Shown here: piece after piece, positions 1 through 64,000 of the stretch
Numbering within the stretch: position 1 is the stretch's first letter
Layout of the letters: each line of letters begins with the position of its first letter
Assembly (NCBI RefSeq): GCF_003595175.1
Contig: NZ_CP032419.1
Coordinates: 1,984,001 to 2,048,000 of the forward strand
Length of the DNA: 64,000 nt
Source of the DNA: Pseudomonas cavernae
Lineage (GTDB): Bacteria; Pseudomonadota; Gammaproteobacteria; Pseudomonadales; Pseudomonadaceae
Direction of reading: 5' to 3'
The notes under the pieces: generated by a model
Databases searched by the model: none
What the model was told of the DNA's origin: nothing
Seen by the model: only the letters and a program-made list of their open reading frames with translations
Position numbers and translations under genes: made by a program

Positions 1-1
1 G

Positions 2-724
2 TTCTCGGCCAAGGCGCTGGCGGAGTTGCTCAAGGCCTTGGCCAAATTCTCGGTGGTGCTGTTGGTGGCGCTGCTGGTGCTCTCCAGCGACCGCGACGAT
101 TTGCTGGCGATGGCCCAGGAGCCGCTGGAAATGGCCATCCTGCACAGCGTCCAGGTGGTCGGCTGGAGCGCGCTGTGGATGTCCTGCGGGATCATCCTGA
201 TCGCCGCCGTGGATGTGCCGTTTCAGCTCTGGGACAACAAGCAGAAGCTGATGATGACCAAGCAGGAAGTGCGCGACGAATACAAGGACAGCGAGGGTAA
301 ACCCGAGGTCAAGCAGCGCGTGCGCCAGATGCAGCGGGAGATGGCCGAGCGACGGATGATGGCCGCCGTGCCGCAGGCCGACGTGGTGATCACCAACCCG
401 ACGCACTTCGCCGTGGCGCTCAAGTACGACCCCGCCAAGGGCAGCGCGCCGGTGCTGCTGGCCAAGGGCGGAGACTTCCTGGCGCTGAAGATCCGCGAGA
501 TCGCCCAGGAGCATCAGGTCATGCTGCTGGAGTCGCCGGCCCTGGCGCGCTCGGTGTATTACTCCACCGAACTGGATCAGGAAATCCCCGCCGGCCTGTA
601 CCTGGCGGTGGCCCAGGTGCTGGCCTATGTCTATCAGCTCAAGCAGTTCAAGACCGGCAAGGGCAAGCGCCCGGCGCCTTTGCCGGATCTGCCGATCCCG
701 GCGGATTTGCGCCGCGACGAGTGA
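2..724 (+). CDS. flhB: Flagellar export switch protein FlhB (5' truncated by window edge)
   Basis: C-terminal two thirds of FlhB, the membrane protein of the flagellar type III export gate that switches substrate from rod/hook to filament subunits. The frame is open from base 2, so the start lies to the left of the window. Visible parts are a hydrophobic segment at bases 40-115, a second one at about 150-215, then a long charged linker and the cytoplasmic domain. The autocleavage motif NPTH is at bases 394-405; the family cuts itself between N and P. The tail is rich in Lys and Pro. A 263-bp gap holding a palindromic repeat and a sigma-54-like promoter separates it from flhA, so the two genes probably belong to different transcripts. 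A short FlhB C-domain paralogue lies at 15163-15498. Confidence 0.95.
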   Translation, partial: FSAKALAELLKALAKFSVVLLVALLVLSSDRDDLLAMAQEPLEMAILHSVQVVGWSALWMSCGIILIAAVDVPFQLWDNKQKLMMTKQEVRDEYKDSEGKPEVKQRVRQMQREMAERRMMAAVPQADVVITNPTHFAVALKYDPAKGSAPVLLAKGGDFLALKIREIAQEHQVMLLESPALARSVYYSTELDQEIPAGLYLAVAQVLAYVYQLKQFKTGKGKRPAPLPDLPIPADLRRDE

Positions 725-820
725 TGCGTCAAACGGGGCCTAGGTGGGCGTTCGCTGCTCACGTCTCAATCGCCCCTCACCCTAATCCCGCCGGTATAGA
801 TCGGCGTCTCGGCCAGCGCC

Positions 821-896
821 GTAGGATGGGTTGAGCCGTAGGCGATACCCATGCGGGTGGAGTTGATGGGTATCGCTGCGCTCAACCCATCCTACG
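821..896. repeat. Family A palindromic repeat, copy 1
   Basis: Imperfect inverted repeat. The left arm opens GTAGGATGGGTTGAGC and holds GATACCCAT. The right arm holds ATGGGTATCGCTGCGC and ends CAACCCATCCTAC. The same unit recurs at 31406, 34974, 38700, 57842 and 63450. It fills most of the flhB-flhA gap. Confidence 0.85.
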
Positions 897-913
897 GACT
901 CCCCGGCGCAAAG

Positions 914-930
914 TTGGAATGCTTCTTGCC
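914..930 (+). promoter_or_regulatory. Candidate sigma-54 promoter for flhA
   Basis: TTGGAATGCTTCTTGCC has the -24 GG and -12 GC exactly ten bases apart, and the TTGC element is intact. The -24 side differs from TGGCAC. It lies about 58 bases before the GTG of flhA. In Pseudomonas the flhA operon is known to depend on RpoN and FleQ, which fits. No FleQ site was identified. Confidence 0.55.
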
Positions 931-987
931 CTAACCCCGGCATAAGGCGCTTTCGCGTCAAAAGATTGGATCAGTCGGGGTAGGGAC

Positions 988-3117
988 GTGGCAGTAGATC
1001 GTTCGCAGGTGATCGGCAATATGCGCAGCAACCTCGCCGGGTTGCGCCATGGCAACCTCGGGGTGCCGCTGCTGCTGCTGGTGATGCTCGCCATGATGAT
1101 GCTGCCGGTGCCGCCGTTCCTGCTCGACGTGCTGTTCACCTTCAACATCGCCCTGTCGATCGTGGTCCTGCTGGTCTGCGTGTATGCCTTGCGGCCGCTG
1201 GATTTCGCCGTGTTCCCGACCATCCTGCTGGTCGCCACTCTGTTGCGTCTGGCGCTCAACGTCGCCTCCACCCGCGTGGTGCTGCTGCATGGCCACAATG
1301 GCCACGAAGCGGCCGGTAAGGTGATTCAGGCCTTCGGTGAGGTGGTCATCGGCGGCAACTACGTGGTCGGTGTGGTGGTGTTCGCCATCCTCATGATCAT
1401 CAACTTCGTGGTGGTCACCAAGGGCGCCGGGCGGATCTCCGAGGTCAGCGCGCGTTTCACCCTGGATGCCATGCCGGGCAAGCAGATGGCCATCGACGCC
1501 GACCTCAACGCCGGCCTGATCGATCAGGCGGAAGCCAAGAAGCGCCGCACCGAGGTGGCTCAGGAGGCCGACTTCTATGGCTCGATGGACGGTGCCAGCA
1601 AGTTCGTCCGCGGTGACGCGGTCGCCGGCCTGCTGATCCTGTTCATCAACCTGATCGGCGGCGTGGCCATCGGCGTGCTGCAGCACTCGATGAGCTTCGC
1701 CGATGCCGGCAAGGTTTACGCCCTGCTGACCATCGGCGACGGTCTGGTGGCGCAGATGCCGTCGCTGCTGCTGTCGACTGCGGCGGCGATCATGGTCACG
1801 CGGGTGTCCAGCTCCGAGGACATGGGCCAGCAGGTCAACCGGCAGATGTTCGCCTCGCCCAAGGCGCTCGCGGTGTCGGCGGCGATCCTGATCGCCATGG
1901 GCCTGGTGCCGGGAATGCCCCACGTGTCGTTCCTCGGCCTCGGCCTGATTGCCGCTGGCGGCGCTTACTGGATCGCCAACAAGCAGCGGCAGACCAAGGT
2001 CCAGGCCGAACAGGAAGTGCAGCGCCAGCAGGAGTTGCTGCCGGCGCAGAAGGCCCAGGAGATCAAGGAGCTGGGTTGGGACGACGTCACTCCGGTGGAC
2101 ATGGTCGGCCTGGAGGTCGGCTATCGGCTGATCCCGCTGGTCGACCGCAACCAGGGTGGGCAATTGCTGGCGCGGATCAAGGGCGTGCGTAAGAAGCTCT
2201 CGCAGGAGATGGGCTTTCTCATGCCCTCGGTGCATATCCGCGACAACCTCGATCTGCTGCCCAACGCCTATCGGTTGACGTTGATGGGCGTCAGCGTCGC
2301 CGAGGCCGAGGTCTATCCGGACCGCGAGCTGGCGATCAACCCGGGCCAGGTGTTCGGCAGCCTCAACGGCGTGGCCGCCAAAGATCCGGCGTTCGGTCTC
2401 GAGGCGGTGTGGATCGATGCCGCCCAGCGCGATCAGGCGCAGTCGCTCGGCTACACCGTGGTCGACGCCAGCACTGTGGTCGCCACCCACCTCAACCAGG
2501 TGCTGCACAAGCACGCCCATGAACTGCTCGGTCACGAGGAGGTCCAACAGCTGCTGCAGGTGCTGGCGAAGAACTCACCGAAGCTGGCGGAAGAGCTGGT
2601 GCCGGGCATGGTCTCGCTGTCGACCCTGCTGAAGGTGCTGCAGGCGCTGCTGCAGGAGCAGGTGCCGGTGCGCGACATCCGTTCGATCGCCGAGGCCATC
2701 TCCAACGTCGCCTCGAAGAGTCAAGATCCCGCCGCGATGATCGCCGCGGTTCGCGTCGCACTATCCCGGGCAATCGTGCAAAGCCTTGTGGGACTAGAGC
2801 CGGAGCTGCCTGTGATCACCCTCGAACCAAGGTTGGAACAGATATTGCTCAATAGCTTGCAGAAGGCCGGTCAAGGCGCCGAGGACGGCATCCTCCTCGA
2901 GCCTGGCATGGCCGAGAAGCTGCAACGTTCGCTGGTGGACGCCGCGCAGCGCCAGGAAATGCTCGGCAAGCCGGCGATTCTGCTGGTAGCCGGTCCGGTT
3001 CGGGCGATGCTCTCGCGTTTTGCTCGCCTGGCAGTGCCGAACATGCACGTGCTGGCGTACCAGGAAATACCGGACAACAAGCAGGTCACCATCGTCGCCA
3101 CCGTGGGACAGAACTGA
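988..3117 (+). CDS. flhA: Flagellar biosynthesis protein FlhA
   Basis: FlhA (709 aa) is the largest subunit of the flagellar type III export gate and takes part in proton-driven export. The N-terminal half (about residues 20-330) is a series of hydrophobic segments. Between them lies the conserved cytoplasmic FHIPEP-type region, with residues such as MPGKQMAIDADLNAG at about 165-180. The C-terminal half is the soluble ring domain that docks chaperone-substrate complexes. The length matches other Pseudomonas FlhA. The start is GTG at 988, because the product then begins MAVDRSQ and no in-frame ATG fits better. flhF follows 12 bp downstream, so they are probably cotranscribed from the sigma-54-like promoter at 914-930. 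Confidence 0.97.
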   Translation: MAVDRSQVIGNMRSNLAGLRHGNLGVPLLLLVMLAMMMLPVPPFLLDVLFTFNIALSIVVLLVCVYALRPLDFAVFPTILLVATLLRLALNVASTRVVLLHGHNGHEAAGKVIQAFGEVVIGGNYVVGVVVFAILMIINFVVVTKGAGRISEVSARFTLDAMPGKQMAIDADLNAGLIDQAEAKKRRTEVAQEADFYGSMDGASKFVRGDAVAGLLILFINLIGGVAIGVLQHSMSFADAGKVYALLTIGDGLVAQMPSLLLSTAAAIMVTRVSSSEDMGQQVNRQMFASPKALAVSAAILIAMGLVPGMPHVSFLGLGLIAAGGAYWIANKQRQTKVQAEQEVQRQQELLPAQKAQEIKELGWDDVTPVDMVGLEVGYRLIPLVDRNQGGQLLARIKGVRKKLSQEMGFLMPSVHIRDNLDLLPNAYRLTLMGVSVAEAEVYPDRELAINPGQVFGSLNGVAAKDPAFGLEAVWIDAAQRDQAQSLGYTVVDASTVVATHLNQVLHKHAHELLGHEEVQQLLQVLAKNSPKLAEELVPGMVSLSTLLKVLQALLQEQVPVRDIRSIAEAISNVASKSQDPAAMIAAVRVALSRAIVQSLVGLEPELPVITLEPRLEQILLNSLQKAGQGAEDGILLEPGMAEKLQRSLVDAAQRQEMLGKPAILLVAGPVRAMLSRFARLAVPNMHVLAYQEIPDNKQVTIVATVGQN

Positions 3118-3129
3118 GGTTTATAGGCC

Positions 3130-4449
3130 ATGCAAGTCAAACGCTTCTTCGCCGCCGATATGCGTCAAGCCATGAAGCTGGTTCGCGATGAGCTGGGCGC
3201 CGACGCCTCGATCATCGGCACCCGCCGGGTCGCCGGTGGTGTCGAGCTGACCGCCGCGCTGGACTACCAGGTGCCCGCCGCGCCGCTGCAGCCGAACCCG
3301 GCGCTGGAGGCCGAGCTGCGCAAGACCCAGGCGAAGATCGCCTCGGCGCAAGCGGAACTGGCCTACCGTGAGCAGGGTGAGGCGCTCAAGGATGGCCAGC
3401 TGTTCGCCAACGAATCCATTGTCGCCCCCGAACTGCTGGCTTCGCCGCTGCGCCCCGAGCGTCCGGCGCCGGCCGCCGCCGCCCCGGTGCTGGCTGCCGC
3501 CACCGACCAGCATGCCCTCGAGGCCATGCGTTCCGAACTGCATGGCCTGCGCGAGCTGATCGAAGTGCAGCTCGGCTCCATGGCCTGGGGGCAGATGCAG
3601 AATCGCCGTCCGCAGCAGGCCAGCCTATGGCGCCGCCTGCAGCGCATGGGCCTGCCCGCCGAGCTGTCGCGCAGCCTGCTGGAGCGCGTGGCCGGCATTG
3701 CCGAGCCGCGTCAGGCCTGGCGCATGCTGCTCGCGCATCTGGCCCAGGCCATCCGCACGCCGAAGGAAGAGCCGCTGGAAGAGGGCGGGGTGATAGCCCT
3801 GGTCGGCCCCGCCGGCATGGGCAAGACCACCACCTTGGCCAAGCTGGCGGCGCGTTATGTGCTTAAGTACGGCGCGCAGAATGTCGCCCTGGTCAGCATG
3901 GACAGCTTCCGTATTGGCGCCCAGGAGCAACTGAAGACGCTCGGGCGCATCCTCAATGTCTCGGTGACCCAGGTCGACCCCGGCCAGTCGCTGCTCCAGG
4001 CCCTGGCGCCGCTGGCGCGCAAGCGCCTGGTGCTGATCGATACCGCCGGTCTGCCGGCCAACGATCCGGCCCTGTGCCTGCAGCTGGAAGCCCTGGCGGG
4101 ACGTGGCATCAAGGCCAGGAATTACCTGGTCATGGCTGCCACCAGCCAGAGCCAGGTGCTCAAGGCGGCGTACCATAGCTACAAACGTTGCGGACTGTCC
4201 GGCTGCATCATCACCAAGGCGGATGAGGCCGCGAGCCTCGGCGAGGTGCTAGGGCTGGCTATCGGTCAGCATCTGCCGGTAGCCTATCTCGCCGATGGGC
4301 CGCGGATTCCGGACGATCTGCAGGTCCCCCGCAGCCATCAACTGGTCAGTCGCGCCGTCAGCCTGCAGACCGCGGAAGAGCCGAGCGAAGATGTCATGGC
4401 GGAAATGTTCGCCGGTCTCTATCAAAGCTCGCAGCGCCGGGTCGGCTAG
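3130..4449 (+). CDS. flhF: Flagellar SRP-type GTPase FlhF
   Basis: FlhF (439 aa) is a GTPase of the SRP54/FtsY class that places the flagellum at the cell pole. The N-terminal B-like domain is followed by an Ala/Pro-rich linker (about residues 55-130), an N domain, and the G domain from about 215. The P-loop reads GPAGMGKTTT at residues 226-235, with Ala where GPTGVGKTTT is more usual. Further G elements are DSFRIGAQEQL and the DTAG motif. It sits between flhA and fleN, as in other polarly flagellated bacteria, where FlhF promotes and FleN limits flagellar number. Confidence 0.97.
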   Translation: MQVKRFFAADMRQAMKLVRDELGADASIIGTRRVAGGVELTAALDYQVPAAPLQPNPALEAELRKTQAKIASAQAELAYREQGEALKDGQLFANESIVAPELLASPLRPERPAPAAAAPVLAAATDQHALEAMRSELHGLRELIEVQLGSMAWGQMQNRRPQQASLWRRLQRMGLPAELSRSLLERVAGIAEPRQAWRMLLAHLAQAIRTPKEEPLEEGGVIALVGPAGMGKTTTLAKLAARYVLKYGAQNVALVSMDSFRIGAQEQLKTLGRILNVSVTQVDPGQSLLQALAPLARKRLVLIDTAGLPANDPALCLQLEALAGRGIKARNYLVMAATSQSQVLKAAYHSYKRCGLSGCIITKADEAASLGEVLGLAIGQHLPVAYLADGPRIPDDLQVPRSHQLVSRAVSLQTAEEPSEDVMAEMFAGLYQSSQRRVG

Positions 4450-4508
4450 ATCTCGCGACGGACAGAACGGAAGCAGCCAAATGAAGCATGACAAGGTGTG
4501 GAACTAAC

Positions 4509-5339
4509 ATGGGAATGCACCCCGTACAGGTGATCGCCGTGACCGGCGGCAAAGGTGGCGTGGGCAAGACCAACGTCTCGGTGAATCTGTCCCTGGCCCT
4601 GGCCGACCTCGGTCGCCGGGTGATGCTGATGGACGCCGACCTCGGCCTGGCCAACGTCGATGTGCTGCTGGGCTTGACGCCCAAGCGCACGCTGGCCGAT
4701 GTGGTCAGCGGTGAATGCGATCTGCGTGACGTGATCATCCCGGGCCCCGGCGGCATTCGCGTGGTGCCGGCGGCTTCCGGCACCCAGAGCATGGTGCAGC
4801 TGTCGCATATGCAACACGCCGGGCTGATCCAGGCCTTCAGCGATATCAGCGACAACCTCGATGTGCTGATCATCGATACCGCCGCCGGTATCAGCGACGC
4901 GGTGGTCAGCTTCGTCCGCGCCGCCCAGGAAGTGCTGGTGGTGGTGTGCGACGAACCGACCTCGATCACCGACGCCTATGCGCTGATCAAACTGCTCAAC
5001 CGCGATCACGGCATGAGCCGCTTCCGCGTGCTGGCCAACATGGCCCACAGTCCGCAGGAGGGGCGCAACCTGTTCGCCAAGCTGACCAAGGTTACCGACC
5101 GCTTCCTCGACGTGGCCCTGCAGTATGTCGGCGCCGTGCCATACGACGAGTCGGTGCGCAAGGCGGTACAAAAACAGCGCGCCGTGTATGACGCGTTTCC
5201 GCGTTCGAAATGTGCCCTGGCGTTCAAGGCGATCGCCCAGAAAGTCGACGGTTGGCCGCTTCCAGCCAACCCGCGCGGCCATCTGGAGTTTTTCGTCGAG
5301 CGTCTGGTGCGGCACCCGTCTACCGAACCGGCCGTATGA
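4509..5339 (+). CDS. fleN: Flagellar number regulator FleN (FlhG), MinD-like ATPase
   Basis: FleN/FlhG (276 aa) is a ParA/MinD-type ATPase that restrains the master activator FleQ and keeps the flagellar number at one. The deviant Walker A motif TGGKGGVGKT is at residues 12-21, with signature Lys15 and Lys20. It is followed by DADLGLANVDVLLG and the DTAAG motif. I place the start at ATG 4509 (MGMHPVQ) rather than an in-frame upstream codon at 4488, because the family begins with this short N-terminus. The stop codon overlaps the ATG of fliA (ATGA), which indicates translational coupling. Confidence 0.96.
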   Translation: MGMHPVQVIAVTGGKGGVGKTNVSVNLSLALADLGRRVMLMDADLGLANVDVLLGLTPKRTLADVVSGECDLRDVIIPGPGGIRVVPAASGTQSMVQLSHMQHAGLIQAFSDISDNLDVLIIDTAAGISDAVVSFVRAAQEVLVVVCDEPTSITDAYALIKLLNRDHGMSRFRVLANMAHSPQEGRNLFAKLTKVTDRFLDVALQYVGAVPYDESVRKAVQKQRAVYDAFPRSKCALAFKAIAQKVDGWPLPANPRGHLEFFVERLVRHPSTEPAV

Positions 5340-6082
5340 TCGCAGCCACTGGACAGCGTATGTACTACAAGGCACAGGCACGGGATTCCCAGCACCAGTT
5401 GATCGAGCGCTATGCGCCGCTGGTCAAGCGCATCGCCTACCACCTGTTGGGCCGCCTGCCGGCCAGCGTGCAGGTCGAGGATCTGATCCAGGCCGGGATG
5501 ATCGGCCTGCTCGAGGCCGCGAAGAAATACGACTCCAGCAAGGGCGCGAGTTTCGAGACTTTCGTCGGCATCCGCATCCGCGGTTCGATGCTCGACGAGG
5601 TGCGCAAGGGCGACTGGGCGCCGCGTTCGGTGCACCGCAACAGCCGCATGGTCAGCGATGCGATCCGGAAAATTGAAGCGCGAACCGGTCGTGACGCTAA
5701 AGATCACGAGGTTGCTGCCGAACTCCAATTGAGTCTCGAAGATTACTACGGCATCCTTGGTGACACTTTGGGCAGCCGCCTGTTCAGTTTCGACGACCTG
5801 TTGCAGGACGGCGAACATGGCGAGCTGGCCGAAGACGCCGAGAGTACCCACTCAGAACCTTCACGCGATCTGGAAGAGGAACGCTTCCAGGGCGCTTTGG
5901 CGGACGCCATCGGCAAGCTGCCGGAGCGGGAAAAGTTGGTGTTGTCGCTGTATTACGACGAAGAGCTGAATCTCAAGGAAATCGGCGAAGTGCTGGGGGT
6001 CAGCGAGTCGCGAGTCAGCCAGTTGCATAGCCAGTGTGCCGCGCGTTTGCGTGCACGTTTGGGCGAATGGCGCGCACGCTGA
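5336..6082 (+). CDS. fliA: Flagellar sigma factor FliA (sigma-28)
   Basis: FliA/RpoF (248 aa) directs RNA polymerase to late flagellar and chemotaxis promoters. Region 2 (about residues 15-85) contains LVKRIAYHL and the VEDLIQAGMIGLLEAAKKY block. Region 3 lies at about 95-150. Region 4 (about 190-245) carries the helix-turn-helix LKEIGEVLGVSESRVSQLH. The ATG at 5336 overlaps the fleN stop and gives the usual family length; a longer in-frame extension back to 5210 runs through fleN and is unlikely. A FliA-type promoter is visible elsewhere in the window at 39837. Confidence 0.97.
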   Translation: MIAATGQRMYYKAQARDSQHQLIERYAPLVKRIAYHLLGRLPASVQVEDLIQAGMIGLLEAAKKYDSSKGASFETFVGIRIRGSMLDEVRKGDWAPRSVHRNSRMVSDAIRKIEARTGRDAKDHEVAAELQLSLEDYYGILGDTLGSRLFSFDDLLQDGEHGELAEDAESTHSEPSRDLEEERFQGALADAIGKLPEREKLVLSLYYDEELNLKEIGEVLGVSESRVSQLHSQCAARLRARLGEWRAR

Positions 6083-6162
6083 GGCGCTATTTGGGGCTGT
6101 AGTTGCACGATTGATCGGCGCCTCCCCGGGGCGGGGGCGTTTAAGACTGACCGGAGGTCGAC

Positions 6163-6549
6163 TTGGACAAGAATATGAAAATCCTCATCGTTGACGATTT
6201 CTCGACGATGCGACGGATCATCAAGAACCTCTTGCGTGATTTGGGTTTCACCAACACGTCCGAGGCGGACGATGGCACCACCGCGCTGCCGATGCTGCAT
6301 AGCGGCAACTTCGACTTCCTGGTGACCGACTGGAACATGCCGGGCATGACCGGTATCGACCTGCTGCGCGCGGTGCGCGCCGACGAGCGCCTCAAGCACC
6401 TGCCGGTGCTGATGGTGACCGCCGAAGCCAAGCGTGATCAGATCATCGAGGCGGCACAGGCCGGGGTAAACGGCTATGTCGTCAAACCGTTCACGGCGCA
6501 AGTACTGAAAGAAAAGATCGAGAAGATCTTCGAGCGCGTCAACGGCTGA
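6163..6549 (+). CDS. cheY: Chemotaxis response regulator CheY
   Basis: Single-domain receiver (128 aa) that, when phosphorylated, binds the flagellar motor switch. The acidic pair is D11/D12, the phospho-acceptor is D56 in VTDWNMPG, the switch Thr is T86 and the conserved Lys is K108 in VVKPF. I start at TTG 6163 because a GGAGG at 6153-6157 sits five bases before it. The ATG at 6175 (MKILIVDD) is 17 bases from that site, although it matches the common annotation and would give 124 aa. It heads the cheYZAB-mot-par-cheW operon; cheZ follows after 19 bp. Confidence 0.97.
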
Positions 6550-6568
6550 TCTCCGCCGCGAGGGCACT

Positions 6569-7357
6569 ATGGATCACAACGATTCCCTGCTGGGTGACCT
6601 CGAGTCGACCCTGAAAAGTCACGCCCGCGAACTGGTCGAAAGCCTGGAAAAAGGCAACTTCGGCGAGGCCGTGCAGCTCATTCACGAGCTCAACAAGGCG
6701 CGCGACCGTGGCCTCTATCACGAGGTCGGCAAGCTGACCCGCGAATTGCACAACTCGATCGTCAACTTCCAGCTCGATCCGCGCATGCCCCATGCTCAGG
6801 AAGTCTCGCAGATCACCGACGCCACCGAGCGGCTGAACTACGTGGTGACCATGACCGAGAAGGCGGCCAACCGCACCATGGACTTGGTCGAGCAGAGCGC
6901 GCCGTTGGTCAACGATCTCAGCGACGAGGCCCAGCGCCTGAGTGCCGACTGGGGGCGTTTCATGCGCCGCGAGTTGGGTGCCGACGCCTTCCGCGATCTG
7001 GCCAAGCGCATCGAGCTGTTCCTCGCCCGCAGCGAGCGCGACACGCACAAGCTGTCGGCCAATCTCAACGACATTCTGTTGGCGCAGGACTTCCAGGACC
7101 TCACCGGGCAAGTGATCAAACGGGTCACCCAGCTGGTCACCGAGGTGGAGAGCGATCTGCTCAAGTTGATGCTGATGGCCAGCAGTGTCGATCGCTTCGC
7201 CGGCATCGAGCACGATCTCGATCAGCTGCGTAGCGAACAAAAACAACAAAAAAATCCATCCCAGGGTGAAGGTCCGCAGATTCATGCCGATAAGCGTGAT
7301 GACGTCGTATCCGGTCAGGACGATGTCGACGATCTGCTGTCCAGCCTGGGTTTCTAG
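6569..7357 (+). CDS. cheZ: CheY-P phosphatase CheZ
   Basis: CheZ (262 aa) speeds dephosphorylation of CheY-P. It is predicted to be almost entirely helical and dimeric. The catalytic stretch AQDFQDLTGQ spans residues 172-181; the Gln in this motif is the one known to act in the family. The C-terminal end (DDVDDLLSSLGF) is the expected CheY-binding tail, joined by a Lys/Gln-rich linker at about 220-235. It lies between cheY and cheA in the main flagellar chemotaxis operon. No second cheZ is seen with the cluster at 41-49 kb. Confidence 0.97.
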   Translation: MDHNDSLLGDLESTLKSHARELVESLEKGNFGEAVQLIHELNKARDRGLYHEVGKLTRELHNSIVNFQLDPRMPHAQEVSQITDATERLNYVVTMTEKAANRTMDLVEQSAPLVNDLSDEAQRLSADWGRFMRRELGADAFRDLAKRIELFLARSERDTHKLSANLNDILLAQDFQDLTGQVIKRVTQLVTEVESDLLKLMLMASSVDRFAGIEHDLDQLRSEQKQQKNPSQGEGPQIHADKRDDVVSGQDDVDDLLSSLGF

Positions 7358-7387
7358 GTTCTGGCTGAACCTTTTGGAGCACGCACA

Positions 7388-9622
7388 ATGAGCTTTGGCG
7401 CCGATGAAGAAATCCTCCAGGACTTCCTGGTAGAGGCCGGCGAGATTCTCGAGCAACTTTCCGAGCAACTGGTCGAGCTGGAAAGCCGGCCGGATGACGC
7501 GGACCTGCTCAATGCCATCTTTCGCGGGTTCCATACCGTCAAGGGCGGTGCCGGCTTCCTCCAGCTGAACGAGTTGGTGGATTGCTGCCACATCGCCGAG
7601 AACGTCTTCGACATCCTGCGCAAGGGCGAACGGCGGGTCGATTCGGAATTGATGGACGTGGTTCTGGCTGCGTTGGATGCGGTCAACGGCATGTTCACCG
7701 AGGTGCGCGAGCGCGTCGCCTTGACCCCGGCTTCTCCGCAGTTGCTGGCCGCCCTGGCGCGCCTGGCCGAGCCGCAGCGCGACGACGAACTGGCTGCGCC
7801 TGCAGCCGTCGCCGAGCCAGAGCCAACGGTGGCTAGCGGCGACATCACCGATAGCGAGTTCGAGCAACTGCTCGAAGCCCTCGGCGATGAGCCGGGCGCT
7901 CAGGCGGAAACAGTCGCCGCGGGCGGCGATGAGATCAGCGACGACGAATTCGAGGCGTTGCTCGACCAGTTGCATGGCAAGGGCCAGTTCGGCGGCGGCG
8001 TGGCGGCTGCGACAGTGGCTGTGGCCGAAGCGCCGGTGGCGGACGTGGTTGCCAGCGATGACATCAGTGACGACGAATTCGAGGCCTTGCTCGATCAGCT
8101 GCACGGCAAGGGCAAGTTCGACGCCAGCGCCGCCACTGTTGCGGCTGGCGAAAGTGTTGCAAGTGCCGCGGTGGTGGCCGGGCCGGTTGCCGTCGCAAGT
8201 GCGGCGAGTGAGCTGATCAGCGACGACGAATTCGAAGCCTTGCTCGATCAGCTGCATGGCAAGGGCAAGTTCAGCGAGGCCGCCAGCACTGGCGCCGACG
8301 AGTCTGCCGTTGCGGTCGCCACTCCGGTGCCGGCCATCAACGGCGCGGCCAAGCCGGCGGCGCCGAGCAAACCGGCCACCCCGGCGCCGGCCAAGGCCGA
8401 GCCGCTGCGCAGTGCTGCGCCGGCGAGCGACAAGCCGGCGGCAAGCAGCGAGGCGGAAACCACGGTGCGGGTCGACACCGCGCGCCTGGACGAGATCATG
8501 AACATGGTCGGCGAACTGGTGTTGGTGCGTAATCGCCTGGTGCGCCTGGGTGCCAACAGCAGCGACGAGAGCATGGCCAAGGCCGTGTCCAACCTCGACG
8601 TGGTCACCGCCGACCTGCAGACCGCGGTGATGAAGACCCGCATGCAGCCGATCAAGAAGGTCTTCGGCCGCTTCCCGCGCCTGGTCCGCGATCTGGCGCG
8701 CAATCTGAAGAAAGAAATCAACCTGGAACTGGTGGGCGAGGAAACCGACCTCGACAAGAACCTGGTCGAGGCCCTGGCCGACCCGCTGGTGCACCTGGTG
8801 CGCAACTCGGTGGACCACGGCATCGAGCTGCCGGAGGCGCGCGAGGCCAAGGGCAAGAACCGTGGCGGGCGCATCGTCCTGGCGGCGCAGCAAGAGGGCG
8901 ACCATATCCTCCTGTCGATCACCGACGACGGCAACGGCATGGATCCCGACGTGCTGCGCGTCAAGGCGGTGGAGAAGGGCCTGCTGGACAAGGACGCCGC
9001 CGAGCGCCTGAACGAATCGGAATGCTACAACCTGATCTTCGCTCCGGGCTTCTCGACCAAGACCGAGATTTCCGACGTGTCCGGCCGCGGCGTTGGCATG
9101 GATGTGGTGAAGACCAAGATTTCCCAGCTCAACGGCACCATCAATATCCATTCGAGCAAGGGCCAGGGCACCAAGATCGCCATCAAGGTGCCGCTGACCC
9201 TGGCGATCATGCCGACCCTGATGGTGATGCTCGCCGACCAGGCCTTCGCCTTCCCGCTGGTCAACGTCAACGAAATCTTCCACCTCGACCTGTCGCGCAC
9301 CAACGTGGTAGATGGCCAGGAAGTGGTGATCGTCCGCGACAAGGCGCTGCCGCTGTTCTACCTCAAGCGCTGGCTGGTCAAGGACGCCGGCTACGCCGAG
9401 CAGCAGCGCGAGGGCCATGTGGTGATCCTCTCGGTCGGCACCCAGCGCATCGGCTTCGTCGTCGATCAGCTGGTCGGCCAGGAAGAGGTGGTGATCAAGC
9501 CCTTGGGCAAGATGCTCCAGGGCACCCCCGGCATGTCCGGAGCGACCATCACCGGCGACGGCCGCATCGCGTTGATCCTCGACGTGCCCAGTTTGCTCAA
9601 GCGCTACGCGCGGCGCATTTGA
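7388..9622 (+). CDS. cheA: Chemotaxis histidine kinase CheA
   Basis: CheA (744 aa) phosphorylates CheY and CheB under receptor control. The HPt domain has phospho-His H49 in FHTVKGG. A long linker (about 135-360) carries a weak and then three near-identical copies of ISDDEFEALLDQLHGKG, beginning at residues 153 (degenerate), 183, 226 and 277. An Ala/Pro-rich stretch follows. The dimerisation domain starts near residue 365, the ATPase has HLVRNSVDHGIE and DDGNGMD, and the CheW-like P5 domain ends the protein. In Vibrio a CheA linker region is what ParP binds, and a ParP homologue lies downstream here, so the repeats may serve array positioning (inference). Confidence 0.97.
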   Translation: MSFGADEEILQDFLVEAGEILEQLSEQLVELESRPDDADLLNAIFRGFHTVKGGAGFLQLNELVDCCHIAENVFDILRKGERRVDSELMDVVLAALDAVNGMFTEVRERVALTPASPQLLAALARLAEPQRDDELAAPAAVAEPEPTVASGDITDSEFEQLLEALGDEPGAQAETVAAGGDEISDDEFEALLDQLHGKGQFGGGVAAATVAVAEAPVADVVASDDISDDEFEALLDQLHGKGKFDASAATVAAGESVASAAVVAGPVAVASAASELISDDEFEALLDQLHGKGKFSEAASTGADESAVAVATPVPAINGAAKPAAPSKPATPAPAKAEPLRSAAPASDKPAASSEAETTVRVDTARLDEIMNMVGELVLVRNRLVRLGANSSDESMAKAVSNLDVVTADLQTAVMKTRMQPIKKVFGRFPRLVRDLARNLKKEINLELVGEETDLDKNLVEALADPLVHLVRNSVDHGIELPEAREAKGKNRGGRIVLAAQQEGDHILLSITDDGNGMDPDVLRVKAVEKGLLDKDAAERLNESECYNLIFAPGFSTKTEISDVSGRGVGMDVVKTKISQLNGTINIHSSKGQGTKIAIKVPLTLAIMPTLMVMLADQAFAFPLVNVNEIFHLDLSRTNVVDGQEVVIVRDKALPLFYLKRWLVKDAGYAEQQREGHVVILSVGTQRIGFVVDQLVGQEEVVIKPLGKMLQGTPGMSGATITGDGRIALILDVPSLLKRYARRI

Positions 9623-9668
9623 TTGATTGGCCGTCGGCCCTGCGGGGCGGCGGCATGCAGGAGTGTGT

Positions 9669-10799
9669 ATGGCAGTCAAGGTCCTGGTGGTCGACGATTC
9701 CGGCTTCTTTCGCCGACGGGTCTCGGAGATTCTCTCTGCCGATGCCAGCATCCAGGTGATCGGCACTGCCACCAATGGCCGCGAGGCCATCGATCAGGCG
9801 CTGGCGCTCAAGCCCGACGTGATCACCATGGATTACGAGATGCCGATGATGGACGGCATCACCGCGGTGCGGCACATCATGCAGCGCTGTCCGACGCCGG
9901 TCCTGATGTTCTCCTCGCTGACTCACGAGGGCGCGCGGGTCACCCTCGATGCCTTGGATGCCGGCGCGGTGGACTTCCTGCCGAAGAATTTCGAGGACAT
10001 CTCGCGCAACCCGGAGAAGGTCAAGCAGCTGCTGTGCGAGAAGGTTCACAGCATCGCCCGCAGCAACCGCCGCTACAACCATTTCAGCGCGCCTGTGGCG
10101 CCGCCCGCTGCCAGCCCCGCGGTCAGTCCGTCGCTGGGCAATCGGCCTAGCAGCCCGGCGCCGGTCCGCTCTGCTCCGGCGGCGCCGGCTGCGGCAGCCG
10201 CCAGTCCCGCTCCGGCCGGCCCGGCGCCACGGCGCAAGAGCTACAAACTGGTCGCCATTGGCACCTCGACCGGCGGACCGGTGGCCCTGCAGCAGGTGCT
10301 GAGCCAGTTGCCGGCGCATTTTCCGGCGCCGCTGGTGCTGATCCAGCACATGCCGGCGGCCTTCACCAAGGCCTTCGCCGAGCGTCTCGACAAGCTCTGC
10401 AAGATCCGCGTCAAGGAAGCCGAAGATGGTGACCTGCTACGCCCCGGCCTGGCTCTGCTGGCGCCCGGCGGCAAGCAGATGATGATCGATGGCCGCGGCG
10501 CGGTGCGCATCCTTCCCGGTGACGAGCGGCTGAACTACAAGCCGAGCGTCGACATCACCTTCGGCTCGGCGGCCAAGTCGTTCAACGACAAGGTGCTGGC
10601 GGTGGTGCTCACCGGCATGGGCGCCGATGGCCGCGAGGGCGCACGCATGCTCAAGCAGGGCGGTAGCCAGATATGGGCGCAGGACGAGGCCAGCTGCGTG
10701 ATCTACGGCATGCCGATGGCGGTGGTGAAGGCCGCTCTGGCCGATGCCGTGTACAGCCTCGATGACATCGGCCGGCATCTGGTCGAGGCCTGCGTCTGA
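9669..10799 (+). CDS. cheB: Chemotaxis methylesterase CheB
   Basis: CheB (376 aa) removes methyl groups from chemoreceptors and deamidates glutamines. It has an N-terminal receiver domain (VDDSGFF at about 8-14; phospho-Asp in TMDYEMP) and an Ala/Pro linker at about 145-195. The C-terminal esterase shows its triad residues in GTSTGG (Ser), IQHMP (His) and GMGADG (Asp). I choose ATG 9669, which has AGGAG at 9659-9663; an in-frame codon at 9627 lacks such a site. Its stop overlaps the motC start. It is distinct from the CheB at 47679. Confidence 0.97.
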
Positions 10800-11539
10800 T
10801 GGACGTGCTGAGCCTAATCGGCGTCATTCTCGCCTTCGTCGCCATTCTCGGCGGCAATTACCTGGAAGGCGGGCATGCCAGCGCGCTGCTCAATGGCCCG
10901 GCGGCGCTGATCGTCATCGGCGGCACCCTCGGTGCCGCATTTCTGCAGGCTCCGGTCAGTGTATTCAAGCGCGCGCTGACGGTGCTGCGCTGGATATTCT
11001 TTCCGCCGCGCATCGACCTGGTCGGCGGCATCAACCGGGTGGTGGGCTGGAGCATGACCGCACGCAAGGAAGGCCTGCTCGGCCTCGAAGCGCTGGCCGA
11101 TGTCGAACCCGATGCCTATGCGCGCAAGGGCCTGCAGCTGCTGGTCGACGGCTCTGAGCCGGAGGCCATCCGCAGCATCCTCGAAGTCGATCTCTACACC
11201 CAGGAAAGCCGCGACCTGCAGGCCGCCAAGGTGTTCGAGAGCATGGGTGGCTATGCGCCGACCATCGGTATCATCGGCGCGGTGATGGGCCTGATTCACG
11301 TGATGGGCAACCTGGCCGACCCGAGCATGCTCGGCAGTGGTATCGCCGTGGCCTTCGTCGCCACCATCTACGGCGTGGGTTTCGCCAACCTGCTGCTGTT
11401 GCCGATCGGCAACAAGCTGAAGGCCGTGGTCCTGCGTCAGGCGCGTTATCGGGAGATGCTCTTGGAGGGCATCCTCTCCATCGCCGAGGGCGAGAATCCG
11501 CGCGCCATCGAACTGAAGCTGCAAGGCTTCATGGACTGA
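10799..11539 (+). CDS. motC: Flagellar stator protein MotC (MotA/PomA type)
   Basis: MotA-family stator subunit (246 aa), an inner-membrane channel component that couples ion flow to flagellar rotation. There are two N-terminal hydrophobic helices (about 3-25 and 30-50), a cytoplasmic loop rich in charged residues (about 70-145), and two further helices (about 150-205) with the characteristic GGYAPTIGIIGAVMGLIHVM region. The start codon overlaps the cheB stop. In Pseudomonas MotCD is the second stator, besides MotAB, and is known for swarming. motD follows after 12 bp. Confidence 0.95.
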   Translation: MDVLSLIGVILAFVAILGGNYLEGGHASALLNGPAALIVIGGTLGAAFLQAPVSVFKRALTVLRWIFFPPRIDLVGGINRVVGWSMTARKEGLLGLEALADVEPDAYARKGLQLLVDGSEPEAIRSILEVDLYTQESRDLQAAKVFESMGGYAPTIGIIGAVMGLIHVMGNLADPSMLGSGIAVAFVATIYGVGFANLLLLPIGNKLKAVVLRQARYREMLLEGILSIAEGENPRAIELKLQGFMD

Positions 11540-11551
11540 TGGAGTAGGCCC

Positions 11552-12427
11552 GTGGCACGTAGACGCCAGCACGAAGAACATGAAAATCACGAGCGCTGGC
11601 TGGTGTCCTACGCCGACTTCATCACCCTGCTGTTCGCCTTCTTCGTGGTCATGTACTCGATTTCCTCGCTCAACGAGGGTAAGTACAAGATCCTTTCCGA
11701 CACCCTGGTCGGCGTGTTCAATCAGCCGGATCGCGCGATCAAGCCGATCCCGGTCGGCGAGGAGCGACCGCTGACCACCGCTCCCGAGCGCCCCGCGGAT
11801 CAGGACGTGGCCCATGGCCGCGATGAATCCGCCGAAGCCTTGGAGGATATCGCCGCGAGCATGCGCCAGGCGCTGGGCGAATTGATCAAGACCGGCCAGG
11901 TCACCGTGCGCGGCAATGAGCTGTGGGTGGAGATCGAGCTGAATTCGAGTCTGCTGTTCCCCAGCGGCGACGCGCTGCCGCGCAACCAGGCGTTCGCCAT
12001 CATCGAGAAGGTTGCCAAGATTCTGTCGCCCTACGACAACCCGGTGCATGTCGAGGGCTTCACCGACAACCTGCCGATCAAGACCACGCAATACCCGACC
12101 AACTGGGAGTTGTCCGCGGCGCGGGCGGCCAGCGTGGTGCGCATGCTGGCACTCGACGGCGTGAGTGCCGGGCGGTTGGCGGCGGTCGGTTATGGCGAGT
12201 TCCAGCCGGTGGCCGATAACGCCACGGCGGAGGGCCGGGCGCGCAACCGGCGGGTGGTACTGGTGGTATCGCGCAACCTCGATGTACGTCGCAGCGTCAG
12301 TGGCATGGGCAGTGGCAAGGCCAAGCCCGACAGTGCGCTGCAACGCGCTGGCATGCAATCTGCACCGCTGTCGGCAGCACAGGCCCCGCCAGCGGGTGCC
12401 GTCAATTCTCCGTCGCCGGTGCACTGA
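11552..12427 (+). CDS. motD: Flagellar stator protein MotD (MotB type, OmpA domain)
   Basis: MotB-family stator partner (291 aa). One transmembrane helix at about 17-38 (SYADFITLLFAFFVVMYSIS) contains the conserved Asp of the ion path. A periplasmic linker and a C-terminal OmpA-like peptidoglycan-binding domain (about 125-250) follow, with VEGFTDNLPI and the NRRVVL region. The last 40 or so residues are Ser/Ala/Pro-rich. The start is GTG at 11552, preceded by GGAG at 11541. It pairs with motC directly upstream. Confidence 0.95.
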   Translation: MARRRQHEEHENHERWLVSYADFITLLFAFFVVMYSISSLNEGKYKILSDTLVGVFNQPDRAIKPIPVGEERPLTTAPERPADQDVAHGRDESAEALEDIAASMRQALGELIKTGQVTVRGNELWVEIELNSSLLFPSGDALPRNQAFAIIEKVAKILSPYDNPVHVEGFTDNLPIKTTQYPTNWELSAARAASVVRMLALDGVSAGRLAAVGYGEFQPVADNATAEGRARNRRVVLVVSRNLDVRRSVSGMGSGKAKPDSALQRAGMQSAPLSAAQAPPAGAVNSPSPVH

Positions 12428-12479
12428 AGCCGGCCTCAGTTCTCGGTCAGGCGCTTGGCCCGTCGGGAGGAAGGAACGC

Positions 12480-13268
12480 ATGAGAGTCTGGGCAGTAGCC
12501 AATCAAAAAGGTGGTGTCGGCAAAACCACCACCACCATCGCCCTGGCCGGCCTGCTGGCCGATGCCGGCAAGCGCGTGGTGGTCGTCGATCTCGACCCGC
12601 ATGGGTCGATGACCAGCTATTTCGGCCACGATCCGGACGCCCTCGAGCACAGCTGCTTCGACCTGTTCCTGCATCAGGGCAACGTGCCGCAGGGCTTGCC
12701 GCAGGAACTGCTGCTGCCCACCAGTCACGAACGCATCGCCTTGCTGCCGTCGAGCACCGCGCTGGCCACCCTCGAACGCCAGTCGCCGGGGCAGAACGGC
12801 CTCGGCCTGGTGATCGCCAAGAGCCTGACCCAGCTGTGGCAGGATTTCGATTTCGCCCTGATCGACAGCCCGCCCTTGCTCGGCGTGCTGATGGTCAATG
12901 CGCTGGCGGCCAGCCAGCAACTGGCGATTCCGGTACAGACCGAGTTTCTCGCAGTGAAGGGCTTGGAGCGGATGGTCAGCACCCTGGCGATGATCAACCG
13001 CTCGCGCAAACAGGCGCTGCCCTACAGCATCGTGCCGACTTTGTTCGACCGCCGTACTCAGGCGTCCCTGAGCACCCTGCGGGCGCTGCGCAATGCCTAT
13101 CCGGAGCAACTGTGGCCGGCCTATATCCCGGTCGACACGCGCCTGCGCGACGCCAGCCGAGCCGGGCAGACGCCTTCGCAGTTCGATGCCAAGAGTCGCG
13201 GCGTGATTGCCTACCAGGCGCTGCTCAAACACCTGCTGGCGCGCCTGCCGGCCAGCCAGGTGGCATGA
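12480..13268 (+). CDS. parC: ParA-type ATPase, ParC-like (chemotaxis array positioning)
   Basis: A 262-aa ParA-family ATPase with the deviant Walker A motif QKGGVGKTTT (signature Lys10, catalytic Lys15), followed by VDLDPHGS and IDSPPLLG. In Vibrio and related polar flagellates a homologue called ParC recruits chemotaxis arrays to the cell pole; in P. aeruginosa the gene in this place (PA1462) has been studied as a chemotaxis ParA. The ATG at 12480 has a GGAGGAAGGA site at 12465-12474. The next gene is the expected CheW-like partner. It is not plasmid or chromosome ParA, as no parB is nearby. Confidence 0.88.
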   Translation: MRVWAVANQKGGVGKTTTTIALAGLLADAGKRVVVVDLDPHGSMTSYFGHDPDALEHSCFDLFLHQGNVPQGLPQELLLPTSHERIALLPSSTALATLERQSPGQNGLGLVIAKSLTQLWQDFDFALIDSPPLLGVLMVNALAASQQLAIPVQTEFLAVKGLERMVSTLAMINRSRKQALPYSIVPTLFDRRTQASLSTLRALRNAYPEQLWPAYIPVDTRLRDASRAGQTPSQFDAKSRGVIAYQALLKHLLARLPASQVA

Positions 13269-13340
13269 GATGCGCGCTCGCTCAAGTCCCTTGCCGGTCC
13301 TGCCGATAGCTAGGCAAGTCCATTTTTTCAGGTTGCCGTC

Positions 13341-14150
13341 ATGAGTCGAGCCGTCGCTGTCGCTACCCGCCCGCAGTTGGCCTTGCAGTCCTATCTGGAT
13401 AGCCTGTTGCAGGAGGCTGCGCTCGAGCTGGCCGAGTCGGTGAGCCGCGAAGAGTTCGAGGCGGCGGTGCTGGAAGAGCAGGTACGTGATTCCCGTTTGG
13501 CGCCGGTTGCGCTGGCTATCCCGGAGCCGGGCGCAGCGCCTCTGGTGGCAGCGCCGGACATCGTGGTCGAGGAAGCGGTGGTCGAGCCGCCGGTGGCCCT
13601 GGTGGCGCCGGTGGCCGAGTTGAATGTGGCGGCCGCGCCGCCGGTCATCCTGCCGGGGCTGCAGTTGGAAGGGCGACCGAGCTGGGCGCAGGAGCCGTTC
13701 GAGTGCCTGCTGTTCGACGTCGCCGGGCTGACCCTGGCGGTGCCGCTGGTGTGCCTGGGCTCGATCTACCCGCTGGCCGATCAAGAGTTGACCCCATTGT
13801 TCGGCCAGCCGGACTGGTTCCTCGGGCTGCTGCCGTGCCAGGCCGGCAACCTCAAGGTGCTGGATACCGCGCGCTGGGTGATGCCGGATCGTTACCGCGA
13901 CGATTTCCGCCAGGGCCTGCAATACGTGATCTCGGTGCAGGGCTACGAGTGGGGGCTGGCGGTGCATCAGGTCAGCCGCTCGGTGCGCCTCGACCCCAAC
14001 GAGGTCAAGTGGCGGGCTCAGCGGACCCAGCGCCCCTGGTTGGCGGGCACGGTGATCGAACACATGTGCGCCTTGCTGGATGTCGCGGCGTTGGCCGAGC
14101 TGATCGCCAGCGGCGCGGCCAAGCGCCTGGTCGATGGCCGGTTGCACTGA
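13341..14150 (+). CDS. parP: CheW-domain protein, ParP-like
   Basis: A 269-aa protein with a short N-terminal helix region, a Pro/Ala/Val-rich linker (about 50-105) and a divergent CheW-like domain from about 115 to 250. The linker contains repeated VAPVAE-like segments. ParP in Vibrio couples ParC to CheA and stabilises arrays. Here the position between the ParA-type gene and cheW supports that role. The assignment rests on gene order and domain layout rather than on a diagnostic motif. Confidence 0.8.
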   Translation: MSRAVAVATRPQLALQSYLDSLLQEAALELAESVSREEFEAAVLEEQVRDSRLAPVALAIPEPGAAPLVAAPDIVVEEAVVEPPVALVAPVAELNVAAAPPVILPGLQLEGRPSWAQEPFECLLFDVAGLTLAVPLVCLGSIYPLADQELTPLFGQPDWFLGLLPCQAGNLKVLDTARWVMPDRYRDDFRQGLQYVISVQGYEWGLAVHQVSRSVRLDPNEVKWRAQRTQRPWLAGTVIEHMCALLDVAALAELIASGAAKRLVDGRLH

Positions 14151-14284
14151 AGCGTTGAGTAATTGAAGAACTGAAGAATTGACTGTCTCGCCCTCGGCGG
14201 GGCTCTGTGTTAATAGCTTTGTGTTAATAACAGCGGGCACACCCGCGCGTACCGCCGTAAGCGGGTTTGGATGAGGCTAGGGAA

Positions 14285-14764
14285 ATGAACAAATCGTCGA
14301 TGCAGGGCGCCGAAGACCCCATTCTGCAGTGGGTGACCTTCCGTCTGGACAACGAGACCTACGGCATCAACGTGATGCAGGTTCAGGAAGTGCTGCGCTA
14401 CACCGAAATCGCGCCGGTGCCCGGGGCGCCGAGCTATGTGTTGGGGATCATCAACCTGCGCGGCAACGTGGTGACGGTGATCGACACCCGTCAGCGTTTC
14501 GGCCTCAATCCGGCGCCGGTGACCGACAACACCCGTATCGTCATCATCGAGGCCGACAAGCAAGTGGTCGGCATTCTCGTCGACAGCGTGGCGGAAGTGG
14601 TGTACCTGAAGCAGTCCGAGGTGGAAACCGCGCCGAACGTCGGCAACGACGAGTCGGCCAAGTTCATCCAGGGCGTGTGCAACAAGAACGGTGAGCTGCT
14701 GATCCTCGTCGAACTGGACAAGATGATGAGCGAGGAAGAGTGGTCGGAGTTGGAGAACATCTGA
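14285..14764 (+). CDS. cheW: Chemotaxis coupling protein CheW
   Basis: CheW (159 aa) links chemoreceptors to CheA P5. The conserved parts are FRLDNETYGINVMQVQEVL at about 18-36, GIINLRGNVVTVIDTR in the middle and VAEVV towards the end. I start at ATG 14285 (MNKSSMQG); an in-frame codon at 14267 would add six residues without family support. The 134-bp gap before it contains two copies of TGTGTTAATA (about 14206 and 14219), which could belong to an extra promoter. The next gene starts one base after the stop. Confidence 0.97.
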   Translation: MNKSSMQGAEDPILQWVTFRLDNETYGINVMQVQEVLRYTEIAPVPGAPSYVLGIINLRGNVVTVIDTRQRFGLNPAPVTDNTRIVIIEADKQVVGILVDSVAEVVYLKQSEVETAPNVGNDESAKFIQGVCNKNGELLILVELDKMMSEEEWSELENI

Positions 14765-14765
14765 G

Positions 14766-15161
14766 TTGATCGAGATCGCGCTGCTGCTTCTCACGCTAAT
14801 CTGCGTCGCCCTGGCGGCTAGCTGCTGGTGGCTGGCGCGGCAGTTGCGCGAGCAGGCCGCGGAGCAGGCCAAGCGCGACGCCGCGCGCGATCAACGCCTC
14901 AAGGAGCTGGGCAAGCGCCTGGACACCTACCTGACCGGCAGCATCCGCATGGGCGAGGAGCTGCACGAGCTGCGCCATGTGGTGGCGCCGCTGCCGGACA
15001 AGCTCAGCCAGATCGAGCAGCGCGATCCCACCAGCCTGTCCTTCACCCAGGCCGCGCGCCTGGTCGGTCTGGGCGCCAGCGTCGACGACCTGACCCAGTC
15101 CTGCGGCCTCAGCCGCGCCGAGGCCGAACTGGTCAGCAAGCTGCACCAGTCCAAGCCGTAA
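14766..15161 (+). CDS. DUF2802 family protein
   Basis: A 131-aa protein of unknown function with an N-terminal membrane helix (about 2-22), a charged coiled-coil region rich in Arg, Glu and Gln (about 25-90), and a C-terminal helix-turn-helix-looking stretch (AARLVGLGASVDDLTQSCGL). Members lie next to cheW in Pseudomonas flagellar loci. The start is TTG at 14766, two bases after the cheW stop, so translation is probably coupled. Its partners are unknown. It is the last + strand gene of the flagellar block and converges with the FlhB-like gene. Confidence 0.75.
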   Translation: MIEIALLLLTLICVALAASCWWLARQLREQAAEQAKRDAARDQRLKELGKRLDTYLTGSIRMGEELHELRHVVAPLPDKLSQIEQRDPTSLSFTQAARLVGLGASVDDLTQSCGLSRAEAELVSKLHQSKP

Positions 15162-15162
15162 C

Positions 15163-15498
15163 TTAAGGTTCTTCCGTGCCTGGCCCGCCGAGCAGCGCGG
15201 GGGCGATGCCGTGCTCGCTTTCCGCGCCGAAACCCGGCGGGCACTTGCCCTGCAGATACCAGGCGAACGCGATAATCTCGGCGATGCTGCGATACAGCGC
15301 CTCGGGAATCGCGTCGCCAAGCTCCAGGCGGGCGAGCAGGCGCACCAGCTCGGCGTTCTCGTAGATCGGCACTTCATATTCGCGGGCGATGGCGAGAATC
15401 GCCTCGGCCAGCTCGTCGTCGCCCTTGGCGCTGAGGCTGGGGGCGTTCTGGCCATCGTAGGTGAGGGCGATGGCTTGGCGGGGTGCGTGCTGTTTCAT
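15163..15498 (-). CDS. FlhB C-terminal domain paralogue
   Basis: A stand-alone copy (111 aa) of the cytoplasmic domain of FlhB, without the membrane part. The region AIALTYDGQNAPSLSAKGDDELA resembles FlhB around and after the cleavage site, but the NPTH motif itself is absent (TYDG follows directly). The rest (AREYEVPIYENAELVRLL, GDAIPEALYRSIAEIIAF) aligns with the end of FlhB. Such proteins occur beside flagellar genes in Pseudomonas and Bacillus (YlqH), with no settled role. Its start overlaps the stop of the FliK-like gene, so the two are coupled. Confidence 0.85.
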   Translation of the reverse strand: MKQHAPRQAIALTYDGQNAPSLSAKGDDELAEAILAIAREYEVPIYENAELVRLLARLELGDAIPEALYRSIAEIIAFAWYLQGKCPPGFGAESEHGIAPALLGGPGTEEP

Positions 15499-17036
15499 GC
15501 GGTTTCGTCGATCCAGCGCTGTTCCAGGGTGGTGCGCGGCCCTTGCGGCGGCGTGCCTTGACGGCAGGCCAGCTCACCGACCGTGAGGCCAGCCGCGAGC
15601 AGGCGTTCGCGCAGGTTGTCGAGTTCGCTGTCGATCAGCCGGGCGGTGCCGGGGCGTTCGGCCCACATCTGGCTGGACAGGCTGCCGTGAGCCAGCTGCG
15701 CCTGCACCTGCAGCGGCCCGAGTGGTGCCAGGTCGAAGGCCAGCTCGACGCGCCAGAGCGTGTCCTGTTGGTCCTTCCTGCCCTGCTTGCTCTGATCTTC
15801 GCGTTGCAGCTTGAGCTGCAGCGGCACCAGTTCCTGCTGGTTGCGCATGGGCAGTTCCAGCTGCCAAGTGGTCAGCAAGTTGCCTTCCGGACTCAGCTGG
15901 GTTTGCGCCAGGCTCGACAGCTGGTGGGTCTGCAGGCGCGAGACGGCGGCGGCGGCGAGTTTCAGCAGGGCTTCCAGGTCGGCCTCGCCATCCATCGCCT
16001 GCAGCAGTTTGGACGGCAGGGGAAAGCTCAGCGCCTGCTGGCGATTGCCGGCCTGATCGAGGGCGCCGAGGGCGCTGCGCACGAAGGCCGGCAGAGCCTG
16101 GGCCAAGGTGCCGGCGGCAGTGCCAGGATTGAGCGGGGCGGCATTGGGCAGTTGCGGCAACAATTGGGCAATCAGGCGCAGCAGGTTGGCCTTGAGATCC
16201 TGCGGCAGGCTGGCGGTGTTTCCGCCGAGCAGTTTGGCTTCGAGCTGCAGGCCGCTGTTTTCCAGGGCCTGCGCCAGCCCCTTGGCATCGCTGAGCTGAC
16301 GGATGTCGGGGCTGGCCGCGAGCAGCTGGTCGATGCTGGCGCGCAGACCTGCCGGCAAGGCGGCGCCGCTCAGCCCCTGCAGAGCCTTGAACAGGCCGTC
16401 GAGCGAGCCTTGGCGATTCTGTTGGGCCAGCAACTGCTGGCCCAGTTCCAGCTGATCCAGGCGGCCGCTGAGCGGCAGGAAACTCAATGCCTGGCTGCCC
16501 CGCACCTGGGCAGTCAGCAAGCTGCCGAGGGGTAGGGCGAGGGGCGTCTCTATGCTCAGCTTGTTGCCGGCCAGCGGCGTATTGAGCAGGTTGACCACCA
16601 CCCGGTACAACACCTGCTGGGCCTTGAGCTGGGCGATCTGCTCGCTGGCTTCGACCTTGCCCTGGATCAGCGTGCCGATCGGCAGCAGGTTCAGGTCCAG
16701 CTGGGTCAGCGCACGCTCGCCGGCGCTCTGCAGAATCATCGCCAGCCGGGTGTCCGACAGCGCGGTGACGTTCAGCACGCTGCCCTGACTCAGCGGCTGG
16801 CTGCTGCTGGCCTGCAGGGTGGCCTGGCTGCCGTTGGCGAGGGTCAGCTTGAGCAGCACCTGGAAGCTCTGCGCCACCGCTTCCTTGACCGCGATCACCT
16901 CGGCCTTGGCGCTTTCGCCGCTGGCCAGCAGGCCGTCCAGCGGTTGCAGGAGCTTGAGCGCCTGCTCGGCGACCTGGCTGGGGCGCGTCGGTGGCGGGCT
17001 GGCGGGAAGCGGGCGAGTGCTGCTGATTTCGCTCAT
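15495..17036 (-). CDS. FliK-like flagellar hook-length control family protein
   Basis: A 513-aa protein. The N-terminal and central parts are rich in Leu, Gln and Ala, with many helical repeats and few conserved motifs. The last 110 or so residues form a Flg_hook-type domain, with the usual LGPLQVQAQLAHG and LRERLLAAGLTVGEL patterns. FliK-type C-domains interact with FlhB, and an FlhB C-domain gene follows in the same coupled unit. I start at ATG 17036 (MSEISSTRP), because the frame further upstream runs into the ccmA promoter region and looks non-coding. The exact role, as a true FliK or a second related factor, is unclear. Confidence 0.8.
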   Translation of the reverse strand: MSEISSTRPLPASPPPTRPSQVAEQALKLLQPLDGLLASGESAKAEVIAVKEAVAQSFQVLLKLTLANGSQATLQASSSQPLSQGSVLNVTALSDTRLAMILQSAGERALTQLDLNLLPIGTLIQGKVEASEQIAQLKAQQVLYRVVVNLLNTPLAGNKLSIETPLALPLGSLLTAQVRGSQALSFLPLSGRLDQLELGQQLLAQQNRQGSLDGLFKALQGLSGAALPAGLRASIDQLLAASPDIRQLSDAKGLAQALENSGLQLEAKLLGGNTASLPQDLKANLLRLIAQLLPQLPNAAPLNPGTAAGTLAQALPAFVRSALGALDQAGNRQQALSFPLPSKLLQAMDGEADLEALLKLAAAAVSRLQTHQLSSLAQTQLSPEGNLLTTWQLELPMRNQQELVPLQLKLQREDQSKQGRKDQQDTLWRVELAFDLAPLGPLQVQAQLAHGSLSSQMWAERPGTARLIDSELDNLRERLLAAGLTVGELACRQGTPPQGPRTTLEQRWIDETA

Positions 17037-17091
17037 GGCGGGGGTTACAACCTGTTGAAAATGGCCGCTGCGGGTGGGTGGGCCGGGCATG

Positions 17092-17097
17092 TATAAT
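17092..17097 (+). promoter_or_regulatory. Candidate -10 box of the ccm operon
   Basis: TATAAT preceded directly by TG, in the 151-bp divergent gap between the FliK-like gene and ccmA, 91 bases before the GTG of ccmA. I see no good -35 at the normal distance; a TTGAAA at 17055 is too far away. Confidence 0.4.
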
Positions 17098-17187
17098 GCC
17101 GCCCCGTTCGCGCCGGCCGTGCATTTCGCGTATGCCAGTATAGCGGCCGAGACCTTCCTGACTTGAGCGCCCTTGGGTAAGCATGCC

Positions 17188-17838
17188 GTGACCAGTCCTG
17201 TCCTTGAAACCGTGGCGCTCGCCTGTGAGCGGGACTGGCGTCTGCTGTTCGAGCGTCTCGACCTGCGTTTGAACGGCGGCGAGATGCTGCAGGTCAGCGG
17301 CCCCAATGGCAGCGGCAAGACCAGTTTGTTGCGTCTGCTCGCCGGGCTGATGCAGCCGACCACCGGTGAAGTGCGCCTGAACGGCAAGGCGTTGAGCAAG
17401 CAACGCGGCGAACTGGCGCGCAACCTGCTGTGGATCGGCCATGCCGCCGGAATCAAGGGCCTGCTGACGGCCGAGGAGAACCTCGCCTGGCTCTGCGCCC
17501 TGCATCAACCGGCCGCGCGCGCGACGATCTGGCGGGCGCTGGAGGCGGTCGGTCTGCGTGGTTTCGAGGATGTGCCGTGCCACACCCTGTCCGCCGGTCA
17601 GCAGCGTCGCGTCGCCCTGGCCCGTCTGTATCTGGAGGCGCCGCCGCTGTGGATTCTCGACGAGCCCTTCACCGCGCTGGACAAGCAGGGCGTGGCGCAG
17701 CTGGAGCAGCATCTGGCCCGGCACTGCGAACAGGGCGGGCTGGTGGTGCTGACCACCCATCACACGCTGGCGGTGAAGCCGGCCGCCTATCGCGACCTCG
17801 ATCTGGGCGCCCTGATGGTGAGTGAGCATGCTGCATGA
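17188..17838 (+). CDS. ccmA: Heme exporter ATPase CcmA
   Basis: ABC-type ATPase (216 aa) of System I cytochrome c maturation; with CcmB it drives release of holo-CcmE from CcmC. Walker A is GPNGSGKT (38-45), the signature is [14 protein letters not shown] and Walker B is LWILDEPF. I choose GTG 17188 ([17 protein letters not shown]), which matches the family N-terminus; a TTG at 17173 would add five residues. It is the first gene of a nine-gene operon in which nearly every junction overlaps. Confidence 0.97.
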
Positions 17839-18506
17839 GTAACGTGTTCACCCTGCTGGTCGCCCGCGAAGCCCGCCTGCTGTTCCGTCGTCCGGCCGAG
17901 CTGGCCAATCCGCTGGTGTTCTTCGCCATAGTGGTCGCCCTGTTCCCGCTCGCCGTCGGTCCGGAAACCCAGCTGTTGCAGACTTTGTCGCCGGGGCTGG
18001 TGTGGGTCGCGGCCCTGCTGGCGGTGCTGCTGTCGCTGGATGGTCTGTTCCGCAGTGATTTCGAGGATGGCTCCCTGGAACAGTGGGTCCTTTCGTCGCA
18101 CCCTCTGCCTCTTCTGGTTTTGGCCAAGGTGCTGGCACACTGGCTGTTCTCCGGGCTGGCATTGGTCGTGCTGGCGCCGCTGCTGGCGCTGATGCTCGGC
18201 CTGCCGGCGCGCTGTCTGCCGGTGCTGTTGTTGTCGCTGTTGCTCGGCACTCCGGTGCTGAGCCTGCTCGGTGCGGTCGGCGCGGCGCTGACCGTCGGTC
18301 TGAAACGTGGTGGCCTGTTGTTGGCCCTGCTGATTCTGCCGCTGTATATCCCAGTGCTGATTCTCGGCAGCGGGGCGCTGCAAGCTTCCCTGCAAGGACT
18401 GCCGGCGGTCGGCCACCTATTGTGGCTCGCCAGCCTCACCGCGTTGGCGGTGACCCTGACACCTTTTGCCATTGCCGCCGGCCTGACCATCAGCGTCGGT
18501 GAATAA
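17835..18506 (+). CDS. ccmB: Heme exporter membrane subunit CcmB
   Basis: Integral membrane subunit (223 aa) of the CcmAB transporter, with about six hydrophobic helices spread over the whole length. The N-terminal [17 protein letters not shown] segment and the following NPLVFF are typical of CcmB. Its start overlaps the ccmA stop by four bases (ATGA). The 51-bp gap before ccmC is the largest inside the operon. Confidence 0.96.
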
Positions 18507-18557
18507 CAGGGCGGTCGGACCCTTGCGGCCGCCGCCCCAGAATGACGAGTTAGCGTG

Positions 18558-19313
18558 ATGAACTGGACTTGGTTTCACAAACTGGGCTCGCCCAAGTGGT
18601 TCTACGAGAAGAGCGGCCGTTGGCTGCCCTGGCTGGCGCTCGCCGCCGCACTGCTGCTCGGCGTCGGCTTGGTCTGGGGCCTGGCCATCGCGCCGCCGGA
18701 CTATCAGCAGGGCAACAGTTTCCGCATCATCTACATTCACGTGCCGGCGGCGATCCTCGCCCAGTCCTGCTACATCATGCTGGCGGTGGCCGGGGTGGTC
18801 GGTCTGGTGTGGAAGATGAAACTGGCCGACGTCGCCCTGCAGCAGGCCGCGCCGCTCGGCGCCTGGATGACGGTGATCGCGCTGCTCACCGGGGCGATCT
18901 GGGGCAAGCCGACCTGGGGCTCGTGGTGGGTCTGGGATGCACGTCTGACTTCGATGCTGATCCTGCTGTTCCTGTATTTCGGCGTGATCGCCCTCGGCCA
19001 GGCGATCAGCAACCGCGACAGCGCGGCCAAGGCCTGCGCGGTGCTGGCCATCGTCGGGGTGATCAACATCCCGATCATCAAGTACTCGGTGGAGTGGTGG
19101 AACACCCTGCACCAGCCGGCCACCTTCAAGCTCACCGAGAAACCGGCGATGCCGGCGGAAATGTGGCTGCCGCTGCTGGTGATGGTGCTCGGTTTCTACT
19201 GCTTCTTCGCTGCCGTGCTGCTGCTGCGCATGCGCCTCGAGCTGCTCAAGCGCGAAGGCCGCAGCAGTTGGGTCAAGGCCGAGGTGGTCAAGAGTCTGGG
19301 AGGAGTAAGATGA
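18558..19313 (+). CDS. ccmC: Heme lyase component CcmC
   Basis: CcmC (251 aa) attaches heme to CcmE in the periplasm. It has six membrane helices and the tryptophan-rich WWD motif [13 protein letters not shown], where heme is handled. Conserved histidines occur in [10 protein letters not shown] and in the later periplasmic loop with [13 protein letters not shown] start at ATG 18558; a GTG directly before it at 18555 is an alternative that adds one residue. Its stop overlaps the ccmD start. Confidence 0.97.
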
Positions 19314-19486
19314 GCTTCAGCTCCTTCGGCGAGTTTCTCGCCATGGGCCAGCACGGCCTGTATGTCTGGACCGCCTACGGCATCAGCCTGAGCGTGCTGG
19401 TCCTCAACGTTGCGCTGCCGTTGCTGGCGCGGCGTCGTTATCTGCAAGAAGAGGCGCGCCGTCTGCGCCGGGAGAGCAAGTCGTGA
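19310..19486 (+). CDS. ccmD: Cytochrome c maturation protein CcmD
   Basis: Small membrane protein (58 aa) that helps release heme-loaded CcmE from CcmABC. It shows the usual layout: a short polar start with [15 protein letters not shown], one hydrophobic helix (about 20-40) and a very basic cytoplasmic tail ([19 protein letters not shown]). The start is the ATG at 19310, with GGAGG just before it inside the ccmC end; the stop overlaps the GTG of ccmE. Confidence 0.94.
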
Positions 19487-19950
19487 ATCCGCTGCGCAAA
19501 AAGCGTCTGATCATCATCCTCGGCATCCTCGCCGGGGTCGGCATCGCCGTGGCCCTGGCCTTGAGTGCCCTGCAGCAGAACATCAACCTGTTCTACACGC
19601 CAACCCAGATCGCCAACGGCGAGGTGCCGCACGACACGCGCATCCGCGCCGGCGGCATGGTCCGGGAGGGTTCGCTGCAGCGCTCACCGGATTCGCTGGT
19701 GGTGCGCTTCGTGGTCACCGATTTCGCCAAGGACGTGATCATCCAGTACCAGGGCATCCTCCCCGACCTGTTCCGCGAAGGGCAGGGCATAGTCGCGCTC
19801 GGCAAGCTGGACGCCGACGGCGTGCTGATCGCCGATGAGGTGCTGGCCAAGCACGACGAGAAATACATGCCGCCGGAAGTCACCAAGGCCCTCAAAGACA
19901 GCGGTCAGCTGCCAGACAGCGGCCAGTTGCCGACGAAGAAGGAGGGTTGA
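19483..19950 (+). CDS. ccmE: Periplasmic heme chaperone CcmE
   Basis: CcmE (155 aa) carries heme covalently from CcmC to CcmF. One N-terminal membrane anchor (about 9-29) is followed by an OB-fold beta-barrel. The heme-binding His is H124, followed by the conserved Tyr128 in KHDEKYMP. The C-terminal tail is flexible and includes a short repeated SGQLPD. The start is GTG at 19483, overlapping the ccmD stop. Confidence 0.97.
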
Positions 19951-19952
19951 AC

Positions 19953-21941
19953 ATGAGCGCAGCCCTGCTGATTCCCGAACTCGGCCACTTGGCCATGATC
20001 CTCGCCCTGTGCTTCGCCATCGTTCAGGCGACGCTGCCGCTGATCGGTGCCTGGCGCGGCGATCGCCAGTGGATGAGCCTGGCGCAGCCGGCCGCCTGGG
20101 GCCAGTTCGCCTTCCTGGTGTTCGCCTTCGCCTGCCTGACCTGGGCCTTCCTGGTCGACGATTTCTCCGTGCGCTATGTGGCCAGCAACTCCAACAGCGC
20201 GCTGCCCTGGTATTACAAGTTCAGCGCCGTGTGGGGCGCCCATGAGGGTTCGCTGCTGCTCTGGGCGCTGATCCTCGGCGGCTGGACCTTTGCCGTGTCG
20301 ATTTTCTCCCGCCAACTGCCGGAGGCCATGTTGGCCCGCGTGCTGGCGGTGATGGGGATGATCAGCATCGGTTTCTTGCTGTTCTTGATCGTCACCTCCA
20401 ACCCCTTCGAGCGCCTGCTGCCGAACGCGCCGGCGGACGGCAACGACCTCAACCCGCTCCTGCAAGACATCGGCCTGATCGTCCACCCGCCGATGCTGTA
20501 CATGGGCTACGTCGGCTTCTCGGTGGCCTTCGCCTTCGCCATCGCCGCGCTGCTCGGCGGCCGCCTGGACGCCGCCTGGGCGCGCTGGTCGCGGCCGTGG
20601 ACCATAGTCGCCTGGGCCTTTCTCGGTATCGGCATCACCCTCGGCTCCTGGTGGGCCTATTACGAACTGGGCTGGGGCGGCTGGTGGTTCTGGGATCCGG
20701 TGGAAAACGCCTCGTTCATGCCTTGGCTGGTCGGCACCGCGCTGATCCATTCGCTGGCGGTGACCGAGAAGCGCGGGGTGTTCAAGAGCTGGACCGTGCT
20801 GCTGGCGATCGCCGCGTTTTCGTTGAGTCTGCTCGGTACCTTCCTGGTGCGTTCCGGGGTGCTGACCTCGGTGCACGCCTTTGCCTCCGATCCGGCGCGC
20901 GGGGTGTTCATCCTCGCCTTCCTGTTGCTGGTGGTCGGCGGCTCGCTGACCCTGTTCGCCGTGCGCGCCCCGGTGGTCAAGAGCCAGGTCGGCTTCGCCC
21001 TGTGGTCGCGCGAGACCCTGCTACTGGTCAACAACCTGGTGCTGGTTGTGGTGGCCGCGATGATCCTGCTCGGCACCCTCTATCCGCTGGTGCTGGATGC
21101 GCTGACTGGGGCCAAGCTGTCGGTCGGCCCGCCGTATTTCAACGCGCTGTTCCTGCCGTTGATGAGCATCCTCATGCTGGTGCTGGCGGTCGGTGTGCTG
21201 GTGCGCTGGAAGGACACGCCGCTGCAGTGGCTGGCGCGCATGCTCACCCCGGTGCTGCTTGGCAGCGTGGTGCTGGGCGGACTGGCCTCTTTCGTCCTGG
21301 CGGATTTTCACTGGGCGGTGCTGGCCGCCTGCCTGTTGGCGGCCTGGGTGGTGCTCGCCGGCCTGCGCGACCTGCTCGACAAGACCCGCCACACCGGCCT
21401 GCTCGCGGGCCTGGGCAAGCTCGGTCGCACTTACTGGGGCATGCAGCTGGCGCACCTCGGCATCGCGGTCTGCGCCCTCGGTGTGGTGCTGTCCAGCCAG
21501 GGCAGCGCCGAGCGTGACCTGCGCCTGGCGCCGGGCGAGGCGGTGGAGCTGGGCGGTTATCAGTTCGTCTTCGAGGGTGCCAAGCACTTCGAGGGGCCGA
21601 ATTTCACCTCCGACAAGGGCACCATCCGGGTGATCGAGGACGGCAAAGAAGTCAGCGTGCTGCATCCGGAAAAACGCCTGTACCGCGTGCAGCAGTCGGT
21701 GATGACCGAGGCCGGCATCGACGCCGGCTTCACCCGCGATCTCTACGTCGCCCTCGGCGAGCCGCTGGACAACGGCGCCTGGGCGGTGCGCGTGCAAGTC
21801 AAACCCTATGTGCGCTGGATCTGGTTCGGCGGCCTGCTGACCGGTCTCGGCGGCCTGTTGGCGGCGCTGGACCGGCGCTACCGGGTCAAGGTGAAAACCC
21901 GGGTGCGCGAAGCCCTCGGTCTGGTCGGAGCGCAAGCATGA
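19953..21941 (+). CDS. ccmF: Cytochrome c heme lyase CcmF
   Basis: Large polytopic membrane protein (662 aa) that joins heme to apocytochrome c. It has more than a dozen hydrophobic helices. The WWD domain reads WGGWWFWDPVENASF, and conserved periplasmic histidines lie near HEGSLLLW and VHPPMLYMGY. I choose ATG 19953, six bases after GGAGGG at 19941; a TTG at 19947 is possible but less well spaced. The last 110 or so residues form the periplasmic domain before the final helix. ccmG overlaps its stop. Confidence 0.97.
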   Translation: MSAALLIPELGHLAMILALCFAIVQATLPLIGAWRGDRQWMSLAQPAAWGQFAFLVFAFACLTWAFLVDDFSVRYVASNSNSALPWYYKFSAVWGAHEGSLLLWALILGGWTFAVSIFSRQLPEAMLARVLAVMGMISIGFLLFLIVTSNPFERLLPNAPADGNDLNPLLQDIGLIVHPPMLYMGYVGFSVAFAFAIAALLGGRLDAAWARWSRPWTIVAWAFLGIGITLGSWWAYYELGWGGWWFWDPVENASFMPWLVGTALIHSLAVTEKRGVFKSWTVLLAIAAFSLSLLGTFLVRSGVLTSVHAFASDPARGVFILAFLLLVVGGSLTLFAVRAPVVKSQVGFALWSRETLLLVNNLVLVVVAAMILLGTLYPLVLDALTGAKLSVGPPYFNALFLPLMSILMLVLAVGVLVRWKDTPLQWLARMLTPVLLGSVVLGGLASFVLADFHWAVLAACLLAAWVVLAGLRDLLDKTRHTGLLAGLGKLGRTYWGMQLAHLGIAVCALGVVLSSQGSAERDLRLAPGEAVELGGYQFVFEGAKHFEGPNFTSDKGTIRVIEDGKEVSVLHPEKRLYRVQQSVMTEAGIDAGFTRDLYVALGEPLDNGAWAVRVQVKPYVRWIWFGGLLTGLGGLLAALDRRYRVKVKTRVREALGLVGAQA

Positions 21942-22474
21942 AGCGTCTGGTGTTGTTGATTCCGCTGCTGATCTTCCTCGGCGTCGCGCTGTTCCTCTAT
22001 CGCGGCCTGTTCCTCGATCCGGCGGAGCTGCCCTCGGCGTTGATCGGCAAGCCGGTGCCGGCCTTCTCGCTGCCGGCGGTGCAGGGCGAGCAGACCCTGA
22101 CCCAGGCCGACCTGCTCGGCAAGCCGGCGCTGCTCAACGTCTGGGCCACCTGGTGCATCGCCTGCCGGGTCGAGCATCCGATGCTGAACAAGCTGGCCGA
22201 GCAGGGCGTGCGCATCCATGGCATCAACTACAAGGACGACAACGCCGCCGCGCAGAAGTGGCTGCAGGAGTTCCACAACCCCTACCAGCTCAACATCAAC
22301 GACGCACAGGGCAGCCTGGGCCTGGACCTCGGTGTCTACGGCGCGCCGGAAACCTTCCTGATCGACGCCAAGGGCGTGATCCGCCACAAGTTCGTCGGCG
22401 TGATCGACCAGACTGTCTGGCGCGAACAGTTGGCGCCGCTGTACCAGCAGTTGGTCGATGAGGCCGGCCAATGA
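21938..22474 (+). CDS. ccmG: Thiol:disulfide interchange protein CcmG (DsbE)
   Basis: Membrane-anchored thioredoxin-fold reductant (178 aa) that keeps the heme-binding cysteines of apocytochromes reduced. An N-terminal anchor (about 4-24) is followed by the active site WCIAC, with Cys73 and Cys76. GVYGAPETFLIDAKG carries the cis-proline loop typical of the DsbE group. It overlaps ccmF upstream and ccmH downstream by four bases each. Confidence 0.97.
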   Translation: MKRLVLLIPLLIFLGVALFLYRGLFLDPAELPSALIGKPVPAFSLPAVQGEQTLTQADLLGKPALLNVWATWCIACRVEHPMLNKLAEQGVRIHGINYKDDNAAAQKWLQEFHNPYQLNINDAQGSLGLDLGVYGAPETFLIDAKGVIRHKFVGVIDQTVWREQLAPLYQQLVDEAGQ

Positions 22475-22959
22475 AGCGTTCTTTTGTCGCTCTGGTACTC
22501 GGCCTCAGCCTGCTCGGCGGCGCCCAGGCCGCCATCGACACCTACCAGTTCGCCGACGAGGCACAGCGGACCCGCTTCGCCGAGCTGACCAAGGAACTGC
22601 GCTGCCCGAAGTGCCAGAACCAGGACATCGCCGACTCCAACGCGCCGATCGCCGCCGACCTGCGCCGCGAGATCCATCGCATGCTCGGCGAGGGCAAGAG
22701 CAATGAGGAGATCGTCGAGTTCATGGTCGAGCGCTACGGCGAGTTCGTCCGCTACAAGCCAGCCGTCAACTCCCGCACCTGGCTGCTCTGGTACGGTCCG
22801 GCCGGCCTGCTGGTCGGTGGGTTGCTGGTGCTCGGGGTGATCGTGCTGCGCCGCCGTCGGGTGGAAAACGCCCCGCCTGCCAGCCTCTCCGCCGAGGAGC
22901 GTGCGCGCCTCGATACCCTGCTGAATTCCACCTCTGCGGATAAATCTACCGATGATTGA
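22471..22959 (+). CDS. ccmH: Cytochrome c maturation protein CcmH
   Basis: CcmH (162 aa) works with CcmG in apocytochrome thiol reduction and handover to CcmF. It has a signal peptide or anchor (about 1-20, ending GGAQA), then the LRCPKCQNQ motif with Cys45 and Cys48, a three-helix domain, and a C-terminal membrane helix at about 105-127. The length shows that the CcmI part is separate here, as in other pseudomonads. Its stop overlaps the start of ccmI. Confidence 0.97.
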
Positions 22960-24157
22960 TTTCTGGCTCGCCGCCGGCCTGTTGCTGCTGCTGGCTCTGG
23001 CGTTTCTGTTGATCCCTGTGCTGCGCGGTCGCCGCGCGCAGCCCGAGGAAGACCGCACCGCCCTCAATGTCGCCCTCTATCAGGAACGCCTGGCCGAGCT
23101 GCAAAGCCAGCAGCAGGCCGGCGTGCTGACTGCCGAGCAACTGGAAGGCGGCCGCGCCGAAGCCGCGCGCGAACTGCTGACCGACACCGAGGGCGCCGAC
23201 GTGGCGCGCAGCTCGCGGCTGGGTCGCGCGGTGCCACTGCTGGCCGCGCTGCTGGTGCCGCTATTCGGCCTGGGCCTGTACCTGTACTGGGGGGCCAGCG
23301 ACAAGGTCGAGTTGACCCGCGAGTTCAGCCAGATGCCGCGCAGCATCGAGGACATGACCGCGCGCCTGGAGCAGACCGTCAAGGCCCAGCCGGACTCGGC
23401 GGAAGCCTGGTACTTCCTCGGGCGCACCTATATGGCCCAGCAGCGCGCGGCGGAGGCGGCTACGGCCTTCGAGCGTGCCGCCACGCTGTCCGGCCGCCAG
23501 CCCGAGGCGCTCGGACAATGGGCGCAGGCGCTGTACTTCGCCAGCGAGCGCAAGTGGTCGGCGCAGATGCAGGCGCTGACCGACGAGGCGCTGAAAGGCG
23601 ACCCCGAGGAAGTCACCAGCCTGGGCCTGCTGGGCATCGCCGCCTTCGAGAGTCAACGCTACAAGGACGCCATCGGCTTCTGGGAGCGCTTGATCGCCGT
23701 GCTGCCGGCCGAAGACCCGTCGCGGGCAGCGATCCAGGGCGGGGTCGAGCGGGCCAGGGCCAAGGTCGGTGACGCTGCCGGAGTCGACCAGCCGGCGCTG
23801 GCCGCGGCCAGCAGCGGCGCGACCCTCAAGGTGCGGGTCGATTTGGCGGCTAAGCTGAAGGACAAGGTCCAGCCGGGCGACAGCGTGTTCGTCTTCGCCC
23901 GCGCCACCAGCGGCCCGCCGATGCCGCTGGCGGTCAAACGTCTGACCGTCGCCGATCTGCCGGCCGAGGTCGAACTGAGCGACGCCGACGCGATGATGCC
24001 GCAGCTGAAACTTTCCGCATTTCCCGAGGTTCAACTGGTGGCACGCATCTCCCGCGCCGGCACCGCCACCGACGGCGAGTGGATCGGCCGCAGCCAGCCG
24101 CTGGCCAGCAGCACCACCGAGGCTCAGCAGCTGAGCATCGACAGCCCGGACAAGTGA
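22952..24157 (+). CDS. ccmI: Apocytochrome c chaperone CcmI (CycH)
   Basis: CcmI (401 aa) binds the C-termini of apocytochromes and passes them to CcmFH. There are two N-terminal membrane helices (about 5-22 and 92-112) with a cytoplasmic coiled coil between them. A TPR domain follows at about 125-260, with repeats such as [20 protein letters not shown], and then a periplasmic beta-rich C-terminal domain. It is the ninth and last gene of the ccm operon, with an eight-base overlap with ccmH. Confidence 0.96.
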
Positions 24158-24170
24158 CAGGACCATGCCC

Positions 24171-24590
24171 ATGAAACCGACCTTACGCGTTCTCGCTCTT
24201 GGCCTGATGGTCGGCCTGGGCGGCTGTAGCGTGCAGCCGCCGGTGTCGGACTCGGACTACCCGACGCAGCCGGCGCCCCGGCCGCTGCCGCCACCGCAGC
24301 AGCAGGCGCCGCTGCCGCGCCCGCCCATGCCGCCGGTGCAGCCGGTGCCGAAACCGCCGAGCATCATGAAGGCCCACCCGCGCTATGCGCCGCCGCCCGG
24401 CGGCAACTGCCACTGGGACAACAACCTGGGCGTCTACGTGCTGGAGAACGCCCGCGACCTCTACTACCGCGAGCGTACCTACTACCGCTGGGACAACGGC
24501 TGGTTCTGGTCCAACAGCCCGCAAGGGCCGTGGCAGGAAACCGACAGCAGCGGTGTGCCGCCGGGCTTGACCAAGCGCTACGCGCAGTAG
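24171..24590 (+). CDS. Small proline-rich lipoprotein of unknown function
   Basis: A 139-aa protein with a lipoprotein signal: a hydrophobic stretch, then LGGC as lipobox (Cys at about 19). A proline-rich segment follows (about 30-65, with PPPQQQ and PMPPVQPVP). The C-terminal region is aromatic, rich in Tyr, Trp and Asn, with RWDNGWFW and PQGPW. I do not recognise a named function. ATG 24165 is two codons upstream; 24171 has better spacing from the CAGGA at 24158. It trails the ccm operon by 13 bp and may be read through from it. Confidence 0.7.
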   Translation: MKPTLRVLALGLMVGLGGCSVQPPVSDSDYPTQPAPRPLPPPQQQAPLPRPPMPPVQPVPKPPSIMKAHPRYAPPPGGNCHWDNNLGVYVLENARDLYYRERTYYRWDNGWFWSNSPQGPWQETDSSGVPPGLTKRYAQ

Positions 24591-24700
24591 GGGCGGCGGC
24601 TCCCGCCGATCCGACTGCAAGCGCCCTGGTCAGGGCCGCGAGTAGGTTTTGTCCAACAGCATCATCGCGACAACTGTGCGGCGAGAAGCGCCGGACGTCG

Positions 24701-25366
24701 TCAGTCATTATCGACAGTTTCGAACTGGCAGCTGGCGACCGCCGGTTCCCGCCGCAGTTGCGACATGACGGCGTCGGCCGTCTGTACCGAGGTCGACGCG
24801 ATGGGAAAGCCACTGGCGGCCACCGCCTCGGCGACCCAGGTATTGCAGGTATTGGCCAGCGAATAGCGGCCGGTCGCCCGGTAGAAGCGGCTGTCGCCAT
24901 TCAGGCCGGGACCGAGCGGTTGCAGGGTGCCGGCCGGGGAACGGGCGAAGCTCGCGACGAGGAAGGCCAGCAGGCGTTGATAGCCATTGGCGTCGACCGT
25001 CAGCGCAACCACCTCACCCGCCGGGAAGTAACGCGCGGGCTCGCCGGGTAGCCGGACCAGGTGCAGGGCGCTGTCGCCGGACCCGAACAGCGCCCGCAGC
25101 GCCTGGCCGATGCCGGGTTGCGGGGCCCGGTAGAAGCCCTCGTCGCCCCAGCCGAGTTCGATGAACCCCGCGTCGGCGAAGTCCTCGCCGAGGGCCGGAA
25201 GCACCAGGAGCAGGTCGGCGGCGGCGACGACCACTCCGGTATGCCAGCCGTGATTCACCACATGAAAGGTCGCCGCCGCGTTGCAGTCCAGCGGACCCGG
25301 TGGCGGGCCAGGTGGAGCGGCGGCGCAGCCAAACAGGGCGAGAACCAGCAGCAGGGCGATTCGCAT
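24701..25366 (-). CDS. DUF2459 family lipoprotein
   Basis: A 221-aa protein with a signal sequence ending LALFGC, so probably a lipoprotein. It shows the DUF2459 pattern: VVNHGWHTGVVV, then FIELGWGDEGFYR and later NTCNTWVAEAV, where the Asn-Cys-Asn-Thr part resembles a cysteine-peptidase-like site. The function is unknown; members were first noted near urease genes. Here a urea transporter lies about 800 bp upstream in the same direction. I start at ATG 25366, giving the signal peptide; an in-frame ATG at 25471 would add a proline-rich leader that masks it. Confidence 0.75.
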   Translation of the reverse strand: MRIALLLVLALFGCAAAPPGPPPGPLDCNAAATFHVVNHGWHTGVVVAAADLLLVLPALGEDFADAGFIELGWGDEGFYRAPQPGIGQALRALFGSGDSALHLVRLPGEPARYFPAGEVVALTVDANGYQRLLAFLVASFARSPAGTLQPLGPGLNGDSRFYRATGRYSLANTCNTWVAEAVAASGFPIASTSVQTADAVMSQLRREPAVASCQFETVDND

Positions 25367-25487
25367 GGGCGCGGGACCGACGGCGCTTGTCCTACCCTGA
25401 GGTGCCTTCGTCCACGGGGGGGGCATGACGGGGTGGACGGGCGTCTCGGGAGGTCTTTGGGTATCCATCACCGTGGTACTCGGCGGT

Positions 25488-26096
25488 TCAGGGCGAAGAA
25501 GGTTGGCGGATCTTGCACTTCATTTCCGGCGCCTCGTAGCCCCAGACCACCGTGGCCTCGCCGTGATGTTCCCAGAGCGACTCATTGTTCCCCTGGTACC
25601 GAGCACCGCTGGCGGCCGGCTGCTGGTACATCAGCGAAGTGCTGTCGCCGAACTCGACGACGGCGCTCGCCGGGTCAGTGGGGTAGAAGGTGGCCACCAC
25701 TTCCTTCGCCGGCTGACCATCGCATTCGTAGCGCACCGGACCGGTGCCTTCGATCAGTTGGTAGCGCGCCTGCAATTCGGCGATGCGCTGGCGGTAGCTG
25801 TCGGTGACGCACTGGGTCTTGTCGTCCGCCTTCCAGCAGTCGTCACGTCCCTTGATCCAGCCGCGTTGCTCGGCTTTCAGCATCGGCGGGTGCTCATTGA
25901 CGGCCTTGGCCGAGGCCTGCTTGTAGACCGCTGCCAACTGCCGGTCCAGCTTGGCCAGGGCAGGGCTCTCGCAGACCAGCGCCTCGATACTGCCGGCGTC
26001 AACCTTGCCGCAATCGAAGGACGGGGCATCCCCCTGGGCCAGCAAGGGGAGTGGTGTCGCCAGCAGGAGCCAGACAATGTTTTTCCGAGGACTCAT
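25488..26096 (-). CDS. Periplasmic protein with LprI (DUF1311) and MliC domains, likely lysozyme inhibitor
   Basis: A 202-aa protein with a signal peptide (about 1-20, MSPRKNIVWLLLATPLPLLA). The N-terminal half (about 25-115) is LprI/DUF1311-like, with Cys pairs around FDCGKVDAGSIEALVCESP and LKAEQRGWIKGRDDCW. The C-terminal half (about 120-200) fits the MliC fold, with ECDG, SGARY and WEHHGEATVVW, the residues that plug the active site of c-type lysozymes. A strong AGGAGG stands six bases before the ATG at 26096. The role is inferred from the domains: inhibition of host or amoebal lysozyme. No lipobox is visible, so it is probably soluble in the periplasm. Confidence 0.8.
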   Translation of the reverse strand: MSPRKNIVWLLLATPLPLLAQGDAPSFDCGKVDAGSIEALVCESPALAKLDRQLAAVYKQASAKAVNEHPPMLKAEQRGWIKGRDDCWKADDKTQCVTDSYRQRIAELQARYQLIEGTGPVRYECDGQPAKEVVATFYPTDPASAVVEFGDSTSLMYQQPAASGARYQGNNESLWEHHGEATVVWGYEAPEMKCKIRQPSSP

Positions 26097-26158
26097 GTTG
26101 CCTCCTGGCCACGCAAGTAGGGTGTGCTCCATGCACCTTAGCAGGCGACTGCAGCCTG

Positions 26159-27067
26159 TCAGCTTCCGGCGGCGTTCGCGCCTGCCGTGCGCTTCTGCAA
26201 GCCGCGCCGTGCAGTCAGCACCAGCCAGCAGGCGAGGATGAACGGCGCGGTGAGTGGCGGCACCGCGAGGGCGGTGAAACAGGGTTGCAGCAGTAGGGTC
26301 AGCAGGATGCCAGCCAGCGGCGCCCAGGGCCGGCGGTGGCTTTGGCTCAGGGCGATGGCGGCGAGCACCGCGTTGTAGCCGTACAGGCCGAGCAGGGCGG
26401 TGGGCTGCGGCCAGCCCTGGAGCAGCGCCAGACTCAGCCCGGCGGCGGATGCGCCGAGCGCCCAGGCCGCCGCCCGCCAATCGGCCAGCAATAGGCCGAG
26501 CAGCAGGCAGGCGCCGGCCAGCGGGCTGTCGAGGAAAATCACCTGGCCGATGCCGCGCAACGCCGCGTCGGCCAAGCCGGGGGCATCGAGCGGCAATGCC
26601 GAGGCGACGATACTGCGATCATCCAGTCCCGGCAGATCGTCCAGCGGCAAGGTCAGCCAGCCGAACAGCACGAAGGGCAGGGTGTAGACGGGGAGTCCGC
26701 CGAGCAGGCGGCCGCGGTGCAGGAACAGGTGCAGCAGGACGGTGGCCAGCGCCGCCGCGGCGAGGATCAGCAGGGCCAGCGACAGCGACCAGTTGAAACG
26801 CATGGCCAGCACTAAGCCGACCAGGGTGGCGTTGTAGCCGTACAGCCCGGCGTCCACATCCGCCCGGGCGTAGTTCAGACGATGGGCGACCAGCAGGCCG
26901 GCGAGGGCGCCGAGCAGGGCGCCACCGAGCAGTGGCGGAGCGCCGAGGGCGATGGCCAGCAGCACCAGCGCGCCGCAGAGGGGGTGTCGTTGCAGGAAGA
27001 TCTGGCTGCAGCCGTTGAGCAGGGCTTTCGCCAGGCTCAGGGTTCGGGGTGACAGTAGGCGGTTCAT
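26159..27067 (-). CDS. Urea transporter (UT/Yut family)
   Basis: Integral membrane protein (302 aa) with two similar halves, as in urea channels. LYGYNATLVGLVLAM in the first half is mirrored by LYGYNAVLAAIALS in the second. About ten hydrophobic helices are visible. Urea is released in the window by allantoicase and AllA, so import or release of urea would fit the local pathway. The start at ATG 27067 is unusual, because the T-run of a terminator for pyk ends only 11 bases before it. The family call is supported by the paired motifs; the direction of transport is not known. Confidence 0.87.
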   Translation of the reverse strand: MNRLLSPRTLSLAKALLNGCSQIFLQRHPLCGALVLLAIALGAPPLLGGALLGALAGLLVAHRLNYARADVDAGLYGYNATLVGLVLAMRFNWSLSLALLILAAAALATVLLHLFLHRGRLLGGLPVYTLPFVLFGWLTLPLDDLPGLDDRSIVASALPLDAPGLADAALRGIGQVIFLDSPLAGACLLLGLLLADWRAAAWALGASAAGLSLALLQGWPQPTALLGLYGYNAVLAAIALSQSHRRPWAPLAGILLTLLLQPCFTALAVPPLTAPFILACWLVLTARRGLQKRTAGANAAGS

Positions 27068-27078
27068 GGTCCGGCAAT

Positions 27079-27112
27079 AAAAAAAGAGGCGACCGTTGAG
27101 GGGCGGCCGCCT
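27079..27112 (-). terminator. Rho-independent terminator after pyk, abutting the urea transporter start
   Basis: On the - strand a 9-bp stem AGGCGGCCG/CGGTCGCCT (one G-U pair) with an 8-base loop is followed by C and seven T. It lies 180 bases after the pyk stop and 11 bases before the ATG of the urea transporter gene. Confidence 0.85.
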
Positions 27113-27198
27113 GCAAAGCTGGCGCAAGCCAGATGGGATTCGATTGGTTCGGGGTCGGTTTCTTTGCCCTCACTCGGGGCCGATCACCGGGCAGTTTT

Positions 27199-27292
27199 TG
27201 CCCCTCTCCCGTTTACGGGAGAGGGCTGGGGAGAGGGTGGCGTTGCCGTCGGCCCTCTCCCCCGGTCCCTCTCCCACAGGTGGGAGAGGGAG
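27199..27292. repeat. Family B repeat (CCCTCTCCC/GGGAGAGGG), copy 1
   Basis: Two hairpin units built from CCCTCTCCC and GGGAGAGGG arms with different short loops, ending at the pyk stop codon. Similar double units are at 32304 and 54186, and a single one at 61893. Confidence 0.85.
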
Positions 27293-28708
27293 TCATTGCA
27301 ACGTTTCGATCCGCAGCGTATTGGTGCTGCCCGGCTGTCCGAACGGCACGCCGGCGGTGATCACCACGGTGTCGCCTTTGTTCGCTAGGCCTTGGGCCTG
27401 GGCGATTTCCAGGGCGGTGCTGCTGACTTCCTCGACCTGGTGCAGGCGCTCGTTGACCACCGAGTAGATGCCCCAGGCCACGCTCAGGCGACGCGCGGTG
27501 TGCAGGCTCGGGGTCAGGCTGAGGATGGTCGCCTTCGGCCGCTCACGCGAGGCGCGCAGGCTGGAGGCGCCGGATTCGCTGTAATTGACCAGCGCCGCCA
27601 CTGGCAGAATGCTGCTGATGCGACGGATCGCGCAGCTGATTGCGTCGGAGGCGGTGGCCTCGGCCTGCGGGCGGCCGACGTCGAGCTGGGCCTGGTAGTC
27701 CGGGCCGTTCTCCACCTGGCGGATGATCTTGCTCATCATCTGCACGGCTTCCAGCGGGTAGTCACCGGAGGCGGTCTCGGCCGAGAGCATCACCGCGTCG
27801 GTGCCTTCGGCCACGGCGGTGGCGACGTCGGTCACTTCAGCACGGGTCGGGGCAGGGGAGAAGCGCATCGATTCGAGCATCTGCGTGGCCACCACCACCG
27901 GCCGGCCGAGCTGGCGGCAGGTGCGGATGATGTCTTTCTGGATGCGCGGCACGTTCTCGGCCGGCACTTCCACACCGAGGTCGCCGCGCGCCACCATGAT
28001 CGCGTCGCACAGCTGGGCGATCTCTTCCAGGTACTGCACCGCCGAGGGCTTCTCGATCTTGGCCATCAGGAAGGCCTTGCCCTGGATCAGCTCACGGGCC
28101 TCGATGATGTCTTCCGGGCGCTGGACGAAGGACAGGGCGACCCAGTCGACACCAAGCTCCAGGCCGAAGGCCAGGTCGCGGCGGTCCTTGGCAGTCAGCG
28201 GCGACAGTTGCAGCACCGCCTCCGGCACGTTGACGCCCTTGCGGTCGGACAGTTCGCCGCCGGCGATCACCTGGGTGTCGATGGCGTCGGCGTGCTTGGC
28301 GGTCACCTGCAGGCGCAGGCGGCCGTCGTCGAGCAGCAGGTTCATCCCCGGCTGTAGCGCTTCGATGATTTCCGGGTGCGGCAGGTTTACGCGCTGGGCG
28401 TTGCCCGGCGTGGCGTCCAGATCCAGACGCAAGGCCTGGCCCTTGGCGAGTTGCACCTTGCCCTCGGCGAAGCGGCCGACGCGCAGCTTCGGTCCCTGCA
28501 GGTCCATGAGGATGCCGATCGGGTAGTTCAGCTGGCGCTCCACTTCGCGCACCCACTGGTAGCGCAGGGCATGGTCGGCGTGTTCGCCGTGGCTGAAGTT
28601 GAGGCGGAAGATGTTGACCCCGGCCTCCACCAGCTGGCGGATATCGTCGATGCCTTTGATCGCCGGGCCGAGGGTGGCGAGGATTTTTACTTTCTTATCA
28701 GGAGTCAT
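27293..28708 (-). CDS. pyk: Pyruvate kinase
   Basis: Pyruvate kinase (471 aa), converting phosphoenolpyruvate and ADP to pyruvate and ATP. It begins MTPDKKVKILATLGPA, with RLNFSHG, the catalytic MVARGDLGVEVP and the ATQMLESM block. It closes a local route from glyoxylate: TtuD makes glycerate 2-phosphate, which enolase (not in the window) turns into PEP. Its start overlaps the ttuD stop by four bases, so the two are translationally coupled. P. aeruginosa has a like pair; the other pyruvate kinase of pseudomonads is elsewhere. Confidence 0.96.
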   Translation of the reverse strand: MTPDKKVKILATLGPAIKGIDDIRQLVEAGVNIFRLNFSHGEHADHALRYQWVREVERQLNYPIGILMDLQGPKLRVGRFAEGKVQLAKGQALRLDLDATPGNAQRVNLPHPEIIEALQPGMNLLLDDGRLRLQVTAKHADAIDTQVIAGGELSDRKGVNVPEAVLQLSPLTAKDRRDLAFGLELGVDWVALSFVQRPEDIIEARELIQGKAFLMAKIEKPSAVQYLEEIAQLCDAIMVARGDLGVEVPAENVPRIQKDIIRTCRQLGRPVVVATQMLESMRFSPAPTRAEVTDVATAVAEGTDAVMLSAETASGDYPLEAVQMMSKIIRQVENGPDYQAQLDVGRPQAEATASDAISCAIRRISSILPVAALVNYSESGASSLRASRERPKATILSLTPSLHTARRLSVAWGIYSVVNERLHQVEEVSSTALEIAQAQGLANKGDTVVITAGVPFGQPGSTNTLRIETLQ

Positions 28709-29979
28709 TTGGCAGGTGCCTCGAGGATCAGGATGGCGCGGAAGTCATTGACGTTGGTGCGGGTCGGGCCGGTGACGATCAGCTGATCGAGGGCGGCGAA
28801 ATAGCCATAGCCGTTGTTGTTGTCCAGCTCGTCGCGGGCGGACAGGCCCTGGCGCCCGGCGCGGGCATAGCTGTCCGGGGTCATGATCGCCCCGGCGTTG
28901 TCCTCGGAACCGTCGATGCCGTCGGTGTCACCGGCCAGGGCGTAGACACCGGGCAGGCCCTTGAGGCTGTCGGTGAGGCTGAGCAGGAACTCGACGTTGC
29001 GCCCGCCGCGGCCGTTGCCGCGCACGGTGACGGTGGTCTCGCCGCCGGAGAGGATCACGCAGGGCGCCTGCAGCGGCTGGCCGTGCAGGATGATCTGCTT
29101 AGCGATGCCGGCATGCACCTTGGCCACTTCGCTCGACTCGCCTTCCAGGTCGCCGAGGATCAGCGGCGTCAGGCCGGCGGCGCGGACCTTCTCGGCGGCG
29201 GCGTCGAGTGACTGCTGCGGCGTGGCGATCAGCTGGAAATGGCTGCGCGCCAGGCACGGGTCGCCGGGCTTGACCGTCTCCGAGCGCGGGTCGAGCAGCC
29301 AGGCACGCACGTGGGCCGGTACTTCGATGTCGTAGCGGGCGAGGATCGCCAGCGCCTCGGCCGAGGTGGTCGGGTCGGCCACGGTGGGGCCGGAGGCGAT
29401 CACCGTGGCCTCGTCGCCGGGCACGTCGGAAATCGCGTAGGTGTACACGGTGGCCGGCCAGCTGGCCTTGGCCAGGCGCCCGCCCTTAATCGCCGAGAGG
29501 TGCTTGCGCACGCAGTTCATCTCGCCGATGGTCGCCCCGGATTTGAGCAGTGCCTTGTTGATCGCCTGCTTGTCCTTGAGGCTGATGCCTGCGGCGGGCA
29601 GGGCCAGCAGCGAGGAGCCGCCGCCGGACAGCAGGAAGATCACCCGGTCGCTTTCCGCGAGGTTGCTGACCAGCTCCAGCACGCGGCGCGCCACGCGCTC
29701 ACCGGCGTCGTCCGGCACCGGGTGGGCGGCTTCCACCACTTCGATCTTCTGACAGTTGGCGCCGTGCTCGTAGCGGGTCACCACCAGCCCGGAAATCTCG
29801 CCGTGCCACTCGCGCTCGATCACCTCGGCCATGGCCGCGGCGGCCTTGCCTGCGCCGATGACGATGACCCGGCCGCTACGGTCGGTCGGCAGGTGGTCGG
29901 CCAGCACTTGGCGCGGATGGGCGGCGGCGATGGCGGTGGCGAACAGGTCGCGGAGCAGGGCTTGTGGATCGAGAGACAT
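28705..29979 (-). CDS. ttuD: Glycerate 2-kinase TtuD (MOFRL family)
   Basis: A 424-aa MOFRL-family glycerate kinase, formerly called hydroxypyruvate reductase. It phosphorylates D-glycerate from the GlxR step. Motifs visible are VIGAGKAAAAMAE near 35-47, FLLSGGGSSLLALP near 115, and the C-terminal MOFRL part with LAGDTDGIDGSEDNAGA. I start at ATG 29979, eight bases after GGAG; an in-frame codon at 30156 lies in non-coding sequence. A 489-bp gap with a family D repeat separates it from glxR. Confidence 0.94.
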   Translation of the reverse strand: MSLDPQALLRDLFATAIAAAHPRQVLADHLPTDRSGRVIVIGAGKAAAAMAEVIEREWHGEISGLVVTRYEHGANCQKIEVVEAAHPVPDDAGERVARRVLELVSNLAESDRVIFLLSGGGSSLLALPAAGISLKDKQAINKALLKSGATIGEMNCVRKHLSAIKGGRLAKASWPATVYTYAISDVPGDEATVIASGPTVADPTTSAEALAILARYDIEVPAHVRAWLLDPRSETVKPGDPCLARSHFQLIATPQQSLDAAAEKVRAAGLTPLILGDLEGESSEVAKVHAGIAKQIILHGQPLQAPCVILSGGETTVTVRGNGRGGRNVEFLLSLTDSLKGLPGVYALAGDTDGIDGSEDNAGAIMTPDSYARAGRQGLSARDELDNNNGYGYFAALDQLIVTGPTRTNVNDFRAILILEAPAK

Positions 29980-30468
29980 GGGAGGCTCCAGTGTTGTTAT
30001 TGCGTCTATGGGCCGATTGCAGTCCTCAGGGCTCGGCTTGGCAAGCACTAAGGACTGGAATCGACCAACCTGGCTGGCAGGCCGTGACACCGCCAGCCAG
30101 GAGGTCGAAAGCTTTGCTTCCCCTTCCCGATGGGAGGGGAACCGCGAGATGAGCACAGGGGCGCAATCCGAGCTTTCCGAGACTCGTTACCAAGCGCCGG
30201 AGTGCCTGGCAGACCTTGCTTCCCTATCCCATCCTGCGGTTTTTCAAACGCCCGGCTTGTGGCCGGGGCCGGTCGACAGCGCGTTGGGGGTAGACGGTCC
30301 CCTCGCGTTGCCTGCCAGTCTGCGAGCCTTCCCACGACCGGCTGCGCGTCGGCGATACGGCGTCAAAAACAGCCTCGGAATGCTCATTTACAGCTGTAAA
30401 CTGCGCTTCCTCGGCTGCTTTTTCCTTGTCTCGCCTTAGCTCGCTCGGTCGTGGAAAGGCTCTTGTGG
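29980..30468. other. 489-bp gap between ttuD and glxR
   Basis: The right half (30324-30462) is family D copy 1. In 29980-30323 I see no supported gene, and no hairpin followed by a T-run strong enough to call. Possible promoter elements for ttuD-pyk were not identified with confidence. Confidence 0.6.
30324..30462. repeat. Family D structured repeat, copy 1
   Basis: The terminal arms GAGCCTTCCCACGACCG (30324-30340) and CGGTCGTGGAAAGGCTC (30446-30462) pair over 17 bases with one mismatch. Inside, AAAACAGCC pairs with GGCTGCTTTT (one bulge), flanking a conserved core with TGCTCATTTACAGCTGTAAACT. It ends six bases before the glxR stop codon. Related copies are at 35790, 48799 and 37166. Confidence 0.8.
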
Positions 30469-31359
30469 TTACTTCTCGCGAATCGAGAAGTTGGCCATGT
30501 GCTCCAGGCCCTTGATCAGCGCCGAGTGGTCCCAGTTGCTGCCGCCGATGGCCGCGCAGGTGCTGAACACTTGCTGGGCGTTGGCGGTGTTGGGCAGGTT
30601 GAGGCCCAACTCGCGGGCGCCGGCCAGCGCCAGGTTGAGGTCCTTCTGGTGCAGGCTGATGCGGAAGCCCGGATCGAAGGTGCCCTTGATCATGCGCTCG
30701 CCGTGCACTTCGAGGATCTTCGAGCCGGCGAAGCCGCCCATCAGCGCCTCACGCACCTTGGCCGGATCGGCGCCGTTCTTGGCGGCGAACAGCAGGGCTT
30801 CGGCGACCGCCTGGATGTTCAGGGCGACGATGATCTGGTTGGCGACCTTGGCGGTCTGGCCGTCACCGTTGCCGCCGACGCGGGTGATGTTCTTGCCCAT
30901 CGCCTGGAACAGCGGCAGGGCGCGCTCGAAGGCGTTCGGGCAACCGCCGACCATGATACTCAGGGTCGCGGCCTTGGCGCCGACTTCACCGCCGGACACC
31001 GGGGCGTCCAGGTAGGCGGCGCCGGTGGCCTTGACCTTCTCGGCGAAGACTTTGGTGGCGGTGGGGGAGATCGAGCTCATGTCGATCACCACCTTGCCGG
31101 CGCCGACGCCTTCAGCCACGCCGTCCTTGCGGAACAGCACGTCGTCGACCTGCGGGGTGTCCGGGACCATGACGATGATGAACTCGGCTTCCTGGGCCAC
31201 TTCCTTCGGGTTGGCCAGGGCGATGGCGCCGGCTTCGATCAGGTCGGCCGGGGCCGGGTCGTGGTGCTCGGAGAGGAACAGGGTGTGGCCGGCTTTCTGC
31301 AGGTTCTGAGCCATGGGCTTGCCCATGATGCCGGTGCCGATAAATCCGATTTTTGCCAT
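30469..31359 (-). CDS. glxR: Tartronate semialdehyde reductase GlxR
   Basis: A 296-aa beta-hydroxyacid dehydrogenase that reduces tartronate semialdehyde to D-glycerate. It has an N-terminal Rossmann fold with GFIGTGIMGKPMA (about 4-16), the substrate-binding DAPVSGGEVGA and the catalytic Lys region GDGQTAKVANQI. I start at ATG 31359, which has AGGAG ten bases upstream. It lies between hyi and ttuD in pathway order. A family A repeat fills the gap to hyi. Confidence 0.95.
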   Translation of the reverse strand: MAKIGFIGTGIMGKPMAQNLQKAGHTLFLSEHHDPAPADLIEAGAIALANPKEVAQEAEFIIVMVPDTPQVDDVLFRKDGVAEGVGAGKVVIDMSSISPTATKVFAEKVKATGAAYLDAPVSGGEVGAKAATLSIMVGGCPNAFERALPLFQAMGKNITRVGGNGDGQTAKVANQIIVALNIQAVAEALLFAAKNGADPAKVREALMGGFAGSKILEVHGERMIKGTFDPGFRISLHQKDLNLALAGARELGLNLPNTANAQQVFSTCAAIGGSNWDHSALIKGLEHMANFSIREK

Positions 31360-31405
31360 GAGGAAGTTCTCCTGGTGTCGTGATGTCTGTTGTGGGCCGA
31401 GTCTC

Positions 31406-31488
31406 GTAGGATGGGTTGAGCCTGCGATACCCATCACTGGGCGCTGGGCCTGGCTCGATGGGTATCGCTTCGCTCCACCCATCCTACG
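31406..31488. repeat. Family A palindromic repeat, copy 2
   Basis: GTAGGATGGGTTGAGC with GATACCCAT on the left, ATGGGTATCGCTTCGC and CACCCATCCTAC on the right. It occupies most of the 141-bp gap between hyi and glxR, inside an apparent operon. Confidence 0.85.
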
Positions 31489-31500
31489 AACGGTGCGCGG

Positions 31501-32283
31501 TCAAACGGCGTTATGGGTTTTCAGCCAGCCGAGGCCGGCGGCGGTGGTGGTCAGCGGCTTGTACTCGCAGCCGACCCAGCCCTGGTAGCCGATGCGGTCC
31601 AGGTGGGCGAACAGGAAGCGGTAGTTGATCTCGCCGGTGCCCGGCTCGTTGCGGCCCGGGTTGTCGGCCAGTTGCACGTGGTTGATCACCGCCAGGTTGC
31701 CTTCCAGGCTGCGGGCCAGGTCACCTTCCATGATCTGCATGTGGTAGATGTCGTACTGCAGGAACAGGTTGGCGCTGCCGACCGCTTCGCGGATCTCCAG
31801 GGCCTGCTTGGTGGTGCTCAGGTAGAAGCCGGGGATGTCGCGGGTGTTGATCATTTCCATGACCAGCTTGATCCCGGCGGCCTCGAGCTTGCCTGCGGCG
31901 TACTTGAGGTTGTCGACGAAGGTCTGCTTGATGGTCGCGCAGTCGTAGCCCTGCGGACGGATGCCGGCCAGGCAGTTGATCTGGCTGTTGCCCAGCACCT
32001 GGGCGTAGGCGATGGCCTTGTCCACGCCTTCGCGGAACTCCTCGACGCGGTCCGGGTGGCAGGCGATGCCACGCTCGCCCTTGGCCCAGTCACCGGCGGG
32101 CAGGTTGAACAGCACCTGCTCGAGCCGGTTGGCGGTCAGGCGCGCCTTGATTTCCGCGGCCGGGAAGTCATAGGGGAACAGGTATTCGACGCCAGCGAAG
32201 CCAGCATCGGCGGCGGCGGCGAAGCGGTCCAGGAAGTCCACTTCGGTGAACAGCATGGACAGGTTGGCGGCAAAACGGGGCAT
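31501..32283 (-). CDS. hyi: Hydroxypyruvate isomerase Hyi
   Basis: A 260-aa TIM-barrel enzyme of the xylose-isomerase-like superfamily that interconverts hydroxypyruvate and tartronate semialdehyde. Motifs are FAGVEYLFPYDFPA near 30-43, the metal-ligand region LVMEMINTRDIPGFY near 140-154, and QYDIYHMQIMEGDL. The start codon has GAGGAG ten bases upstream. It lies between gcl and glxR; a family B repeat separates it from gcl. Confidence 0.94.
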   Translation of the reverse strand: MPRFAANLSMLFTEVDFLDRFAAAADAGFAGVEYLFPYDFPAAEIKARLTANRLEQVLFNLPAGDWAKGERGIACHPDRVEEFREGVDKAIAYAQVLGNSQINCLAGIRPQGYDCATIKQTFVDNLKYAAGKLEAAGIKLVMEMINTRDIPGFYLSTTKQALEIREAVGSANLFLQYDIYHMQIMEGDLARSLEGNLAVINHVQLADNPGRNEPGTGEINYRFLFAHLDRIGYQGWVGCEYKPLTTTAAGLGWLKTHNAV

Positions 32284-32303
32284 GGTTGGCTCCTCTGTTT
32301 GTC

Positions 32304-32396
32304 TCCCCTCTCCCGCGTGCGGGAGAGGGGCCGGGGGAGAGGGGGGCTGACAGCGCGGCCCTCTCCCTAACCCTCTCCCATGAATGGGAGAGGGGA
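32304..32396. repeat. Family B repeat, copy 2
   Basis: Two hairpins of CCCCTCTCCC and GGGAGAGGGG type in the 124-bp gap between gcl and hyi, ending 12 bases from the gcl stop. It is clearly related to the copies at 27199 and 54186. Confidence 0.85.
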
Positions 32397-32407
32397 CTGG
32401 TTCTGCG

Positions 32408-34183
<1,776 letters not shown>

Positions 34184-34209
34184 AATCTTGTGCCTCTTTT
34201 GTTATCAGA

Positions 34210-34219
34210 TTGTATACAA
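34210..34219. promoter_or_regulatory. Candidate operator TTGTATACAA before gcl
   Basis: Perfect 10-base palindrome 27 bases upstream of gcl. It is the same as the site at 56885 and close to those at 34359, 36081, 52113, 57067, 60505, 60869 and 50261. It fits FCD-type GntR operators. Confidence 0.65.
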
Positions 34220-34358
34220 AACAGCTGTGGTCGGATTCTATGCAGCCCTCGACTTGGCGGTCAAGAATTTTTCGGCGGCAAGTCCGGGCAGGGAAAGTTC
34301 TTTTAAAACGGCCGTTTGAGCAGGGCTGAAGGGGGGCTTAGGTGGCCGTCTACTTAGA

Positions 34359-34366
34359 TGTATACA
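34359..34366. promoter_or_regulatory. Candidate operator core TGTATACA before the GlcG-like gene
   Basis: Palindromic TGTATACA in the context GATGTATACAATAA, 157 bases upstream of the GlcG-like gene and beside the AT-rich part of the gap. Confidence 0.55.
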
Positions 34367-34522
34367 ATAACAATTAAAATTGTATCTATCTATTGAGTTT
34401 TTTGTTTTAGGTGGGATAGTGGAAAAAATCCATTTCGGCGCCCGTACGGTCGTTTTTGGCCACAAGGTCACGCCGGCCACGGACGCAGCAACAGGTCTTA
34501 TCCACTACAAGAGGCATAAACG

Positions 34523-34963
34523 ATGAGCACGTTGAACCTGGAAACCGCCACCCACATCGCCCAGCGCGCCCAGGCCACCGGCCGCGAGCTGCGGGCGGCG
34601 CCCCTGACCATTGCGGTGCTGGATGCCGGTGGTCATCTGATCAGTCTGCTGCGCGAGGACGGCGCCAGCATGCTCAGGCCGCAAATCGCCATCGGCAAAG
34701 CCTGGGGCGCGGTGGCCCTGGGCAAGGGCTCGCGGCTGATTGCCGCCGACGCCCAGCAGCGCCCGGCCTTCATCGGCGCGGTGAACAACCTGGCCGATGG
34801 CAACCTGGTGCCGGCTCCGGGCGGCGTGCTGATCCGTGATGAGCGCGGTGAGGTGATCGGTGCCATTGGCATCAGCGGCGACACTTCGGACATCGACGAG
34901 CAGTGTGCGATCAGTGGTGTCGAGGCCGCGGGGCTGAAGGCCGATGCCGGCGTAGCGGTGTGA
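34523..34963 (+). CDS. GlcG/HbpS family protein
   Basis: A 146-aa protein of the GlcG/HbpS family (DUF336). It shows APLTIAVLDAGGHLISLLREDGA and the repeated IGAIGISGDTSDIDEQCA pattern typical of the fold. Some members bind heme or cobalamin, and many lie beside glycolate or glyoxylate genes with no proven enzymatic role. It is divergent from gcl and shares its regulatory gap, so it is probably controlled with glyoxylate metabolism. Confidence 0.85.
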   Translation: MSTLNLETATHIAQRAQATGRELRAAPLTIAVLDAGGHLISLLREDGASMLRPQIAIGKAWGAVALGKGSRLIAADAQQRPAFIGAVNNLADGNLVPAPGGVLIRDERGEVIGAIGISGDTSDIDEQCAISGVEAAGLKADAGVAV

Positions 34964-34973
34964 TGCTGGAATC

Positions 34974-35046
34974 GTAGGATGGGTTGAGCAACGCGCTACC
35001 CATCAATCTGGCCGCATGGGTATCGCTGCGCTCAACCCATCCTACA
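34974..35046. repeat. Family A palindromic repeat, copy 3
   Basis: GTAGGATGGGTTGAGC on the left and ATGGGTATCGCTGCGC with CAACCCATCCTAC on the right, with GCTACCCATC within. It starts 10 bases after the stop of the GlcG-like gene and precedes a terminator. Confidence 0.85.
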
Positions 35047-35059
35047 AACAGCGATAACG

Positions 35060-35088
35060 AAAAAGGCGCGATCGAATCGCGCCTTTTT
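35060..35088. terminator. Bidirectional terminator between GlcG-like and TetR genes
   Basis: A perfect 13-base inverted repeat AAAAAGGCGCGAT/ATCGCGCCTTTTT with a CGA loop, with T-runs on both strands. It ends both convergent genes. Confidence 0.92.
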
Positions 35089-35107
35089 CGTGTCCGGGCC
35101 GGAATGA

Positions 35108-35746
35108 TCAGGCGCTTTTCACCTGCTCGCTGGCGACCGGCTCGGCCACCTCGCAGCCCTTGAGCACCAGGCGGATGATGGTTTCGGCGGCGGCCTCGTA
35201 GTCGGCATCGTCGAGCTTGGCCTTGCCGGTGACCGTGGAGATCTGCCAATCAAAGTCGGCGTAGGTCTGGGTTGCGGCCCAGATGCTGAACACCAGGTGA
35301 TGGGGGTCGACCTTGGCCATCAGACCCTGATCGATCCAGCGCTGCAGGCAGCCGATGTTGTGCTTGGCCTGGGCATTGAGTTGCTCGATCTGTTCCGCCG
35401 ACAGGTGCGGCGCGCCGTGCATGATTTCGCTGGCGAACACCTTGGAGGCGTAGGGCAGCTCGCGGGAAATGCGGATCTTCGAGCGGATGTAGGCCTTGAG
35501 CACCTGCGCCGGATGGCCGTCTTCGTTGAATGGCGCGGAGGCCGCCAGCAGCGGCTCGATGATGCTCTCGAGCACCTCGCGGTAGAGGTTCTCTTTCGAC
35601 TTGAAGTAGTAGTAGACATTGGGCTTGGGCAAGCCAGCCTTGGCCGCGATGTCGCTGGTCTTGGTGGCGGCGAAGCCCTTGTCGGCAAACTCTTCACTGG
35701 CCGCGCGCAGGATTTGTTCTTTATTGCGCTCGCGAATACTGCTCAT
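35108..35746 (-). CDS. TetR family regulator, RutR-like
   Basis: A 212-aa TetR-type repressor. The N-terminal helix-turn-helix (about 10-55) has EEFADKGFAATKTSDIAAKAGLPKPNVYYY. The ligand domain has FASEIMHGAPHLSAEQ, resembling RutR-type regulators of nucleobase metabolism. I start at ATG 35746 (MSSIRERNKEQIL), and an in-frame codon at 35779 is less likely. The effector is not known; the position between glyoxylate and MoaA genes hints at purine or pyrimidine catabolism. It is divergent from moaA across a 425-bp gap. Confidence 0.88.
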   Translation of the reverse strand: MSSIRERNKEQILRAASEEFADKGFAATKTSDIAAKAGLPKPNVYYYFKSKENLYREVLESIIEPLLAASAPFNEDGHPAQVLKAYIRSKIRISRELPYASKVFASEIMHGAPHLSAEQIEQLNAQAKHNIGCLQRWIDQGLMAKVDPHHLVFSIWAATQTYADFDWQISTVTGKAKLDDADYEAAAETIIRLVLKGCEVAEPVASEQVKSA

Positions 35747-35789
35747 AAGCCCCCTCAGGCTCCATATCTCTCGCCGCAACCTGCGGCAA

Positions 35790-35991
35790 CTCAGCCAGTG
35801 TGAAAACTACTGCACTCGGTTATGCAGCGTTACAAACAGGCTCGGAAAGCAGCTTGCTGCTAACGCGCTTTAGCGCGGCCCCGAAGGGGCGAGCGAAGCG
35901 AGTACTGCTCATTTACAACGCGTAAACTGCGCGTCCTCGCCTGTTTGTGCCTTGCCTAACCTTCGCTCGTGACGTTTTCACATTGGCTGAG
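35790..35991. repeat. Family D structured repeat, copy 2
   Basis: The terminal arms CTCAGCCAGTGTGAAAAC (35790-35807) and GTTTTCACATTGGCTGAG (35974-35991) pair over 18 bases with one G-U. The inner stem is ACAAACAGGC with GCCTGTTTGT. It also holds GCGCTTTAGCGC and GCTCATTTAC, shared with other copies. Confidence 0.82.
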
Positions 35992-36080
35992 ATAGGCGGT
36001 CGGGCATGGTAGCACCGGCTATTCCGGAGCCTCAACCGCTGCACTGGGCAGCCGCGGTGGCGAAATTGCCAAGGGGAATT

Positions 36081-36088
36081 TGTATACA
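36081..36088. promoter_or_regulatory. Candidate operator core TGTATACA before moaA
   Basis: TTTGTATACAGG, 84 bases upstream of the moaA start. It shares the 8-base palindromic core with the gcl and puuE sites. Confidence 0.55.
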
Positions 36089-36171
36089 GGATTGTTTTTT
36101 TCTGTTTTTATTCGGCATCCGTCCATGTCGCCGAAGTCCCGTTCCGGCGTGTGTTGCGGCAGAACTCCAAG

Positions 36172-37167
36172 ATGCAAGACAACGCTTTGCTCGACCCCTT
36201 TGGCCGGCGTATCACCTACCTGCGCTTGTCGGTCACCGATCGTTGCGATTTTCGCTGCACTTACTGCATGAGCGAGGACATGGTCTTCGCCCCGCGGGCG
36301 CAGATCCTTTCCCTCGAAGAGCTCTATACCGTGGCCGACGCCTTCATCGGCCTCGGCGTGAAGCGTATCCGCATCACCGGCGGCGAGCCGCTGGTGCGCA
36401 AGAACCTGCTCAGTCTGCTCGGCCGCCTCGGCGCGCGCCGCGAGCTGGACGACCTGGCGATCACCACCAACGGCTCGCAGCTGGCGCACCTGGCGTCGGA
36501 CCTGCGCGACGCCGGCGTCACCCGCCTGAACATCAGTCTCGATTCGCTGCAACGCGAGCGCTTTGCCGCCTTCACCCGCCGCGACAAGCTCGACCAGGTG
36601 TTCGACGGCATCGCCGTGGCGCGCCACGCCGGTTTCCGCCGCATCAAGCTGAATACCGTGGTGCAGAAGGGCCGCAACGACGACGAAGTGCAGGATCTGG
36701 TGGCCTTCGCGGTGGAGCAGGGCATCGACATCAGCTTCATCGAGGAGATGCCGCTGGGCAGCATTTCCAGCCACGAACGCAAGCACACCCTGTGCAGCAG
36801 CGACGAGGTGCGCGAGCGGGTGGCGCAGCGCTTCGAGCTGCTGCCCAGCAGCCACCGCACCGGCGGGCCGTCGCGCTACTGGCAGGTGCTCGGCAGCGAC
36901 ACCCAGGTCGGTTTCATCTCCCCGCACAGCCGCAACTTCTGCGGCGACTGCAACCGCGTGCGCGTCACCGCCGAGGGCAAGCTGGTGCTCTGTCTCGGCC
37001 ACGACGGCGCGCTGGACCTCAAGGCCTTGATCCGTCGTCATCCCGGCGACAGCGAGCGCCTGCGCGCGGCGCTGATCGACGCGCTGCGCTTGAAGCCCGA
37101 GCGGCATTGGTTCGATGCCGACGAGCAGGTGCAGGTCGTTCGCTTCATGAGCATGACCGGCGGCTGA
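36172..37167 (+). CDS. moaA: GTP 3',8-cyclase MoaA (molybdenum cofactor)
   Basis: Radical-SAM enzyme (331 aa) for the first step of molybdopterin synthesis. The N-terminal 4Fe-4S motif is CDFRCTYC, GGEPL follows, and the C-terminal cluster FCGDCNRVRVTAEGKLVLCL has the Cys-x2-Cys-x13-Cys spacing. The protein ends in the conserved GG. Xanthine dehydrogenase needs this cofactor, and its accessory gene xdhC lies at the right end of the window, so this copy is probably dedicated to purine oxidation. I start at ATG 36172; an upstream GTG at 36151 is possible, and no clear ribosome site decides between them. Confidence 0.95.
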   Translation: MQDNALLDPFGRRITYLRLSVTDRCDFRCTYCMSEDMVFAPRAQILSLEELYTVADAFIGLGVKRIRITGGEPLVRKNLLSLLGRLGARRELDDLAITTNGSQLAHLASDLRDAGVTRLNISLDSLQRERFAAFTRRDKLDQVFDGIAVARHAGFRRIKLNTVVQKGRNDDEVQDLVAFAVEQGIDISFIEEMPLGSISSHERKHTLCSSDEVRERVAQRFELLPSSHRTGGPSRYWQVLGSDTQVGFISPHSRNFCGDCNRVRVTAEGKLVLCLGHDGALDLKALIRRHPGDSERLRAALIDALRLKPERHWFDADEQVQVVRFMSMTGG

Positions 37168-37281
37168 CCGGAACCCTCGGAATCGTTCTGACTGCGTTGC
37201 TTCATCTCGCCGTACTACTCGTACTGTCTTCGCTGAAGCGCCTTGTCAGAACCGCTGCGCTCGATCCCAAGAATTCCGGTC
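37166..37281. repeat. Family D structured repeat, copy 4 (short)
   Basis: Outer arms GACCGGAACCCTCGGAATCG (37166-37185) and CGATCCCAAGAATTCCGGTC (37262-37281) pair at 16 of 20 positions. An inner TTCTGAC/GTCAGAA pair lies inside. The interior CTGCGTTGCTTCATCTCGCC resembles copy 3. The left arm overlaps the moaA stop codon. Confidence 0.65.
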
Positions 37282-37337
37282 CCACTTTCTAATCTTCGAC
37301 AACAACATCGCCCGCCCAAGGGCCGAGGACTATTTGC

Positions 37338-38696
37338 ATGGCTAAGACGCTTCTGGTGAAAAACGCCGATCTACTGGTGACCATGGACGGCCAGCGCCGC
37401 GAGATCAAACAAGGCGGCCTGTATATCGAGGACAACCTGATCAAACAGGTGGGCCCCAGCGCCGAGTTGCCGCAAGTGGCCGACGAGGTGCTCGACCTCA
37501 AGGGCCATATCGTCATCCCCGGCCTGGTCAACACCCACCACCACATGTACCAGAGCCTCACTCGGGTGGTGCCGGCGGCACAGGATGGCGAGCTGTTCAA
37601 CTGGCTGACCAACCTCTACCCGATCTGGGCGCGGCTGACCCCGGAGATGATCGCGGTGTCGACCCAGACGGCCATGGCCGAGCTGATCCTCTCCGGCTGC
37701 ACCACTTCCAGTGATCACCTGTACATCTACCCCAACGGCTGCAAGCTGGACGACAGCATCCACGCCGCCAAGGAGATCGGCATGCGCTTCCATGCCGCGC
37801 GCGGCAGCATGAGTGTCGGCCGTAGCCAGGGCGGCCTGCCGCCAGACTCGGTGGTGGAGAAGGAGGCCGACATCCTCAAGGAATCGCAGCGCCTGATCGA
37901 GGACTACCACGACGCCAACCACGGTTCGATGCTGCGCGTGGTGGTCGCGCCCTGTTCGCCGTTCTCGGTGAGCCGCGACCTGATGCGCGAGGCGGCGGTG
38001 CTGGCGCGCCAGTACGGTGTGTCGCTGCACACCCACCTGGCCGAGAACGTCAACGACATCGCCTACAGCCGCGAGAAGTTCGGCATGACCCCGGCCGAAT
38101 ACGCCGAAGACCTCGGCTGGGTCGGCCATGACGTCTGGCATGCCCACTGCGTACAGCTCGACCAGCATGGCATCGACTTGTTCGCGCGCACCGGCACCGG
38201 CGTCGCCCATTGCCCCTGCTCGAACATGCGCCTGGCTTCGGGCATCGCGCCGATCCGCAAGATGCGCGACGCCGGCGTGCCGGTTGGCCTCGGCGTCGAC
38301 GGCTCGGCCTCCAACGACGGCGCGACCATGATCGGCGAGGTGCGCCAGGCCCTGCTGCTGCAGCGCGTCGGTTTCGGTCCGGACGCGATGACCGCCCGCG
38401 AAGCGCTGGAGATCGCCACCCTCGGCGGCGCCAAGGTGCTCAACCGCGACGACATCGGGGCGTTGGCGCCGGGCATGGCGGCCGACTTCGTCGCCTTCGA
38501 CCTCAAGCAGATCGCCTTCGCCGGCGCCTTGCACGATCCGCTGGCGGCGTTGGTGTTCTGCGCGCCGACCCAGGTCTCCCACAGCGTGATCAACGGTCAG
38601 GTGGTGGTGAAGGCGGGGCAGCTCACCACCGTCGACCTGCCACGTGTGTTGGAACGCCACAACCGCCTGGCGCGGCAACTGGTGGCCGGGGAGTGA
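37338..38696 (+). CDS. 8-oxoguanine deaminase (amidohydrolase)
   Basis: A 452-aa metal-dependent amidohydrolase. Metal ligands are visible in NTHHHMYQSLTR, HTHLAENVND, HAHCVQLDQHG and LGVDGSASNDG. This close set, without the atrazine-specific context, fits 8-oxoguanine deaminase, which converts 8-oxoguanine to urate plus ammonia. P. aeruginosa PA0142 is the known example of the activity; equivalence here is inferred. Its product would enter the PuuD-UraH-UraD route in this window. A family D remnant separates it from moaA. Confidence 0.82.
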   Translation: MAKTLLVKNADLLVTMDGQRREIKQGGLYIEDNLIKQVGPSAELPQVADEVLDLKGHIVIPGLVNTHHHMYQSLTRVVPAAQDGELFNWLTNLYPIWARLTPEMIAVSTQTAMAELILSGCTTSSDHLYIYPNGCKLDDSIHAAKEIGMRFHAARGSMSVGRSQGGLPPDSVVEKEADILKESQRLIEDYHDANHGSMLRVVVAPCSPFSVSRDLMREAAVLARQYGVSLHTHLAENVNDIAYSREKFGMTPAEYAEDLGWVGHDVWHAHCVQLDQHGIDLFARTGTGVAHCPCSNMRLASGIAPIRKMRDAGVPVGLGVDGSASNDGATMIGEVRQALLLQRVGFGPDAMTAREALEIATLGGAKVLNRDDIGALAPGMAADFVAFDLKQIAFAGALHDPLAALVFCAPTQVSHSVINGQVVVKAGQLTTVDLPRVLERHNRLARQLVAGE

Positions 38697-38699
38697 TGT

Positions 38700-38812
38700 G
38701 TAGGTTGGGTTGAGGAGCGCAGCGACGAAGCCCAACGAGCGGTGATCGTCGCAGTGCCTTAGTCAAACTCGGCCACGCCGTTGGGCTTCGCTGCGCTCAG
38801 CGCCAACCTACG
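38700..38812. repeat. Family A palindromic repeat, copy 4 (long form)
   Basis: GTAGGTTGGGTTGAGGAGCG on the left with CCCAACG, then CGTTGGGCTTCGCTGCGC and CGCCAACCTAC on the right. The loop is longer than in copies 1-3. It starts three bases after the deaminase stop. Confidence 0.8.
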
Positions 38813-38941
38813 GAGCCATGCGTGCCTCAATAAGTTGTCCATTGGGTCAGGAATTGGCCCGAAACTTGATTGTGTTGGCCGTCGCCTTGGCGGGTGTTAC
38901 CGCCCGGAGTTCCAAGGCATTCACCGATCATGGAGAGTGTT

Positions 38942-39769
38942 GTGAAGTCCTTATTCCGCTATTGGCTGCTCGCCAGCCTGATTCCTTGCGCGGCCAGCGC
39001 CGAGTCCTATGTGGTGGGCGTCGAGAAGGCCGAGTTCGAGCCCTATTTCACTGTCGATCAGCAGGGCAGCTACCGCGGCTTTTCCCGCGACCTGCTCGAC
39101 CTGTTCGCCCGTGACGCCGGGATCGAGCTGACCTATAAGCCAGTCGAGCCGGCCAACCTGCTGGACGAGCTGCTCACTGGGCGCGTCGATCTGAAATACC
39201 CGGACAGCCCCTACTGGGCCAAAGACCTCAAGGCCGGCAGAAACCTGAGCTACAGCGGCGACATCGTGGCGTTCATCGACGGGGTGATGGTGGCGCCCAG
39301 CCGCCTGGGCAAGAACATCCAGCTGCTCAAGCGCCTGGCGGTGGTGAAGGGCTGGACGCCCGAGCAATACCGCGAGGCCATCGGCTCGGGCCACATCACT
39401 CGGGTGGACAACGGCAGCCTGCGCGAGCTGATCCGCGGCACGCTCAAGCAACAGGCCGACGGCGCCTACTACAACGTCGAGGTGGCGATTCACTACCTCA
39501 ACTACCGCAGCAGTTCGCCCAACGCGCTGGTGTTCGACCCGAGTCTGCCCTACAGCCGCGGTACCTATCAGCTGTCGACGCTCAAGCACCCGCAGCTGGT
39601 CGAGCGTTTCAACCGCTTTCTCGGCGAGCACCGTCAGGAGGTCGAGGCGCTCAAGAGCAAATATCGAGTGGAGGAGAACATCAGCTCCGAGTTCCTCGGC
39701 ATGGAACAGTGGAAAGTCGATTTCATCAAGCGCCAGCGTGCCAAGGAACAGGCCGCCAAGAACGGTTGA
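38942..39769 (+). CDS. Periplasmic solute-binding protein, SBP family 3-like
   Basis: A 275-aa secreted binding protein with a signal peptide (about 1-20, cleavage after CAASA). The body has the two-lobe SBP_bac_3 pattern, such as YRGFSRDLLDLFARDAGIEL and LLDELLTGRVDLKYPD. No permease or ATPase gene is near, so it may be an orphan binding protein or a ligand-binding accessory. I start at GTG 38942, six bases after GGAG. ATG 38930 lies on that ribosome site. The ligand is unknown. The next gene is a chemoreceptor without a periplasmic domain, so direct docking is unlikely. Confidence 0.75.
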   Translation: MKSLFRYWLLASLIPCAASAESYVVGVEKAEFEPYFTVDQQGSYRGFSRDLLDLFARDAGIELTYKPVEPANLLDELLTGRVDLKYPDSPYWAKDLKAGRNLSYSGDIVAFIDGVMVAPSRLGKNIQLLKRLAVVKGWTPEQYREAIGSGHITRVDNGSLRELIRGTLKQQADGAYYNVEVAIHYLNYRSSSPNALVFDPSLPYSRGTYQLSTLKHPQLVERFNRFLGEHRQEVEALKSKYRVEENISSEFLGMEQWKVDFIKRQRAKEQAAKNG

Positions 39770-39836
39770 ATGCAGGCGAAAATGGGGCGGCAGTGACAGA
39801 AACTAGAGTGTCAATTTGCTATCACTGAGTTGCCCC

Positions 39837-39863
39837 TCTAGTTTTACACTCCGGTGCCGATGC
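39837..39863 (+). promoter_or_regulatory. FliA (sigma-28) promoter before the first receptor gene
   Basis: TCTAGTTT, an 11-base spacer, then GCCGATGC, compared with TAAAGTTT-N11-GCCGATAA. Six of eight bases match in each box and the spacer is exact. It lies 47 bases before the ATG at 39910. Confidence 0.7.
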
Positions 39864-39909
39864 AAACCTAAAAGGCTATGTGGTTGTCATCCAGGTAAGG
39901 GAGTATGCG

Positions 39910-41073
39910 ATGCGCGAGAGTTCTCCGAGCTTATTGACCCTGCAATCGTTGCCCGTGCGGCTCGGGCTGTCCTCATTGCCCTGGCTGCTGTGTGGCGGGA
40001 TGCTGTGGCTGGGGGCGGCGCCTTGGCTGAGTCTGCTGCTCGGCGGGATCGGCACGCTGTTGTTGGTCCTATCTGGTGTCGGCCTGGTAAGGCGGATACC
40101 CGCTCCAGTCGAGGAGTTGGAGCTGGTCTTGCCCTGGTCTGCGGCGCAGCAGGCCATTGGCGAACGCAGCGGGCAACTGCAGCGCCATAGCGAGCAGGTC
40201 GACAGCCTGCTACAGGATGCCATCGTCAAGCTGACCGACAGCTTCTACCTGCTGGTGTCCTGTGTGGAGCAGCAGCGCAATCACTCGCACTCCTTGATCG
40301 AACGTTATGGCGAGGGCCAAGAGAGCGACTCGATCAATTTCCAGGAGTTCATCGCCACCACCCGGCACACCCTCGGACTGTTCGTCGAGGCCACCCTGGA
40401 AACCAGCAAGACCTCGCTTGAGCTGGTCCAGCGTATGGAGCGGGTGACGCAGAAGATCGGCGAAATCCTGCAGTACACCGACGATATGGATGCCATCGCC
40501 AAGCAGACCAATCTACTTGCGCTGAACGCGGCCATCGAGGCGGCGCGTGCGGGGGAGAGCGGTCGCGGTTTCGCGGTGGTGGCCGATGAAGTGCGCGCGC
40601 TGTCGAACCGTTCGAGCAATTTTTCCCAGCAGATCCGCCAGCATGTGGATGTGGTGTACCGGGAAATCCGCGATGCCGAGCAGGCCATCAGCCAACTGGC
40701 GGACAAGGACACCAGTTTCGCCCTGGATGCCAAGCAGCAAGTGCATGGCATGTTGGCGGATCTGGAGGCGATGAACCGCCACACTCTGCAGGTGGTGCAT
40801 GAATGTGACCGCCTTTCCCAGGAAATTGGCCAGGGGGTCAATGTTGCCGTCACCGCCCTGCAATTTCAGGACATGAGCAGCCAGCTGCTGGGGCAGATCC
40901 GCAAGCACTCCGGCAAGCTCGCCGAGTTCGCCACTGGACTCGGTGCTTTGGCTGGCCAGCCGGTCGAGTCCTGGGCCCAGCGCATGGAGGCGGATAGCCG
41001 TGAGCTCGCCCGTGACCGCAGTGATCCGGTCAGTCAGAACAAACTCAGTGCCGGTGAAGTCGAGCTTTTTTGA
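39910..41073 (+). CDS. Methyl-accepting chemotaxis protein lacking a sensor domain
   Basis: A 387-aa receptor-like protein. Residues about 20-58 form a hydrophobic hairpin of two membrane helices with almost no periplasmic loop. The coiled-coil signalling domain follows, with the conserved tip [38 protein letters not shown] near 193-230. No HAMP or ligand-binding domain is seen. The C-terminus ends GEVELF. Such short receptors often head cheY-cheA-cheW clusters, and a FliA-type promoter stands upstream. I choose ATG 39910, seven bases after GGAG. Confidence 0.88.
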
Positions 41074-41098
41074 GCCTGGCGATACACCTGCCAGGCTC
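41072..41098. repeat. Perfect inverted repeat after the receptor gene
   Basis: GAGCCTGGC/GCCAGGCTC with a 9-base loop, overlapping the stop codon region. It has no T-run on either side at the right place, so it is not a classic terminator, but it may protect the 3' end. Confidence 0.6.
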
Positions 41099-41295
41099 AG
41101 GCCAGCGGGGAAGTGAAAAATAGCGAAATATTGGCGCCAATAGCTGGACGATTCACGAACTGCGATCTATTACAAGTTATGTCAATTGGCCATTAGTTTG
41201 ATATCCGGCCACTACTGACTCGAATTGCTGTTCACATCACTGCTTCCTTTCCCGGCCCAAGGCCGGGGCATACCGTGCCACGGAGGGCTCCACGC

Positions 41296-41661
41296 ATGAG
41301 TAAGCAGATATTGATCGTCGACGACTCGGCATCCATCCGGCAGATGCTGAGCTTCACCCTGAAGTCCGCCGGCTATCTGGTGGACGAAGCGGTAGATGGC
41401 AAGGACGGCCTGGGTAAGGCGCAGAGCAAGTCCTACAACCTGGTCTTCACCGACCAGAACATGCCGAACATGGATGGCCTCAGCCTGATTCGCAGCCTGC
41501 GCGGGCTGCCGGCTTATCGCGCCACGCCAATCCTGATGCTCAGCACCGAGTCCAGCGATGCCATGAAGCAGCAAGGGCGCGCCGCCGGTGCGACCGGTTG
41601 GCTGGTCAAGCCTTTCGATGCGCCCAAGCTGTTGGAAGTGACCAAGAAAGTCCTGCCCTGA
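41296..41661 (+). CDS. cheY: CheY-like response regulator, second chemotaxis cluster
   Basis: A 121-aa receiver domain. The acidic pair is D9/D10, the phospho-acceptor is D53 in FTDQNMPNMD and the Lys is K105 in LVKPF. Unlike the first CheY it has few motor-specific residues in common beyond the core, so its output may differ. The ATG at 41296 has GGAGGG nine bases upstream; an earlier in-frame ATG at 41275 precedes that site. It is followed by cheA after 21 bp. Confidence 0.95.
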   Translation: MSKQILIVDDSASIRQMLSFTLKSAGYLVDEAVDGKDGLGKAQSKSYNLVFTDQNMPNMDGLSLIRSLRGLPAYRATPILMLSTESSDAMKQQGRAAGATGWLVKPFDAPKLLEVTKKVLP

Positions 41662-41682
41662 CCAACCAGCGAGACGGATCTC

Positions 41683-43446
41683 ATGACTGAAGGAATGAGC
41701 CAGTTTCTCCAGGTGTTCTTCGAGGAGGCCGAAGAGCACTTGAGCCGACTCGAACTGCTGTTGCTGGGGCTTGACCTCGAGCAGCCCGACCGCGAGGAGC
41801 TCAACAGCATCTTTCGCGCGGCGCACTCGATCAAGGGCTCCAGCGGCATGTTCGGCTTCGACGACCTGACCGCCGTCACCCACGAGCTGGAAACCCTGCT
41901 GGATCGCGTGCGTTCCGGACAGCTCGCCCTGCACGCGCAGATGGTCGACACCTGTCTGCTGGCCCGCGACGTGCTCCAGCGCCTGCTCGATGCCCACCGC
42001 TACCAGCAACCGGATCCGCAGATTCCGATGGCCGACATCATCGGCCGCCTGCGCGAGTTGCTGGAAGCGCCTGCCGTTGCGGCGACCGGTGAGGACGATT
42101 TCGGCTGCTTCGATGATGCGCCCGGTGCGCCTGCGGAAGCGGCAGCCGAGGACGAGGCCTTCGGCTTCTTCGACGACGCCCCCGGAACGCCGGCTGTGGT
42201 GCCGGTGGCGGCGCCGGTCGTGGTCGCGAGCAGCAAGCCTGCCGCCGCCGAGGGCGAGTCCAGCTCGATCCGCGTCAGCGTCGAGAAGATCGACAGCCTG
42301 ATCAACCTGGTCGGCGAGCTGGTGATCACCCAGGCCATGCTCAACCAGCTCGGCGATCAGCTCGATCCGGCGCTGTACGAGCGCATCCACCAGACCCTGG
42401 CGCAACTCGAACACAACACCCGCGACCTGCAAGAGTCGGTGATGTCGATCCGCATGCTGCCGATCAGCTGCATCTTCAGCCGCTTCCCGCGGCTGGTGCG
42501 CGATATGGCGACCAAGCTCGGCAAGCAGGTGGAGCTGCATCTGCAGGGCGAGCATACCGAGCTGGACAAGAGCGTGATCGAGCGTCTCAGCGACCCGCTG
42601 ACCCATATCGTGCGCAACAGCATCGACCACGGTATCGAAACCGCCGAACAGCGCCTGGCCGCCGGCAAGCCGGCGACAGGTTCGGTGCGTCTCGCGGCCT
42701 TCCACCGGGGCGGCAACATCGTGGTCGAGATTTCCGATGACGGTCGCGGGTTGTCTCGCGAGCGCATCCTCGCCAAGGCCCAGGAGAAGGGCCTGCCGGT
42801 GCATGACGGCATGGCCGATGCGGAGGTCTGGCAACTGGTGTTCATGCCCGGGTTCTCCACCGCGGAAGTGGTAACCGACCTTTCCGGCCGAGGCGTCGGC
42901 ATGGACGTGGTGAAGCGCAACATTCAATCCATGGGCGGGCGCATCGATATCGAATCGGTCGCCGGCATGGGCACGCGCATCGCCATTCGCCTGCCGCTGA
43001 CCCTGGCGATCCTCGACGGCATGATCGTCTCGGTCACCGGGGTCAACTATGTCATCCCGCTGACCTACATCGTCGAATCGCTGCAGCCACGGACCGAGGA
43101 CATCAAGGGCTTGGGTGGCGAGGAGGGCGCGCTGATCTGCGTGCGCGGCGAATACCTGCCCTTGCTCAGCCTGCAGGACCTGCTCGGCGTGAGCAGCCCG
43201 GCACAGCGGGCGGAGCGGGCGATCGTGGTGATCCTCGAAGCCGAGGGGCGGCCCTTCGCCCTGCAGGTGGATGAACTGGTCGGCCAACAGCAAGTGGTGA
43301 TCAAGAGTCTGGAACAGAACTTCCGCCGGATTGAGGGAATCGCCGGCGCCACCATCATGGGCGACGGCAGCGTGGCCCTGATCCTCGATGTCGACGCACT
43401 GCCGCGTCTGGCGGCGAAAGGAGAACCGATGCATGAATGCGAGTAA
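41683..43446 (+). CDS. cheA: CheA histidine kinase, second chemotaxis cluster
   Basis: CheA (587 aa), shorter than the first CheA. The HPt domain has phospho-His H48 in [13 protein letters not shown]. The linker is short, with two copies of an acidic-aromatic motif, [10 protein letters not shown] and [10 protein letters not shown] (about residues 141-170). The dimerisation domain begins near 187. The ATPase has [12 protein letters not shown] and DDGRGLS, and a P5 domain ends the protein. The lack of the DEFEALLDQLHGKG repeats suggests that it does not use the ParP route. cheW starts inside its last codons. Confidence 0.96.
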
Positions 43447-43918
43447 TGCGGAGCTGGCCATTCAGCAGGCCCAGGAGTACCTCACCTTCACGCTTGGCCG
43501 CGAGGAGTACGCCATCGACATCCTCCGCGTCCAGGAGATCCGAGGCTACGACCAGGTCACCGCGATAGCCAACAGCCCGGCCTTCATCAAAGGCGTGATC
43601 AACCTGCGCGGGGCGATCGTGCCGATCGTCGACCTGCGCATCAAGTTCAACCTCGCCAGCGTGACCTACGACGAATTCACCGTGGTGATCATCCTCAACA
43701 TCGGCCGGCGCATCGTCGGTGCGGTGGTGGATTCGGTGTCGGACGTGATTGCCCTGGCCAGCGAGGAGATCAAGCCGCCGCCGGAGTTCGGCTCGAACTT
43801 CGATACCGAGTATCTGCTCGGCCTGGCCAGTGCCGACGACAACATGCTGATTCTGGTGGACATCGAAAAACTGATGACCAGCCGTGAGATGGCGCTGGTC
43901 GAGGAGGCTGCGTCCTGA
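43433..43918 (+). CDS. cheW: CheW coupling protein, second chemotaxis cluster
   Basis: A 161-aa CheW domain protein: [25 protein letters not shown] at the start, [19 protein letters not shown] in the middle and [18 protein letters not shown] at the end. The ATG at 43433 overlaps the cheA end by 14 bases and has GGAG ten bases upstream. In-frame codons further upstream lie inside cheA. It is clearly diverged from the cheW at 14285. Confidence 0.95.
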
Positions 43919-44014
43919 CATAGACACGCAGCCACTCGTGGACGGTTTTTAGATCGCAGCAAGCTCAACCATAGATTTATCCCAGTTAAACCAATAAACA
44001 TGCAGGGGATTCAC

Positions 44015-46054
44015 ATGGGTTTGTTCAACAGCAATGCGCAAGCGCAGCTTCTCGCCAAGCAGGTCGCCGGCATCATTCAATCCCTGGCCGAAGGCCATCT
44101 CGACCAGCCCATCGTCAACAGCAATCCGACTTACAGCAGCGTCTACGACGCCTTGGCCAACCTGCAGCAGTCGCTGCGTCGGCAACGCGCGGACGTCGCC
44201 CAGAGCGAGCAGCTGGAGCAGGCGCTGGTGCAGATGACCGCCAAGCATGACGAGGGCTGGATCGACGAAATCATCGCACCCGCCTAGTTCAGCGGCAGTC
44301 ACGCGCGTGTCGCGGCGGGCATCAACGCCCTGGTGGCGGCGCACATCGCGGTCAAGATGAAGGTGGTGCAGGTGGTCACGGCCTACGGTCAGGGCGTTTT
44401 TTCCACGCCCATGGATCGCCTGCCGGGCAAGAAGGCGCAAATCACCGAGGCGATCGATGGCGTGCGCAACGGCTTGAAGGCGGCTGCCGATGCGGCCGAC
44501 GAGGCCAGGACCATCGCCGCCGCGAATGCGCGGATCAAGAGTGCGCTGGATAACGTTTCGGCCAACGTGATGATCGCCGATACCGACCTGCGCATCATCT
44601 ACATGAACCGCACGCTGAAAGAGATGCTCGGCAAGGCCGAGGCGGATATTCGCAAGCAATTGCCGAATTTCAGCACCGCCAACCTGATGGGCGCGAACAT
44701 CGACGTGTTCCACAAGAATCCGTCGCACCAACGCCACATCCTGGCCAACCTCACCGGCGTGCATAAGGCCGAACTGAGCCTGGGCGGGCGGCGCTTCTCC
44801 CTGGATGTGGTGCCGGTGTTCAGCGATGGCGGCGAGCGTCTGGGGGCGGCGGTGCAGTGGGTCGACCGTACCGAGGAAGTGCGTGCCGAGCAGGAGGTTT
44901 CCGGGCTGGTCGAGGCCGCGGCTGCCGGTGACTTCAGCAAGCGCATCAGCGAAGAAAACAAGGATGGCTTCTTCCTGCAGATGGCCAAGGGCCTGAACGT
45001 GCTGGTGGATACCGCCGACCGCGGCCTCAAGGACGTGTCGCGCGTCTTGGGCGCCCTGGCCCAGGGCAATCTGACCCAGCGCATCGTGGCGGAGTATCAG
45101 GGCACCTTTGGTGAGCTCAAGGACTTCTCCAACGAAACGACGGACAGCCTGTCGAGCATGCTCGGGCAGATCCGCGAGTCGGCGGACACCATCAGCACGG
45201 CAGCCAATGAAATCGCTTCGGGTAACGCCGAGCTGTCGACGCGCACCGAGCAGCAGGCCGCCTCACTGGAGGAAACCGCCTCGAGCATGGAGGAGCTGAC
45301 CAGCACCGTTAAGCTCAATGCGGAGAACGCCCGGCAGGCCAACTCCTTGGCGGTCAACGCCTCCGAGGTCGCCACCGAGGGCGGCAACGTGGTGCAGAAG
45401 GTGGTCACCACCATGTCGTCGATCAACGAGTCGGCACGCAAGATCTCCGACATCATCGGCGTGATCGACGGGATCGCCTTCCAGACCAACATCCTCGCCC
45501 TGAACGCCGCCGTCGAAGCGGCGCGGGCCGGCGAGCAAGGCCGCGGCTTTGCCGTGGTGGCCGGGGAAGTGCGGACCTTGGCGCAGCGCTCGGCGGCCGC
45601 GGCCAAGGAAATCAAGACGCTGATTTCCGACTCGGTGAGCAAGGTGGAGAACGGCAACACCCTGGTGGCGCAAGCCGGGCAGACCATGAGCGACATCGTC
45701 GTGGCGATCAAACGGGTCACCGACATCATGGCCGAGATTGCCGCGGCGTCGTCCGAGCAGAGCCGGGGCATCGAGGAAATCAACGGCGCGGTCAGCCAGA
45801 TGGACGAGATGACCCAGCAGAACGCCGGTCTGGTGGAGGAGGCGGCTACTTCCGCCGGCGCCTTGCAGGAACAGGCCACAGTGCTGTCGCAGGCGGTGGC
45901 GGTGTTCAAGCTCGATGCCGGGCAGGCCGGTGCGCGCGGCACGACCAGCACGGCGAACAGCACTCCTGCGGGTAAGGTTGCTGGGGCACTGCGCAAGACC
46001 AAGGCGGTGCCGCGTAGCGCTAAGGCCAAGGAAGAGGAATGGCAGGAGTTCTAG
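44015..46054 (+). pseudogene. Cytoplasmic PAS chemoreceptor interrupted by an in-frame amber stop
   Basis: The reading frame encodes a soluble receptor of 680 codons: an N-terminal helical region, a HAMP-like part with [14 protein letters not shown], a PAS domain from about residue 180 ([19 protein letters not shown]), a further HAMP-like region and the full signalling domain with [29 protein letters not shown]. It ends EEWQEF, a likely CheR/CheB tether. A TAG at 44285-44287 stops it after codon 90 (IIAPA-stop-FSG). No frame change occurs, and relatives usually have Glu-Gln there, so one C-to-T or G-to-T change would explain it. The start is ATG 44015 after AGGGGAT. It could be a recent lesion, a sequencing error or a restart downstream. 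Confidence 0.85.
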
Positions 46055-46095
46055 GGTCTGTTGACGTTTCGTCGCGAACCGCCAACAGACCCTAG
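46051..46095. repeat. 13-bp perfect inverted repeat at the receptor stop codon
   Basis: CTAGGGTCTGTTG (46051-46063) and CAACAGACCCTAG (46083-46095) with a 19-base loop. The left arm includes the TAG stop of the receptor gene. No T-run follows. Confidence 0.75.
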
Positions 46096-46217
46096 CCAGG
46101 AGGGTCACTCGGCCTGCCGCCTGATTGGCGCTGCAGGCCGAGCCTGGTTGTTGTGTCTGTGAAGTGTGAAATGCACTGCATCTCAAGGGACCGCAGTAGG
46201 GTTCGGGCGACAATGGC

Positions 46218-47066
46218 ATGAGCAGCAGCGCGATAATCGGTGCACATGAGTTCGGCTATACCCTCGAAGATTTCGAGCGGGTGCGGCGTCTGCTTTACCA
46301 GAAGGCGGGCATCAGCCTGGCGCCGAGCAAGGCGCAGATGGTCTACAGCCGGCTGGCCCGGCGTCTGCGTTGCCTGCAGCTGTGCAGCTTCAGCGAGTAT
46401 CTGGCCTTCCTCGAACGGCACTCGGAAGAGTGGCAGCAATTCGTCAACGCCCTGACCACCAACCTCACCGCCTTCTTCCGCGAATCTCACCATTTCGATC
46501 AGCTCGCCACGCTGGCACGCCTGCGGGCCAAGGAGGGGCGGCCACTGCGTTTCTGGTCGGCGGCCTCGAGTACCGGGGAGGAGCCTTATTCCATGGCCAT
46601 GACCCTGGTCGAGGTGTTTGGCAGCTTTGCCGCGCCGGTACAGATCATTGCCTCGGATATCGATACCGGCGTGCTCGACTATGCGCGCCAGGGCATCTAT
46701 CCGGAGGAGCGGGTGGCGCAGCTGGCGCCGGCGCTGAAGCAGCGCTTCTTGCAACGTGGCACGGCGAGCAACGCCGGCAAGGTGCGCGTGGTGCCTGAGT
46801 TGCGGCAATTGGTGGAGTTCCGCCAGATCAACCTGCTGGAGGCTAACTGGGGTATTCCGGGCGGGCTGGACGCGATTTTCTGCCGCAACGTGATGATCTA
46901 TTTCGACAAGCCGACCCAGGCCCGCCTGCTGGAACGCATGGTGCGGCTGCTGCGGCCGGACGGCCTGTTCTTCGCCGGGCATTCGGAAAGCTTCATGCAT
47001 GCCAGTCACGTGGTGAAGCTGGTCAGCCGCTCGGCCTATCAGCCCGTATTGGCGGTGCACGCATGA
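46218..47066 (+). CDS. cheR: Chemoreceptor methyltransferase CheR
   Basis: CheR (282 aa) methylates receptor glutamates with S-adenosylmethionine. The N-terminal helical domain (about 10-75) has ARRLRCLQLCSFSEYL. The SAM domain has FWSAASSTGEEPYSMAM and later IFCRNVMIYFD. The receptor upstream ends in an aromatic-acidic pentapeptide, which CheR of this type can bind. No cheR accompanies the first che operon in this window. It overlaps cheD by four bases. Confidence 0.96.
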   Translation: MSSSAIIGAHEFGYTLEDFERVRRLLYQKAGISLAPSKAQMVYSRLARRLRCLQLCSFSEYLAFLERHSEEWQQFVNALTTNLTAFFRESHHFDQLATLARLRAKEGRPLRFWSAASSTGEEPYSMAMTLVEVFGSFAAPVQIIASDIDTGVLDYARQGIYPEERVAQLAPALKQRFLQRGTASNAGKVRVVPELRQLVEFRQINLLEANWGIPGGLDAIFCRNVMIYFDKPTQARLLERMVRLLRPDGLFFAGHSESFMHASHVVKLVSRSAYQPVLAVHA

Positions 47067-47668
47067 TCATCGAGCAACCCAGCGCCCTGGCGCAAACCCG
47101 CTATTACGACCCGTACTTCGCCAGCGAGGCGGTGAAGATTCTGCCCGGCGAGTACTACGCCACGGGCGATGACCAGCTGATCGTCACCGTGCTCGGTTCC
47201 TGTGTCTCGGTTTGTCTGCGCGATCGCTGCAGTGGCATCGGTGGCATGAACCATTTCATGCTGCCGGGCCAGGTCGATGGGTACCTGCAGGCAGCTGACT
47301 CGGCACGTTACGGTGTGTTCGCCATGGAGCTGCTGATCAATCTAGTACTCAGGCTCGGCGCGCAGCGCGAACAGTTCGAGGCCAAGGTGTTCGGCGGCGG
47401 TTGTGTGCTGCCAGACATGACTGAGAACGATGTCGGCCAGCACAACGTCGCGTTCGTCCATGACTACCTGCATGCTCAGGGTATTCCTGTGCTCGCCGAG
47501 GACGTGCTGGGGAACCATCCGCGCAAGGTCTACTACTTTCCGGCCAATGGCCGGGTGTTGGTGAAGACGCTCAGGCGTCTGCACAACAGCACCCTGTTGG
47601 AGCGTGAGCAGGAGTTGGATCTGAGCATCCAGCGCGCCGCTCTGACCGGGCCGATCGATCTGTTCTAG
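47063..47668 (+). CDS. cheD: Chemoreceptor glutamine deamidase CheD
   Basis: CheD (201 aa) deamidates receptor glutamines. The catalytic Cys is in [14 protein letters not shown], the His in [12 protein letters not shown], and the Thr region is VKVFGGG-like ([13 protein letters not shown]). The start overlaps the cheR stop (ATGA), and cheB starts 10 bp after the stop. CheD is common in Che2-type clusters of pseudomonads and absent from the main cluster here. Confidence 0.95.
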
Positions 47669-47678
47669 GAGGCTGGAG

Positions 47679-48740
47679 ATGCCGATCAAGGTGTTGGTGG
47701 TTGACGACTCGGCGCTGATCCGCAGTCTGCTCAGCGAGATCATCCAGGCCGATTCGCAATTGCAGCTGGTGGGCGTGGCGGCTGATGCCTATGTGGCGCG
47801 CGATCTGGTCAACAAGCATGCACCGGACGTGATCACTCTGGATGTGGAAATGCCGCGCATGGATGGCCTGACCTTCCTCGAAAAACTGATGCGGGCGCGG
47901 CCGACGCCGGTGGTGATGATCTCCTCGCTCACTGAACAGGGTTCCGAAGCAACGCTGCGGGCGCTGGAGTTGGGCGCCATCGACTTCGTCAGCAAACCCA
48001 AGCTGGGCATCAGTGAAGGCATGCAGGCGTATGCCAATGAGATTCGTGCCAAGCTCAAGGTGGCCGCCGGCGCGCGGCTGCTCAAGCGGGCGGCTGTTGC
48101 GCGACCTGCGGTGGTAGAGGCGCTGGCGCCGGCGGCTCCGATCGTCGGCACGGAAAAGCTGCTCGCCATCGGCGCATCCACCGGCGGTACCGAGGCGATC
48201 AAGGAGGTGCTGCTGGGGTTGCCGGCGGACTGCCCGGGCGTGGTGATCACCCAGCACATGCCGGCCGGTTTCACCCGCTCGTTCGCCGAGCGTTTGAATC
48301 GCCTCACTCGCCTCACTGTCAGCGAAGCCAAGGACGGCGACCGCATTCTGCCCGGCCATGCGCTGATCGCCCCGGGCGGCCGGCATCTGCTGGTGAGCCG
48401 TTCGGGCGCCAACTACGTGGCGCGGCTTTCCGACGCGCCGCCGGTCAACGGCCATCGGCCGGCGGTGGACATGATGTTCCACTCGGCGGCCCGCTGTGCC
48501 GGGCGCAACCTGATTGCCGCGCTGCTCACCGGGATGGGCCGCGATGGGGCTCAGGGCTTGCTGGATATCCGCCAGTCCGGTGGTTACACCCTGGCCCAGG
48601 ACGAAGCCAGTTGCGTGGTCTACGGCATGCCGCGTGAAGCGGCGGCGATCGGGGCGGCGGAGGAAGTGTTGCCGCTTGCGGCGATTGCCCCGGCCTTGCT
48701 GGCGCAGGCGCGCAAGCGCGGAGGCGGCAATCGCGTCTGA
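47679..48740 (+). CDS. cheB: Chemotaxis methylesterase CheB, second cluster
   Basis: CheB (353 aa) with a receiver domain (VDDSALIR; phospho-Asp in [11 protein letters not shown]) and a methylesterase domain with GASTGG (Ser), TQHMPAGF (His) and GMGRDG (Asp). The linker (about 130-160) is shorter than that of the CheB at 9669. It is the last gene of the second cluster, and a terminator follows 15 bases after the stop. Confidence 0.96.
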
Positions 48741-48755
48741 GTTGGAGGCAGTGAA

Positions 48756-48783
48756 AAACAAGGCGCCCGTAGGCGCCTTGTTT
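48756..48783 (+). terminator. Terminator of the second chemotaxis cluster
   Basis: A perfect 12-bp stem AAACAAGGCGCC/GGCGCCTTGTTT with a CGTA loop. The short T-run is inside the stem end. Confidence 0.8.
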
Positions 48784-48798
48784 GTGCAGCGGAGTCTT

Positions 48799-49025
48799 AG
48801 AGCCTGTTTACGATCTGCTGCGCGTCGGCCATATGGCGTTAAAAATGGCCTCGGCAAGCCACTTGTGGCTAACGCGCTTTAGCGCGGCCCCGACGGGGTG
48901 AGCGCAGCGAGTCATGCTCATTTACAGCTCGTAAACTCCGCTTCCTCGGCCATTTTGACCAGCCTTCGGCTGTTACTGCGTTGCGCCTTGTCTGGCTCTA
49001 GCTCGCGAGATCCGAGACAGGCTCT
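48799..49025. repeat. Family D structured repeat, copy 3 (longest)
   Basis: The arms AGAGCCTGTTTACGATCT (48799-48816) and AGATCCGAGACAGGCTCT (49008-49025) pair at 15 of 18 positions. The inner stem is AAAATGGCC with GGCCATTTT. It shares GCTAACGCGCTTTAGCGCGG with copy 2 and GCTCATTTACAGCT with copy 1. The right arm touches the stop codon of the Tsx-like gene. Confidence 0.82.
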
Positions 49026-49879
49026 TAGAAGTGGTACTTGACCAGCGCCTGCACGGCGGTCTGGTCGAAGCCGTCGGTGGAGCCGTCGACCGGCTTCACC
49101 CCGTACTTGTTGTGCCACATGTTCAGCTCGGTGCCGACGTAGAGCTTGCGCTCCTCGCCGAACAGCTGCTTGCCGGCATCCCACTTGATCTGGATGGACG
49201 AGCCCAGCGAGGTCTGGGTGTTGGCCTCGTCGGAGGGGGAGCGCCAGTCGATGAAACCGTCGACCAGGAAGCTCTGGTTGCCGATGGCGAAGGGGTAGGC
49301 GCCGGCGATGGTCAGTTGGGTGGCGTAGCCGTTGCTGTTTTGGTCGGCGAAGAACACCTGGTTGTTGATCTTCACCTGGTACAGGTTGGTCTGCAGGAAG
49401 GCGAAGCCGGGTACGTCCCAGTCCAGGCCGATGCCGTACAGGTAGTTCTCGGTGCCGGGACCGCCGTCGCCTTTTTCCAGGGTGAAGGCCGCTTTCACGT
49501 CCTTGATCGGGCCGACCGAGAGGTCCTGGCCGGTCAGCCAGCTGAGGCTGACGCGCGGCTGGAATTCCATGTAGTAGAAGCTGTTCTTCTCATGCTGGCG
49601 GAAGCTGTTGTTGGCGAAGCTGCCGCGCGACTGCAGGTTGTCGGCGCGGATGTAGTCGGCGAAGTAGAACACATCGCCCCAGGCCCAGCCGCTGGCGTGC
49701 TCGAAGGTGAAGGTGGTCTGGGTGCGCTGCTCTTCTTCGTTGAAGTTCATCCGCTGGAAGTTTTCGCCGTACAGGTAGGTCAGGCTGTTGTCCTGCCATT
49801 GCAGTAGGTCGCCGGCCATCGCTTGGGCGCCGAAGGCCAGGCCGCCGGCCAGCATCAGGGTGGGAAGAGAACGGTTCAT
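49025..49879 (-). CDS. Tsx-like nucleoside-specific outer membrane channel
   Basis: A 284-aa outer-membrane beta-barrel protein of the Tsx/OmpK family. It has a signal peptide (about 1-22, ending AQAMA), alternating strand pattern throughout, and a C-terminal Phe (ALVKYHF), as expected for BAM-assembled barrels. Typical parts are SLTYLYGENF and WHNKYGV. Tsx lets nucleosides through, so it fits the purine genes on its right. A TTGTGCACAA palindrome stands 382 bases upstream. Confidence 0.88.
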   Translation of the reverse strand: MNRSLPTLMLAGGLAFGAQAMAGDLLQWQDNSLTYLYGENFQRMNFNEEEQRTQTTFTFEHASGWAWGDVFYFADYIRADNLQSRGSFANNSFRQHEKNSFYYMEFQPRVSLSWLTGQDLSVGPIKDVKAAFTLEKGDGGPGTENYLYGIGLDWDVPGFAFLQTNLYQVKINNQVFFADQNSNGYATQLTIAGAYPFAIGNQSFLVDGFIDWRSPSDEANTQTSLGSSIQIKWDAGKQLFGEERKLYVGTELNMWHNKYGVKPVDGSTDGFDQTAVQALVKYHF

Positions 49880-50260
49880 CAGTGGTGGATCTCCAGATCG
49901 ATGTTGTTATGGATGGTGCGAACGCAACGTCGCCCGCGACCGGCCGCGCCCCGGCGCACGCGCAGATGGATCTGGCATGCGCAAAGGCGTGGTCGGTCAG
50001 GGGGAACGGAATGGGGGCGTGGCGTCGGCAGCGGGCGTGCCGCGCGGGCGTCGGTAGCCGGAGCGCTGTCCGGATGCGCGGAAAGAGGCGCCGCGCGCTG
50101 TGTGTGTGCTCATCAGTCAGCCTGCCGTTTGTTGTTATTCGGTCTTGGGCTTGTCGCCAGCCTTGGAGGCCGGTGCCAGGCGGATAAAAGTTGTCCGCCG
50201 GGTCAGGATGTGCCGACTATATCAATTTGTAGGCAGTGTGATAACAATTTGTTTACTGAA

Positions 50261-50270
50261 TTGTGCACAA
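50261..50270. promoter_or_regulatory. Operator-like palindrome TTGTGCACAA
   Basis: Perfect palindrome in AT-rich sequence, 382 bases upstream of the Tsx-like gene. It differs from the gcl site only in the two central bases (GC for AT) and may be a weaker member of the set. Confidence 0.4.
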
Positions 50271-50340
50271 ATTTTGTGGTGCTGACGGCGCGAGGCGGAA
50301 CGTGCGGGCGCGCACGACGCAGCCTGCGGGGGGGCGGAAA

Positions 50341-50519
50341 GACTATGTCCCAGTTGCGTGTTGCGTGGGTCAGTGCTTTTGGTAGGAGCGGATTTATCCG
50401 CGAACCGGGGCTAAAGGCGGTGCCAAGCCTTTCGCGAATGAATTCGCTACAGGTTCGTCATGGGCTGACAGCCCACAGGGCAGGGGAGGCTGCACCCCGG
50501 ATTGCATCCGGGCTACGAC
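50341..50519. repeat. Family C composite repeat, copy 1
   Basis: It contains GTAGGAGCGGATTTATCCGC, TTCGCGAATGAATTCGC and then GCTGACAGCCCACAGGGCAG and GGATTGCATCCGGGCTACG. The same modules occur in the same order at 57661-57832. The ATCCG/CGGAT and GAATTC parts form small hairpins. Confidence 0.75.
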
Positions 50520-50606
50520 ATCGCCAACACCTGACTGGAACAGAGCCTTCGGAAAGGGGAAGGGGGAAGGAGCGGACCGCCGCAGGCCGGCGGTCCGCCT
50601 TGCGGC

Positions 50607-51965
50607 TTAGTTGCAGTGATTGCCGCAGAGGTGCGCGCGATTTTCGCCGAGCATGTTGAACAGCAGGTTGAGCGTGATGGCCCAGAGCGCGGTCATGGCG
50701 ATGCCGCTGTGGGTGATCGGCTCCAGCCAGTGCGGCAGATGGGCGAAGAAGTCCGGACGCACCACCGGCACCATGCCCATGCCGATGCTCACGGCAACCA
50801 GCAACTGGTTGCGGCGGTCGCTGATGTCGGCCTCCTGGAGGATGCGGATGCCACTGGTGGCGACCATGCCGAACATGGCGATGCCGGCGCCGCCGAGTAC
50901 CGCCGGCGGGATCGAGGCGACCAGGAAGGCGGCCTTCGGCAGCAGGCTGAGGGCGATCAGGAACAGTGCGGCGGCGGCGGTGACGTAGCGGCTACGTACG
51001 CCGGTCATCTGCACCAGGCCGATGTTCTGGGCGAACGATGAGTGGGTGAAAGTGTTGAAGAAGCCGGCGATGAACGAGGCGCTGGCGTCGCACAGCAAGC
51101 CGCGGCGCAGGCGCTGTGGGGTGATCTCGGTATCGGTGAGTTGGCCCAAGGCGAGGAACATGCCGGTGGACTCGACGAAAATGATCACCACCACCAGGCA
51201 CATGGCAAGCACCGGCGCCAGATGAAATTCCGGCATGCCGAAGTGCAGCGGCGTGACTACGTCGAACACGGGCCGTTCGCTCATACCGCCGAGATCGACC
51301 ATGCCCATGCAGGCGGCGATCGCGTAGCCCAGACCCATGCCGAGCAGCACCGAGATGTTGACCCAGAAACCCTTCATGAAGCGGTTGATCAGCAAAATGC
51401 TGATCAGTACCAATGACGACAGGGCGAGGAACTCCGGGGCGCCGAAGTTGGCCGCGTCCTTGCCACCACCGGCCCAGTTGATCGCCACCGGGAACAGGCA
51501 CATGCCGATCGAGGTGATCACCGTGCCGGTTACCAGCGGTGGGAAGAAGCGCACGATGCGGCTCATGAACGGGGCGATCAGGATGCCGAAGAAGCCGGCG
51601 GCGATGGTGGCGCCAAAGATACCGGGCATGCCGACGCCGGGCATCCCGGTCATCGCCACCATGCTGCCGACCGCGGCGAAGCTGGCGCCCATCATCACCG
51701 GCATGCGGATGCCCACCGGGCCGATGCCAAGGGACTGGATGAGGGTGGCGATGCCGGCGACCAGCAGGTCGGCGTTGATCAGGAAAGCGATTTCATCACG
51801 CGACAGGCCGGCGGCCTGACCGACGATCAGCGGCACGGCGACGGCGCCGCCATACATCAGCAGGACATGTTGGAAACCCACCAGCAGCAGTTGCAGCAAG
51901 GGCAGGCGTTGATCGACCGGCGAGACAGTTCCGGCGGGGGCGGGACAGGCGGTTGTCTCGGACAT
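50607..51965 (-). CDS. NCS2/NAT family urate or xanthine permease
   Basis: A 452-aa membrane transporter with about 12-14 helices. The NAT signature appears as QNIGLVQMTG, and other family marks are GIRMPVMMGASFAAV and FVESTGMFLALGQ. NAT proteins carry urate, xanthine or uracil by proton symport. PuuD (urate) lies next upstream, so urate or xanthine is the likeliest substrate. A TGTATACA core is 148 bases before its ATG. Confidence 0.9.
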   Translation of the reverse strand: MSETTACPAPAGTVSPVDQRLPLLQLLLVGFQHVLLMYGGAVAVPLIVGQAAGLSRDEIAFLINADLLVAGIATLIQSLGIGPVGIRMPVMMGASFAAVGSMVAMTGMPGVGMPGIFGATIAAGFFGILIAPFMSRIVRFFPPLVTGTVITSIGMCLFPVAINWAGGGKDAANFGAPEFLALSSLVLISILLINRFMKGFWVNISVLLGMGLGYAIAACMGMVDLGGMSERPVFDVVTPLHFGMPEFHLAPVLAMCLVVVIIFVESTGMFLALGQLTDTEITPQRLRRGLLCDASASFIAGFFNTFTHSSFAQNIGLVQMTGVRSRYVTAAAALFLIALSLLPKAAFLVASIPPAVLGGAGIAMFGMVATSGIRILQEADISDRRNQLLVAVSIGMGMVPVVRPDFFAHLPHWLEPITHSGIAMTALWAITLNLLFNMLGENRAHLCGNHCN

Positions 51966-52112
51966 AAATTACCTCGGCTTTTTATTGTTGTCGGGTTACT
52001 GGCGATCACAGGAATGATCAGGCAGCGGGTATCGAGCATCCGACGTACCCTCCGGCCCGAAGGGTGGGGCGGGAGTTTAGCGATACGGCGTGTGTTGTCT
52101 GCAAACGCTTTC

Positions 52113-52120
52113 TGTATACA
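52113..52120. promoter_or_regulatory. Candidate operator core TGTATACA before the NCS2 permease
   Basis: TCTGTATACATT, 148 bases upstream of the permease start and downstream of the puuD terminator. Confidence 0.55.
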
Positions 52121-52210
52121 TTTTTGTAAGCATCCGCTGACCTGACGGTCACCCGGATCGACTTCAATCTGGTCCTGAGCTCCTGGAATATCTCCTCTGC
52201 GCGGCAGCAC

Positions 52211-52240
52211 TTAAAAAGAGGCCCGCCGGTTGGCGGGCCT
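52211..52240 (-). terminator. Terminator after puuD
   Basis: A perfect 9-bp stem AGGCCCGCC/GGCGGGCCT with a 4-base loop, followed on the - strand by C and five T. It ends the puuE-uraD-alc-allA-puuD operon. Confidence 0.92.
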
Positions 52241-52282
52241 GAAACTCCTGGCTGCGACGGTAGTAACAGCCAGTTCGTGGGT

Positions 52283-53605
52283 TCAGTCGGTATGGGCGCC
52301 CTGGGCGATCCATTGGCCGATCAGTTCACGCTCTTCCGGGGTCATCTGGGTGATGTTGCCCAGCGGCATGATCTGCGAGGCCACCGCCTGCGCCTGGATC
52401 TTCGGCGCCAGCTGCTGAATCTGCTGCGGCGTATCGAACATCACCCCGGCCGGGGCAGCGCTGAACATCGGGCTGGTCGGCTTGGCCGAGTGGCAGACCG
52501 TGCAACGTTCCTGGATCACGCTATGCACTTTCGCGAAGGCCGGGCCGGCGGCCTGGGCCTGGGCGGGAGCTGCGGCGCTGGCCGGGGCGGCGGGCTTGGC
52601 GGCCTGCTCCTGTTCCAGCTGCTCGGCAGTCTTGCCACCGATGGCGGTTGCCGGCAGCGGCTGGTACTCGAGCTCCTGGACCTTGCTCACGCTCTCGACC
52701 GTGGTCGGTTGCAGGCTGGGGCCGGTGACGAAGGCCAGGCAGAGCATGCCCACTGCGCCAGCCGGCAGGGTCCAGGCGAACTTGTTGCTGTCGTGGCGGG
52801 TGTTGAAGTAGTGACGCACCAGTACCGCGATCACCGCGATCCCGGCCAGGATCAGCCAGTTGTACTCACTGCCGTAAGTGCTCGGGAAGTGGTTGCTGAT
52901 CATGATGAACAGCACCGGCAGGGTGAAGTAGTTGTTGTGGCGCGAGCGCAGCAGGCCCTTGGCCGGCAGCACCGGGTCCGGCGTGCGGTTCTCCTCGATC
53001 GCCTTAACCAGTGCACGCTGGGCCGGCATGATGACGCGGAACACGTTGCCGACCATGATGGTGCCGATCAGCGCGCCGACGTGGATGTACGCGCCCCGGC
53101 CGCTGAACACTTGAGCATAGCCCCAGGCTGCGGCGATGACCAGGATGAACAGCACCAGGCCGAGCAGCGCCGGCTTCTTGCCCAGCGGCGAGTCGCAGAG
53201 GAAGGCATAGACGAACCAGCCGACGATAAGCGAGCCGAAGCCGATGGCGATGGCCGCCGCCGGGGCGAGCTCGACGCCCGGTTTGATCAGGTACAGGCTC
53301 GGGTTGAGGTAATAGACCACCATCAGCAGGGCAACGCCCGACATCCAGGTGAAGTAGGCCTCCCATTTGAACCAGTGCAGGTTGTCCGGCATTTTCGGCG
53401 GGGCCAGCTTGTACTTCTCCAGGTGGTAGATACCGCCACCATGGATAGCCCACAGGTCACCGGACAGCCCGTCGCGCGGGTTGGCGCGGTTGAGATTGTT
53501 CTCCAGCCAGACGAAGTAGAACGATGCACCGATCCAGGCAATGCCGGTGATCATGTGTACCCAACGAATGCCCAGGTTCAGCCATTCAATCAGATGTGCT
53601 TCCAC
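52283..53605 (-). CDS. puuD: Urate hydroxylase PuuD (membrane, cytochrome c domain)
   Basis: A 440-aa inner-membrane urate-oxidising protein. There are eight or so membrane helices in residues 1-320, opening with WVHMITGIAWIGASFYFVWLE. An Ala/Pro/Gln linker (about 325-355) is followed by a C-terminal cytochrome c domain with the heme motif CTVCH at 368-372 and an axial Met in QIMPLGNITQM. PuuD replaces soluble uricase in many proteobacteria, making 5-hydroxyisourate. It needs heme insertion by the ccm system. The start is GTG 53605. It is the last gene of the operon. Confidence 0.94.
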   Translation of the reverse strand: MEAHLIEWLNLGIRWVHMITGIAWIGASFYFVWLENNLNRANPRDGLSGDLWAIHGGGIYHLEKYKLAPPKMPDNLHWFKWEAYFTWMSGVALLMVVYYLNPSLYLIKPGVELAPAAAIAIGFGSLIVGWFVYAFLCDSPLGKKPALLGLVLFILVIAAAWGYAQVFSGRGAYIHVGALIGTIMVGNVFRVIMPAQRALVKAIEENRTPDPVLPAKGLLRSRHNNYFTLPVLFIMISNHFPSTYGSEYNWLILAGIAVIAVLVRHYFNTRHDSNKFAWTLPAGAVGMLCLAFVTGPSLQPTTVESVSKVQELEYQPLPATAIGGKTAEQLEQEQAAKPAAPASAAAPAQAQAAGPAFAKVHSVIQERCTVCHSAKPTSPMFSAAPAGVMFDTPQQIQQLAPKIQAQAVASQIMPLGNITQMTPEERELIGQWIAQGAHTD

Positions 53606-53655
53606 AGTTGTTTCCTCTTTCTCCCGTCACCGGCACGCCGGCTTTGGGTCTTCTC

Positions 53656-54159
53656 TTATTGGTGGGGGTCGAGGAGGAGCTGCTCGTCCTCGGTGAAGAA
53701 GTGCTCATCGCAGTTGTTGCCAGAACCACTGCGATCAACCACCAGGAAGTCATCCCGCTTTTCGATCGTCAGCACCGGGTGGTGCCAGACGCCGCGATGG
53801 TAATTAACGCCCTGCCTGCCATTAGAGAGGAAGGCACGGACCAGGCCCGGTACAGGTGCATCGCCAAGTGGCGCGACCACGACCAGAAAGGAGTTGCCGA
53901 GCAGCGGAATGAAGGCCTGGCTGCCCAGCGGATGGCGCTCCAGCATGCGGATGCGCAGCGGCATCTGCAGCGCCTCGGCACTGAAGATGCTGATGATCGC
54001 CTTATCCTCCGGCTGCGCGGTCTCGACCGTGGCCAGTTTGTGATAGCGGCGGGTGGAGCCGTTGTTGATCATGAAGTAGTCGCTGTTGTCGGTTTCGATC
54101 ACGTCACCGAAGGGGGCGAAGGCTTCTTTAGTCAGCGGCTCGATTATCAGTTTGCGCAT
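53656..54159 (-). CDS. allA: Ureidoglycolate lyase AllA
   Basis: A cupin-fold enzyme (167 aa) that splits ureidoglycolate into glyoxylate and urea. It opens IIEPLTKEAFAPFGDVIE and has the typical MLERHPLGSQAFIPL and YHRGVWHHPVL. Its product glyoxylate feeds Gcl at 32408, and the urea fits the transporter at 26159. A family B repeat fills the gap to alc upstream. Confidence 0.95.
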   Translation of the reverse strand: MRKLIIEPLTKEAFAPFGDVIETDNSDYFMINNGSTRRYHKLATVETAQPEDKAIISIFSAEALQMPLRIRMLERHPLGSQAFIPLLGNSFLVVVAPLGDAPVPGLVRAFLSNGRQGVNYHRGVWHHPVLTIEKRDDFLVVDRSGSGNNCDEHFFTEDEQLLLDPHQ

Positions 54160-54185
54160 GCTGGTTCTGCTTGTTCGTTTCTGTT

Positions 54186-54294
54186 TCCCCCTCTTCCATT
54201 CATGGGAGAGGGGCCGGGGGAGAGGGTTGAGCTGTTACGCGCCAATTTCCCTCTCCCGCCCTTCGGGCACCCTCTCCCATAAATGGGAGAGGGG
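54186..54294. repeat. Family B repeat, copy 3
   Basis: Two hairpin units with CCCTCTCCC/GGGAGAGGG arms, in the 144-bp gap between alc and allA. It lies inside an apparent operon. Confidence 0.85.
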
Positions 54295-54303
54295 AAAGCA
54301 CAG

Positions 54304-55299
54304 TTACTTCGCCGCCTTGCCAAACAGGCGCAGACGGCTGACGCCACCGTCCGGGAACACGTTCAGGCGGATGTGGGTGATCGGGCCGAGCTTGGCGATC
54401 TGCTCGGCGAACTCGTGCTCGGCGTGCATCGACAGCTTCTGGCTCGGTAGCAGTTCGCGCCAGAACAGGCTCTGGGTCTCGATCTGCGCGTCGGTACCGC
54501 CTTTCACGTAAGCGCCCTGGATCGAGCAGCTGTCCGGGTAGTTGCCCTTGAAGTGCAGGGTATCGACGACGATGCGCTCGATCTCGCCCGGATGGCCGAG
54601 GGCGACGATCACCCAGTCGTTGCCCGGGGTGCGGCGGCGCGCGGTTTCCCAGCCGTCGCCCATGTTGATGCCGCGGCCCGGGTTGAGGATGTTGCTCATG
54701 CGGCCGAAGTGCTCGTCAGAACAGGCCAGGGCACGGCCACCGTTCAGCGCGGCAGCCAGGTCGATCTGTTCGTTGTCGCCGACCGAGCTCCAGTCGCGGA
54801 ACGGGATGCCGTACACGCGCAGGCGCGCCACGCCGCCATCCGGGTAGATGTTGAAGCGCAGGTGGGTGAAGGCCTGCTCGTTGGCGATCTCGTGGTAGTG
54901 GTGGCTGTTGCCCTGCAAGGTCACCGCCGGTAGCACTTCGGTCCAGACGGTGGCGTCGCTCGGGTCGCCCTCGGCGACGAAGCAGGCTTCCAGCGAAGCC
55001 GATGGCGGGAAGTTGCCGGTGAAGTGGCTGGTGTCGATGTCCACGCCCTTGATCGAGCCCGGCACGCCGAGGCGGATCACCGCGCTGTCGTAGCCTTCGA
55101 AGCGCTTGCGGCGCGATTCCCAGCCGTCCATCCACTTGCCGTTATCGTCGAACACGCCCTCCTTCCAGACCGCCGGGGTCGGCTGGAATAGCCGGTTGAC
55201 GTCGGCGAACCAGTCGTCGGTGACGGAAATGGCCTTGGTGCCGAGGCGGGCGTCGGCGAGGTTGACGTATTTCTCGAAGGGTACGGCGTAAGCTTTCAT
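54304..55299 (-). CDS. alc: Allantoicase
   Basis: Allantoicase (331 aa) turns allantoate into ureidoglycolate and urea. It has two similar halves, a known feature of the family: [21 protein letters not shown] in the first and [21 protein letters not shown] in the second, as well as two [16 protein letters not shown] motifs. It lies between uraD and allA in pathway order. Confidence 0.96.
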
Positions 55300-55350
55300 G
55301 TACGAGTCTGCCTTGAATGGAGGGCGGGAGAGGGGCGGCCAGTCGCCGGC

Positions 55351-55866
55351 TTACAGGGTCTGCAGCCGGAACAGCGCGATCTTGTTGATCTCGGCCAGGG
55401 CCCGGAGGAATTCGGCTTCGCGCGAGTTGTGAATGCGCTCTTCGAAGGCCGCCAGGATCTGGTGCCGGTTGCTGCCTTTAACCGCCATGATGAAGGGAAA
55501 CGCGAACTTCGCTTTGTAGGCGTCGTTCAGCTCGGTGAAGCGCTGGAACTCTTCAGCCGTGCATTCGTGGATGCCGGCACCGGCCTGTTCGCTGGTGCTG
55601 GCTTCGGTCAGTTCGCCGCGGATGGCGGCCTTGCCGGCCAAGTCCGGGTGCGCGTTGATCAGCGCCAGCTGGGCGGCATGCTCGGCGCTCAGGAGGATGT
55701 CGGCCATGCGCTGATGCAAGGCTTCAATCTCGTCGACGCTGGCGTCCAGCCCCAGGTCGTAGGCCTTCTCGGCCACCCAGGGCGAATGTTCGTAGATGTC
55801 GGCGAAGGCGGCGACGAATTCGTCACGGCTCAGCTGGGACGGAGTCAGAGTCTGGAAGCGGCTCAT
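55351..55866 (-). CDS. uraD: OHCU decarboxylase UraD
   Basis: A 171-aa helical protein that decarboxylates 2-oxo-4-hydroxy-4-carboxy-5-ureidoimidazoline to S-allantoin. Motifs are YEHSPWVAEKAY near 27-38, the INAHPDLAGKAA block with the catalytic His near 70-80, and ERIHNSREAEFLRALAEI near the end. It starts within the last bases of puuE (ATGA overlap), so the two are coupled. Confidence 0.96.
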   Translation of the reverse strand: MSRFQTLTPSQLSRDEFVAAFADIYEHSPWVAEKAYDLGLDASVDEIEALHQRMADILLSAEHAAQLALINAHPDLAGKAAIRGELTEASTSEQAGAGIHECTAEEFQRFTELNDAYKAKFAFPFIMAVKGSNRHQILAAFEERIHNSREAEFLRALAEINKIALFRLQTL

Positions 55867-56807
55867 TTCGCGCTCTCCTGCTTGTTGTTCTCAGAGAATG
55901 GGTGAGTGGTGTGCCAGTGGCGGGCGATGTCGACGCGGCGGGCGAACCACACCTGCTCATGGCCTTTGACGTAATCGATGAAGCGCGCGAGTGCGGCCAG
56001 GCGCGCCGGGCGGCCGAGCAGGCGGCAGTGCATGCCGATCGACAGCATCTTCGGCGCACCTGCGGCACCCTCGGCGTAGAGCACGTCGAAGGCGTCCTTC
56101 AAATAGTTATAGAAGTCGTCGCCGCTGTTGAAACCCTGCACCTGGGTGAAGCGCATGTCATTGGTGTCCAGGGTGTAGGGAATCACCAGATGTGGCTTGC
56201 CGGTCGGGTTGTTGGCTTCCCAGTAGGGCAGGTCGTCGTCGTAGGTGTCGGAGTCGTAGAGGAAGCCGCCTTCCTCCATCACCAGCCGGCGGGTGTGCGG
56301 CCCGGTGCGGCCGGTGTACCAGCCGAGCGGGCGCTCGCCGGTCAGCTCGGTGAGGATGCGGATGGCCTCGAGCATGTGCTCGCGCTCCTGCGCCTCGTCC
56401 ATGTACTGGTAGTCAATCCAGCGGTAGCCGTGGCTGCAGATCTCATGGCCGTCGGCGACCATGGCCTTGATCACCTCGGGGTGGCGCTGGGCGGCCATGG
56501 CCACGGCGAACACGGTCAGCGGAATGTCGTGCTGCTTGAACAGTTTGAGCAGGCGCCATACGCCGGTGCGGCTGCCGTACTCGTACAGCGACTCCATGCT
56601 CATGTTGCGCGCGCCCTGCAACGGCTGGGCGGCGACCATCTCGGAGAGGAACGCCTCGGACTCCTTGTCGCCGTGCAGCACGCAGCGCTCGCCGCCTTCC
56701 TCGTAATTGAGCACGAAGGACAGCGCGATGCGCGCGTTGCCCGGCCAGTGCGGGTGAGGAGGGTTGTTGCCATAGCCGATCAGGTCGCGTGGGTAGTCAG
56801 CACTCAC
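55863..56807 (-). CDS. puuE: Allantoinase PuuE
   Basis: A 314-aa allantoinase of the polysaccharide-deacetylase fold, distinct from the amidohydrolase AllB. It begins MSADYPRDLIGYGNNPPHPHWPG and has NYEEGGERCVLHGD, HEICSHGYRWIDYQ and FNSGDDFYNYLKD. It hydrolyses allantoin to allantoate. It is the first gene of the puuE-uraD-alc-allA-puuD operon. A TTGTATACAA lies 78 bases upstream, flanked by a further 9-base inverted repeat. Confidence 0.96.
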   Translation of the reverse strand: MSADYPRDLIGYGNNPPHPHWPGNARIALSFVLNYEEGGERCVLHGDKESEAFLSEMVAAQPLQGARNMSMESLYEYGSRTGVWRLLKLFKQHDIPLTVFAVAMAAQRHPEVIKAMVADGHEICSHGYRWIDYQYMDEAQEREHMLEAIRILTELTGERPLGWYTGRTGPHTRRLVMEEGGFLYDSDTYDDDLPYWEANNPTGKPHLVIPYTLDTNDMRFTQVQGFNSGDDFYNYLKDAFDVLYAEGAAGAPKMLSIGMHCRLLGRPARLAALARFIDYVKGHEQVWFARRVDIARHWHTTHPFSENNKQESAK

Positions 56808-56884
56808 TGCAGTCTTCCTTCTTTAGACGTTGCAATCGCCAGGGGCGGCTGAGGGTTCAGGCTGTGGCGATCATGATGGGGTGA

Positions 56885-56894
56885 TTGTATACAA
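56885..56894. promoter_or_regulatory. Candidate operator TTGTATACAA before puuE
   Basis: Perfect palindrome 78 bases upstream of puuE, the same as the gcl site. It overlaps the 9-bp inverted repeat TACAAAGTG/CACTTTGTA at 56890-56912. Confidence 0.68.
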
Positions 56895-57066
56895 AGTGAA
56901 TGACACTTTGTAAATCGAAAATTTCACTGTTTTGCTGTCGGAGTGTGCTGCAAAAATCTTGCCCGCTTGGTCAGATGCAGAGGGCAAGAGGGCCTGTATC
57001 AGTGGTCTGGATGAAAATCGCTGAGATTCTGGGTGAGCCGTGGCAGCGGAAAATTCAACTGGAATA

Positions 57067-57076
57067 TTGTGTACAA
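57067..57076. promoter_or_regulatory. Candidate operator TTGTGTACAA before uraH
   Basis: One central base differs from the palindromic form. It lies 153 bases upstream of uraH. Confidence 0.58.
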
Positions 57077-57228
57077 TCTATAAGAAAAATGTCTTATATT
57101 TCTCCGGCAGCATGTTATGCTGGCCTCGCGCCGGGGCTCCAAGCCTGTGCGGCGTACCGAATTCAACTGACTAATAGGAGGCGTGGCGTCTGCGCCATTC
57201 GCCCGGCGAACGCAGAGGCCCTGAAGCC

Positions 57229-57582
57229 ATGGGACGTTTAACCACGCATGTACTGGATGCCGCACACGGCTGCCCTGGCAGCGCGATCACGGTCAAGCTG
57301 TACCGGGTCGAAGGCGAACAGCTGGAACTGATCAATACCGTGCAGACCAACCATGACGGCCGTTGCGACGCGCCGCTGCTGCAGGGTGACGACTACCGTT
57401 CCGGGGTCTATCAGCTGCAGTTCCACGCCGGCGACTACTACCGTGCCCGTGGCGTCGCGCTGCCCAACCCGGCCTTCCTCGACGTGGTAGTGCTGCGCTT
57501 CGGCATCGACGCCGGCCAAGACCACTATCACGTACCGCTGCTGATTTCGCCCTACAGCTATTCCACCTATCGCGGCAGCTAG
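57229..57582 (+). CDS. uraH: 5-hydroxyisourate hydrolase UraH
   Basis: A transthyretin-like enzyme (117 aa) that hydrolyses 5-hydroxyisourate to OHCU. It has GRLTTHVLDAAHGCPG at the start, the middle Arg/Asp region, HYHVPLLISPYSYSTY near the end and the C-terminal signature YRGS. It is the step between PuuD and UraD. It is divergent from the puuE operon, and a terminator follows 50 bases after the stop. Confidence 0.97.
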   Translation: MGRLTTHVLDAAHGCPGSAITVKLYRVEGEQLELINTVQTNHDGRCDAPLLQGDDYRSGVYQLQFHAGDYYRARGVALPNPAFLDVVVLRFGIDAGQDHYHVPLLISPYSYSTYRGS

Positions 57583-57632
57583 TCGCCCAGGTACCCCAAC
57601 TCGTTACCCTCTGACTCCTTAGAAGAGTCCTT

Positions 57633-57659
57633 GCCCGCCCACACTGCGGGCTTTTTTTT
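57633..57659 (+). terminator. Terminator after uraH
   Basis: The stem GCCCGC/GCGGGC with a 7-base loop and eight T. Confidence 0.9.
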
Positions 57660-57660
57660 G

Positions 57661-57832
57661 ACGCTGTCCCAGCGACGGGTTGCATGGGGCAGGGCTTTTG
57701 TAGGAGCGGAGTTATCCGCGGGCAAGGGCCAGGCCCTTTCGCGAATAAATTCGCCTACAGGTTCGGAGTGTGCTGACAGCCCGCAGTGCAGGTTATGCGG
57801 CGCCCCAGATTGCATCCGGGATCTACGGCTGG
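57661..57832. repeat. Family C composite repeat, copy 2
   Basis: Modules GTAGGAGCGGAGTTATCCGC, TTCGCGAATAAATTCGC, GCTGACAGCCCGCAGTGCAG and GATTGCATCCGGGATCTACG, in the same order as the copy at 50341. Confidence 0.75.
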
Positions 57833-57841
57833 AGTCCATCG

Positions 57842-57914
57842 GTAGGATGGGTGGAGTGCAGCGATACCCATCGGCGGCGGTTCGTTGGCTATCGCTGCGC
57901 TCAAGCCGACCTAA
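57842..57914. repeat. Family A palindromic repeat, copy 5 (degenerate)
   Basis: GTAGGATGGGTGGAGTGCAG with GATACCCATC on the left; the right arm, GGCTATCGCTGCGC then CAAGCCGACCTA, has decayed. Confidence 0.7.
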
Positions 57915-58023
57915 GGTGCTGCACAGTTCGACGGTGATCGCCAGTTAGCCGGTTCCCGCAAAAGGCTGTGACACGCAACTGGGACATAGCCTTCTTTGGC
58001 TCGGTGATTGAGCGGCCGACAGT

Positions 58024-58050
58024 AAAAGGCCCGGCTTTGGGTCGGGCTTC
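58024..58050 (-). terminator. Possible terminator after the LysE-type gene
   Basis: On the - strand AAGCCCG and CGGGCCTT pair with one bulge, followed by TTT. It lies about 170 bases beyond the stop, so the link to that gene is uncertain. Confidence 0.4.
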
Positions 58051-58221
58051 GTGGCTTGAAGAAGGCGTTGCCGGAGATAGCATCGGCCGCGCGGCGCCGG
58101 ACTTGGCCTGGCACGGAGTGCATGGGCGTCAGCTGCAGCGCCTGCCCGCGCAGGAACCTGTGCGACCTTGAGTCTGCGTGTGCCGCAGGCGCTGGTGGCC
58201 AGCGCTCAGTAGGGACGACTC

Positions 58222-58848
58222 TTAGCGGCTCAACAGCGACGCCGTGCCGGCACCGGCAAACAGCCCGGCGCTGATACGGTTGAACCACACCTGGCCCTTG
58301 CCCGAGCGCAGGAAGCGCGCGGCGCCGTGGGCGCTGAGGCCGTAGAACAGCTTGCAGGCGAGATCGAGCACCACCCAACTGGCGATCAGTATCAGCAACT
58401 GCGTGAGCAATGGGCGCTCGGCGCTGAGGAACTGCGGCAGGAAGGCGGCGAAGAACAGGATGTCCTTGGGGTTGCTGGCGCCCAGGCCGAAGGCTTTCCA
58501 GAACATGCTGCGAAAGCTCGGGTTGACCGGTTGCTCCTCGGCATTGCGCGGTTGGGCCGCGCGGCGCGACTCGCGCCAGCTCTGCCAGCCGAGATAGAAC
58601 AGGTACAGCGCGCCGACGATCTTCAGCGCGCTGAAGAGTTTTTCCGAGGCCAGCAGCAGGGCGCCGAGGCCGAGGGCTGAAGCACTGAGCAGGCACAACG
58701 AGGCAGACACCCCGCCGAGAAAGCTCGGCAGCGAGCGGCGCAGGCCGTAGTTGAGGGTGTTGCTGATCATCAGCAGCGACAGCGGCCCGGGGATGAGGAT
58801 CACGATCAACGCCGCACTACAGAACAGCAGCCAGGTTTCCAGACTCAT
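58222..58848 (-). CDS. LysE/RhtB family exporter
   Basis: A 208-aa inner-membrane exporter with about six helices. The N-terminal segment LIPGPLSLLMISNTLNYGLRR is the usual LysE motif, and GASNPKDILFFAAFLPQF is conserved in the RhtB branch. Such proteins export amino acids such as homoserine, threonine or lysine; the substrate here is unknown. It has no visible operon partner, and a family C-like hairpin stands before it. Confidence 0.9.
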   Translation of the reverse strand: MSLETWLLFCSAALIVILIPGPLSLLMISNTLNYGLRRSLPSFLGGVSASLCLLSASALGLGALLLASEKLFSALKIVGALYLFYLGWQSWRESRRAAQPRNAEEQPVNPSFRSMFWKAFGLGASNPKDILFFAAFLPQFLSAERPLLTQLLILIASWVVLDLACKLFYGLSAHGAARFLRSGKGQVWFNRISAGLFAGAGTASLLSR

Positions 58849-58873
58849 TGCATTCCCTCACGAATAAAAACGG

Positions 58874-58933
58874 TCGCAGGAGCGGCCCAGGACCGCGAAA
58901 TGTTGCGAATCGCGGCGATGGGCCGCTCCTACA
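58874..58933. repeat. Family C-related hairpin repeat, copy 3
   Basis: GCAGGAGCGGCCC and GGGCCGCTCCTAC arms, with CGCGAA and TTGCGAATCGCGGC in the loop. It shares only the outer GTAGGAGCGG module with copies 1 and 2. Confidence 0.65.
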
Positions 58934-58953
58934 AAGTTACGTGCACCGGAATG

Positions 58954-58984
58954 AAAAAGGCCCAGTCGCGGTGCGGCTGGGCCC
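58954..58984 (-). terminator. Terminator after the AzgA-type permease
   Basis: An 11- to 12-bp stem GGCCCAGYCGC with one G-U and a 3-base loop, followed on the - strand by five T. It lies 20 bases after the stop. Confidence 0.9.
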
Positions 58985-59004
58985 GGTGGCGCGTGGCTGC
59001 AAGC

Positions 59005-60354
59005 TTACAGGAAGATAAACTTGGCTACAAAAATTGCGCAAAGTGCATACAGGCTGCTGGAGATGTCCTTGTGCTTGCCGGTGAACAGTTTCATCACCAC
59101 GTAGGTGATGAAGCCCATGGCGATGCCGTCGGCGACCGAGAAGGTCAGCGGCATCATGATCACGGTGACGATCGCCGGGATGGTTTCGGTGTGCTCGTTC
59201 CAGTCGATGTGGGCCATGCCGCCCATCATCAGCATGGCGACGTAAATCAGCGCGCCGGCGGTGGCGTAGGCGGGGATCATGCCGGCCAGCGGGGCGAAGA
59301 ACATCGCCGCGACGAACAGCGCGCCAACCACCACTGCGGTCAGCCCGGTGCGGCCGCCGGCGGCAACGCCTGCGGCGCTTTCCACGTAGCTGGTCACCGG
59401 CGGTACGCCGAGCACGCCGCCGAGTACGCTGGAGGCGCTATCGGCCTTCATCGCCTTGGACAGATTCTCGATGCGCCCGTCTTCTTTCACCAGGTGCGCG
59501 CGCTGGGCTACGCCCATCAGCGTGCCGGCGGTGTCGAACATGTGCACGAAGAGGAAGGCCAGGATCACGCTGATCATGGTCACGTCGAAGGCGCCGGTGA
59601 TGTCCATCGCCATGAAGGTCGGTGCCAGGCTCGGCGGCATGGAGAACACGCCGCCGAACTTGACCAGGCCGAGGGCGACGCCGGCCAGGGTGACGGTGAG
59701 GATGCTGATCAGGATGGCGCCGAACACGCGGCGGTATTCCAGCACCGCGATCATCAGGAAGCAGATCGCGGCGAGCAGCGGGCCGGGGGCGGTGAGATCG
59801 CCGATATGCAGCAGGGTGGCCGGATGGGCGACCACTATGCCTGCGGTTTTCAGGCCGATCAGACCGAGGAATAGCCCGACCCCGGCGCCCATGGCGAAGC
59901 GCAAGCTGCTGGGGATGCTGTTGAGCAGCCATTCGCGAATGCGAGAGAAGGTCAGCACCATGAACAGCACGCCGGAGATGAACACCGCACCGAGGGCGAT
60001 CTGCCAGCTGTAGCCCATGGTTTGCACCACGGTGTAGGTGAAGAAGGCGTTGAGGCCCATGCCCGGCGCCAGGCCGACCGGCCAGTTGGCGTACAGGCCC
60101 ATCAGGAAGCAGCCGAGCGCCGCGGCCAGGCAGGTGGCGACGAAGGCGGCGCCGTGATCGACACCGGCATCGGCCATGATGTTGGGGTTGACGAAGATGA
60201 TGTAGGCCATGGTGATGAAGGTGGTCAGACCGGCGGCCAGCTCGGTTTTGACGGTGGTGCCGTGCAGGCTCAGCTTGAACAGGCGTTCCAGCAGGCCCGT
60301 GCCGGCAGGGCGTACAAGCGGGATACTTTGTTGTTCTTGTTTGGTGCTTTCCAC
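59005..60354 (-). CDS. Guanine/hypoxanthine permease (AzgA/NCS2-type)
   Basis: A 449-aa membrane transporter with about 12 helices. The family marks are GLTTFITMAYIIFVNPNI, APGMGLNAFFTYTVV, FVHMFDTAGTLMGVA and VTSYVESAAGVAAGGRTGL. AzgA proteins take up guanine, hypoxanthine or adenine with protons. It is divergent from the GntR gene and near guanine deaminase, so guanine or hypoxanthine uptake is likely. The start is GTG 60354. A TTGTGTACAA lies 151 bases upstream. Confidence 0.92.
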   Translation of the reverse strand: MESTKQEQQSIPLVRPAGTGLLERLFKLSLHGTTVKTELAAGLTTFITMAYIIFVNPNIMADAGVDHGAAFVATCLAAALGCFLMGLYANWPVGLAPGMGLNAFFTYTVVQTMGYSWQIALGAVFISGVLFMVLTFSRIREWLLNSIPSSLRFAMGAGVGLFLGLIGLKTAGIVVAHPATLLHIGDLTAPGPLLAAICFLMIAVLEYRRVFGAILISILTVTLAGVALGLVKFGGVFSMPPSLAPTFMAMDITGAFDVTMISVILAFLFVHMFDTAGTLMGVAQRAHLVKEDGRIENLSKAMKADSASSVLGGVLGVPPVTSYVESAAGVAAGGRTGLTAVVVGALFVAAMFFAPLAGMIPAYATAGALIYVAMLMMGGMAHIDWNEHTETIPAIVTVIMMPLTFSVADGIAMGFITYVVMKLFTGKHKDISSSLYALCAIFVAKFIFL

Positions 60355-60504
60355 AGCGGGGTACTCCTCATCTCTTTTGTTTTGTTCACCCAGAACCGTA
60401 GGCGTGTGCCTGGGGTTCTCTGAGGCAGGTGGTGTGAGCGGTGCGCTTTCTGGTCGGGTTTAGTTGACCTGAGAGTCAGAAATCGTACGAGCGCGATTAT
60501 GCGT

Positions 60505-60514
60505 TTGTGTACAA
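60505..60514. promoter_or_regulatory. Candidate operator TTGTGTACAA before the AzgA-type permease
   Basis: It lies 151 bases upstream of the permease start in AT-rich sequence, and is the same 10-mer as at 57067 and 60869. Confidence 0.6.
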
Positions 60515-60868
60515 AAAAAGCAAATATTGTTTATATTGTTGCGAAAATTGATCCTATCGATTGTCGCCGGGTGGAAGGGCCGATTGCATGCGACAATCGT
60601 GCTGCGCTCAAATTTCAAGAAAGTCTTTAAAAACAATAGGCTATAGACGTGGATTGGTGTTTGGCGCGGCTTGTAAGCGACATCAGAAGTGGCGTCGACG
60701 GGTGGATAAAGCGAGTCGAGTAGGGCGGAATTTGCTATTAATGAGTCTGTTAGGAAGAAAATGTACTGAAAGCCAGGTCGGTTTTGTCGTCAATCTATGG
60801 CGCTGTCGCGCCCCGGACGGTCGACCATAAAAGCAGTGATGGCTTGTAAGGTGTGGGTGTAGGTTAAA

Positions 60869-60878
60869 TTGTGTACAA
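60869..60878. promoter_or_regulatory. Candidate operator TTGTGTACAA before the GntR gene
   Basis: It lies 107 bases upstream of the regulator start, consistent with autoregulation. Confidence 0.6.
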
Positions 60879-60984
60879 TGTGCCAGCCCTTTTACCCGCT
60901 CCCCTGCTATTTCTGCTTGCCAGCAGCCAGGGGGAAAGCAGTAGAGTCTCGCTAGACCGCCGACCCTCATTGACGCGAGCCACG

Positions 60985-61755
60985 ATGAACGAAGAATTGC
61001 AGCCCCTCAAGAAGCAGCCGCGCGCGGGCAAGAACAGCCGCAGCGGGACTCAGGACGATGTCGTTTACGCCCATATTTTCGATGCCATCCTCGAGCAGCG
61101 CCTGGCACCGGGTACCCGCCTGAGCGAAGAGGCCCTGGGCGAGATCTTCGGCGTCAGCCGCACCATCATCCGCCGCGCCCTGTCGCGCCTGGCCCACGAA
61201 GGCGTGGTGCTGCTGCGGCCGAACCGCGGTGCGGTGGTTGCCAGCCCCAGCGTCGATGAAGCCCGGCAGATTTTCTACGCGCGGCGCATGGTCGAGCGCG
61301 CCATCACCGAACTGGCGGTGGAGCACGCCACAGCCGAGCAACTGGCCGAACTGCGGCAGATGGTCATCGACGAGCAGACCAGTTTCTCCCGTGGCGACCG
61401 TGGTGCCGGTATCCGCCTGTCCGGCGAGTTCCACCTGAAGTTGGCCGAGGCGGCGAAGAACGCCCCGCTGATCAGCTTCCAGCGCAGCCTGGTGTCGCAA
61501 ACCTCGCTGATCATCGCCCAATACGAAAGCGGCAGCCGCTCGCACTGTTCCTACGACGAGCACAACGAACTGCTCGACGCCATCGAGGCGCGCGACGTGG
61601 CCAAGGCGGTGCACCTGATGATGCATCACATGGATCACATCGACAGCAAGCTCAACCTCGACGAGGAAAGCGCCTCGGACGACCTGCACGCGGTGTTCTC
61701 GCACCTGCTGCAGACCAAGAAGAAGCCCGGGCGCAGCACCTCGCGCAGCGTCTGA
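60985..61755 (+). CDS. GntR family regulator, FCD subgroup
   Basis: A 256-aa regulator. The winged helix (about 25-90) has RLSEEALGEIFGVSRTIIRRAL and LLRPNRGAVV. The FCD effector domain (about 95-240) has the metal-binding histidines in GEFHLKLAEAAKNAPL and HLMMHHMDHID. An N-terminal Lys/Arg-rich tail precedes the DNA-binding part. I start at ATG 60985; the open frame upstream to 60871 runs through the operator-like site and looks non-coding. It lies between a purine permease and guanine deaminase, and is the best candidate to bind the TTGTRYACAA sites. The effector is unknown. Confidence 0.92.
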   Translation: MNEELQPLKKQPRAGKNSRSGTQDDVVYAHIFDAILEQRLAPGTRLSEEALGEIFGVSRTIIRRALSRLAHEGVVLLRPNRGAVVASPSVDEARQIFYARRMVERAITELAVEHATAEQLAELRQMVIDEQTSFSRGDRGAGIRLSGEFHLKLAEAAKNAPLISFQRSLVSQTSLIIAQYESGSRSHCSYDEHNELLDAIEARDVAKAVHLMMHHMDHIDSKLNLDEESASDDLHAVFSHLLQTKKKPGRSTSRSV

Positions 61756-61772
61756 GTAAGCCGGCAAACAAG

Positions 61773-61797
61773 AAGCCCCGCAGATGCGGGGCTTTTT
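61773..61797 (+). terminator. Terminator after the GntR gene
   Basis: The 10-bp stem AAGCCCCGCA/TGCGGGGCTT with a two-base loop, and a T-run following. Confidence 0.9.
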
Positions 61798-61892
61798 CGT
61801 TTCCAACTCTGGCACTTCTGCTGGTGCCCACGTTGGCGCGCAGGAACCAGCAGAACCCCATTGCAGGACTGCGCCGAAGTTTGACCGCCAGT

Positions 61893-61921
61893 CACCCCTC
61901 TCCCGTTCACGGGAGAGGGGG
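61893..61921. repeat. Family B repeat, copy 4 (single hairpin)
   Basis: CCCCTCTCCCGTTCACGGGAGAGGGG, one unit only, in the convergent gap. Confidence 0.75.
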
Positions 61922-62085
61922 CAGGTCGTGCAGTTTGAAAGGGTGGGTTAGGTGTGCATGCACCTGGGTTGGGTTATGCGTGAGCTAACCCACCAGCGGC
62001 GTTTACCTTGACTCCGCCGGGCGCCCAGGCACCTTGCTGGGTTTCGGCCGCGTGCGCTTGCGCCACTAACCCACGGACGGGCCGC

Positions 62086-63390
<1,305 letters not shown>

Positions 63391-63449
63391 ATCGGTCTTA
63401 TCTCAATCTTGTGGTTCAGGCGGCTACGGCCTTGAAGGCGAACTTCACC

Positions 63450-63564
63450 GTAGGTTGGGTTGAGCCTGCGATACCCAACAAAGAGCGCGCAGCGCTCTCG
63501 GAAACTTTGCCGGCCGCTTCTGCGAACCGGATGTTGGGTATCGCTGCGCTCAACACCAACCTAC
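63450..63564. repeat. Family A palindromic repeat, copy 6 (long form)
   Basis: GTAGGTTGGGTTGAGCCTGC with GATACCCAAC on the left, GTTGGGTATCGCTGCGC and CAACACCAACCTAC on the right, with a GC-rich hairpin (AGAGCGCGCAGCGCTCT) in the loop. It fills the xdhC-guaD gap. Confidence 0.85.
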
Positions 63565-63575
63565 AAGTCAGGTGC

Positions 63576-64000
63576 TCAGGCTTGGCTGCGGCGGCTGTCC
63601 GGCAGCAATTTGGCGACGGTCGATTCGCCCTTCTTCACTTCTTGGCCGAAGTGGGCGTTGTAGGTGGCGATCACTTCGCCGGCGATGGACACGGCGATCT
63701 CCACCGGCAGCTTGCCCTTCACTTCCGCCAGGCCCATCGGGCAGCGCATGCGCTGCACCGTCTCGGGGGCGAAGCCGCGCTCGTGCAGGCGGTGCTCGAA
63801 CTTGACGCGCTTGGTGCGCGAGCCGATCAGGCCGTAGTAGGCGAAGTCGTTGCGCTTGAGGATGGCCGCGGTCAGCTCCAGGTCGAGCTGGTGGTTGTGG
63901 GTCATGACGATGAAGTAGCTGCCGGCCGGCATGTTGTCGACCTCGTCGACCACCTCGTCGTTGACCACTTTCTCGACCCCGGCGGGGAGCTGCTCGGGGA
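63576..64000 (-). CDS. xdhC: Xanthine dehydrogenase accessory protein XdhC (5' part beyond window)
   Basis: C-terminal 141 or so codons of XdhC, which binds molybdenum cofactor, helps its sulfuration and loads it into xanthine dehydrogenase. The visible frame is open to the right edge; an internal GTG at 63968 is not the start. Motifs are SYFIVMTHNHQLDLELT, YYGLIGSRTKRVKFEHRL and the end GESTVAKLLPD. xdhA and xdhB are expected further right, by gene order in pseudomonads. guaD lies 185 bp downstream. Confidence 0.93.
   Translation of the reverse strand, partial: PEQLPAGVEKVVNDEVVDEVDNMPAGSYFIVMTHNHQLDLELTAAILKRNDFAYYGLIGSRTKRVKFEHRLHERGFAPETVQRMRCPMGLAEVKGKLPVEIAVSIAGEVIATYNAHFGQEVKKGESTVAKLLPDSRRSQA

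Follow-up and report, generated by a model that had tools for sequence, protein, structure and literature searches.

The window analysed here is a 64-kb stretch of the Pseudomonas cavernae chromosome. It carries genes for glyoxylate use, purine uptake, urate and allantoin breakdown and molybdenum cofactor supply, together with a TetR and a GntR regulator. The gaps between these genes contain palindromic boxes with the consensus TTGTRYACAA or its core, TGTRYACA (Table 1).

Table 1. Boxes and genes in the window. Distances run from the box centre to the start codon given in the list of open reading frames.
Feature	Positions	Strand	Remarks
Glyoxylate-use genes: gcl, hyi-like, glxR-like	30469..34183	-	Pfam families; names from gene order in PMC12694930
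Box TTGTATACAA before gcl	34210..34219		Full 10-mer; 31.5 bases from gcl start
Box ATGTATACAA, GlcG-like side of gcl gap	34358..34367		Core only; 160.5 bases from GlcG-like start
HbpS/GlcG-like gene	34523..34963	+	Pfam PF03928
RutR-like TetR regulator, PA1504-like by position	35108..35779	-	Pfam TetR_N and TetR_C_3
Box TTGTATACAG before moaA2	36080..36089		Core only; 66.5 bases from start
moaA2, GTP 3',8-cyclase	36151..37167	+	NCBIfam TIGR02666 above cut-off
8-oxoguanine deaminase behind moaA2	37338..38696	+	NCBIfam NF006055, 777 bits against a cut-off of 532
Tsx-type outer-membrane channel	49025..49879	-	Pfam PF03502
Box TTGTGCACAA between NCS2 permease and tsx genes	50261..50270		Full 10-mer; 386.5 bases from tsx
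NCS2 xanthine permease, PA1507-like	50607..51965	-	Pfam PF00860; NCBIfam TIGR03173 above cut-off
Box CTGTATACAT before NCS2 permease	52112..52121		Core only, weak; 151.5 bases from start
puuE, OHCU decarboxylase, allantoicase, ureidoglycolate lyase, urate oxidase	52283..56807	-	Pfam PF01522, PF09349, PF03561, PF04115, PF06181
Box TTGTATACAA before puuE	56885..56894		Full 10-mer; 82.5 bases from start
Box TTGTGTACAA before uraH	57067..57076		Full 10-mer; 157.5 bases from start
uraH, 5-hydroxyisourate hydrolase	57229..57582	+	Pfam PF00576
AzgA-type purine permease, PA1519-like by position	59005..60354	-	Pfam PF00860
Box TTGTGTACAA before AzgA-type permease	60505..60514		Full 10-mer; 155.5 bases from start
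Box TTGTGTACAA before ugmR	60869..60878		Full 10-mer; 111.5 bases from GntR start
GntR/FCD regulator, likely UgmR (PA1520) orthologue	60985..61755	+	Pfam GntR and FCD; gene order

The original prediction, made from the letters of the window, listed nine intergenic sites near the purine and glyoxylate genes and none in positions 1-34 kb. All of this was borne out. The core occurs nine times in the window (starts at 34211, 34359, 36081, 50262, 52113, 56886, 57068, 60506 and 60870), against a mean of 1.66 in 100 shuffled sequences, none of which reaches nine. Six of the nine sites carry the full 10-mer (shuffle mean 0.08) and the other three only the core. A scan of positions 1-34 kb for TGTRYACA returned none. 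Every core lies between genes identified by profile, and the distances to the named genes range from 31.5 to 386.5 bases. The tsx site (50261) is the furthest from its gene, and the 52112 site is weak.

The genome-wide scan that had been proposed as a check was carried out. The full TTGTRYACAA is found 13 times in the 4.95-Mb genome and a reversed control pattern four times. Because 6 of the 13 full sites fall within a single 27-kb stretch, the motif does not occur just as often next to unrelated genes. With a weight matrix derived from four promoters of relatives the nine sites rank first in the window, a ranking that is partly built in because the training set consisted of core-bearing sites. 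Random sequence can score up to 19.2 bits with this matrix, more than three of the nine sites. The site at 52112 scores 7.3 bits, and random sequence reaches 7.7 on average. A promoter scan gave one promoter-like match before gcl (0.7 expected by chance). The second hexamer of this minus-strand match, at 34240-34235, lies upstream of the box at 34210. The scan of 56800-61000 gave two matches against 1.2 expected.

The boxes are conserved at particular promoters in related Pseudomonas genomes. For puuE, uraH, azgA, ugmR, guaD, ohcu and alc, 80 of 532 loci were kept; the relatives share kinship, so that the following counts are not independent. The 10-mer is found upstream of puuE in 30 of 30 relatives, of uraH in 32 of 32 and of azgA in 42 of 42. 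Upstream of ugmR it occurs at 79 of 80 loci and the core at all 80. No 10-mer was found upstream of guaD (0/74), ohcu (0/30) or alc (0/15) in the relatives' loci. GuaD acts before urate and its gene is without a box, whereas the genes for urate and beyond, and those of the importers, have one.

In the gcl gap, 27 of 30 relatives have the proximal core and 27 of 30 the distal one. At 3 of 30 gcl loci no core was found within 400 bases; high-scoring sites occur elsewhere in these three loci. Orthologues of moaA2 have a core at most 400 bases upstream in 12 of 15 cases, 11 of them at -65 to -75, and moaA paralogues have none (0/15). A permease-tsx or tsx-only unit is preceded by a core in all 12 relatives whose tsx is at least 65% identical. 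The core before the NCS2 permease is present at 2 of 30 NCS2 loci, namely that of P. cavernae itself and that of genome G027, where it is a full 10-mer. In other genomes (G017, G057, G097) boxes precede NCS1 permeases. Some boxes in other genomes precede genes with no purine link, such as that of a copper-binding protein in G097, so that a box does not by itself mark a purine operator.

The protein encoded at 60985 matches Pfam PF00392 and PF07729 above cut-off (GntR helix-turn-helix and FCD domains). Its identity to P0092, a P. aeruginosa GntR cluster, is 80% at 100% query coverage; the name PA1520 does not appear in the P0092 record, and equating the two also rests on gene order. The gene adjoins the allantoin/urate cluster and the AzgA-type permease, with the gcl cluster nearby, in the order given in the available part of PMC12694930. 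The protein is likely the orthologue of UgmR (PA1520). Relatives of UgmR were sought in viral contigs and none were found.

Box number follows the presence of this regulator. Across 99 genomes, with kinship uncorrected, there are 15.3 sites per genome with UgmR (n=89) and 4.3 without (n=10); the reversed control pattern gives 5.7 and 3.5. Loss of boxes may partly be loss of targets, because 9 of the 10 genomes without UgmR also lack gcl. Only 5-8 sites were counted in six genomes that do have UgmR; gcl is missing from four of these and present in G020 and G022. One genome, the 650-contig assembly G076, has boxes and no UgmR match. The original prediction had named the GntR protein at 60985 as the binder and had joined uptake, ring degradation, cofactor supply and glyoxylate use in one regulon. 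Sequence comparison, through promoter-specific conservation and box counts that track the GntR gene, supports both.

It had also offered the TetR protein at 35108 as an alternative for some sites. As a rival reading, the RutR-like protein might bind part of the boxes or every one of them. Its gene sits in the cluster, PMC12694930 (in the part available) names its counterpart PA1504 as a candidate for gcl control, and in the 99-genome sample a TetR orthologue is present wherever UgmR is, with no case of UgmR without it. In the four of the 99 genomes that have the TetR gene and lack UgmR, however, site counts stay low (6, 6, 3 and 5, with control counts of 4, 3, 2 and 7), and TetR binding is thus very improbable. 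The protein scores 174.6 bits against the RutR model, below the cut-off of 368. Still more remote is an origin of the set by chance in AT-rich gaps. These gaps are AT-richer than the genes, and one weak site on its own, for instance 52112, could be accidental; but the enrichment, the conservation at fixed promoters and the scarcity of the half-site letters in other orders (0-4 occurrences against 195 of TTGT, in 1.55 Mb) lead us to reject chance for the set as a whole, with 52112 exempt from that rejection.

Another GntR/FCD protein, either a paralogue or the counterpart of PA0120, may be the true binder or may share the boxes with UgmR. This we regard as unlikely. SELEX data cited in PMC12694930 (available part) place a PA0120 site at gcl, many genomes of the genus encode a second FCD-GntR protein 39-52% identical to UgmR, and FadR-type GntR motifs are described as alike in the part of PMC4494728 available. 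On the other side, the box before ugmR itself is kept in 79/80. Among the matches listed (cut near 1e-41), no second FCD-GntR protein appears for seven of the genomes in which mcpH has a box (G000, G027, G060, G063, G075, G078 and G082), and G026 and G043, which have the paralogue without UgmR, contain only 6 and 3 sites. These last two observations disfavour the paralogue as sole binder.

The core is also found outside the window. It lies upstream of mcpH, a predicted purine chemoreceptor gene, in 52 of the 54 genomes carrying mcpH (six with an altered box), upstream of a second NCS2 permease gene in 20 of 20, and, within the P. cavernae genome, upstream of moaC, identified by profile search. 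The chemoreceptor has Pfam dCache_1 and HAMP domains, its ligand domain matches PDB 8bmv at 1.9e-75, and its purine-motif positions read Y, R, W, F, N. It is predicted to be a purine sensor of the McpH / dCache_1PU type. A core before mcpH, the second NCS2 permease, moaA2 and moaC was not found in print in the literature searched. Four further 10-mers of the genome were not counted as operators: 2708661 falls within the isocitrate dehydrogenase gene, two others (553381 and 4403453) fall within long ORFs (that at 4403453 without a Pfam match), and 1574410 is between ORFs near a RES-domain gene.

The nine palindromes are, very probably, operators at which the likely UgmR orthologue would repress genes of purine uptake, the urate-to-glyoxylate route, glyoxylate use and the molybdenum cofactor until uric acid binds. 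Each box would take one dimer with one half-site per subunit, as the palindrome and knowledge of FadR-type GntR proteins suggest. Target genes would be kept off without uric acid; uric acid from intracellular xanthine dehydrogenase or from import would release the repressor. Uric acid as the putative effector is carried over from published work in P. aeruginosa. The genes from puuE to that of urate oxidase would form one operon behind the puuE box, and the 8-oxoguanine deaminase gene, judged by its position only, may also be a member. To the observed box positions, conservation, regulator co-occurrence and profile identities this model adds binding, repression, the effector and operon limits, which we infer. 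The regulon would extend to purine taxis (mcpH), a second NCS2 permease and further cofactor supply (moaC), because the core precedes these genes.

We also consider it likely, with some reserve, that in much of Pseudomonas purine taxis forms part of purine catabolism and is switched by urate, with UgmR repressing mcpH, two kinds of importer and the molybdenum-cofactor and breakdown genes. If so, the seeking, importing and digesting of purines would be switched on together as soon as the cell makes its first urate. As the core regulon has already been described in P. aeruginosa, what the window contributes is chiefly a further species and an operator sequence for use in scans. The novelty would lie in a single repressor linking a catabolic pathway with taxis, transport and cofactor supply. 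The switching of a chemoreceptor gene by its own attractant becomes testable.

According to the accessible parts of PMC11245519 and PMC6363813, McpH of P. putida binds purines and mediates taxis, and purines raise the mcpH transcript; a hold of UgmR on mcpH would explain this rise. The Y, R, W and F of the McpH purine motif are also present in the chemoreceptor described here, and D169 is replaced by N. The D169N change made in McpH lowered adenine affinity 80-fold, and YRWFN occurs among the receptors listed for the dCache_1PU motif (same sources).

UgmR of P. aeruginosa is, like the 60985 protein, a GntR-family regulator in the same gene order beside the allantoin cluster. The available part of PMC12694930 reports (citing Xu et al. 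2022) that it binds upstream of gcl and PA1513-PA1518, targets that match box-bearing genes here. According to the same source it represses gcl and the allantoin cluster and is relieved by uric acid, not by allantoin; gcl is also induced by allantoin through a route said to be UgmR-independent. That part of the article names no UgmR control of mcpH, moaA2, moaC, tsx or the permease; Xu et al. 2022 may do so. The FadR subfamily (PMC4494728, in part) has the FCD domain in common and a palindrome of GT/AC round a short centre with A/T flanks, its consensus being printed as NyGTM-N0-1-KACNy. Five boxes with GTATAC centres fit it (34210, 34358, 36080, 52112 and 56885, within TGTATACA), and the three GTGTAC boxes and one GTGCAC box depart from its M/K in one or both halves.

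In E. coli a single regulator, AllR, likewise governs the products of purine breakdown together with glyoxylate use. It belongs to the IclR family and reportedly, from the title of a published study, senses allantoin and glyoxylate. The regulator in the window, in contrast, is a GntR/FCD protein, and the response reported for its P. aeruginosa counterpart UgmR is to urate.

The original prediction, that a shared palindrome marks a purine and glyoxylate regulon, started from nine TGTRYACA cores, and all nine are present where it placed them (9 in the window against 1.66 in shuffles); their absence from 1-34 kb was confirmed in the same search. Six of the nine are full-length TTGTRYACAA boxes, against 0.08 in shuffles. 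The genome-wide motif scan found 13 full sites in this 4.95-Mb Pseudomonas genome, a single contig, against 4 for the reversed control pattern, and the 27-kb purine stretch of the window holds 6 of the 13. The observation is real and its first interpretation is supported.

Profile searches identify the glyoxylate side of the window as a gcl-type enzyme, hyi-like and glxR-like genes and an HbpS/GlcG-like gene. The urate pathway is represented by urate oxidase (Urate_ox_N), ureidoglycolate lyase, allantoicase (alc) and OHCU decarboxylase (ohcu), together with a PuuE-like deacetylase-fold enzyme and UraH. A RutR-like TetR regulator, MoaA, 8-oxoguanine deaminase, a Tsx-type channel, an NCS2 xanthine permease, an AzgA-type permease and a GntR/FCD regulator were also recognized. 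A full chemotaxis gene set, resembling Che2 of P. aeruginosa, lies inside the purine cluster; the core search of the window found no box directly before it.

Coordinates of the regulators, sites and neighbouring features (window positions unless marked)
Feature	Position	Remarks
TetR regulator, RutR-like	35108..35779 (-)	rival candidate binder
GntR/FCD regulator	60985	candidate box binder
Core-only site before the NCS2 permease	52112	weak on its own
Chemotaxis gene set	39880-48740	two receptors (one with HAMP_N3 and PAS domains), CheA, CheW, CheR, CheD, CheB; flanked by 8-oxoguanine deaminase/solute-binding-protein genes and tsx
26-base repeat, exact	35859-35884 and 48868-48893	dispersed repeat; 21 bases close to the second copy are found again ahead of mcpH, outside the window (L012:1671-1691)
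Box before mcpH	4350704 (genome)	118 bases ahead of the chemoreceptor gene
Box before moaC	1228323 (genome)	about 50 bases ahead of the gene
Full box between divergent genes	G000:C1:1490216-1490225 (own genome; L003:1501-1510)	glyoxalase-fold and ABM-domain monooxygenase genes; purine link not evident
TGTATACAA, two copies	G000:C1:2495084 (L303) and 4345924 (L304)	near ORF starts, products not identified by profile; matrix 19.1 and 9.8

A GntR cluster from P. aeruginosa is 80% identical to the window GntR/FCD protein over its full length. Because of this match and of a regulator already known from P. aeruginosa, UgmR (2022 work cited in PMC12694930), the window protein is likely the UgmR orthologue. 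A UgmR motif from SELEX data is also mentioned in PMC12694930, and the operator motif itself may already be in print. H150, H193 and H215 belong to the positions conserved in 78 or more of the 80 orthologues. FCD domains usually have a metal site, which these three residues would fit.

Conservation of the operator was followed in the best 80 of 532 UgmR-relative loci (titled Pseudomonas, plus one Pseudomonadaceae and one Pseudomonadales bacterium), and a box was counted within 400 bases upstream. The 10-mer precedes puuE in 30/30, uraH in 32/32, azgA in 42/42 and ugmR in 79/80 loci, the last with the core in 80/80. Over the same distance it was absent upstream of guaD (0/74), ohcu (0/30), alc (0/15) and the NCS2 relative (0/4), and precedes the Tsx relative in 1/13. 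TTGT is the commonest of the 256 four-base half-sites around an RY centre (195 occurrences; 0-4 for its letters reordered). In an alignment anchored at the core, identity is 0.73-0.99 across the 12 columns of the box, the inner eight being alike by construction, and 0.32-0.70 in the flanks. A weight matrix trained on four promoters of these relatives (112 distinct sites) places the nine window sites on top (27.2, 26.7, 24.7, 24.0, 23.4, 20.8, 15.7, 10.4 and 7.3 bits; 3.8 for the tenth), a ranking that is partly built in because the training sites were picked by core. Random sequences (60) gave a top score of 7.7 bits on average and 19.2 at maximum.

With a best E below 1e-100 as the criterion, 89 of 99 genus genomes carry a UgmR orthologue and 10 lack one. 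Mean motif counts are 15.3 with UgmR versus 4.3 without (2.52 versus 0.85 per Mb), and those of the reversed control 5.7 versus 3.5; a rank test on UgmR presence, with kinship ignored, gives p ~1e-6 (motif) and 0.12 (control). The TetR regulator, suggested as an alternative binder for some sites, accompanies UgmR throughout, no genome among the 99 having UgmR without it. Four genomes with TetR and no UgmR contain 6, 6, 3 and 5 sites (controls 4, 3, 2 and 7). Only 5-8 sites are found in six UgmR-bearing genomes, of which G018, G056, G066 and G094 lack gcl and G020 and G022 have it. The exception is G076, a 650-contig assembly with no UgmR match and yet 11 sites, with cores at gcl and mcpH. Site counts that track UgmR and the conserved promoters support, at the level of sequence, the predicted GntR/FCD regulator as the probable box binder. 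The distant genome G097 has 22 sites; among 15 examined, seven lie at gcl (two), puuE/uraH (two), azgA, ugmR and an NCS2 paralogue, and an eighth precedes an NCS1 permease. In G057 (L310) and G015 (L320) the 10-mer stands between cyclopropane-synthase-type and pyridine nucleotide-disulphide oxidoreductase genes, a recurring setting with no purine link.

Outside the window, a box precedes a chemoreceptor gene whose ligand domain has McpH as best match (PDB 8bmv, 1.9e-75). Of the McpH purine-motif residues given in PMC11245519, Y, R, W and F are kept and D169 is replaced by N. McpH-type receptors occur in 54 genus genomes (broken matches in G034 and G076). The core lies upstream of mcpH in 52 of these (20/20 and 32/34) and the full 10-mer in 33; no core was found there in G022 and G065. 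The site reads GTGTATACAC in six of the 52 (L353, L356, L359, L361, L365, L367; 2.2-5.5 bits), with the outer bases altered and core and position kept. The box may have changed in these genomes, leaving either a decayed operator or the site of another regulator. UgmR and McpH occur together: McpH is found in 53/89 UgmR genomes versus 1/10 others (G076; p 0.005, uncorrected). Purines increase the mcpH transcript in P. putida, according to PMC6363813, which refers to López-Farfán et al. 2017. No publication on UgmR control of mcpH was found in the literature searched, subscription papers being mostly outside its reach.

Another NCS2 permease, which shares 45-49% identity with that of the window, has the core upstream in 20/20 genomes and the full 10-mer in 15, these genomes being picked from a longer list and two of them (G015 and G057) with knowledge of a box; the own genome, one of the 20, carries ATGTATACAA at -89. 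This permease appears to be of the PA2938 type, and PMC11633122 describes both PA1507 and PA2938 of PAO1 as used for xanthine and uric acid uptake. The box before the window NCS2 permease is present in 2/30 NCS2 loci, those of the own genome and G027. A core stands ahead of tsx, either alone or in a unit with a permease gene in front, in each of the 12 other genomes whose tsx is 65% identical or more, the permease in most being a different NCS2 (31-36% identical to that of the window); 17 tsx genes of 40-43% identity to the window tsx have none within 400 bases. In 27/30 loci the gcl/glcG gap holds one core at -34 to -36 from gcl and another at -152 to -195. An upstream core was found for 12/15 moaA2 orthologues, in 11 cases at -65 to -75, against 0/15 moaA paralogues; G001, one of the three moaA2 loci without it, also lacks UgmR. 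Xanthine dehydrogenase needs the molybdenum cofactor, and boxes at moaC and moaA2 would couple cofactor supply to the same signal as the purine genes.

Most likely, each box would be occupied by a UgmR dimer that blocks transcription, and urate in the FCD domain would release UgmR from the box. The lack of a box at guaD, with boxes at the importers and from urate on, would fit a pathway induced by its own intermediate. Allantoin induces gcl apparently without involvement of UgmR, as reported in PMC12694930, and this induction means that additional control exists. The part worth pursuing is the proposed extension of the regulon to the second permease, the cofactor genes and the predicted purine chemoreceptor. 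The core regulon is already known in P. aeruginosa, and the gene order of the window is that of the PA1498-PA1520 region as described in PMC12694930.
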